A stretch of DNA of 33,991 nucleotides from contig JAHDWG010000012.1 in assembly GCA_023384495.1 (NCBI GenBank), positions 2,924-36,914 of the forward strand, written 5' to 3'. Source of the DNA: Caldilineaceae bacterium. GTDB taxonomy: Bacteria; Chloroflexota; Anaerolineae; Caldilineales; Caldilineaceae. This document shows, piece by piece, positions 1 through 33,991 of this stretch (within the stretch, counting starts at the first letter, position 1; each line of letters opens with the position of its first letter). The notes below the pieces were generated by a model, which saw only the letters and a list, made by a program, of their open reading frames with translations, ran no database searches and was not told the origin of the DNA. A program made the position numbers and the translations under genes.

Positions 1-81
1 GTCAGGGGCGACGCACTTTCAGATGCCCTCGCACCGGAGACGCTCTGGAGATCACTTTACGAAAAGTTGACAGAAAGATAG
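1..81 (+). CDS. Possible C-terminal end of an upstream gene (partial)
   Basis: Frame 1 is open from the first base and reads 26 codons ending in SLYEKLTER before a TAG at 79-81. The amino-acid composition (acidic, leucine-rich, helical) is like a normal protein end. No family can be assigned from so few residues. A good -35 hexamer overlaps the last codons, which is compatible with the next gene's promoter lying at the end of this one. It could equally be a chance open frame. Confidence 0.3.
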   Translation, partial: VRGDALSDALAPETLWRSLYEKLTER

Positions 82-95
82 ATTCTCCTTACACT
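67..95 (+). promoter_or_regulatory. Sigma-70-type promoter for the hybrid kinase
   Basis: TTGACA (67-72), a 17-nt spacer and TACACT (90-95; 4 of 6 matches to TATAAT). Transcription would start near 102 and leave a leader of about 128 nt before the kinase ATG at 230. The rest of 96-229 holds no gene that I can support. Confidence 0.5.
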
Positions 96-229
96 ATGCA
101 GGCACGCGCATAACTCGGCATACCTTATCGGCAACACATGCGCGCGCTCGTGGCGGCGATTGTTTACGCTTCGCGGCCGCGCCAGAGGGTTCGGCGCTCG
201 TAGGCCAAGCGCACTTTTGTGGCGAATCT

Positions 230-2932
230 ATGCATCCACTTGCCCCATTTCTTGCAGTCCCTCTCCTCATCGGCGCCACCATCACCTTTTCGCTGGCTAT
301 CTACGCCTGGCGGCGCCGCGATGAGCCAGGTGTTTGGGCCTTTCTCCTCACGGCGATTGGTTTGGGCGCGTGGTCGCTCTTTTATGCCCTGGAGATTATG
401 TCGAACGAGTTTGAGACCAAGTTGCTTTGGCACAAACTCATTTACACCATGTTGGTCTTTGTGCCTGGGCCGTGGGCGCTCTTTCTATACCAATACGAGA
501 CGCGCATCAAGCGTGTATCCCCCTGGCTGCTCTGGGCGCTTGCAGTGGAGCCGGTTGCCTTTATTGGGCTGACGTGGACCAATGACCGGCTTCATCAGCT
601 CATCTGGCGCGACGTGCGCATGGACACCGGCGCACCCGATCTGCTCTTTGAACGCGGCCCCTTCTTTTGGTTCCACACCGGCTATTCGTATCTGCTCATC
701 CTCATTGCCACCTTCTTCTTTGTCCGTATGCTTTGGCGCGAGCCGACGTTGCCGCAATGGCAACGGTGGCTGCTGGGGCTGGCCGCTATCTTCCCTCTGT
801 TGGTGAATCTCGTCCACGTTGTCGAGTTGAACCCATTTCACCCGTTGGACATTACCCCCTTTGCATTGGCCACCACCGGCGCGGCGTCGGCCTGGTATGC
901 CTTTCGTTTTGAAATTTGGGACTTTCTGCCCGCCGCGCGCAACGCCATCATCGAGAGTATGAGCGATGGCGTGATCGTCCTCGACGTGGATTATCGCATC
1001 GTCGATGTCAACCCGGCGGCTGCCGAGATGTTGGGGGTTTCGTTTAGCGCAGTGCAAGGCCGCCCGGTGACGGAGCTGCTCCCGACGTGGGAAGCCCCAG
1101 CTCGCCTCCACCAGGCTGTGACGACATCCGAGCTTGTCCTGCCCGGCGCCGAAGAAGAACGCTATATCGATTTGGTCTTCTCGCCGCTCTATGACCGCGG
1201 GGAACGCAGCACGGGCGCCTTGCTCACTTTGCGCAATGTGACCCGCCGCCGGCAAGCAGAACGCGCGCTGGAACACGAGCGTACGATGCTCGAACAACGG
1301 GTCAACGAACAGACGGCGGACTTGCGCAAAGCCAACATGGAATTGGCGCGTGTGGCCAAAATGAAAGATGAATTCCTGGCCAACATGAGCCATGAACTGC
1401 GTACACCCCTGAACACGGTCCTCGGCCTCTCGGAGGCGCTCCAGGAACAGGTCTATGGCCCCCTAGCCGAGCGCCAGGTGCGCGCCCTACGCTATATCGA
1501 GGAGAGTGGCCGGCACCTGTTAGCACTGATCAACGATATCCTGGACGTCTCGAAGATCGAGGCTGGCAAACTGGTGTTGGAGCTCCAGCCCGTCCACATC
1601 GATGCCGTCTGCCAGGCAAGTGTAGGGCTTGTTCGCCAGATGGCGCACAAAAAACAGATCGTCGTAACCTATACGCCTGACCCGGCAGTGACCATCATGC
1701 AGGCCGATGAACGCCGGCTGAAACAGATTCTCGTCAATTTGTTGGGAAATGCCGTCAAGTTTACCCTGGAGGGGGGCAAGATCGGCCTCGAAGTCCAGGG
1801 CGACACCGAGCGCGAGACCGTCTGCTTCACCGTTTGGGACACCGGCATTGGCATCCCCGACGAGGATTTGCGCCGGCTCTTCCAGCCGTTCGTTCAGTTG
1901 GATAGCCGGCTTGCGCGCTATCATGAAGGCAGTGGATTGGGGCTGGCGCTGGTCTATCGCATGACCAAGTTGCACGGGGGCAGCGTCACGGCGACCAGCG
2001 AAGTCGGCGTCGGCAGCCGTTTTTGCGTTTGTCTTCCCTGGCGCGAGCCAAATATGTCGGTCTTTATCCACCGGATGGATGATACGGAAACGCTCACAAC
2101 CATGCTGCGCCGCGTGTTGCTCATCGACAATTCACCCGCCAGCATCGACCACATTCGCCGCTATCTGGTGGAGCTTGGCATCGAGGTTATGATCTCCCCA
2201 CCCAATGCGGACCCAATCGAGACCGCGCGCCGCGAGGCGCCCGATCTGATCGTGCTGGATGCGGCGTTTGCTGACGAGCTGGGGCGTGATCTGATTGGCG
2301 AGTTTGGCCAGCACGCTGCCACAGCCGCCCTCCCGCTATTGGTTCTTTCGGCGTCGGCCGATCTAGCGTCGCCGCCCAGTCGCCACCCACAGCGGGTGCA
2401 CTATCTGCTCAAATCGCCGTCGCGCAGCCAGTTGAGCCAGGCCCTGCTGAAACTTTGTCAGCCACCCGAACCGGAAGAACCCCTGGCGCGCCATCAGGTG
2501 GATGCGGATTCGCATCCAGTCGCCGTCGAGGCCCAGCCGCTGATCTTGATCGTTGAAGACAACGAGACCAATATCCGTACGTTGACCGACTATCTGGCGG
2601 CCAAACAATATCGCCTGGACACGGCGCGCAGCGGCAGCGAGGCCATCCAGTTAGTGCGTAGCCATCGGCCCGACCTGATCCTCATGGACATCCAGATGCC
2701 GGGCATGGATGGGCTAGAGGTGATCAAGTTCGTGCGCGGTGACGACGCGCTGCGCGCCATTCCCATTATCGCGCTGACTGCGCTGGCCATGCCCGGCGAC
2801 CGAGAAAAGGCGCTGGCTGCCGGCGCCAGTGACTACCTCAGCAAGCCGGTGAGCCTCAAACGCCTTGTGCAGACGATGGAGGCTCATATCAACCACGAAC
2901 CGTCAGGCTGGCACGCGCAGAGCGAAAAATAG
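230..2932 (+). CDS. Membrane-bound hybrid sensor histidine kinase (7TM-PAS-HisKA-HATPase-REC-REC)
   Basis: A 900-residue signalling kinase. Residues 1-230 form about seven hydrophobic helices of the His_kinase_7TM kind (W..L.Y......P..W..F pattern). A PAS domain starts near residue 240 (IESMSDGVIVLD) and is followed by a coiled coil (about 340-380). The dimerisation domain carries the phosphorylated His at residue 388 in NMSHELRTP. The ATPase domain has an N box (NLLGNAVKFT), G1 (DTGIGIPDED), F box (LFQPFVQLD) and G2 (GSGLGLAL). The first receiver (about 625-750) keeps Asp677 and a Lys but has lost one acidic-pocket residue (LLIDNS). The second (about 765-890) is complete, with Asp820 in LMDIQMPGMDG and Lys in SKPVS. 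It would autophosphorylate and pass phosphate to its own receivers; no DNA-binding output or partner regulator is visible in the window. The ATG at 230 has no clear Shine-Dalgarno. The gene converges on the macroglobulin gene with 43 bp between them. Confidence 0.93.
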   Translation: MHPLAPFLAVPLLIGATITFSLAIYAWRRRDEPGVWAFLLTAIGLGAWSLFYALEIMSNEFETKLLWHKLIYTMLVFVPGPWALFLYQYETRIKRVSPWLLWALAVEPVAFIGLTWTNDRLHQLIWRDVRMDTGAPDLLFERGPFFWFHTGYSYLLILIATFFFVRMLWREPTLPQWQRWLLGLAAIFPLLVNLVHVVELNPFHPLDITPFALATTGAASAWYAFRFEIWDFLPAARNAIIESMSDGVIVLDVDYRIVDVNPAAAEMLGVSFSAVQGRPVTELLPTWEAPARLHQAVTTSELVLPGAEEERYIDLVFSPLYDRGERSTGALLTLRNVTRRRQAERALEHERTMLEQRVNEQTADLRKANMELARVAKMKDEFLANMSHELRTPLNTVLGLSEALQEQVYGPLAERQVRALRYIEESGRHLLALINDILDVSKIEAGKLVLELQPVHIDAVCQASVGLVRQMAHKKQIVVTYTPDPAVTIMQADERRLKQILVNLLGNAVKFTLEGGKIGLEVQGDTERETVCFTVWDTGIGIPDEDLRRLFQPFVQLDSRLARYHEGSGLGLALVYRMTKLHGGSVTATSEVGVGSRFCVCLPWREPNMSVFIHRMDDTETLTTMLRRVLLIDNSPASIDHIRRYLVELGIEVMISPPNADPIETARREAPDLIVLDAAFADELGRDLIGEFGQHAATAALPLLVLSASADLASPPSRHPQRVHYLLKSPSRSQLSQALLKLCQPPEPEEPLARHQVDADSHPVAVEAQPLILIVEDNETNIRTLTDYLAAKQYRLDTARSGSEAIQLVRSHRPDLILMDIQMPGMDGLEVIKFVRGDDALRAIPIIALTALAMPGDREKALAAGASDYLSKPVSLKRLVQTMEAHINHEPSGWHAQSEK

Positions 2933-2975
2933 CCATCTATCCGTCAATTTTGCGCCAATTGCAGCCGCCGATCCG

Positions 2976-5900
2976 TTATTCCCGCACCGTAAACTGCGCC
3001 CCCGCGCTGCGGCCCCACACTTCATTGAAATACATCATCTCGGCATAGACCGGCAACACCCGATATTCACCCGGCGTCGTGGCGCGCGCCTGGAAGGTAT
3101 AGGCATAGGCGCCGGCGCGCAGGTACGTGGCAAAGAGCGCCACTTTGTCGTCGCGAAGGTCGGTGTAGGTTGGCGTCCAAAAGCGCCACGGTGACTGGTT
3201 GTCCGTTGTCGGCTCCAACGTCGGCCCCATGAACATTTCGCTGGTTGTCGCCAGGCTCGGGTCGATTGGCTCAACGCCGGCGGGGATGGGCACTTCCACC
3301 AGCGCATGATGGAGATCGGTGGGCGCCACAATCGTCACCGTGACGCTGATGACCTCACCGACGCGGGCCGAGCTGACCGGCTGGCCCTCGATCTCGAAGC
3401 GGCGGTCCACCACGATGCCCCGGTCGCGCGCTTCGATGGCGAGCGCATCCAGATAGTAGCGCAGGTGTACGGTGTAATAGAGCTGCCCGCTGGCGTTACT
3501 GCGCCCGATCTGTATCCGGTTCGCCTCGTCGCGCAGCAGATCGGCAACCGCCGCCCGCAGCGTGTACTGCTCGCTTACCGTCTCGGTCGTGACTGCGCCA
3601 CGGCCCAGCTCGGCGCCATTGAGCTGCACATCCCACTCATAGTCGGCCTCCAGTTCGCCCGTGGCGGCCAGCCAGTCAGTCAGCGCGATGATCGCCCAGG
3701 CGTTCTCCTGCGTGGTCGCCCAGTGGCCGGCCTTGCGCGCGCTCATCAACCAACGCACCACATCGGGAAGTATGGGCTGCGTCTTGTCCAGCCGGATAAA
3801 GGCCCCCAGCACCATGCTCGTGGTGCGGATGTCCGTGTTGAGCGTCCTGAAATCGATGCTCTCTTCATGCCAGGAGGCGCCCGTCGCGCTGAGTCGCACG
3901 GCGCCGAAGAGGCTGTCGAGCAAGGTGTCGACGCGGGCGTCCGCCGCGCCCTCCGCCTCGGCGATGTTGGCCAGCGTCATGGCGAGCAGCGCCTGGCCGT
4001 AGTGGCTCAGTCGCTCGCGCACATCAAAGAGCGTGCTGGCGCGGCCTGGGTCGCCCTGGCCCATCTCCGACAGCACAAAATTCATAAAGGCCATCTCATT
4101 GAGCACCCACTGCGCCTCGACATCCTTTGGCGCTTTGAACTGCCGCTCCAGGTAGCTAACCGCGTTGGCCAGCGTGCGTTCGGGCACTGCGAAACCCTGT
4201 TCGCGGGCCGTATGCAGCCCCCAGAGCACATAGGTGCTGATAAAGGGAGAACTCTCCTCCCCTTGCCAGTAGCCCCACCCGCCATCGGCATTCTGACGGC
4301 TCGTCAACTTCTGCACGCCGACGCCAAGCTGGAACGCAAGCTGGTTCTCCAGCGCCCGGTTGTCAATCCCCAGTGTGCGCAAAGCCCGCACCGTCAGCAG
4401 ATTGGGCAAGAAGCGGCTGACCGTCTGTTCGTTGCACTCATAGGGGTAATGTTCCAGATAGGTGAGGCCATCCAACATGCCCGCAGCCAGGCTTGGCTCG
4501 AGCGTCACGGTCAGGTCGCCGTTGTCGGTGGCCGCGTCGGGCACGCGGATCGCCTCCACCACACCGGTGGGCGGCACAGAGCCGGAGGTGGCAACCACCT
4601 CTGGCGTCTCGTAGCGCAGAATTGGGATCTCCAGCCGCACGGCGTCGGCCAATTGCGGCGATTGCGCGGTCATCGTCAGCACAACCGCAGCGGCATCGGC
4701 GCCCACCGCCAGCGGGAAGTCGAAGCGCGCCTGCCCGTTGGCGTCCACGCCGGCGCTGACCTCGGTGCGTGTGGTTTCAAGCGTTGCGCCGGCGACAGAA
4801 ATCGTGAAATCCAGCTCGTCGATGGCCTCAGCGGTGGTGTTGACCACCACGGCGCCGATGCGCGCCCGGTCGCCGGCGGTAAAGAAGCGGGGCAGCAGCG
4901 GGCGCACCTGCAACGCCTTGGTGGCAATCACATCGTAGGTGGCTTCACCCACCAATGTGTCTTCGGTGATGGCTTTGGCCGTCAGGCTCCAGGTCGTCAG
5001 GTTGTCGGGCAGCTCAACCGCAAAGACAATCTGCCCGTTTGCGTCGGTGGTGAGGTCGGCGCGCCAGAACGCGATGTCGGGGAAATCTTCGCGAACCTCC
5101 AGCCCGCTGCCGGGCCCGCCGCCGCCGCCCTTGGCGCCTTCGCTCAGTTGCTGGCTCAAGCGATCTTTGTTGATCGACAACAGCACGCCCGTGGTGACGC
5201 CCAGCGGCCGCTGATAGTAGAAGATGTCGAGCAGGCTGCGCATATCGCCCTGCGCCAGCGAAAGCACGGCCTTGTCCACCACGGCGACGCTCACCTCAGC
5301 GCCGACCACAGGCTGCCCCGCGCTATCGGCCACCGACAGCGTATAGGTGACGGTTTCGCCCGGCAGCACCTCGGCGGCTGATGTGCTCACGTCGATGGTG
5401 AGCGCCTTTTGCGCTGTGTCCACGTTGATCTGCACATAGCCCACCCGCATCGACGGGAAGGGGTTGGCCTCGTCCACCCCTTTGACGAGCACCACGCCCA
5501 TGAAGATATTGGGGATGTGGTCGGCAGTGATCGGGATGTCGATGGTCTCGCTGGCGCTGTTGAGGGTGATAACGCGCGCCTCGATCACGCCGCCGCGCTC
5601 GAGTGTCACCAACGCTGTGACCGGGCCGGTGAAGGGGTTGGGCGTGAGGATGCGGGCCGTCTCGCCCGGCTCATAGAGTTGCTTGTCGGCCACCAGGTTG
5701 ATGCGGTCGTTGTTTTCGCGCGGCCATGCAACATAGGCGTCGCGGGCGCGGTCGCTGACGTAGACATAGCCCGCGCTGCTGATGGCGTTGCCGGCCTCAT
5801 CTTCGCCGCGCGCGATGATCTGATATTGCCCACCCCGTTCGGGCGTCCACCTAATGACGGCCTCGCCCTGGCGGTCGGTGGTGGCCGTGGTGGTCACCAC

Positions 5901-8894
5901 GGGGGTGCGCACCACGCTTGTTTGCCAGCGGTACGAACCGTCGGCCGTGCGCACATAGACGCTGTTCCACTCGTATTCATAGACGATGGCCTCCAGCCGT
6001 GCGCCGGCATAGCGGTCGCCCTGCGGCGTCACCGTCACCACGTCGACAACGCTTTCACGGTTGGCATCGACCACATAGCTGCGCGGGCTGAGGCCAATGT
6101 AGTAGTCACCGAGGTGGATGGGAACCGTGGCGCGGCCGCTGACAAACTGGTTGGTGGCGCTTTGTACGGTCACGTCAAAGGCCCACCGTTGGCTCTGCAA
6201 GCTGTTGTGGAGCGCGGCGGGCAACTCGATGACATACGCGCCGTCGGCGTCGGTCACGCCCGAACCTTCCTGCACCAGCCCATAGAAGAAGGTGCGGAAG
6301 GGGTCTTCTGCGTCCTGCTCCGCGTTGTAAGGGGCAAAGCTGTAATAGCGGTCGCGCGGGCCACCGTCCCAACTGAAGAAATAAGGCTCGGCAATGAGGC
6401 GCCATGTCAGCGGCGCGTTGCTCAGCGGTCCGCCGCTGAAATAATTGGCCTGCAAACGCACCCGCACTGTCTCGCCCTGCACGTAGTCAGGCTGTTCGGG
6501 CGTCACCTCGATCTGGAATTCCGGCTTGCGATAGGCGGCTACCTGGAAGCCCACGGCGCCATACGCCGTACGGTTGTCCAACTCCATGCGCGCATCCAGA
6601 TAATAGAAGCCGGTAATTGCGGTCGACGCCAGCTCTACCTGGCCGTGGAGCGTCCCGTTGGCGTTAAGTTCGTACTCGGTTTCGACAATCGCGTTGCCGC
6701 GGTCGTCGCGCACAGTGATGTGGACTACCTGACCGGGGCGCGGCAGTTGAAATCCCTCATCGGTGTGAAGGCGGAAGATGCCCTTCCAATAGACCGTCTG
6801 ACCCGGGCGATAGATGGGGCGGTCGGTGTAGAAATGGCTTTGCACATCATCGATAAAGCTGCCGCCGCTGAGGTTGAAGTCCCACACGGAGACTCCATTG
6901 CTCCACGTGCTCGAGACGACGGCAAAGTCGTCGTTGCCCAGTTCGCCAGTGATGGCGCGCACCGGCCAGTAAGAGTTATCCGGGTTGAGCGGCAGCGCTA
7001 CGGTGGCGATGCCATTGGCGTCGGTGGTCGACTCGCCAATCAGCGCCTCTTCGAGATAGAACGAAATCGAGCGCCCGGCCACGGGTTCTCCCGTGCGCAG
7101 GTCGGTGAGCCAGGCGAGGCTCTCGCCCTCAATGCTCTTTTTGATCGTCAGGTGCTGGTTGCTGAGCACGATCAGCGCCTGCGTCGGATTGGTGTACATA
7201 TCCAGCGGAGGGTCGGTCTGGGGCTGGCTGATTTCGAGCAGATAGAGGCCGGGCGGCAACAGTTCGCCCGCATCGTCGGTGAGCGAGATGACATGCTGGC
7301 CGGTGATGTTGCGCTCGACGCGCGAGGTCAGGCTACGCGACCAAATGCGATTGGCCGCTCGGTCGGGGATCTGGTAATTTTGCCAGACATCCCACTCGTT
7401 GTAGCTGCTCAGCTTGAGAAATTCGCTGACCGGCACGCGATAGAGTTCTGCCTCGACTTGATCCACGTTGCGGTAATTGACGCTGACGCGCGTCTCGGTA
7501 TAGGCGCTGTAATGGGTGAAGCGATCCAGATTGATGCGGGTATAGGGCGTGTAATCGCCCGTGGTGAAGCTGAACGAATACGCCTCGCCAATCTTATTCC
7601 CGTATGGGTCTGCAATGGCGCCACCTACCGTGACGGTATAGGTGGTGTTGGGAAGCTTGAACCAACTGAGCGTGGCCTCGCTGTTGTAGTCCGAATAATA
7701 GCTGTAGACCTGGGTCGTGGTCAGCGTGGGCGTGACACTGATATTGGGCAGCACCGTGGTGTAGCTCAGGGGCGCGCTAAAGCGGATCGTCACATTGGCG
7801 TCGGGCGTGACATTGGCGGCGCCATCCAGCGGCGAGACGCCAACGACGGCGGGCAGCCGCACTACGTCAAAATCCTGCTCTACCGCGTCGCGCAGGTTGA
7901 CCTGGCGGCTGGCCGGCTGGGCAGTGTCCTCCACGCGCACAGTGTACCCGTGGCCAAAGGTCAACGGCTCGGTGGGCGAGAAGGTGAGCGTCGTCTGGAG
8001 CGCATCCCATGTAATCGCCCCCGCCACGGGAACGGGCGCGAGCGTGCTGGTTCCCACCAGACTGAAGGCGGCAGCAGTGCTCTCTGGGTCCATCGGTTGG
8101 CTAAAGCGCACCTGAACCGGGGCGTTTGGCGGAACCTGATTGCCCTGGGGCGTCACCTCAAGCACGATGGGCTCGGCGGTGGTAAAGCGGAAGGTGACCG
8201 GTTCCGCCAGGGATTCGCCATCCAGCCCGGCGACGCCCGCTATGGTGACAGCATACTCCACGCCGCCCGCCAGCCCCAGCGTGGGCTGAAAGGCATAGAT
8301 GCTGGTGCTGATCCACTGGCCCTGGCCATCGACCGCTGGGTCGATGGTGAGCGGTTGCGGCAGCGCGGCCTGCTCGTCGATGCCGGTGAGCGGCGCGACT
8401 GGCCGGCTGAACACAACGACAATCGGCCCATCGGTGCTCACATCGATAACGCCATCGCCCGGCTGCGTCGCGGTAACCTGTAACGGGCCTGTGGCGGCAA
8501 GAGTGATCTCGACCGGGCGCGCCAAAAACGCGCCGCTGGCCGAGGCCGCGGTCTCATCGACGAGGAACCGGTAGCGCACGCCGGTTTCGGGCGCGCTGGC
8601 TGGCGTGAACGTGATCGTCTCGCCTTGCACCGAGGTGGTTCCATCCAGTGGCGGCTCAATGCTGAGCGCGTCGGCGGCGGCGGGGTCAAGAGGCTGGTCG
8701 AAGGTAAACGTTACCGGCCCACCGGCCCACGGTGCGCCATTGGCCGGCGCGGTCTCTATGAGCAACAGGGGCGCGTCGCTTTGCCGGCCCGGCGCGGCCT
8801 GCGTCGCCAGCGGTAGCGTGGACGCCAGCATGGCAATCGCGGCCAGGCAGATGAGGGTGATCAGGATGCGTGTCGTCAAGATTTTGCTTGACAT
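2976..8894 (-). CDS. Bacterial alpha-2-macroglobulin, thioester-containing, with N-terminal Ig-like domains
   Basis: A secreted 1972-residue protease trap. A signal peptide (about residues 1-33, ending TQAAPG) has no lipobox Cys. Four Ig-like (Big_5 type) domains follow to about residue 470. The macroglobulin core contains the MG2 motif YTDRPIYRPGQTVYWKG near residue 690, then the second A2M_N region (about 1080-1180), a Gly-rich loop (KGGGGGPGSG, about 1250) and the A2M domain (FWRADLTTDANG, about 1280). The thioester motif CNEQ is at Cys1487-Gln1490, followed by the alpha-alpha barrel (NADGGWGYW) and a receptor-type beta domain. The thioester Cys and Gln are both present, so covalent trapping of attacking proteases is expected. 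I chose the ATG at 8894 because GGAG lies 6 nt before it; a TTG 13 codons upstream would put extra polar residues before the signal peptide. The protein is longer than the usual bacterial form (about 1650) because of the Ig-like front. It does not carry the LP tail of the genes to the right. Confidence 0.95.
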   Translation of the reverse strand: MSSKILTTRILITLICLAAIAMLASTLPLATQAAPGRQSDAPLLLIETAPANGAPWAGGPVTFTFDQPLDPAAADALSIEPPLDGTTSVQGETITFTPASAPETGVRYRFLVDETAASASGAFLARPVEITLAATGPLQVTATQPGDGVIDVSTDGPIVVVFSRPVAPLTGIDEQAALPQPLTIDPAVDGQGQWISTSIYAFQPTLGLAGGVEYAVTIAGVAGLDGESLAEPVTFRFTTAEPIVLEVTPQGNQVPPNAPVQVRFSQPMDPESTAAAFSLVGTSTLAPVPVAGAITWDALQTTLTFSPTEPLTFGHGYTVRVEDTAQPASRQVNLRDAVEQDFDVVRLPAVVGVSPLDGAANVTPDANVTIRFSAPLSYTTVLPNISVTPTLTTTQVYSYYSDYNSEATLSWFKLPNTTYTVTVGGAIADPYGNKIGEAYSFSFTTGDYTPYTRINLDRFTHYSAYTETRVSVNYRNVDQVEAELYRVPVSEFLKLSSYNEWDVWQNYQIPDRAANRIWSRSLTSRVERNITGQHVISLTDDAGELLPPGLYLLEISQPQTDPPLDMYTNPTQALIVLSNQHLTIKKSIEGESLAWLTDLRTGEPVAGRSISFYLEEALIGESTTDANGIATVALPLNPDNSYWPVRAITGELGNDDFAVVSSTWSNGVSVWDFNLSGGSFIDDVQSHFYTDRPIYRPGQTVYWKGIFRLHTDEGFQLPRPGQVVHITVRDDRGNAIVETEYELNANGTLHGQVELASTAITGFYYLDARMELDNRTAYGAVGFQVAAYRKPEFQIEVTPEQPDYVQGETVRVRLQANYFSGGPLSNAPLTWRLIAEPYFFSWDGGPRDRYYSFAPYNAEQDAEDPFRTFFYGLVQEGSGVTDADGAYVIELPAALHNSLQSQRWAFDVTVQSATNQFVSGRATVPIHLGDYYIGLSPRSYVVDANRESVVDVVTVTPQGDRYAGARLEAIVYEYEWNSVYVRTADGSYRWQTSVVRTPVVTTTATTDRQGEAVIRWTPERGGQYQIIARGEDEAGNAISSAGYVYVSDRARDAYVAWPRENNDRINLVADKQLYEPGETARILTPNPFTGPVTALVTLERGGVIEARVITLNSASETIDIPITADHIPNIFMGVVLVKGVDEANPFPSMRVGYVQINVDTAQKALTIDVSTSAAEVLPGETVTYTLSVADSAGQPVVGAEVSVAVVDKAVLSLAQGDMRSLLDIFYYQRPLGVTTGVLLSINKDRLSQQLSEGAKGGGGGPGSGLEVREDFPDIAFWRADLTTDANGQIVFAVELPDNLTTWSLTAKAITEDTLVGEATYDVIATKALQVRPLLPRFFTAGDRARIGAVVVNTTAEAIDELDFTISVAGATLETTRTEVSAGVDANGQARFDFPLAVGADAAAVVLTMTAQSPQLADAVRLEIPILRYETPEVVATSGSVPPTGVVEAIRVPDAATDNGDLTVTLEPSLAAGMLDGLTYLEHYPYECNEQTVSRFLPNLLTVRALRTLGIDNRALENQLAFQLGVGVQKLTSRQNADGGWGYWQGEESSPFISTYVLWGLHTAREQGFAVPERTLANAVSYLERQFKAPKDVEAQWVLNEMAFMNFVLSEMGQGDPGRASTLFDVRERLSHYGQALLAMTLANIAEAEGAADARVDTLLDSLFGAVRLSATGASWHEESIDFRTLNTDIRTTSMVLGAFIRLDKTQPILPDVVRWLMSARKAGHWATTQENAWAIIALTDWLAATGELEADYEWDVQLNGAELGRGAVTTETVSEQYTLRAAVADLLRDEANRIQIGRSNASGQLYYTVHLRYYLDALAIEARDRGIVVDRRFEIEGQPVSSARVGEVISVTVTIVAPTDLHHALVEVPIPAGVEPIDPSLATTSEMFMGPTLEPTTDNQSPWRFWTPTYTDLRDDKVALFATYLRAGAYAYTFQARATTPGEYRVLPVYAEMMYFNEVWGRSAGAQFTVRE

Positions 8895-8938
8895 AAATTT
8901 CTCCGCGGTATTGGGGTTGTTCTGAATGCGCAATGTTG

Positions 8939-8969
8939 ATTATAGCAGAGTTTGCACCAAATGAGTCAG
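8939..8969 (-). promoter_or_regulatory. Extended -10 promoter for the macroglobulin gene
   Basis: Reading the minus strand: CTGACT (complement of 8964-8969; 4 of 6 matches to TTGACA), a 19-nt spacer, then TGC-TATAAT with the perfect -10 at 8939-8944 and the TG of an extended -10 element. The predicted start is about 38 nt before the ATG at 8894. The macroglobulin gene can therefore be transcribed separately from pbpC, which ends at 9033. Confidence 0.55.
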
Positions 8970-8977
8970 ACAGATGT

Positions 8978-9013
8978 CGGATGATTGGCTTCGGATGATT
9001 GGCTTCGGCTGAT
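8978..9013. repeat. Tandem 14-bp boxes upstream of the macroglobulin promoter
   Basis: CGGATGATTGGCTT occurs at 8978-8991 and again, without a mismatch, at 8992-9005. A degenerate partial third copy (CGGCTGAT) follows at 9006-9013. The array begins 8 bp upstream of the -35 of the macroglobulin promoter, which is where activator boxes are often found. It may instead be simple slippage. Confidence 0.6.
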
Positions 9014-9032
9014 CGATATACAGAGTGAGCGG

Positions 9033-11786
9033 TCATTCCTCACCGTTGTTGGTGAGGGTGAGTTGTTGAATGGAAAACGGTTCGACGACGACGAACGCGC
9101 GCGGTGACGCGGCCACGCGCTCTCCTTCCCCCACGGCTTCGCGCAGCCCCTCCATCCAGAAGCGGTGTTCGCCGGCAGTCAGCCGCCACCAGCTTTGGAT
9201 GCGCGTGGCATTGGATGCTTCGGCGAGGACAACGCCATCTTTCACCAAGCGAAGGATGGCCCACGGGCTGCCGTCGCGCACATAGCCTGTCACCTCGATC
9301 CGTTGGTGTTCTTCGGGCAGGCTCGGGTGGATCTGGTAGGCGGTGTTGGGCAACGGCGCGCTGAGCACAAGCGGTGAACCGTTGCCGGCTCCAGCGGGCC
9401 GCGCTACGATTGCTGCCCTGTCCGCCTGCGCCGCCGCGGGGCCGGGTGGGCACTCAGTCAGCACGGCGCAGTCCGCAATTGGGAGCCCCTGCGCGGTCAT
9501 CCACTCGTGGTATTCGGGGGGCAGCAACCAGAAGACGCGCGTGGCCCGTCGATCCTCCGGCGTGGCGGCGGTGGCGATGCGGCCGGTGGCGCGGTCGATG
9601 GGCAGCGTGCGGAACTGATCGTCGGGCGTGGTCGGCTCTGTGCCGCGCACAAAGCGCTCGCGGCGGGTGCGCGGGCACGCCGGTGTGGGCAGCATGCCGC
9701 TTGGCGCACAGATGAGCACCTCGACAATGTCTGGCGGGCGAGCAAAGGGTGGTGGCGGCGTACGGTGTGCGGCCATCATCAGGTCATGCCAGATAGGGCC
9801 GGCGCCGTCGACGCCACTGACATCAAGCATGGGCGTGTTGTCGGCGTTCCCCACCCAGACGCCCACAAGCCGCTCGGTGCTGTAGCCAATGGTCCAGTTA
9901 TCGCGCCAGTCGGTGGTGGTGCCTGTCTTCACCGCGGCCGGGAAGGGCAATTCCAACACCGAACCTTCGCCAAAGGCCGCCAGGCGCGCCACGGGGTCAG
10001 AGAGAATGTCGGTGATCAGATAGGCGGTGGCTGGCTCGATGACGGCAGGGCGCGTTTGTGTGCGCGGCTGCGGCGTGACGCGCACATGATACGCCCCGGT
10101 GGCCCGATCCTGGATCGAGCGAATGGCGAGCGGGTCGAGCCGGGCGCCGTCGAGAAAGATGCCAAAGGCGGTCGTCAATTCCACCAGCTTGACCTCGCCG
10201 CCGCCCAGCGTCAGCGCCAGCCCAAATTCGTTGGTGAAGGTGCTGATTCCAGCCTGCGCAGCCAGCGATTGCAGGGTAGCTACGCCCACGCGGTCGAGCA
10301 CCTTTACCGCGGGGATGTTGTAGCTATTGGCGAGCGCCTCGCGCGCGCTTACCGGCCCGTGGTAGGCCCGGTCATAGTTGATGGGCGTGTAGGGGGTCAG
10401 GCCACGGGTTGGCTCGGCGTCCGCGGCAGGGCCGGCTGTGGGCAAGGCCAGAGCTCCCGCGCTCGTTGCCAGGCGCGAGGCTGGGAAATCGCGCACATAG
10501 AAAGTGGTGGGCAGATCGGCGATGATGCTCGCCGGTGTCAAAGGGGAGATGCCACTTTGACGGCTCCACACGGGGTCGAGCGCGGCGGCATAGGTGAGGG
10601 GCTTGATCGCGCTGCCGGGTTGGCGCAGGGCGAAGGCCGCGTTGACGTTGCCCTGAATGCGGGCGTTGAAATAGTCTGGGCTACCCACCAGGGCCAGCAA
10701 TTCACCGGTCTGATTGTCCAAGATCACGGCGGCTGCGTTGTCGACGCGACGATTGGGGTTGACGTCGCGGCCACAGAAGGGGCGACCGGCCGGCCCCAAT
10801 CGGCAATTGAGCAGATCGAGGCGGTGGCGGATCGCTTGTTCGGCCTGGCGCTGCAAGTCGAGGTCAAGGGTGGTGACCACGCGCAGCCCGCCATCGCGCA
10901 GGCGGTCGGGGCCTAACTGTTGCGCCAGCAACTCTTGGACATAGATTACAAAGTGGGGAGCCTGGATATTGAAGAGCCGCGACCGGTATCGAAGCGGCTC
11001 GGCGGCAATCGATGCGCGCTCGGCGGCGGTGATGTAGCCGGCCTGCTGCATCAGGCGCAGCACCGTCTGCTGGCGCATCTGAGCGGCCACGGGGTCTTGC
11101 AGCGGGTTGTAGCCAACGGGGTATTGGATCAACCCCGCCAGCAGGGCGCATTCGGCGCGGCTGAGATCGGTGGCCGGTTTGGCAAAAAAGACTTGGGCGG
11201 CGGCTTCGATGCCAAAGGCGAAGTTGCCATAGTAGGTCTGGTTCAGATAGAGGGCGAGCAGTTCGTCCTTCGTATAGCGAAATTCGAGCCGCCACGCGAG
11301 GTAGGCCTCGCGCAGCTTGCGGCGGAGGCTCTGTTCGTAGCGCTCATAGGGGGGCAGGAGCAGGGTGCGCGCCAGTTGTTGGGTGAGCGTGCTGGCCCCA
11401 CTGACGATTTCGCCGCCGGCCCGGTAGTTTTGCCACGTAGCGCGCGCGATGGCGAGGGGGTCGACGCCGATGTGGTGAAAAAAGCGGCTGTCTTCGGTGG
11501 CGATGGTGGCCTGTACACATGCCGGCGGCAACGAGCTTAAATCGAGATTGATCTGTTTGCCGGCGTCGGGGTCGAGCACTTCATAGAGCAGGCGACCATT
11601 GCGGTCGAGGATCTGGGTGGTGGGGCGCACTAGGCGCGTCTCCACTGTGCGGATCGGCGGCAGATCCGCCAGCAGCCAAACATAGAGGGCAAGCCCAAGC
11701 GCAACCGCCGCGGCCATCACAAGCCCGCTTCGTTTTGCCAGCCTGGAACGTATGATGGTCGCCAGAGAAAAGTGTGTGCGTTTCAT
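9033..11786 (-). CDS. pbpC: Penicillin-binding protein 1C (bifunctional glycosyltransferase/transpeptidase)
   Basis: A 917-residue class A PBP-type enzyme that polymerises and crosslinks peptidoglycan outside the membrane. One N-terminal membrane anchor lies at about residues 20-42. The GT51 domain has the catalytic Glu98 in [10 protein letters not shown], then [11 protein letters not shown] and [14 protein letters not shown]. The transpeptidase domain has the acylated Ser392 in SAIK, the SYN triad and Lys620 in [10 protein letters not shown]-terminal beta domain of BiPBP_C type (about 820-905) identifies the 1C subgroup. I prefer the ATG at 11786 (GGTAGG directly upstream) over a TTG 26 codons earlier, because that extension is polar. 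The gene lies 138 bp upstream of the A2M gene and in the same direction. This association is known from E. coli (yfhM-pbpC, opposite order) and suggests a joint role in repair of the wall after protease or peptidoglycan attack. No convincing pbpC promoter was found. Confidence 0.94.
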
Positions 11787-12347
11787 CCTACCTATATCAA
11801 CGAAACGACCCTGGGCGCTGTTCCGGGAAATTCCAGACCGTCGCCGATATTGGTGACTGGACAAATCATGGGAATTGTCTCATGATCACCCGATGAGAGA
11901 ACATCTTAACAGGAGCCGTCGTTGCCTCCCCTTACGCCGGCCAGAAAATGCAAGGTTCAAACCCCCGGCTGATCGCGAAAAGTCGCCTTAACGGCTGGAC
12001 GTTCAGCGCCCAAGATCGCCTTTCACTGTCAGATGCTGAATGGATTCGTTGCTATCAAGAAGTTCACGATTGCCCTGCCCCCCTGACGAAAGTAGGATTG
12101 ACGCATTGCCTGTTCGGCGGTATACTCAAGCGACAGCAGCATCCCCATTGCCCCTCATCGCCGCTTCTTCCCAGCAACGCTGTGTGCTTTTGGTGGGTTG
12201 GGTCTGCGAGCATTCACGTTGAGCGAGCCTTCTCCCCTGGTAATTGTATTCTCAGATCGGTTGCGCAATGGAGAAGCTCAATGACATCTGCTTCCAATCG
12301 ATTGATCCATATATCTGCATATCTGTTTGATGAGGAGACCTATCACA
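11787..12347. other. Divergent intergenic region between pbpC and the exported-protein cluster
   Basis: 561 bp without a supported gene. It carries the rightward promoter at 12098-12126 and its leader of about 215 nt. Near pbpC there is a small inverted repeat, ATCATG (11865-11870) and CATGAT (11881-11886), 10 bp apart, that could be an operator. No good leftward promoter was recognised. An open frame on the plus strand starting at 11948 runs out of frame into the next gene and has no protein-like features. Confidence 0.6.
12098..12126 (+). promoter_or_regulatory. Strong sigma-70-type promoter for the exported-protein cluster
   Basis: TTGACG (12098-12103), a 17-nt spacer and TATACT (12121-12126): five of six matches in both hexamers with ideal spacing. 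Transcription would start near 12133 and leave about 215 nt of leader before the ATG at 12348. It is the best promoter in the window and the only good one seen before the six plus-strand genes. Confidence 0.65.
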
Positions 12348-13475
12348 ATGATCCGTTTGCTTGCCCGACAGAGCATTGGCCTCCTTATCGGCGCGGGGGC
12401 CATGTTGGCTATGGTGGTGATCGCGCCAACCGCCGCCGCGCGTTGGCTGGAGGCGCCGGCAGAGACAGGCGCAGCGACGGTTGTGGCGGCGGCGCCGGCG
12501 ACCCCCATGTTGCACTATCAGGGCAGCCTGCTCGACCCGGCCACCGGTCGCCCCAAGGCCGATGGCGACTATCCCATGAGTTTCCGTCTCTATGAGGCGG
12601 CCAGCGGCGGCAGCCCTTTGTGGACAGAGTCCAAAAACGTGACCGTGAGCCGCGGGCTCTTTGCCACGCTCTTGGGAGACACCACCGCGCTCAACCTGGC
12701 GGTCTTTGATGGCCGCGAACTCTACCTGGGCGTCACGGTCGGCTCAGACCCCGAAGCGACGCCGCGCCAGCCGATTGCCTTTGTGGCCCATGCAATCTAT
12801 GCGGCCAATGCCGACAAGCTGGGTGGGCAGGCCGCTGCCGCGTTTGCGCCCGCCGCCCACACCCACGACGGTGCGGCGATTACCGCCGGCATCGTCGCCG
12901 AAGCGCGTATCGACCCGGCCATTGCCCGCGACAGCGAGATCATGCCGATTGTGGTGTCCAATGGGGGCGCGGGGTCGGGCCTGGACGCCGACCTGTTGGA
13001 TGGCCTGGATTCGAGCCAGGTGATCGGGGCGGCCCGCTCGCCGCTGAAATTTGTCGAGTGGACCGAAAGTTTTAGCGTGTCGACAGAGCGTCGATACTTC
13101 ACAGCGAATCATTTGCAGGTTACGCCACCCGCAAACGGCTTTCTCCTGATCCAGGGTCGGATCCGTTACAATTGCCCTGGCAACGTTACGACACAATCGC
13201 TCTTTGGCGCCTTTGTTTCAACCGCGGGCGGGGCGCCAACGTCGGCGACCGGTTTTACGCCAGGCAGTACAGTGGTCATGGGTCACGCCCACCCACTGGA
13301 TGCGTCAGGCAATGGGGGGGACTTCAACCCCCATGTGATCTTCTTCCCAATTGCAGTCACTGGCGGAACCACCTATCATATCTGGCTGGGCGCAAATGGC
13401 GTCAACGCCACAAACAACGCATGTTCCGCCTCTAGCCCACGCATCATTGCCACCTTTCATAGCGACGGGCTATAG
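12348..13475 (+). CDS. Secreted tail-fibre-like protein
   Basis: A 375-residue exported protein of unknown function. The signal peptide (about residues 1-31) ends in APTAAA. Residues 45-150 match a module often seen in bacterial exported proteins: YQGSLLDPATG, then SFRLYEA..GG..LW, GLFATLLGD and RELYLGVTVG. Residues 155-215 have tail-fibre-like motifs (HTHDGAAITAG, LDADLLDGLDSSQ). The last 150 residues look like a compact beta domain with a possible disulphide (Cys in YNCPGN and NACSAS). The start is the ATG at 12348 with GAGGAG about 10 nt before it; ATG 12330 and TTG 12327 are less likely. It is the first gene after the strong promoter. Unlike the next five genes it does not end in the LP tail. 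A structural or adhesive surface role is inferred from composition only. Confidence 0.8.
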   Translation: MIRLLARQSIGLLIGAGAMLAMVVIAPTAAARWLEAPAETGAATVVAAAPATPMLHYQGSLLDPATGRPKADGDYPMSFRLYEAASGGSPLWTESKNVTVSRGLFATLLGDTTALNLAVFDGRELYLGVTVGSDPEATPRQPIAFVAHAIYAANADKLGGQAAAAFAPAAHTHDGAAITAGIVAEARIDPAIARDSEIMPIVVSNGGAGSGLDADLLDGLDSSQVIGAARSPLKFVEWTESFSVSTERRYFTANHLQVTPPANGFLLIQGRIRYNCPGNVTTQSLFGAFVSTAGGAPTSATGFTPGSTVVMGHAHPLDASGNGGDFNPHVIFFPIAVTGGTTYHIWLGANGVNATNNACSASSPRIIATFHSDGL

Positions 13476-13493
13476 GCAAATGTGGTAACGTTT

Positions 13494-15827
13494 ATGGCTC
13501 GATACGTACAGCACGTCTCAAGGATGATTACGCCTCGGTTGGCGCTCGTGATCGCTGCGCTCGCCGCCGGTCTGTTGGCCGCGCGCGGCGGCCTGGCGCA
13601 GGAGTCGCCCAACTTCGCCTTGCGCCAGGCGCTGCTCAACAGCGGCGGCGGCGAGCGCCATTCGCCAAACCACCTGGTGCGCGATGGGCTTGGCCTGGCG
13701 GCGGCAGGGCGCGCGGCAAGCCCCACCTACATGGTGGTTGGCGGCTTTGGCGGCGGCGTCATGATGGTAGACCCGGGTGGCGACGAATTTGAGCCTGACG
13801 ACGACTGCGGTCTGGCCCGCACGCTGGAGGTGGATGCGCCCGCCCAAGTCCACAATTTTCACGCCGTCGGCGACCGTGATTGGATCCGCTTCACCGCCCA
13901 GGCGGGCAAAGGCTATCATATTGAAGTGGCCAACATTGGCGCAAACGCCAACGCGGTGGTGGGCCTTTATGACCAGTGTGACCGCCCGCCAGAGTCACAG
14001 GAGAGCAACGCATTTGGCCCCAGCGTGCGCATCACCTGGTTGGCCAGGCGGAGCGGCGACTATTTTATCGAATTACAGCAGTTTGACGCTGCCTTTGCCG
14101 GCGAGGGGACCGCGTACTCGGTGCGGGTGATGCTCGACAGAGAGCCGCCTTCGCCGCCACAAAACCCGCGCTGCACGGCGGTCAACGCCACGACATTGGG
14201 CCTACAGTGGAAGCGCAGCCCTGAACGCGACGTGCGCGGCTATCGGGTGAACTTCACGGGCATTCCTTCAGGGAGCGAAGATATTTTGGGCCCCGATACG
14301 GTCTATACTGAACTGGGTGGGCTAAACGCCGGCCAGACCTATCAATTTCGGGTGCTTGCGGTCGATCATACGGGCAACGAGAGCGAGCCGTCGGGCCAGG
14401 TCAGTTGCAAGGCTGAGGCGCCGCTGGACCTGTCTCGTCCGGTGGTGATCCTCAACCAGCCGGCCTTTGGCGGCGGCGTCTACACCACCACCGCCTACTC
14501 GATGACCTTTGCTGGGGTCGCCCTTGATGATGGGCAAAACCTGTTGCGAGCGCAGGTGCGCAATGCGACGCGCAATAAAGAGGGGTGGGACTATAGCCTG
14601 CGTGGGCGCGAAGGCGCGTTTCGCGTCCCCGATATCGGGCTTGCGATCGGCGACAACCAGATCCAGGTGCGAGTCTATGATGATGCCGGCAACGTGACAA
14701 CCGAGGAGCTTGCTGTGCGGCGTCTGGGGGAGGTGCAGGGTGGGGTGATCATCATGGCGGGTCACAACGAGACGTTCGGGCTGCAACGGAACATCTACAA
14801 TGCGGCGAACCGGGCGTATCGGATCTTCCGGGGTGCGGGGTTCACGGACGAGGCGATCCACTATCTATCGCCGGTGGCGCAGGATGCGACGGGGGATGGG
14901 GTATTCGACACGGATGGGCCATCGCGGCCGGCGGATCTGGAGGCGGCGGTGACGGAGTGGGCGCGGGGGCATGTGGGGCCGGGGAAGCCGCTCTACATCT
15001 ACCTGATCGACCACGGGTTTGCGGACAAGTTCTGTGCGGCGGGGTGCAGCGGGGGAGGTGCGTTCACGCCGGCGGAGCTGGACGGGTGGCTGCGGGTGCT
15101 GGAGGCGGCGACGGGAGTAGACCAGGTGACGATTGTGATCGAGGCGTGCCAGTCGGGGAGCTTCTTGGACCGTCACAACCAGGATGTGGCGAACAGCCTG
15201 TCGAAGGAAGGGCGGGTGGTGATCACATCGACGGGGCGAGCGAACAATGCGTATGCGTCGGCGGAGGGGGCGTACTTTTCGGATGCGTTCTTTTCGTGTC
15301 TGGCGGAGAGCAACAGCATGAAGGTGTGCTACGAGCAGGGGGTGTCGGCGGTGGGGGCGACGGGTGTAGACCAGACGCCGTGGCTGGACGACAACGGGGA
15401 TGGGGTGTCGAACGAGAACGACGGGGCGGAGGCGGACCTGCGGGTGGTGACGCGCTTCTTCCGTTCGGTGCGGCCGACGATCCGAGAGGTGAGCGTGGTG
15501 CGCAACGGGGCGAACGGGGTGTTGACGGCGATGGTGGAGGAGGGGGCCGAGGAGGTGGAACTGGTGTGGGCGACGGTCTACCCGCCGAGCTTCCGCGAGC
15601 CGGACACGGTGACGATCAACCTGAATGCGCCGACGGTGCGGCTGGAGCCGACGGGCGAGCCGGGGCGTTACGCCTTCAACTATCTCAACGGCTTCAGCGA
15701 GGAGGGCGACTATCGCATCGTCTTCTACGCCCAAGACCGGCTTGGCATCCACGGCGTCCCCCGCCGCGAAGGCGATTGGGGCCTTCCCAGTGACGGCGCC
15801 CTCTTTTTGCCGCTGATTCAGCGATGA
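13494..15827 (+). CDS. Secreted C13 (legumain-like) cysteine peptidase with PPC, Fn3 and Ig-like domains
   Basis: A 777-residue exported protein. After the signal peptide (cleavage near GGLAQE) and a short ESPNFALRQAL..GGG motif come a PPC-type domain (about 100-215; EPDDDC, DRDWIRF), an Fn3 domain (about 218-310), an Ig-like domain (about 315-410), the peptidase domain (about 413-655) and a beta domain. The clan CD dyad is visible: His507 in LIDHGF and Cys552 in EACQSGS, 45 residues apart, as in legumain-type enzymes. Paired cysteines (KFCAAGC) suit an oxidising exterior, and a calcium-type loop (DDNGDGVSNENDG) follows. The protein ends in FLPLIQR. The start is uncertain: GTG 13482, ATG 13494 and ATG 13524 are all possible. 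It lies 18 nt after the previous gene and 50 nt before the next, so co-transcription is likely. The catalytic part is an exact copy of that in the next gene. Confidence 0.9.
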   Translation: MARYVQHVSRMITPRLALVIAALAAGLLAARGGLAQESPNFALRQALLNSGGGERHSPNHLVRDGLGLAAAGRAASPTYMVVGGFGGGVMMVDPGGDEFEPDDDCGLARTLEVDAPAQVHNFHAVGDRDWIRFTAQAGKGYHIEVANIGANANAVVGLYDQCDRPPESQESNAFGPSVRITWLARRSGDYFIELQQFDAAFAGEGTAYSVRVMLDREPPSPPQNPRCTAVNATTLGLQWKRSPERDVRGYRVNFTGIPSGSEDILGPDTVYTELGGLNAGQTYQFRVLAVDHTGNESEPSGQVSCKAEAPLDLSRPVVILNQPAFGGGVYTTTAYSMTFAGVALDDGQNLLRAQVRNATRNKEGWDYSLRGREGAFRVPDIGLAIGDNQIQVRVYDDAGNVTTEELAVRRLGEVQGGVIIMAGHNETFGLQRNIYNAANRAYRIFRGAGFTDEAIHYLSPVAQDATGDGVFDTDGPSRPADLEAAVTEWARGHVGPGKPLYIYLIDHGFADKFCAAGCSGGGAFTPAELDGWLRVLEAATGVDQVTIVIEACQSGSFLDRHNQDVANSLSKEGRVVITSTGRANNAYASAEGAYFSDAFFSCLAESNSMKVCYEQGVSAVGATGVDQTPWLDDNGDGVSNENDGAEADLRVVTRFFRSVRPTIREVSVVRNGANGVLTAMVEEGAEEVELVWATVYPPSFREPDTVTINLNAPTVRLEPTGEPGRYAFNYLNGFSEEGDYRIVFYAQDRLGIHGVPRREGDWGLPSDGALFLPLIQR
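14715..15769 (+). repeat. 1055-bp perfect direct repeat, copy 1 (C13 cassette)
   Basis: This stretch matches 19886-20940 base for base at a constant offset of 5171 bp. It starts at the Val-Arg-Arg-Leu codons before the peptidase domain and stops at the Arg-Arg-Glu codons shortly before the tail. It covers the whole C13 domain, the calcium-type loop and the C-terminal beta domain. No terminal inverted repeats or transposase are present, so it is not an insertion sequence. Confidence 0.97.
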
Positions 15828-15877
15828 GTGTTGCCCTCTCTGCAATGGGCCGACGAGTTGACAGAGTATAAGGGATT

Positions 15878-18800
15878 ATGAGCCGAATTCAAATCACATT
15901 GCTCTTTCTCTTCATCGTGGCGGGGGCGTGGGGCGCGGAGCCAGCCAAGAGCCAGGGTGACCCGTGCGCCGGTGTGACCGACGCGCCGGCTGCCGATTGC
16001 AATGCGCTGGTGGCCCTCTACAATGCCACCAATGGCCCCAACTGGACAAAGCGCACCAACTGGCTGGCCAACAACTTGGTCTGCTCGTGGCATGGGGTGA
16101 CGTGCGGCGGCGGGCGGGTGACGCAACTGCGGCTGATGGCGAACGGCCTGAGCGGGACCGTTCCCCCTGCGTTGGCCAATGCGCAGCTTTTGAACTGGAT
16201 CGAGCTGCAAAACAACCAACTGACCGGCCCAATTCCACCGGAGTTGGCGCAGCTCAGCGCGCTGACCGAGCTTGCGCTCTACCAAAACAGCATGACCGGT
16301 CCGATCCCGGCGCAACTGGGTGGCCTGAGCAACCTGAGCGCCCTGCGGCTGGGCAGCAACCAACTGACGGGGACAATCCCGCCAGAATTGGGCAACCTGA
16401 GCGAGCTAAAGGCGCTGGGCATCAACAGCAATCAGTTGACCGGCATAATCCCGCCGGAACTGGGCAGCCTCTCGAAACTTGAGCTGATCAATGCGCACGG
16501 CAATCAATTGACCGGCCCCATCCCCAGCACGTTTAACAATTTCCCAGAGATGTGGCGGCTCTATCTGGAGAACAATCAACTGAGCGGTGAACTGCCGAGC
16601 GGGCTGAGCAACCTGGCCAAACTACGCGTCTTTTCGATTCGTAACAACCGCCTGAGCGGCCCAATCCCTACGTCGTACACCAATCTGACGGCGTGGAACA
16701 ATGTGGATTTGGGTTACAACATGCTGACCGCGTCGGACAGCGCGCTGGTCAACTTTCTCAATGCCAAAGACCCTGATTGGGCGCAGACGCAGACAGTCGC
16801 GCCGACCGGTGTGCAGGCTACCCCGCAATCGGGCGCCAGCGTCAGCGTGACCTGGACGCCGATTCCCTACACCGGCGATGGGGGATACTATGAGGTGGGC
16901 TTCGCTGCCAGCGCCGATGGCCCCTTTGTCGTCCACGGAAGGACGGCCAACAAGAGCGCCAATAGCTACGTAGTCACCGGCCTTTCGGCGCAGACAACAT
17001 ATGATGTTGTTGTGCGGTCGTTTACGCCCGCCCACGGTGAACAGGTTAACGAGCTGCTCAGCGACTACAGCCGACCGGCGTCGGCGACGACCGGCGCGTT
17101 TAGCTGCGGTGACGTATCGCAACTCCCCGCCACGGAATGTGAGGCGCTGGTTGCCCTGTACAACGCCACCACTGGCCCCGCATGGACCAACCGGACGGGC
17201 TGGTTGCAGACCAGCACGCCCTGCTCGTGGCATGGCGTCACCTGTAGCGGCGGCCGCGTTACCGAACTCAATCTATCGAGCAACAACCTGAAAGGCAGCC
17301 TGCCGCCGCAGATTGGCAACTTCCCCATGCTCAACAACCTGGCTGTGCGCGCCAATCAGCTTTCGGGCTCGATCCCGGCGGAGATCGGTCAACTGACAGC
17401 GCTGACGCGTCTGACGCTCTCCGAGAACCAGTTGACCGGCGATATCCCCACCACGGTCGGCAACCTGGTCAACATGGAACAGTTCTGGCTGCATTACAAT
17501 CAACTGACCGGCCCCTTGCCGACCCAACTAGGCAACCTGACCAGGCTCAAGCGGTTTGGCGCCATCGACAACCGGTTGAGTGGAACCATTCCCACACAGT
17601 TGGGCAATCTCACCAACCTGACTGAACTTTATCTGAATCGGAACTTGTTCAGCGGCTCGATCCCACCTCAGATCGGCAACCTGACCAAGCTGACCGTGTT
17701 GCTCTTTGTCAACAACCAACTGAGTGGTGAGATACCCACGTCGTTCACCAACCTGACCCAGGTGACCAATCTGAACGTTGGTTACAACCGGCTCACTGCA
17801 TCGGACCCGGCATTGCTCAACTTTTTGGCCGCCAAACACCCGACCTGGCTTGACACCCAGACGCTGCCCCCCACCAATCTACAGGCAACCGCTCAATCCA
17901 GCTTCCAGATCCGCCTCTCTTGGACGCCGATCCTTTATACGGCTGATGGCGGTTACTATCAGGTCAGTATGGCGACTGCGCCTGGTGGGCCATACGCCGT
18001 TCAGGGGGTGACCGCTGACAAAACGGTCGATGGTTTTACGGTCAGTGGCCTGTCGCCGGCCACCACCTACTATTTTGTCGTGCGCACGTTTACGCCAGCA
18101 GCCAATGTGCAAAAGAACAATCTGTGGAGCAACTACAGCGTCGAAGCCTCAGCCACCACGCAACAAGAGACAACGCCCGTTGCCCCCACCATCAATTCGG
18201 CGCCACTGACAACCGCGCTGCGCGGTCAGCCCTATGCCTATAGCGTAGTCGCCTCGGGCAGCGCACCGTTGGCCTTTGCGCTGGTCAAGGGGCCGGACGG
18301 CATGAGTGTAGACCCAACCACGGGGTTGCTGTCGTGGACGCCATCCGATGTCGGTTCGTTTGCCGTGACGGTGCGCGTATCGAACGCGGTTGGCTCTGCG
18401 GAACAGGCGTTCAGCGTGGTGGTCAACGACGCGCCTCAGATTACATCGACGCCGGTGGTGGCCGGCCTGGTGGCGCAGCCCTATGCGTATGATGTAGACG
18501 CAACCGGCGCGCCTGCGCCTGCCTTTTCGCTGAGCCTTGCGCCCACCGGCATGACCATCAACGCAACCAGCGGGCTGATCAACTGGACGCCCGCCACCGA
18601 AGGTGTCTACACAGTCACGGTCAAAGCCGCCAACCCGGTAGGGGTAGACGAGCAAACCTTCGAGATCAATGTGAGTGAAGTCACAGAGATGGTGGCGCCC
18701 GTGATCCTGTCAGAGCCGCCGCTTGCCGCCGATGTGGGCAAACGCTACGAGTATCTCGTCAGCGCATCCGGCGTCCCGGCGCCAGTCTTCAGCCTGGTCG

Positions 18801-20986
18801 ACGCGCCCGCCGGCATGACCATCAACAGCACCACAGGCGCCGTCGCCTGGGAGCCAACGGACGCCGGGAGTTTTGCGGTCACCATCCAGGTGTCCAATAG
18901 CGCCGGTGACGCGCAACAGAGTTTCACCGTGGTGGTGAGTGGGGTTGCCGAGGGCGATCTGTATGAAGATGACGACGCGTGCGAGAGGGCTACGACGATC
19001 CTCACCAATGGCGCCAAGCAGCAGCGCAATTTTCACGCACTGGGCGATGTCGACTGGATTCGCTTTGAGGCGCAGGCGTTCCGCACCTATATTATCGAGG
19101 TGATTAACCAGGGGTCGCTGGCCGACGCCGTCGTCGAGATCCACGATGAGTGCGACGAAACGCCATCGAGCCTGGCCAACAATGCCTTTGGCCGCAGCGT
19201 GCGCCTGGAGTGGGATGCACGGCGCAGCGGTGAATACTTCCTGCGCCTCAGCCAGTTTGATGGCGCCTCGTTTGGCGCCGAAGAGACCCGCTACGAGGTG
19301 CGCGTCACCGTGGATACGACACCGCCCCAGGCGCCGCAAAGCCCACGCTGCGCCCCCCTCAACGACCGCACCCTGGCCGTGCAGTGGAAGAAAAGCCCTG
19401 AGCGCGATGTGCGCGGCTATCGTGTGGCACTGACCGGCGTGCCGTCGGTCAATGAGGATGTGCCCGGCATCGCCACAACCTATGTGGAGATCACTCAACT
19501 GCGACCGAACCAGCGCTACGATGTGACCGTGAGTGCGGTGGACTTTTCGGGCAACGAGAGCCTGCCGTCGGGTGTGGTGCGCTGCCTGGTGGCCCCCCCA
19601 CCCGACACCACGCCGCCCGCGCTCACCCTCTCTAAGCCGACGGGCGGCGGCATCTACACCACCACTGCCTATTCGCTCACCTTTACCGGCGTCGCGCAGG
19701 ATGATGTCAATCTCGCCCGCGTCCAAGTGCGTAACGCCACACGCAACAAAGAAGGGTGGGATTGGAGCCTGAGCGGCCTCAGCGCCCCGTTCCGCGTGTC
19801 GGACATTGGGCTTGCCGTAGGGGACAACCGCGTCGAGGTAATGGTCTTCGATGATGCGGGCAACATGACCAAAGAGCAAATGGTCGTGCGGCGTCTGGGG
19901 GAGGTGCAGGGTGGGGTGATCATCATGGCGGGTCACAACGAGACGTTCGGGCTGCAACGGAACATCTACAATGCGGCGAACCGGGCGTATCGGATCTTCC
20001 GGGGTGCGGGGTTCACGGACGAGGCGATCCACTATCTATCGCCGGTGGCGCAGGATGCGACGGGGGATGGGGTATTCGACACGGATGGGCCATCGCGGCC
20101 GGCGGATCTGGAGGCGGCGGTGACGGAGTGGGCGCGGGGGCATGTGGGGCCGGGGAAGCCGCTCTACATCTACCTGATCGACCACGGGTTTGCGGACAAG
20201 TTCTGTGCGGCGGGGTGCAGCGGGGGAGGTGCGTTCACGCCGGCGGAGCTGGACGGGTGGCTGCGGGTGCTGGAGGCGGCGACGGGAGTAGACCAGGTGA
20301 CGATTGTGATCGAGGCGTGCCAGTCGGGGAGCTTCTTGGACCGTCACAACCAGGATGTGGCGAACAGCCTGTCGAAGGAAGGGCGGGTGGTGATCACATC
20401 GACGGGGCGAGCGAACAATGCGTATGCGTCGGCGGAGGGGGCGTACTTTTCGGATGCGTTCTTTTCGTGTCTGGCGGAGAGCAACAGCATGAAGGTGTGC
20501 TACGAGCAGGGGGTGTCGGCGGTGGGGGCGACGGGTGTAGACCAGACGCCGTGGCTGGACGACAACGGGGATGGGGTGTCGAACGAGAACGACGGGGCGG
20601 AGGCGGACCTGCGGGTGGTGACGCGCTTCTTCCGTTCGGTGCGGCCGACGATCCGAGAGGTGAGCGTGGTGCGCAACGGGGCGAACGGGGTGTTGACGGC
20701 GATGGTGGAGGAGGGGGCCGAGGAGGTGGAACTGGTGTGGGCGACGGTCTACCCGCCGAGCTTCCGCGAGCCGGACACGGTGACGATCAACCTGAATGCG
20801 CCGACGGTGCGGCTGGAGCCGACGGGCGAGCCGGGGCGTTACGCCTTCAACTATCTCAACGGCTTCAGCGAGGAGGGCGACTATCGCATCGTCTTCTACG
20901 CCCAAGACCGGCTTGGCATCCACGGCGTCCCCCGCCGCGAGGGGGAACTGGATTCTCTGTATTTGCCGCTTATCAGCAAGAATTGA
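15878..20986 (+). CDS. Secreted LRR / Fn3 / Ig-like C13 (legumain-like) cysteine peptidase
   Basis: A 1702-residue exported mosaic. The signal peptide ends near AEPAKSQG. Two modules follow, each with a plant-type LRR cap (CSWHGVTC), repeats of the N.L.G.IP..LGNL kind (nine in the first, eight in the second) and an Fn3 domain: residues about 27-405 and 407-763. Three Ig-like (He_PIG type) domains span 764-1024. Then come PPC (1024-1146), Fn3 (1146-1241), Ig-like (1241-1337), the C13 peptidase with His1436 (LIDHGF) and Cys1481 (EACQSGS), a calcium-type loop, a beta domain, and the tail YLPLISKN. The ATG at 15878 has AGGG 4 nt upstream. LRR and Fn3 parts usually bind protein or glycan ligands, so a ligand-directed or ligand-controlled extracellular protease is inferred. 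From about residue 1337 onward the codon use changes abruptly, together with the start of the exact repeat shared with the previous gene. Confidence 0.93.
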   Translation: MSRIQITLLFLFIVAGAWGAEPAKSQGDPCAGVTDAPAADCNALVALYNATNGPNWTKRTNWLANNLVCSWHGVTCGGGRVTQLRLMANGLSGTVPPALANAQLLNWIELQNNQLTGPIPPELAQLSALTELALYQNSMTGPIPAQLGGLSNLSALRLGSNQLTGTIPPELGNLSELKALGINSNQLTGIIPPELGSLSKLELINAHGNQLTGPIPSTFNNFPEMWRLYLENNQLSGELPSGLSNLAKLRVFSIRNNRLSGPIPTSYTNLTAWNNVDLGYNMLTASDSALVNFLNAKDPDWAQTQTVAPTGVQATPQSGASVSVTWTPIPYTGDGGYYEVGFAASADGPFVVHGRTANKSANSYVVTGLSAQTTYDVVVRSFTPAHGEQVNELLSDYSRPASATTGAFSCGDVSQLPATECEALVALYNATTGPAWTNRTGWLQTSTPCSWHGVTCSGGRVTELNLSSNNLKGSLPPQIGNFPMLNNLAVRANQLSGSIPAEIGQLTALTRLTLSENQLTGDIPTTVGNLVNMEQFWLHYNQLTGPLPTQLGNLTRLKRFGAIDNRLSGTIPTQLGNLTNLTELYLNRNLFSGSIPPQIGNLTKLTVLLFVNNQLSGEIPTSFTNLTQVTNLNVGYNRLTASDPALLNFLAAKHPTWLDTQTLPPTNLQATAQSSFQIRLSWTPILYTADGGYYQVSMATAPGGPYAVQGVTADKTVDGFTVSGLSPATTYYFVVRTFTPAANVQKNNLWSNYSVEASATTQQETTPVAPTINSAPLTTALRGQPYAYSVVASGSAPLAFALVKGPDGMSVDPTTGLLSWTPSDVGSFAVTVRVSNAVGSAEQAFSVVVNDAPQITSTPVVAGLVAQPYAYDVDATGAPAPAFSLSLAPTGMTINATSGLINWTPATEGVYTVTVKAANPVGVDEQTFEINVSEVTEMVAPVILSEPPLAADVGKRYEYLVSASGVPAPVFSLVDAPAGMTINSTTGAVAWEPTDAGSFAVTIQVSNSAGDAQQSFTVVVSGVAEGDLYEDDDACERATTILTNGAKQQRNFHALGDVDWIRFEAQAFRTYIIEVINQGSLADAVVEIHDECDETPSSLANNAFGRSVRLEWDARRSGEYFLRLSQFDGASFGAEETRYEVRVTVDTTPPQAPQSPRCAPLNDRTLAVQWKKSPERDVRGYRVALTGVPSVNEDVPGIATTYVEITQLRPNQRYDVTVSAVDFSGNESLPSGVVRCLVAPPPDTTPPALTLSKPTGGGIYTTTAYSLTFTGVAQDDVNLARVQVRNATRNKEGWDWSLSGLSAPFRVSDIGLAVGDNRVEVMVFDDAGNMTKEQMVVRRLGEVQGGVIIMAGHNETFGLQRNIYNAANRAYRIFRGAGFTDEAIHYLSPVAQDATGDGVFDTDGPSRPADLEAAVTEWARGHVGPGKPLYIYLIDHGFADKFCAAGCSGGGAFTPAELDGWLRVLEAATGVDQVTIVIEACQSGSFLDRHNQDVANSLSKEGRVVITSTGRANNAYASAEGAYFSDAFFSCLAESNSMKVCYEQGVSAVGATGVDQTPWLDDNGDGVSNENDGAEADLRVVTRFFRSVRPTIREVSVVRNGANGVLTAMVEEGAEEVELVWATVYPPSFREPDTVTINLNAPTVRLEPTGEPGRYAFNYLNGFSEEGDYRIVFYAQDRLGIHGVPRREGELDSLYLPLISKN
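15956..18165 (+). repeat. Intragenic tandem duplication of the LRR-Fn3 module
   Basis: The two LRR caps are 1140 bp apart (CTGCTCGTGGCATGG at 16081 and 17221). The ends of the two Fn3 domains are only about 1065 bp apart, because the first module has one extra repeat of about 24 residues. Protein similarity is high but the DNA has diverged, so this duplication is much older than the perfect C13 repeat. Confidence 0.85.
19886..20940 (+). repeat. 1055-bp perfect direct repeat, copy 2 (C13 cassette)
   Basis: Identical to 14715-15769. On the left the match ends where GTC (here) faces GCT (copy 1). On the right it ends where GAGGGGGAA faces GAAGGCGAT. The flanking Ig-like domains of the two genes are clearly diverged, so identity begins and stops sharply, as expected for gene conversion or a recent cassette replacement. 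Confidence 0.97.
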
Positions 20987-21036
20987 CGCAGCCCGTGGTT
21001 CTCGGTGCAGCGATGAAAAGGGCAGCATAGAGCAGG

Positions 21037-21125
21037 AACACAGAGCACACCGAGGAGACACCGAGCACGCAGAGGATTTTGTCCATTGAACAAGCCATCG
21101 AGTTTTTCTGGGTGTTCTCTGTGTT
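21037..21125. repeat. CACAGAG-type intergenic element
   Basis: The 233-bp gap 20987-21219 has no gene. It contains AACACAGAG at 21037-21045 with several degenerate echoes (CACCGAG, CACGCAGAG), and the exact reverse complement CTCTGTGTT at 21117-21125. Short arrays of CACAGAG/CTCTGTG words are common intergenic elements in many bacterial genomes. Their function is not known to me. This copy could fold into a stem with a loop of 71 nt. Confidence 0.5.
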
Positions 21126-21173
21126 GCGCTGTTCTGGGGCTTATTCATAGTGGAACAGCGTGAAACTGAATTT

Positions 21174-21198
21174 TGTTTGAAGCCACCGCCTTCAAACA
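21174..21198 (+). promoter_or_regulatory. 9-bp hairpin just upstream of the third C13 gene
   Basis: TGTTTGAAG (21174-21182), a loop of 7 nt and CTTCAAACA (21190-21198) pair perfectly. The hairpin ends 10 nt before the ribosome-binding site AGGA (21209-21212) and 21 nt before the ATG at 21220. There is no T run after it, so it is not a typical terminator. It may be an operator, an mRNA stabiliser or a translation-control stem. Confidence 0.45.
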
Positions 21199-21219
21199 CC
21201 TACGTGTATAGGAACAAAC

Positions 21220-24200
21220 ATGGTTGATGTAAAACCCAATGTCATAAAAAAACCGCGTCCTTTTGGCTATGCAATCCTGTTGGTGTTGGTTGGATTGATC
21301 TTACTCTCTGCCGCACTGGCAACCTTGTGGATGCAGAGTGTCATCCCACAGCGGGCGTTTGCCAGTCTGCGCTCGCCCGGCGCGGCGAGCGACTTTGCCG
21401 GTCGTGTCCAAGTGCAGGACATTGGAACCGCCTCGCCGTCTCTGAAGAGCGATCGTCTGCTAGTGGAGATGGCGGACGTAGGCGCGCCGCCCAGCGGACG
21501 CAGCTTCTACGGCTATATACTTGGTTCAAACGGCCAGGGCCGGCCGTTTGGCCCCCTGGCTGTGGCAGGCGGCGCCGTCAATGCAAACGCCGATTTCCCC
21601 GGTCGCAATCTGGTTGGCGCTTATAGCCAGGTTTATATCATGCAAGAGTCACGCGTCTTTAGTGCAACGCTGCCCACCGCCGCGTTGAGCCATCTCCGCA
21701 CCGCGGTGGATCGCGCCAGCGACACGCCGGGGCAGGTGGGCTACAGCGTCGGTCTGGTGAAACAGGCCGCCATTTTGCACCAGCACGCCGGTTTTGCAAA
21801 AGCCGCCGCCGATGCCGGCAATTTGAATGGGGCCAGGCTCCATACGGAACATGTACTCAACATCCTCTACGGCGAGAGTGATTCCCGATATGGCGACCAC
21901 GACGAGGATGGGTTTGCGGAAAATCCTGGCGATGGGTACGGGCTGCTCCATTATAGCAGCAGCCTGTCGCAGACCTTGCAGTTGGCCGCCGCCGCTGCGG
22001 ATGCTACGCCCAATGTGCAGACGCGCGTGGCGCAGGTGCAGACAACATTGGGCAATATTGGCTCAAGCAGCGAGGCTGGGCTATGGTCACCGGTGCTGAT
22101 CGCCGCCGCCGCAGAACTGCTGCTGGCCGGTTCGGCGACGGCCGCGCAGGCGCCGGCCACCCAGATGGTGGCGGCGACGAATCGCATCTACAATGGCACC
22201 GATTTCAACGACAACGGCGAGATTGAGCCGGTGGAAAACGAAGGCGGCGCCATCGTTGCCCACCGTTATACGCAACGAGCCGCGGACTATCTGCCCCCCA
22301 GCAGCAGCGGGGTCAGCGGCAGCGTCCAACATCGCGATGCCGACAACAACCGCAAGAGCGACCGACTCACCGTGGCGCTGACCGGCTTGCCCACCCCCGC
22401 CGCAGGTGAGCAGTACTATGTCTATCTGGTCAACGCCGACAACGACTGGCTCTGGCTGGGTGGGCTGGCCGGCTCGGGAGGAACGCTTGAGGGAACCATC
22501 AACCGCACGGGCGTCAATCTGATCGCCGGCTATCAACGCCTGTATGTGAGTGTCGGCGCGCTCTACGCCGATGGCGATCTGCCGCCTGACGCCTTGAACC
22601 ACCTGCGCATGGCGCTGCACCGGGTGGTCGATACGCCAGACGAGACCGGCTTTGCTGTGGGGCTGATGAGGCAGGCGCAACTTGTTTACGCCCATGCCGG
22701 CTTTGCCAAAGCCGCGGCAGATGGCAACAATCTGCCCGATGCCAAGCTCCACGTTGAGCATGTGCTCAACATCCTCTACGGTGAGAGTGATCCCCGTTTT
22801 GGCGACCACGACGAGGACGGCTTCCCCGAAAACCCAGGCGATGGCTATGGGCTGTTGCGCTACAGCCAGAGCCTCTCGCAGACGTTGCAACAGGCGGCGG
22901 ACAGTGCGGACGCCACCGACAACATCCGCACACGCGTGGCCGAAGTGCAGACCACGCTGGGCAATATCGGCGATCCGTCCACCAATAGCGCGTGGGTCGA
23001 CACGCTGATCGCGCGCGCCGAAGATATCCTCAACGCCACTACCGCCGCCGGCGCGCAAACACCCGCCAATCAACTGGTGACGGCCGCCGACCGCCTGCTC
23101 AACGGCACCGACCTCAACGACAATGGCGTCATCGACCCGCTGCCCAATGAGGGCGGGGCCAGGACGGCCTATCGACACACACAATATGCGGTCGACTACA
23201 CACTTGAATTGCGGGCCCCGTCATCGCCGCTGACGCCCACGCCGCTGACGGGGACGCCATCGGTTACCCCGACATCTACACCCACCGGCGGACCGTCGCC
23301 CGATGGCGATGCCTATGAAGCGGATGATAGCTGTGAGCAGGCCAAACCGATTGCCGTGGACGGCAGCGAGATGCAGATGCGCACCTTCCACGCCGAGGGC
23401 GATGTAGACTGGGTCAAGTTCACGGCCCAACTCAACAAAACCTATGTCGTCGAAGTGAGGAATGTGGGACCAAAGGCCGACGCTGTCCTCTATCTGCACG
23501 ATGTGTGCGCCGCGCCCCCCAGCGCGTTCGAGGGCAAGGCGTTTGGTTCGACGGTGCGCCTGATCTGGAACTCGACCAAAGCGGGTGATTACTTCCTCCA
23601 GTTGCAACAGTTTGACCCTAGTTTCTTTGGCCCTGACACGCACTATCACCTTACCGTGACTGAGGATGTGACCCCACCGACGACACCGATCAACCTGCGC
23701 TGTGTTGCGATCGACGCCACCACGCTGGGGGTGCAATGGCAAAAAAGCCCCGAAACCGATGTCGTACGCTATCGGGTGACTTTCCGTAACCAGACAGCCA
23801 CCAGCAGCGGCAATCGCGATGTGGCGGGCGCCGACCAGACCTATGTCGAAATCGACAACCTGGCGGCAGGCGAACTTTTCGACTTGCAAGTGGTGGCGAT
23901 TGACTTCTCGGGCAATGAAAGTGGCGCATCGGCGCCGGTTCAGTGTCGAGCAGCCGCCGTCGCCGATCCGACCCAGCCTGTGCTGACGCTCCAGCAACCG
24001 ACCGCATCGGGCGTCTTTACGACAACGGCCGCCCAGGTTACCTTTACGGGCTTCGCACAGGACGCCGGCGGCAACCTTAGCCAGGTGCATGTCAAAAATC
24101 TCACCAACCAGTCCGAGGGCCGTGACTTTAGCCTGAGCGGGGGCAACACGTCGTTCCGGGTTGAGAATCTGAGCCTCAACATCGGCGATAACGACATCCT

Positions 24201-25356
24201 GATGACCGTGATCGACAGCGCCGGGAACACGGGTCAGAAGTCGCAACGCATCCATCGGCTCAGCGGCAGAACGGGCGCGGTCATCATCGTCGCTGGGCAC
24301 AACGAGACCTTTGGCCTGCAGACCAATATCTACAATGCGGCCAACCGCGCCTATCGCATCTTCAAAACCGCCGGCTTCAGCGATGACAACATCTTTTACA
24401 TTTCACCCACAGGGCAGGACGCCGACGGCAATGGCAGCAACGATGTCGACGCGCCGGCAAGCCCAGACGCGGTGCAGCAGGCGATCACGGGTTGGGCGAA
24501 AGAGAATGGGCGCGTCGGCCCCGGCAAGCCGCTCTTCCTCTATATGATCGACCACGGCTTTGCCGATAAGTTCTGTGTCAATGGATGCAGCGCGAGTCAG
24601 GTGGTGACGCCCGAAGAGCTCAACGGTTGGCTCAAAAATCTCGAAGACGCCACCGGTCTCAACGAAGTGAATATCGTCATCGAGGCGTGCCAGTCGGGCA
24701 GCTTCATCGACCGGCCCAATGGCGCTGTGTTGAATGGCCTGGGTGGCGCCGGCCGCGTGGTTATCACCTCCACCGACCGCGCCAACAATGCCTATGCATC
24801 GGCGCAGGGCGCCTTCTTCTCCGACGCCTTCTTTTCGTGCGTGGCGGACAGCAACAACCTCAAGGTCTGTTTTGAGCAGGCCAGCGCAGCGGTGGCGGCC
24901 ACCGGCGTCAAGCAATTGCCCTGGATGGATGACAACGGCGATGGCGTCTTTAATAGCGGCGATGGCGCCGTGGCGCAAAACCGCCATGTCACCGCCTTCT
25001 TCAGCTCGATCCGGCCTGAGATCCGCAACGTGGAGGTGATCAGAGACGGCGCCAATGGACAACTGGTCGCAACGTTGGATGAGGGCGCAGAGGCCATCGG
25101 CCTGGTCTGGGCAACCATCTTTCCCCCTTCGTTTGAAGAACCCGACGGCGTGACGCTCAATCTCAACGCCCCCACGGTTCGGCTCGACCCCGACCCGAAC
25201 ACCCCCGGACGCTATCTGTTCAACTATGTCAACGGCTTTACCGAGGACGGCGACTACCGGATCGTCTTTTACGCCCAAGACCGGCTGGGCATCCACGCCG
25301 TGCCGCGGCGCGAGGGGCAATTGGATACCCTCTTCTTGCCCATCCTGTTCCGGTAG
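21220..25356 (+). CDS. Membrane-anchored C13 (legumain-like) cysteine peptidase with duplicated N-terminal domain
   Basis: A 1378-residue protein. One hydrophobic segment at about residues 15-38 follows a Lys/Arg-rich start and is probably an uncleaved anchor or signal. Residues about 61-366 and 367-665 are two copies of an unnamed domain. Each starts with a beta part resembling anti-sigma RskA-type folds (SDRLLVEM, SDRLTVAL), then has helices with AGFAKAAAD, EHVLNILYGESD and an EF-hand-like loop DHDEDGF.ENPGDGYGLL. A Pro/Thr linker (668-697) leads to PPC (697-817), Fn3 (817-913), Ig-like (913-1015), and the C13 domain with His1112 (MIDHGF) and Cys1157 (EACQSGS). A calcium-type loop, beta domain and tail FLPILFR follow. 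The protein closely resembles the two preceding peptidases over the shared part but uses ordinary host codons throughout. The ATG has AGGA 7 nt upstream. The 233-bp gap before it may hold its own control signals. Confidence 0.92.
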   Translation: MVDVKPNVIKKPRPFGYAILLVLVGLILLSAALATLWMQSVIPQRAFASLRSPGAASDFAGRVQVQDIGTASPSLKSDRLLVEMADVGAPPSGRSFYGYILGSNGQGRPFGPLAVAGGAVNANADFPGRNLVGAYSQVYIMQESRVFSATLPTAALSHLRTAVDRASDTPGQVGYSVGLVKQAAILHQHAGFAKAAADAGNLNGARLHTEHVLNILYGESDSRYGDHDEDGFAENPGDGYGLLHYSSSLSQTLQLAAAAADATPNVQTRVAQVQTTLGNIGSSSEAGLWSPVLIAAAAELLLAGSATAAQAPATQMVAATNRIYNGTDFNDNGEIEPVENEGGAIVAHRYTQRAADYLPPSSSGVSGSVQHRDADNNRKSDRLTVALTGLPTPAAGEQYYVYLVNADNDWLWLGGLAGSGGTLEGTINRTGVNLIAGYQRLYVSVGALYADGDLPPDALNHLRMALHRVVDTPDETGFAVGLMRQAQLVYAHAGFAKAAADGNNLPDAKLHVEHVLNILYGESDPRFGDHDEDGFPENPGDGYGLLRYSQSLSQTLQQAADSADATDNIRTRVAEVQTTLGNIGDPSTNSAWVDTLIARAEDILNATTAAGAQTPANQLVTAADRLLNGTDLNDNGVIDPLPNEGGARTAYRHTQYAVDYTLELRAPSSPLTPTPLTGTPSVTPTSTPTGGPSPDGDAYEADDSCEQAKPIAVDGSEMQMRTFHAEGDVDWVKFTAQLNKTYVVEVRNVGPKADAVLYLHDVCAAPPSAFEGKAFGSTVRLIWNSTKAGDYFLQLQQFDPSFFGPDTHYHLTVTEDVTPPTTPINLRCVAIDATTLGVQWQKSPETDVVRYRVTFRNQTATSSGNRDVAGADQTYVEIDNLAAGELFDLQVVAIDFSGNESGASAPVQCRAAAVADPTQPVLTLQQPTASGVFTTTAAQVTFTGFAQDAGGNLSQVHVKNLTNQSEGRDFSLSGGNTSFRVENLSLNIGDNDILMTVIDSAGNTGQKSQRIHRLSGRTGAVIIVAGHNETFGLQTNIYNAANRAYRIFKTAGFSDDNIFYISPTGQDADGNGSNDVDAPASPDAVQQAITGWAKENGRVGPGKPLFLYMIDHGFADKFCVNGCSASQVVTPEELNGWLKNLEDATGLNEVNIVIEACQSGSFIDRPNGAVLNGLGGAGRVVITSTDRANNAYASAQGAFFSDAFFSCVADSNNLKVCFEQASAAVAATGVKQLPWMDDNGDGVFNSGDGAVAQNRHVTAFFSSIRPEIRNVEVIRDGANGQLVATLDEGAEAIGLVWATIFPPSFEEPDGVTLNLNAPTVRLDPDPNTPGRYLFNYVNGFTEDGDYRIVFYAQDRLGIHAVPRREGQLDTLFLPILFR
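21400..23215 (+). repeat. Tandem duplication of an uncharacterised domain of about 300 residues
   Basis: Copy 1 runs about 21400-22317 and copy 2 about 22318-23215. The EHVLNILYGESD segments are 909 bp apart. Both copies keep the Asp-rich loop, the NPGDGYGLL motif, the TRVAQVQTTLGNIG/TRVAEVQTTLGNIG segment and the closing NGTD.NDNG.I.P..NEGGA motif. The second copy diverges mainly in the beta part. Confidence 0.85.
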
Positions 25357-25502
25357 GGTGGATCAGACGCCGAAACATACTCCGGGGCCGTTGAGGGCTG
25401 TGCGCCAGAACACTGTGGTGGTGTGCGCCGGTACACAGCAGGCAAGGTCAACCGGCGCCATGATCTAACCACTTCCACCAACAGCGCAAATCTGGATGGA
25501 CT

Positions 25503-28500
25503 ATGAATGCTTCAGATACAAACCTACGTCGACGCCGCTTGCTGGTCACGAGCGCGCCCCTAGTGATGGCTGTGGCGCTCCTCTGCGCCATGACCTTCCC
25601 CATGCCGCAGCCCGGCCGCGCCGCCGCGGCTGCCGGGCCGGACCTGACGGTGGAGGTCAGTCTGTTGCCCACCACGCCCGTGGCCGGCCAGGAGGTGACG
25701 ATCCGCGTGGTCGCCCGCAACATCGGGACGAGCAACGCCGCGGAGCGGGTTGAGGTGCATCTCTATGTGGACCCGCCCGACCGCCCGCCCACGCCGACGA
25801 CGCTTGGCTTTCCGATTATCAGCATCCCAGGATTGGCGGCCGGCGACACTGCGCAAGGGGAACGAACGCACACCTTCACCACCAATGATTGCAACCACGT
25901 CATCTACGCCTGGATCGACCGCGACGGCGGTATCGCCGAAAGCGATGAGACCAACAACCTGGTTGCGCTGCCGGTTTGCGTGGGCGTGGTCTGCGAGCCG
26001 GATGGCTACGAAGAGGACAATTCCTGTAGCGCCGCCGGCCTGCTCTCCGAGAATGCCAGCCAGGCGCGCAGCTTCTGCCGCGCCGACGACCACACGCTCG
26101 CCGATGAGGATTGGGTCAAGTTCACCGCATTTGCCGGTGTTACCTATACCCTGGCCGCCACCAATCAGGGCGCCAACGCCGCCCCCCAATTCGAACTGTA
26201 TGGCGCATGTGGCGCAGCGCCGCTAACCGATGGCGATGATCAGGTGGCCTGGCGCGCAACCGGCGACGGTGTGCTCTATGCCCGGCTGCGGCGCGCCGAC
26301 GGCGTCAGCGGGCCGCTCACCGCCTACAGCCTGACGCTGAGCAGCGCCACCGGCGTCACCGATGACTACGAGCCGGACAACCGTTGCGCCGACGCGCGTG
26401 ACATCCCCACCAATGGGGTGCGCCAGACGCGCCTCTTCCAGGCGCCGGGCGATGAGGATTGGGTCAAGTTTACCGTCAGCGCCGGCGAAAGCTTTATCAT
26501 CATCGCCGACAACACTGCGCCGGGCGTCAACCCGTTGGTGACCGTCTTTTCTTCGTGTAGCCAAGTGGATGCGAACGCCAGCTTGGGGCCATCCGCCGCC
26601 CAGGTGGCCCAAAGCAGCACGACCGACGCCGTCTACTTTGCCAGAATTCGCAACCAGAATCCGGCCAACTTTGGCGCAGCCGCCCGCTACGACCTCGCCG
26701 TCACCGCGGCGGCCTGTGCGCCTGACGGCGAGGAGGGGGACAACGACCGCACTCAGGCGCGCATGGTCACGGTGGGCGCAGCCGCCCGTACACACAATTT
26801 CTGCCCGGCCAGCGATGAGGATTGGGTCAAGTTCAGCGCCAAAAAGGGCAAGGTCTATGTGCTCCAGACCACCAATCTGGCCTTTGCTTCCGATACGGTG
26901 CTTCACCTCTATGATACCGATGGAACGACCGAATTGGCGCAAAACGATGATTACGGCTACACGAGCGGTTCGCGGATTGTTTGGGAGGCGCCCGCCGATG
27001 GACTCTACTTTGCCAAAGTGCGCCACGCCAATCCCGTCGCCAGTGGGCCGAACACCCAGTATGACCTCGCCGTGCAGGAGGGCGTCTGCGCGCCGGATTC
27101 GTTTGAGGGCGGCGCCGGCAACAATGGCCCTGGGGATGCGCCGCTGGTCGCCACCAATGGCGTCAGCCAGACACACACATTCTGCGCCGATGCGCTCAAC
27201 CCCCTGCTCGGTGACCAGGATTGGGTCGCCTTCAACGCGGTGGCGGGCGGGAACTACCAGATTGTCACCACTGGTCTTGGCGCCAACAGCGACACGGTGC
27301 TCGAACTCTACGACCGGGACGGGGCAAGGCAATTGCTGCATAACGACGATGTGGGCGCCGGGCGCGGCGCCATGTTGACCTTTACCCCCACCCTCTCTGG
27401 CGCGTATTTTGTACGGGTCACCCAGTTCAACCCCAACCTGGTAAGCCGCGACGCCGACTATCAGTTGCAAATTTTTGGTACAGAGCCGCCCACGCCAACG
27501 CCCACCCCGACGTTGACGCCGACGCCCAGCCCGACCCCCTCGCCCACCGCAACCCCGCAGCCCTCGACGGTCAAGACGCTGATCGTGGTCAACCGCGAGC
27601 GGATCGAAACCTTGCATGGCGCCGGCCCCGCCGATACGCTCTTTCGCAAGTTGAGCCAGTTCGCCAATGACAGCGACGTCGAGGGCGTTGTGGTGGAGGT
27701 GGAGCGCGACCCCGCGGTGGCCGCGGCCTATGCCGCATGGACAGCCGATGCGACGACGCTCGCCGACCACGAACTCGCCAACAACACGGTCGCCGCCATC
27801 CGCAACCGGGTGATGGGCTTTCTCGCCAGCGCCCCCCAGGCCCGACATGTGGTGATCATCGGCGATGACCGCGTCGTCCCCTTTCGCCGCGTGCTGGATC
27901 GGGTGGCGCCCACGGGCAAGCAGGCCGCCTCGGTGGAGTCTGTTTATGCGCAAGAGCTGACCGAGGAGGGAACCGTCTACGCGGCGCTGGCCGCCAACAT
28001 GATCCTGACCGATGATTACCTCGTTGACCGCGAGCCGAGCCAGTGGCAAGACCGCCAGCAAAACGAGTATGAACTGTTTGTGCCAGACTATGCTGTGGGC
28101 CGGCTCGTCGAGGAGCCCGATGAGATCATCGCGGTGCTCGACAATTTTCTGGCCGGCGACAAGATGATCGGCGCGGCCAATGCGCTGGTGACGGGGTATG
28201 ACTTTGTACAGGACAGCGCCGACCTGATCAAGACGCTCTTCCGCAACGACGCCATCCCCACCGACGCCGAACTGATCGGCGCAAGCTGGACGGGTGACGC
28301 CCTGCGCGCCAAATACCTGACCGCCGCGCCTCGCTATGATCTCTACTCAGTCAATGGTCACTCCACTCACCTGGCCGCGGGCGCGCCCGACGGCAGCGAC
28401 ATGACCGCCGCCCAGATTTTGGCCGCCACCACCGACCTGCGCGGGGTGTTGGTCTTTAGCCTGGGCTGCCATAGCGGCCTCAATGAGCCGGGCGTGCTCG

Positions 28501-29684
28501 ATCTGCCGCAGGCGTTCTTGCGCAAACAGGCGCACTATGTGGGGAAGACCGGCTTTGGCTGGGGCGGTGGCGGCGTTGTCTTTAGCGAGGCGCTGATGCG
28601 CAACTTTGCGCGCGAACTGCTGCGCGACACCGAAGCCGCCATCGGGCCGGCGTTGATGGACGCCAAGCGCAAGTATGTGAGCCAGGCGCGGCGCTTTGAC
28701 GCGTTTGACGCCAAGGTGCTCATGCAGATGACGCTCTACGGCCTGCCCATGGTCAGGATGCAGTCGGGTGGCGCGCTGACCGACGATGACCCCTTCCCCA
28801 GCGCCCAGCCGCAGTTTACGCCGCCCACCTCGTTTGGCAGCGTGGCCGAGGGCGCGGCGGGCTATCGGTTGCCCAGCTCGTTTGGCGCATTTGGCGCGCA
28901 GTCGAGCGATGCCGGCGCCACATTTGAGCTGGACGGCAATGTGGCGTTTGGGGTCGATGAGCCGCTCCAGCCGCTCTACTACACCGACGTATCGGCCCCC
29001 GCGGTGGGGCCTCTGCGCGGCGCGGTCTTTTTGGGCGGCGTCTACAGCGACACGGTCAACGTCGACCCTGTGATTGGCGCGCCGCTCAACGAATATGTCA
29101 CCGACCGCAGCGAGCCTGCGTTCTACGCCGACGAATTTTATCCGGCGGCGCCCTTTACCATCCGCAGCAGCGATACGATCTCGGGCGCGGCCGACACGCT
29201 GGTGATGAACCTGGGGCAATTCCAGAGCGGCCCCGATGTTGCGGCAGCCGCGGCGGGCCGGGGCGTCGTCCGCCTTTACGATCAAATGTCGTTTGGCGTC
29301 TATTACTCCACCAGCCCCGACCGCAACGCGGCCAACATCGAAACGATCGACGGCGTGCTCGACCCGGATGCCGGCATGGGGCGGATCAAGGTGGACGCCA
29401 ACGACGCATCGGGCGTACGGCGGGTGGTGGTGGCCTTTACCGAGGGGCAAGGGCAATGGTTGAGCAAGGACTTGACCTTTGACGAGCAGGCGCAAAAGTG
29501 GACCGGCGTGATCACGGGCACGGTCAATACGCGCTTTTTCGTCCAGGTCGTGGACAACGCAGGCAATGTGGCGGTCAACGAAAACAAGGGGCGCTACTAT
29601 CGCCTGGCCGAGCCAGTTCCGCTGGCCGAGGGCCGCCCGTTGATGGTGGAGCGCCGCGTCTATTTGCCGTTGGTCAATCGGTAG
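25503..29684 (+). CDS. Secreted gingipain-like (C25-type) peptidase with CARDB and four PPC domains
   Basis: A 1393-residue exported protein. The signal region (about 1-43) has a twin-Arg-rich start (RRRRLLV). A CARDB domain spans 45-160 (DRDGGIAESDETNN). Four PPC domains lie at about 162-280, 282-400, 402-522 and 524-660, each with a DEDWVKF or DQDWVAF core. A Pro/Thr linker (660-690) precedes a C25-type caspase fold (690-1090): VVIIGDDRVVPF, DYAVGRLVEEPDE, the candidate catalytic His953 in VNGHSTH and Cys989 in LGCHSGLNEP. His956 is a second possibility. The C-terminal 300 residues are beta-rich, ending in a domain with VVDNAGNVAVNE, and the protein stops with YLPLVNR. Gingipains cleave after Arg or Lys; the specificity here cannot be read from the sequence. 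The Cys pocket GCHSG resembles the C13 form ACQSG. The ATG at 25503 has GGATGG upstream. A 146-bp gap separates it from the previous gene. Confidence 0.88.
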   Translation: MNASDTNLRRRRLLVTSAPLVMAVALLCAMTFPMPQPGRAAAAAGPDLTVEVSLLPTTPVAGQEVTIRVVARNIGTSNAAERVEVHLYVDPPDRPPTPTTLGFPIISIPGLAAGDTAQGERTHTFTTNDCNHVIYAWIDRDGGIAESDETNNLVALPVCVGVVCEPDGYEEDNSCSAAGLLSENASQARSFCRADDHTLADEDWVKFTAFAGVTYTLAATNQGANAAPQFELYGACGAAPLTDGDDQVAWRATGDGVLYARLRRADGVSGPLTAYSLTLSSATGVTDDYEPDNRCADARDIPTNGVRQTRLFQAPGDEDWVKFTVSAGESFIIIADNTAPGVNPLVTVFSSCSQVDANASLGPSAAQVAQSSTTDAVYFARIRNQNPANFGAAARYDLAVTAAACAPDGEEGDNDRTQARMVTVGAAARTHNFCPASDEDWVKFSAKKGKVYVLQTTNLAFASDTVLHLYDTDGTTELAQNDDYGYTSGSRIVWEAPADGLYFAKVRHANPVASGPNTQYDLAVQEGVCAPDSFEGGAGNNGPGDAPLVATNGVSQTHTFCADALNPLLGDQDWVAFNAVAGGNYQIVTTGLGANSDTVLELYDRDGARQLLHNDDVGAGRGAMLTFTPTLSGAYFVRVTQFNPNLVSRDADYQLQIFGTEPPTPTPTPTLTPTPSPTPSPTATPQPSTVKTLIVVNRERIETLHGAGPADTLFRKLSQFANDSDVEGVVVEVERDPAVAAAYAAWTADATTLADHELANNTVAAIRNRVMGFLASAPQARHVVIIGDDRVVPFRRVLDRVAPTGKQAASVESVYAQELTEEGTVYAALAANMILTDDYLVDREPSQWQDRQQNEYELFVPDYAVGRLVEEPDEIIAVLDNFLAGDKMIGAANALVTGYDFVQDSADLIKTLFRNDAIPTDAELIGASWTGDALRAKYLTAAPRYDLYSVNGHSTHLAAGAPDGSDMTAAQILAATTDLRGVLVFSLGCHSGLNEPGVLDLPQAFLRKQAHYVGKTGFGWGGGGVVFSEALMRNFARELLRDTEAAIGPALMDAKRKYVSQARRFDAFDAKVLMQMTLYGLPMVRMQSGGALTDDDPFPSAQPQFTPPTSFGSVAEGAAGYRLPSSFGAFGAQSSDAGATFELDGNVAFGVDEPLQPLYYTDVSAPAVGPLRGAVFLGGVYSDTVNVDPVIGAPLNEYVTDRSEPAFYADEFYPAAPFTIRSSDTISGAADTLVMNLGQFQSGPDVAAAAAGRGVVRLYDQMSFGVYYSTSPDRNAANIETIDGVLDPDAGMGRIKVDANDASGVRRVVVAFTEGQGQWLSKDLTFDEQAQKWTGVITGTVNTRFFVQVVDNAGNVAVNENKGRYYRLAEPVPLAEGRPLMVERRVYLPLVNR

Positions 29685-29705
29685 CACGTTGGTTCATCGG
29701 GTAGG

Positions 29706-29858
29706 CTGGGCGTCTGGCCCGGCGGCAGTCCGTTGCAGAGCTATGTCGAACTGGCGCAAACCGCGCTGCTGCTGCAACACTTGACCGCGGGGATGGATTC
29801 TTACGTCATCGCCCTGAACATACCTATTCCAAACCGGGAACAATTTGTCAGCTTCTGA
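29706..29858 (+). other. Possible gene remnant or leader ORF before the next gene
   Basis: The 187-bp gap 29685-29871 contains an open frame that reads like real protein (LGVWPGGSPLQSYVELAQ, later VIALNIPIPNREQF). It ends in TGA at 29856-29858, directly at the ribosome-binding site of the following gene. An in-frame ATG at 29793 would give a 21-residue peptide but has no clear Shine-Dalgarno. I do not recognise the family. It may be the end of a lost gene. Confidence 0.25.
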
Positions 29859-29871
29859 AAGGAGCAAGCTT

Positions 29872-32106
29872 ATGTCAGCAGGTGAACAATGGCGGAAAGC
29901 CCGTAGTTTCGTCTGCACAGTGGTGGCGACGGCGGTGATGACCACCCTGTGGCTGACCCCCGCCTATGCCGCCGAGCCGAGTGGCGCCCACGAGCCCACC
30001 AGCGCCGAGGCAATCACGGCCGATGATGGCGGGCCGTGGGAGATTGGCATCCACGGCACCGCCGGCGATCTGCCGGCCGCCACCGCCGCCGAGCGCACGG
30101 GCATGGCCTTCTGGCTGGCGCCGCTGCCGAACTGGAAAGTGAACTATTCGTTTAATGAGGCGAGTGCATGGGAGCGGGATTTCAAGCGTCATGATTTGGG
30201 TGGGACCAACAACTACTACATCGATGCAGTGGACCTGCAATTCTATGTCGGGCATGGCTTTCACAGTGGCTTCACGTTTGCCAACCCCAACTTCAACGAC
30301 AGCACGCTCACCCCTGCCGACTGCAACCGGGCCTGGGGTGACGGTGACAATGAATGGCTTGCGCTCACCTCGTGCCAGGTGTTGCGGGGGTCGTTTGACA
30401 ACATCCCGGCGCAGAACATCTTCCCCAATGCAGGCATCCCCAGCCTGAACCGGTGGGCGAGTTGCATGAACGGCCAGCATCTGATCCTCGGCTTTGTCAC
30501 CAATGCCAGCGCCTACAATAACCCTGCCAGCACCCAAGCCTATCACTTTGGGCGCTACCTGGCGTTGAATTACACGGTGCCTCAGGCGTGGTATCGGGCC
30601 TGCGACGTAGCCCAGCGCGGGCGCGTCACCCGCACCATCATCAACGAGCTTGCGTGTCTCAACGACCGGCCCCAGTCAGGAATCGTCTGCGCCGATTCAT
30701 ATGACACTGACTGGTGGTACCAGACCCACTACTGCGGCACCGAGACCGCGATCCAGGTGCCGGTAGAGAAGTTGCAATCCCAGATGCCCGTCTATCGCGT
30801 GGCGCCCTACAGTTTGGATGACGCCACCCGCGATGAGGAGCGGCTGAGCGAAATCCTCTTGGGCGCCCCGATCACGGCTACCGTGCGCTCCGCCGCGCTC
30901 AACCGGGACGACCCCTTCCGCGTACGCACCGTCATCTCGCGTTCGCTGGAACTCGACGAACGCAGTGGACTCTTTACCTACACCGATCTGGCGGAACTGT
31001 GGACGCAATCGCAGGCCGAAGCCGCCCTGGCGGTGACGGCGGCGTCGCCCAACTTCATCAACAGCGATGACGCCCGCCGCATTGCCGACACCTTCCTGCG
31101 CCAGAATCAATTGCTCGGCACGGGCGCCGTCTTCAACCAGGTCATCTCCGACACCATCTCCAGCGAGATGACCTCGGACCCGGGTACACCGGAAGCAGCC
31201 GGCGCCGATGGCATCGAGCAGGTTGATGAATCGGCGCTGGTCTGGAATGTCATCTACTCGCGCCGCCTCAACGTCGACATTGTCACCGCAGCCGGTGTGG
31301 AGCAATTCGAGTTCTCGGTGGTTGGGCCGGGGGCCAAGCAAAAGGTCTATGTCCCGGTGGCGGCTGAGGTGGGCGCGGCAAGCAAGCTCCAGACCACACC
31401 GGTGGGTATGCAGGGTGGCTGGCGCGAGGTGCAGACCGAGGTCAACGCGGCCACGGGCCAGATGCTCATGGTGGACATCCGCCCTGAGTCGCAACTGCGC
31501 GAGCTCTATCTGGCCCTGCCCGACCGAGTGGCGCTCAACGATGTCCCGCTCGATGTGGAAAATCGCGAAATCCTGAGCTCAACCGTGGCCTACTGGGAAG
31601 AGGCGCCAGGCGTCGGCCAGGCCGAACTGGTGCCCGTCTACGAGTTCCTGGTGCGCATGACCGAGCGCAACAGCGGGGATACGCACGATGAGTATGTCTA
31701 TGTGCCGGCCAGCGAAATCTACATGCGCCCCTACGCCCAAATCGTTAGCGTTACGCCTTCCGGCCCGGTGAACGCCGGAACCACGCTGACGCTCACCGCA
31801 GCCGATGCGTCGCAGACCCTTCAGGAACTGGGCGCAGGCGACTTCGACTTTGCGCTGGGCACGGGCGCCGACGGCACCTTTGCCTACGATTGGTTTGTGG
31901 GCAGTGTCGATGACGCCAACCTGATCGGCAGCGGGCGCACGATTGAGTTCGCCGCCCCGGCCAACCCCAGCGAACGCGAGGGGGTGCTGGAGATCCACCT
32001 GCGCGTCAAGGATGTCGAAAGCCCCAACACGCAGACGGCCACCGCCGATGTGACCATCACGGTCAACCCGTCGGTCTTCCTGCCGCTGATCGGCGGGCAG
32101 GAGTAG
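29872..32106 (+). CDS. Secreted protein with a DUF6345-like, possible caspase-fold domain
   Basis: A 744-residue exported protein. The signal peptide ends in TPAYAAE. Residues about 55-270 resemble a family that I recall as DUF6345. They contain DLQFYVGHGFHSGF with His128-Gly, then WLALTSCQVL with Cys168, and a later GQHLILGFVTNAS. A His-Gly followed 40 residues later by a Cys at the end of a hydrophobic strand is the arrangement seen in the C13 genes upstream (45 residues), so a clan CD-like peptidase fold is possible; this is inference. Residues 270-620 have no family that I recognise. Residues about 625-735 form an Ig/PKD-like domain, and the protein ends in FLPLIGGQE. The ATG at 29872 has AAAGGAG 7 nt upstream, the best ribosome-binding site in the cluster. 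It is the last gene of the plus-strand series; a hairpin follows 31 nt after the stop. Confidence 0.85.
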   Translation: MSAGEQWRKARSFVCTVVATAVMTTLWLTPAYAAEPSGAHEPTSAEAITADDGGPWEIGIHGTAGDLPAATAAERTGMAFWLAPLPNWKVNYSFNEASAWERDFKRHDLGGTNNYYIDAVDLQFYVGHGFHSGFTFANPNFNDSTLTPADCNRAWGDGDNEWLALTSCQVLRGSFDNIPAQNIFPNAGIPSLNRWASCMNGQHLILGFVTNASAYNNPASTQAYHFGRYLALNYTVPQAWYRACDVAQRGRVTRTIINELACLNDRPQSGIVCADSYDTDWWYQTHYCGTETAIQVPVEKLQSQMPVYRVAPYSLDDATRDEERLSEILLGAPITATVRSAALNRDDPFRVRTVISRSLELDERSGLFTYTDLAELWTQSQAEAALAVTAASPNFINSDDARRIADTFLRQNQLLGTGAVFNQVISDTISSEMTSDPGTPEAAGADGIEQVDESALVWNVIYSRRLNVDIVTAAGVEQFEFSVVGPGAKQKVYVPVAAEVGAASKLQTTPVGMQGGWREVQTEVNAATGQMLMVDIRPESQLRELYLALPDRVALNDVPLDVENREILSSTVAYWEEAPGVGQAELVPVYEFLVRMTERNSGDTHDEYVYVPASEIYMRPYAQIVSVTPSGPVNAGTTLTLTAADASQTLQELGAGDFDFALGTGADGTFAYDWFVGSVDDANLIGSGRTIEFAAPANPSEREGVLEIHLRVKDVESPNTQTATADVTITVNPSVFLPLIGGQE

Positions 32107-32136
32107 CGCATAGCACAACCGCATTTCGGCATTCGT

Positions 32137-32179
32137 GCATTGCACGGGTAAACCTGCCGGGCGCTGACCCGTGCAATGC
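32137..32179 (+). terminator. Hairpin after the exported-protein cluster, probable terminator
   Basis: GCATTGCACGGGT (32137-32149) and ACCCGTGCAATGC (32167-32179) form a perfect 13-bp stem with a 17-nt loop, 31 nt after the stop codon at 32106. There is only a short GTGGGTTTG after it rather than a T run, so it may end or protect the transcript rather than act as a classic intrinsic terminator. Confidence 0.5.
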
Positions 32180-32211
32180 CCGTGGGTTTGGCAGAAAGAC
32201 CATGATCTGAC

Positions 32212-32271
32212 CTCCGGGAGGTGACCACCAATCGTCTGGCTGACGAAGCGGCTTCTGGTCACCTCCCGGAG
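32212..32271. repeat. 16-bp perfect inverted repeat with inner hairpins
   Basis: CTCCGGGAGGTGACCA (32212-32227) pairs with TGGTCACCTCCCGGAG (32256-32271). The 28-nt loop itself contains TCGTC-TGGCT-GACGA and GAAGC-G-GCTTC, giving a multi-stem structure of 60 nt. One side abuts the remnant epimerase gene exactly where its homology stops. It may be a small mobile or structural element, or a bidirectional terminator. Confidence 0.55.
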
Positions 32272-32507
32272 CTCTTTAACTCGGCATTTGGCGCCGCTCT
32301 ATTCACGGCGCCCTCGCATTGTTCATCCGCCTTGAGTCGCACAACCACCTGAACGAAATCTTGTTCGTGGACCTACGGGGCATATTGGCGGCTATCCCCT
32401 GCTTGACCGCCCAGTCGATACCGACCGGAATTGATGCTTCGACCCGCCAAATCGACCACCGCATCGGCGTTTTCCACTTGATGCGTCCATTCTACTGCGT
32501 ATCCAGC
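32259..32507 (-). pseudogene. Remnant of an SDR-type NAD-dependent epimerase (TIGR01777 / YfcH-like)
   Basis: One minus-strand frame carries two recognisable parts of this family. The first reads WTHQVENADAVVDLAGRSIN and matches the segment after the Rossmann start. The second reads GGQAGDSRQYAP, a TAG at 32373-32375, then VHEQDFVQVVVRLKAD and GAVNRAAPNAEL, matching the family's WVH..D...A..FL...E..G..N..APN.. segment. The TAG stands where the family has Trp (TGG). The joint between the parts lacks about 100 or more residues but keeps the frame. The amino end fades out next to the stop codon of the acetyltransferase gene, and the carboxyl end stops in the inverted repeat at 32212-32271. The gene is clearly dead: both ends and the middle are missing. 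The remaining part of 32107-32491 has only the two hairpins. Confidence 0.75.
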
Positions 32508-33049
32508 ATAGTGTTGTCTAAAATCCAGACATGGCCTGTCCCTTCAGGATGCAGGTTTGGCGCCTGATGAAACCCTAAACGCGCACAGAGACGGGACGAA
32601 GCCACATTTTCAGGCACAACGCCATTGGTGAGCCGGGACAGACCCATCTCCTTAAATCCGTATTCAATCACCGCCTGACATGCTTCAGTGGCATAGCCCT
32701 GTCGCTGATAGGCTTGCCCGATTGCATACGACAACTCGACGATTAAGGGGTGGAACGGCGTCTCAGGAGCATCTGCAAGGCGTAACCAGTAGGCAACCAA
32801 CAACTGCAAAGCCACCAAGCCCATGATCTGATTATCTTCCTTGCGAACAACGGCCAGAAAACCCAATTCGTCCTCGTTGCGTACCTGCCATTTGCGGTGA
32901 ATCAACCATTCGCGTGTCTCTTGCTCAGTGCGGGTGTTCGTACAGTAGAAGTGACACACTGCGGGATCAGAAAAGACGACGCGATGAATCTCCATGTCGT
33001 CGTTCGTAAAGGGACGCAATCGTAATCGCTTCGTCTCTAGTGGCCTCAC
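32492..33049 (-). CDS. GNAT-family N-acetyltransferase (RimJ/RimL type)
   Basis: A cytoplasmic enzyme of 185 residues that transfers an acetyl group from acetyl-CoA to an amine. The substrate cannot be told. It starts ETKRLRLRPF, typical of the RimJ/RimL subgroup. The acetyl-CoA-binding loop is QRQGYATEAC and is followed by EYGFKEMGLSRL and VPENVASSRLCARLGF. I chose the GTG at 33049 because GGTAGG stands 4 nt before it and the protein then has the normal family length; a TTG at 33112 would add 21 unlikely residues. It has its own promoter at 33220-33248 and a leader of about 165 nt. The 3' end overlaps the edge of the epimerase remnant by a few bases. It shows no functional link to the protease cluster. 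Confidence 0.9.
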   Translation of the reverse strand: MRPLETKRLRLRPFTNDDMEIHRVVFSDPAVCHFYCTNTRTEQETREWLIHRKWQVRNEDELGFLAVVRKEDNQIMGLVALQLLVAYWLRLADAPETPFHPLIVELSYAIGQAYQRQGYATEACQAVIEYGFKEMGLSRLTNGVVPENVASSRLCARLGFHQAPNLHPEGTGHVWILDNTMLDTQ

Positions 33050-33219
33050 TTTTCCTACCTTTTCGCCCCCCTCACCCAATACGCTGATTCGGGAAGACAA
33101 GCACGCCGGCAACGGAACGAACCGGACTTGCTATACCGCGGTTGCTTTGAGGACGGGACTTTGTGACGATGTTGACTCATTCGAGTAACGCCGGTTTTCA
33201 AACAGAGCTCAGTATCAAG

Positions 33220-33248
33220 AAAATAACAGGAACGGGATCGTTTGTCAA
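33220..33248 (-). promoter_or_regulatory. Sigma-70-type promoter for the acetyltransferase gene
   Basis: On the minus strand TTGACA (complement of 33243-33248), a 17-nt spacer and TATTTT (complement of 33220-33225). Consensus -35 and ideal spacing; start near 33213. It shares the 397-bp gap 33050-33446 with the rightward promoter at 33332-33360. I see nothing else in that gap. Confidence 0.6.
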
Positions 33249-33331
33249 TCCGAACATTTGCCCAAGGTGAGCGCGATCCCCGCACCCGGCCCGGCCCCAA
33301 TCCCCTGCCAAACCAGGTCAGCTCTTGCCGA

Positions 33332-33360
33332 TTGACAAGCCCGCCACAGCGGGATAGACT
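33332..33360 (+). promoter_or_regulatory. Sigma-70-type promoter for the gene at the right edge
   Basis: TTGACA (33332-33337), a 17-nt spacer and TAGACT (33355-33360; 4 of 6 matches). Start near 33367, leaving a leader of about 80 nt before the ATG at 33447. Confidence 0.55.
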
Positions 33361-33446
33361 GGGGTAAGCCCCCGCGCAGGATGGTGGACGCGCCAGGGCG
33401 AGGGGTAGAACGTTTCACAGATGGGTATTGAGAAAGGTGGGCGCAG

Positions 33447-33991
33447 ATGGACAAGGCAACCTGGCAAGAGCGCATCCGTGAGCGGCTCGGCGCGACTGCC
33501 AAGCTGTTGGCTGAGATGACGCCGGGCATGACCTATGGCGCGCTGGCGGCGGCGACCGTTCTGCCGCTGGTGACGGCGGCGCAGCAGGGGGAGTTGGCCG
33601 CGATTGGCGCGCTCTTTGGCATGGTGGGCAGCGTGGGCGGCAACTTGATCGCCAACCAGATTCAGCAGTGGCATGACCGCAGCGAAGCCGAGCTGGCCCA
33701 GGAGCTGAGCGGCCTGGCCGAAACAGAGCCGGAATGGCGCGAGGCGCTGGATGCCCTGATCCGGGAGCTGGAGACGCCGCGCATTGTGCAGGCGATCCTG
33801 GGCGAGGCCGAGTGGGATCGCTTCGAGCGGCTGCTGCGCCAGGAGCTGGCCCGGCTGGGCAACCTGGCGAGCTACGAGGTCTATTTGACCGAGATCCACA
33901 CCGAGGGGGGCGCGGTGATTCAGGGGGACGCCCACGTCGGCGGCGATTTTGTCAACCGGGATAAGGTCATCTATGGGGATGAAGTGGGTCG
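33447..33991 (+). CDS. N-terminal part of a multidomain protein of the NACHT/SUMF1-associated type (partial)
   Basis: The first 181 residues of a gene that runs out of the window. The start is the ATG at 33447 with AAAGGTGG about 7 nt upstream. Residues 1-75 include two hydrophobic, Gly/Ala-rich helices (MTPGMTYGALAAATVLPLV and IGALFGMVGSVGGNLIANQ). Residues 76-145 are charged helices (EAELAQELSGLAE, RFERLLRQELARLGNL). At 155-181 a short beta motif series begins (GGAVIQGDAHVGGDFVNRD, VIYGDEVG). From memory, this arrangement in Chloroflexota precedes either NACHT-type STAND ATPases or formylglycine-type SUMF1 domains, with the GGD.V..DK motifs as linker. Which of these follows cannot be decided here. 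If NACHT, an NLR-like immune or signalling protein would be the best guess. Confidence 0.7.
   Translation, partial: MDKATWQERIRERLGATAKLLAEMTPGMTYGALAAATVLPLVTAAQQGELAAIGALFGMVGSVGGNLIANQIQQWHDRSEAELAQELSGLAETEPEWREALDALIRELETPRIVQAILGEAEWDRFERLLRQELARLGNLASYEVYLTEIHTEGGAVIQGDAHVGGDFVNRDKVIYGDEVG

Follow-up and report, generated by a model that had tools for sequence, protein, structure and literature searches.

A conserved cluster of exported clan CD protease candidates in Anaerolineae with a copied C13 catalytic cassette and divergent front ends

Secreted caspase-fold enzymes such as the gingipains, clostripain and legumain are known singly. Clan CD enzymes are often zymogens, and a sortase-like role has precedents in PorU (family C25), which acts in type IX secretion, and in the eukaryotic GPI transamidase (family C13). 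In clan CD, the His lies on the loop after strand 3 and the Cys after strand 4 (PMC4357240). Among surface fibres, the MAT fibres of Bdellovibrio recognise prey glycans (PMC10769870). Here we describe a locus of a Caldilineaceae (Chloroflexota) genome in which five exported-looking proteins stand in a row, a set that recurs in other Anaerolineae. Neither a cluster of this kind, nor DUF6345, nor the C-terminal motif described below was the subject of any paper found in a literature search.

The window, that is, the whole stretch of 33,991 nucleotides that was analysed, spans contig positions 2924-36914, and its end coincides with the contig end. The source genome is a MAG of 7.6 Mb in 764 contigs, with 95.5% completeness and 8.2% contamination. 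Six ORFs occupy positions 12348-32106, all on the plus strand. A fibre-like exported protein (P2, 12348..13475) lies upstream of the protease part (13482-32106), which consists of three C13 (legumain-like) proteins followed by one C25-like (gingipain-like) protein and one DUF6345 protein. The first-pass annotation had described a row of five proteases on one strand, and the ORFs were found at that place and on that strand. It had also taken all of the proteins to be exported, which agrees with the signal-like N-terminal segment that we recognised by eye in each of the six ORFs and which predicts their export. It had further placed the row behind one strong promoter. This was not supported, as the only candidate is a single sigma-70-type sequence on the plus strand (TTGACG-17-TATACT, 12098..12126), with a 10/12 match and 0.4 such matches expected by chance. 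The later cluster genes are spaced 50-233 nt apart, so that the sequence does not demonstrate a single transcript for the row. An Rfam search of the window gave no matches. To the left of the cluster, on the minus strand, Pfam identified a bacterial alpha-2-macroglobulin (2976-8933) with a thioester-like CNEQ motif, which adjoins a penicillin-binding protein (9033-11864) that comprises Transgly and Transpeptidase domains. It is possible that the alpha-2-macroglobulin serves as a protease trap beside the cluster. A plus-strand gene truncated by the contig end (33447-33989) gave no family match and carries the stretch 'IQGDAHVGGDFVNRDKV', which we take to be of a kind present in proteins with NACHT or CHAT domains.

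The three C13 proteins share a PPC-Fn3-Ig-like-C13 core. In C13a (13482..15827, plus strand), this core follows the signal directly and ends in FLPLIQR; Pfam detected fn3 (E=2e-12) and C13 (E=2.4e-5), and the catalytic His and Cys codons are at 15012-15014 and 15147-15149. C13b (15878..20986, plus strand) carries two LRR-Fn3 blocks and three He_PIG domains ahead of the core and ends in YLPLISKN. C13c (21220..25356, plus strand; Pfam C13 E=1.4e-7, His codon 24553-24555, Cys codon 24688-24690) is fronted by a duplicated unknown domain, a head type that was also observed in G014, G018, G020 and G032, and ends in FLPILFR. The duplicated domain (21370-23310) contains GDHDxDGxxENPGDGYGLL motifs and belongs to no Pfam family. 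All three proteins passed the Pfam Peptidase_C13 cut-off of 22.8 bits (24.4, 24.3 and 31.8 bits), and the DHG/EACQSGS pairs reported earlier were present in each as DHG/EACQSG. In homologues, the His of the dyad was conserved in 50/50 sequences and the Cys in 50/52. The assignment of the three C13 proteins to clan CD is thus supported at the sequence level. The differing N-terminal parts that had been listed for the row were recovered for the LRR-Fn3, duplicated unknown and CARDB-PPC types, but not for the type given as "none", since C13a has PPC-Fn3-Ig-like domains.

Comparison of C13a and C13b revealed identity base for base over 1,055 bp, covering the catalytic domain only (14715..15769 in C13a and 19886..20940 in C13b, both on the plus strand). 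Identity sets in where the catalytic domain begins and stops short of the C-terminal tail, which is variable. The upstream flanks of the tract have about 67-70% identity, and third-position identity is 1.00 inside the tract compared to 0.40-0.67 upstream. The window contains no N, and the exact identity could partly stem from the MAG assembly, given its 8.2% contamination. A second genome of the same family showed the same contrast: neighbouring C13 genes of G018 share 86% identity over the catalytic part and 51% over PPC-Fn3-Ig, compared to 80% and 76% (front part) for the orthologous pair G018a/G030a, and third-position identity in G018 climbs at the same domain boundary as in C13a/C13b. The G018 pair, which is older and not exact, is an independent case and argues for a real copying process despite the MAG origin of the window. 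The contrast was weaker in G020 and mostly absent in G014. In trees, the catalytic part mixes head types within genomes, whereas the front part tends to sort by head type. Collectively, the sequences of these two genomes, with the contrast between catalytic and front parts in C13a/C13b and in G018, indicate that a uniform C13 catalytic cassette is repeatedly copied between neighbouring paralogues with different heads by gene conversion, while the front ends diverge. The earlier description of swapped front domains is therefore better reversed. Its idea of one secreted protease type with different heads fits in that the catalytic domains are homogenised while heads and PPC-Fn3 parts diverge; the suggestion that the heads are sensors found no support.

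The C25-like protein (25503..29684, plus strand) comprises CARDB, four PPC-like repeats, a C25 caspase-fold domain, a beta-rich tail and the C-terminus YLPLVNR. Its catalytic domain extends from 27570 to about 28830, with the His codon at 28359-28361 and the Cys codon at 28467-28469, and the NGHSTH/GCHSG pair was present as first described. A Pfam search of the protein itself gave no Peptidase_C25 match; PF01364 (Peptidase_C25) was matched by 12/28 of its homologues (best 1e-12), and the His and Cys of the dyad were intact in 27/28. The caspase fold, which had been set beforehand as a check, was borne out by a confident AlphaFold2 model built from 28 aligned sequences (pLDDT 90.9, pTM 0.91). 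Foldseek with this model returned gingipain K (Kgp, E=1.5e-9), latent PorU and separase as top matches, and the CHAT protease of Craspase and caspase-7 as lower matches. These modelling results support the assignment of the C25-like protein to clan CD. No type IX sorting domain was found at its curated cut-off, since Por_Secre_tail scored 21.9 of the 23 bits required, and this inside a PPC repeat. In a profile search, the tail behind the C25 domain (28803-29680) weakly matched the pro-domain of gingipain R2 (E 0.017). Possibly, this beta-rich tail is a built-in inhibitor located behind rather than before the enzyme.

The DUF6345 protein (29845..32106, plus strand; PF19872 E=6e-33) combines a GHG...SC domain with a mixed beta C-terminal part and ends in FLPLIGGQE. 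The GHG/TSC pair, which the first reading of the sequence had pointed out, was present (His codon 30253-30255, Cys codon 30373-30375), and the His-Gly and the Cys were invariant in 42/42 homologues. Its model has a pLDDT of 78 overall and about 55-70 in the catalytic part, and shows the order strand-helix-strand-helix-strand-GHG, then strand-SC. The GHG and the SC hence match the places of the clan CD dyad (PMC4357240). Profile comparison by hhalign against C13 and C25 aligned GHG on DHG, at E values that were not significant (0.03-0.05). The proposed caspase fold agrees with the strand order of the model. In Foldseek with the whole model, a search dominated by the beta-rich C-terminal part, the 50 best matches included no enzyme of clan CD. 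We consider it likely that DUF6345 is a member of clan CD. Clan CD identity is therefore supported for four of the five proteins and likely for the fifth.

The set was found again in related genomes. G014, G018 and G020, all of the same family, repeat the arrangement of fibre, C13, C13 with duplicated head, C25-like and DUF6345 (1-3 copies), and G011 of this family does so without the second C13. MNXL and VGOD, which are more distant, carry fibre, C13 and DUF6345. A survey of the class (298 genomes) detected C13 in 15, C25-like in 71 and DUF6345 in 21 genomes. C25 was found in 13/15 C13 genomes (3.6 expected, hypergeometric p 2e-7), DUF6345 in 8/15 C13 genomes (1.1 expected, p 7e-7) and C25 in 14/21 DUF6345 genomes (5.0 expected, p 2e-5), all over the 298 genomes with relatedness ignored. 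C13 and C25-like genes lie on one contig in G011, G145, G165, G191, G193, G245, G311 and G313. The co-occurrence anticipated for related genomes is therefore strong, and it is linked across several Anaerolineae families. Among other heads, the relatives carry NHL and RCC1 propellers, a CBM96-like domain, CARDB, TIG and PA14. Contig C410 of G027 has seven C13 proteins in a row on one strand; in this row (L049-L051, 10171-58000), the C13 proteins range from 760 to 4,000 residues, some have RCC1 propeller heads, and one has two catalytic domains, the first of which has lost its Cys. Catalytic domains that look inactive were found in G038, in that first domain of the double C13 protein and in the C25 of L060, which suggests that not all cluster members cut.

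We propose, with a probability of roughly 0.55, that the cluster is a conserved Anaerolineae set of exported clan CD cysteine endopeptidases that are differently targeted, surface-displayed or secreted, and likely nutritional in use. Each protein would be exported via its N-terminal signal and would then probably be sorted or anchored by a lineage-specific C-terminal [FYW]LP motif. The heads (LRR, NHL and RCC1 propellers, CBM96-like, CARDB and PPC) look like binding modules. Judging from the domain names, front modules such as LRR, propeller, CBM-like, CARDB and PPC may each recognise a certain surface or substrate and would thereby direct a single cutting activity to different targets. Gene conversion between paralogues would keep the C13 activity uniform while the heads diversify, and the fibre-like protein would probably supply adhesion to a partner cell or matrix. 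The most likely use of the activity would be nutritional, with a filamentous, floc-forming lineage degrading proteins that are extracellular or belong to foreign cells. Proteases reported for an activated-sludge Chloroflexi filament (PMC6753630) fit this nutritional reading without testing it. A further-reaching version, which we put forward only tentatively, is a recombination-driven surface protease repertoire: catalytic cassettes homogenised by conversion with ends at domain boundaries, free heads, three clan CD families including DUF6345 as a new peptidase family, a MAT-like fibre and an undescribed Chloroflexota C-terminal sorting signal.

The enzymes could alternatively form a proteolytic cascade, in which C13 and C25 activate or mature each other and DUF6345 by zymogen processing. 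A single enzyme at the end would do the bulk degradation, as in the cascades of gingipain/PorU or of caspases. That one conserved cluster unites three clan CD families is consistent with this, as is the likeness of the C25 tail to the gingipain R2 pro-domain (E=0.017). However, that match is weak and absent among the best 50 structure matches, and members also occur alone (C25-like in 71/298 genomes, C13 in 15). We consider a cascade rather doubtful.

The fibre-like protein bears on a second alternative, a predation or antagonism module in which contact with other cells would bring the fibre and the targeted proteases into action against them. In G014, G018 (two loci), G020, G011, VGOD and MNXL, the fibre gene immediately precedes the first C13 gene. 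It has a conserved N-module weakly like Bdellovibrio MAT_N: NF053851 was matched by this module in 7/9 homologues (E 8e-5 to 3e-10), and the C-terminal heads of the homologues differ. By analogy, this may hint at a prey-recognition-like role, which is only a lead. With at most 40 of 60 bits, neither the fibre-like protein nor its homologues reached the curated NF053851 cut-off. The source genome has five copies of the N-module, which is thus not special to the cluster, and no immunity gene or toxin delivery genes were seen. We consider a predation module distinctly unlikely.

The five proteases share a C-terminal [FYW]LPxxxR/K-like motif, with C-termini at window positions 15827, 20986, 25356, 29684 and 32106, which was also found in other Chloroflexota. 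[FYW]LP was present within the last 12 residues of 53/54 complete cluster proteases compared to 7/159 other ORFs in the same loci. Counts of motif-bearing genes rest on DNA patterns: a strict pattern of ~[FY]LPx[VI]xR plus stop gave 21 matches in the source genome (G000) compared to 0 in the reversed control, and 108 compared to 23 reversed over 201 genomes of the phylum (sums of listed counts). The sampled motif-bearing proteins are mostly exported-looking, with linkers ahead of the motif. From these patterns, the motif is probably a sorting or anchoring signal; to our knowledge, no such signal has been described before. A sortase-like role, in which the clan CD enzymes cut the motif and attach exported proteins to the surface, would agree with PorU being among the best fold matches of the C25-like protein and with the motif being common to the proteases and many exported proteins. 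We disfavour this role and consider it very improbable, as genomes in which neither C25-like nor C13 was matched (e.g. G039, G085, G238 and G275) also carry the motif, and the few residues after it leave little to remove. Still less credible is the reading that common multidomain proteins, all exported, have come to lie side by side by chance and have no joint function. PPC, Fn3 and CARDB modules are widespread, gaps reach 233 nt and a single transcript is not proven, but the linked co-occurrence across many families speaks against this reading.

If the proposed targeted set is correct, a row of three clan CD families with exchangeable heads and a uniform cassette would show how bacteria build a targeted protease repertoire. 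DUF6345 would gain a candidate function, and many exported proteins of the Chloroflexota would be indicated to use a common C-terminal signal. Polymorphic toxin systems likewise recombine a constant part with a variable one. In contrast to them, the C-terminal enzyme is constant here, the N-terminal part varies, and no immunity genes were seen. Bdellovibrio MAT fibres resemble the upstream protein in its similar N-module and variable C-terminal tips, but this protein scores below the family cut-off. The DUF6345 protein is a clear member of PF19872; this family has no function on record (no paper found), whereas we propose it here as a clan CD peptidase. With MEROPS C25 (gingipains, PorU), the C25-like protein shares the fold match to Kgp and PorU, the NGH/GCHSG pair and, through its 12/28 homologues, PF01364; it differs in being fronted by CARDB and four PPC-like repeats and in lacking a Pfam C25 match of its own. 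The C13 proteins resemble MEROPS C13 (legumain, GPI transamidase) in scoring above the Pfam Peptidase_C13 cut-off, in carrying DHG and E/D-A-C-x-S-G motifs and in weakly matching an asparaginyl endopeptidase from plants (E=0.001). They differ from it as exported bacterial multidomain proteins with a PPC-Fn3-Ig core, exchangeable heads and a [FYW]LP C-terminus.

Follow-up and report, generated by a model that had tools for sequence, protein, structure and literature searches.

Two neighbouring genes of a Caldilineaceae bacterium share a cassette for a C13 protease domain whose core has G at almost every synonymous third base. The core was either fused with a native tail or came to adjoin one when a native paralogue converted the tail; the resulting unit was copied from one gene to the other. 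What is new is that two lineages show this recoding in one and the same domain. Our results point to an unrecognised process acting on the C13 domain rather than to one foreign gene.

A repeated cassette with G-ending codons

The window, by which we mean the whole analysed stretch of 33,991 nt, lies on contig C176 of a 7.6 Mb draft genome (764 contigs; contamination estimated at 8.2%). Three adjacent genes encode large, apparently secreted products, each ending in a C13 protease domain, and are followed by a gene for a secreted protein with CARDB and PPC domains (Table 1). Four neighbouring secreted proteins (15780–15827, 20940–20986, 25320–25356 and 29650–29684) and most C13 relatives close with a short motif in which hydrophobic-[FY]-L-P precedes a stretch of about four residues, the C terminus itself being basic; this motif may serve as a Chloroflexota signal for sorting or anchoring. 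Beside the protease cluster, a bacterial alpha-2-macroglobulin gene adjoins a gene for a penicillin-binding transglycosylase/transpeptidase (window positions 2976–8933 and 9033–11864, minus strand).

Table 1. Features of the C13 cluster, in window coordinates
Feature	Position	Strand	Description	Basis
Gene 1	13482..15827	+	781 aa: fn3, Ig-like domain, C-terminal C13 (legumain-like) domain	Pfam fn3 and Peptidase_C13 matches
Gene 2	15878..20986	+	1702 aa: leucine-rich repeats, He_PIG, fn3, C-terminal C13 domain	Pfam
Gene 3 (third C13 paralogue)	21220..25356	+	1378 aa, ordinary codons; control without G tract	Pfam
Neighbour gene	25503..29684	+	1393-aa secreted protein with CARDB and PPC domains	Pfam
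Exact repeat, copy 1	14715..15769	+	1055 bp, in gene 1	
Exact repeat, copy 2	19886..20940	+	1055 bp, in gene 2	
G-coded tract, copy 1	14715..15665	+	four-fold third bases G 86%, C 4%	change-point fit and counts
G-coded tract, copy 2	19886..20836	+		change-point fit
Host-coded tail within exact repeat	15666..15769	+	protein nearest third paralogue	codons and residue identity

The edges of the G-coded tract were obtained by fitting two boundaries (change points) to the four-fold third bases and checked against shuffles. The abrupt codon switch within the repeated cassette, described in an initial annotation of the sequence, is borne out and is even stronger than stated there: the log-likelihood ratio is 63.9 for gene 1, compared with at most 9.1 in 30 shuffles, and 57.4 for gene 2. 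About 320 codons long, the tract spans most of the legumain-like domain. Its four-fold third bases are 160 G, 10 A, 8 T and 7 C, compared with about 37% G and 45% C outside it in the same two genes; in the other genes of the window the fractions are 0.29–0.40 for G and 0.31–0.52 for C. The C13 domain of gene 3 (G 0.32, C 0.57) gives a ratio of 5.3, inside the shuffle range.

The codon counts agree with what had been read from the sequence by eye. Alanine is encoded by 36 GCG and a single GCC, at 15546, and glycine by 27 GGG, five GGT, two GGA and one GGC, at 15654 (the annotation had placed the return of GGC at about 15651). Upstream of the tract in gene 1, GGC and GCC are indeed common (alanine: GCG 19, GCC 19, GCT 6, GCA 4; glycine: GGC 33, GGG 10, GGT 4). 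Among two-fold codons, NNR has moved to G (0.91) and NNY still has 75% C. Since the NNY codons keep their C, the pattern is one of G wherever G is synonymous, and not a loss of C. The amino-acid composition is shifted only slightly.

As host background we took 690 kb from 84 stretches of the genome in windows of 80 codons. The median four-fold G fraction was 0.32, and values above 0.71 occurred only in the two tract copies. Hence the situation named in the annotation as speaking against an unusual stretch, many native genes with the same G-ending pattern, was not found in this sample, nor was any further G-coded tract in the 0.69 Mb covered. In a host gene of 4972 aa, an Ig-like repeat contains a patch of some 60 codons (L091:4644–4823, G000:C270) with a four-fold G of 0.78; this patch was rejected as a second host tract because it is short and shallow. 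Searching for runs of NNG codons proved unspecific as a tract detector, owing to many matches from first-position G. In many ordinary C13 domains of several families, G-ending codons are commoner (0.5–0.57) at aligned codons 288–312 than elsewhere, probably due to the Val/Leu/Pro content there.

The left edge of the tract is the first base of the exact repeat. Genes 1 and 2 are about 67% identical just before it, 100% identical throughout the repeat and diverged again thereafter: windows of 90 nt over the 630 nt upstream give 47–76%, the sequence after the repeat 53%, and the proteins are 58% identical over the 260 residues upstream. Identity of the tract is thus far above that of its flanks, as is expected of gene conversion, and 1055 identical bp between genes that are about 60% identical elsewhere were copied by gene conversion or segmental replacement. 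Within the repeat, residues 1–317 (core) are 65% identical to the third paralogue and 63% to other family members, whereas residues 318–352 (tail) are 86% identical to that paralogue, the next best value being 66%. With the boundary set at the codon switch rather than fitted on its own, this shift of relationship holds. In the last 104 bp, glycine and alanine codons are GGC and GCC only. With different codons and different closest relatives for core and tail, the cassette is a mosaic, which supports the proposal that it is a hybrid, host-like at its end, that was subsequently duplicated. As the final 104 bp of the repeat have host codons, G tract and conversion unit coincide at the left edge only. 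The third paralogue has ordinary codons, as had been said; it does not encode nearly the same protein, however, the protein identity over the domain being 67%.

The C13 domain, its relatives and the search for a donor

The domain is a predicted legumain-like C13 protease by fold, with a conserved His-Cys dyad. Its Pfam Peptidase_C13 match scores 24.4 bits (cut-off 22.8), and the AlphaFold2 model (mean pLDDT 82) has a caspase-like fold for which the top Foldseek matches are legumains (E 6.7e-10). The catalytic residues lie in D130-H131-G132 and E174-A175-C176, invariant in 13 of 13 aligned members (alignment A2). Proteolysis after Asn or Asp is a trait of peptidase family C13. According to the model, the tract would start at residue 32, within the strand (25–34) that ends the Ig-like domain and just ahead of the first caspase-like strand (41–46), and its right edge in the host would fall inside a C-terminal beta domain, off any fold boundary.

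The closest domain-bearing relatives are Caldilineaceae MAGs, one match (G018:C3) being the Caldilineaceae record JAHBVF010000011.1. Some ten genomes of the host family, as well as certain other families of the class, have C13 domains at 55–63% identity, nearly all with ordinary codons; the exception is G245 (JAKOVD01, JPNG_maxbin.037), from a family other than that of the host.

In the initial annotation the core was called foreign-looking, and a C13 phylogeny and a donor search had been suggested as checks. Neither supports a foreign origin. The core protein falls inside the Caldilineaceae clade (support 100/100), on a long branch whose placement within the clade the tree does not resolve (0.50). 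A search of about 1,100 genomes, most of them from the same phylum, gave no G-coded or closer donor; a pattern scan of 84,980 species gave no G-coded donor, and protein searches of plasmids, phages, viral contigs (IMG/VR) and GTDB contigs gave none either. Beyond G245, which is ordinary elsewhere and no sister of the core, no G-coded homologue of the core was found. Thus, of the features expected of a recent horizontal transfer, a composition unlike the genome is present, but the protein does not group with a distant lineage and a donor with the same codon usage was absent from the searched collections. A literature search for single-domain G-ending recoding in bacteria likewise remained negative. 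No genome is known to us in which GGG dominates among the glycine codons and four-fold boxes are almost devoid of C.

Homogenisation of the domain is not restricted to the window. Tandem paralogues in two other Caldilineaceae genomes, G018 and G030 (loci L175 and L177), are 85% and 86% identical in the domain at the protein level, compared with 50% and 48% in the adjoining 260 residues upstream, whereas pairs from different genomes reach 54–63% in the domain and 42–53% upstream. In the tree, adjacent paralogues of one genome cluster together in several cases, a recurrence within genomes that runs against the species tree. Concerted evolution of the C13 domain therefore extends beyond the window. 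The homogenised pairs of G018 and G030 are not G-coded.

A second G-coded C13 domain

The codons of a 1382-codon gene in G245 are ordinary as far as the C13 domain, which is G-coded (L150:9067–10131; G 0.85 vs 0.45, log-likelihood ratio 45.5). The left edge of this tract lies 15 nt (at most five codons) from the position homologous to 14715, and this C13 gene also has a CARDB/PPC gene as a neighbour, here directly upstream. Overall codon usage in G245 is ordinary (G 0.34, C 0.43); a few milder G-rich stretches occur as well, the strongest in likely real genes reaching 0.77–0.80 over 80 codons in the 0.55 Mb sampled, so the tract stands out less from its own genome than that in the window does. 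G245 also has a second, truncated copy of the G-coded domain, 97.4% identical over 777 bp and fused to a different N terminus. A 341-aa frame in this genome (L151:9240–10010, G245:C170) consists of a signal/transmembrane segment, a Pro-Thr linker and the second half of the G-coded C13 domain, in which the catalytic His part is absent and the Cys part present.

In a tree of 46 rows the G-coded sequences fall into two clades divided by starred branches, so that two changes are needed. The G-coded group was named before the test trees were seen; forcing it into one clade, with the G-coded columns alone, cost 38 log-likelihood units (p-AU 0.0018). The residual codons differ as well: those not ending in G tend to end in A or T in the host and in C in G245 (Fisher p 1.4e-4). 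Both results together indicate that G-coding arose at least twice in the C13 domain, and the existence of a second G-coded C13 domain in another family makes a single donor lineage behind the core unlikely; separate unsampled donors are possible.

Possible origins and relation to known systems

We tentatively favour a reading in which the C13 module is exchanged by recombination and gene conversion while a bias towards G on the coding strand acts only within it, and give this reading rather less than an even chance. The comparisons show that a Caldilineaceae-type core with almost all-G synonymous sites has been joined to a native tail and that the two together passed from one gene to the other, either through gene conversion or through replacement of a segment. 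The domain would be the exchange unit, recombination repeatedly beginning or ending near its edge because the upstream sequence is too diverged. A long-lasting coding-strand G bias inside the unit would turn nearly every synonymous third base into G and leave NNY codons untouched, with the protein kept by purifying selection; its source may be the exchange itself, through strand-specific mismatch correction or repair synthesis, or local mutation. This bias is inferred and was not seen acting. In favour we count the sharp edges, of which the left one is the repeat edge, the lack of a similar tract in the host's 0.69 Mb, the separate origin, near-same left edge and duplicated domain in G245, and the homogenisation in G018 and G030; against it stand the host-coded tail of the repeat, the homogenised pairs without G-coding and the number of independent cases known, which is two. 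Moreover, a mutational bias of this strength would be expected to show at codon positions 1 and 2 as well. There, G rises slightly (z 3.1 and 1.4 in the host, 0.9 and 1.7 in G245), and so small a leak argues against a purely mutational bias. The broader claim, that a strand-specific process tied to paralogue exchange drives nearly all synonymous third bases to G in a recombining bacterial domain module, independently in at least two lineages, we consider on the unlikely side.

It is possible, if rather doubtful, that a foreign core, horizontally transferred from an unsampled lineage with G-ending codons, took the place of most of a native C13 domain before a copy passed between genes 1 and 2. 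The sharp codon edges, the different relation of core and tail to the third paralogue and the long branch of the core would fit such an event, but the protein is of the host family's own type, the searches yielded no donor, no genome with such usage is known to us, and G245, with its other clade and other residual codons, would require two donors.

Selection for G-ending codons in the domain, e.g. for slowing or pacing translation during protease folding or export, appears improbable. The modelled start of the tract just before the caspase-like fold, the similar beginning of both cases and the small leak into amino-acid composition are compatible with it, but other C13 domains of the clade lack the pattern, the right edge in the host is predicted to match no fold boundary, and predicted RNA folding of the tract equals that of host-coded versions (−56.3 vs −56.7 ± 1.8). 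On the same folding energies, avoidance of mRNA structure was rejected as a cause.

Very improbable is an assembly or binning artefact, with both copies filled from one foreign or consensus sequence: the fragmented and partly contaminated draft, which like its relatives probably stems from a metagenome, and the difficulty of perfect repeats above 1 kb for short reads would allow it, but in both copies the frames are intact and the flanks are distinct, in frame and typical of the host, and the phenomenon is also seen in a separate assembly, JAKOVD01, whose copies differ at 20 of 777 sites.

A sharp codon switch within a gene is usually taken as proof of foreign origin. Here such a switch arose at least twice in one domain, in genomes that are otherwise ordinary and in proteins native to each host's clade. 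If a local process rewrites synonymous sites without a donor, calls of horizontal transfer based on codons would be undermined; alternatively, unseen lineages exist with a codon usage not known to us in any genome.

With intragenic mosaicism by horizontal transfer our case shares the sharp switch of codon usage and closest relative within one gene; it differs in the native-type protein, the repeated origin of the codon state and the lack of a donor in our searches. Conversion-linked base bias has been proposed as a mimic of selection. GC-biased gene conversion is such a bias, but G and C should then rise together, whereas here G gains over C as well as over A and T, on one strand, and C falls to 4% at four-fold sites, a pattern that a GC bias does not produce. 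Compared with solved legumains, to which the domain is similar in its Pfam match, fold and the His in DHG and Cys in EAC of family C13 (PF01650), sequence identity is only about 16%, and the domain is attached to fn3, Ig-like or LRR modules in a secreted bacterial protein. Conserved rare-codon clusters (PMC5438181) are also genome-unusual and tied to a domain; the present tract has about 320 codons, is absent from most family members and is aimed at a single base. Gene conversion is known to make prokaryotic paralogues evolve in concert (PMC6053082), and conversion tracts are mostly contiguous, as in tuf genes (PMC5485169). The identical tract, abrupt edges, neighbouring paralogues and homogenised domain in related genomes agree well with these reports; the difference is that here the codons of the converted unit are unlike both its flanks and the genome.
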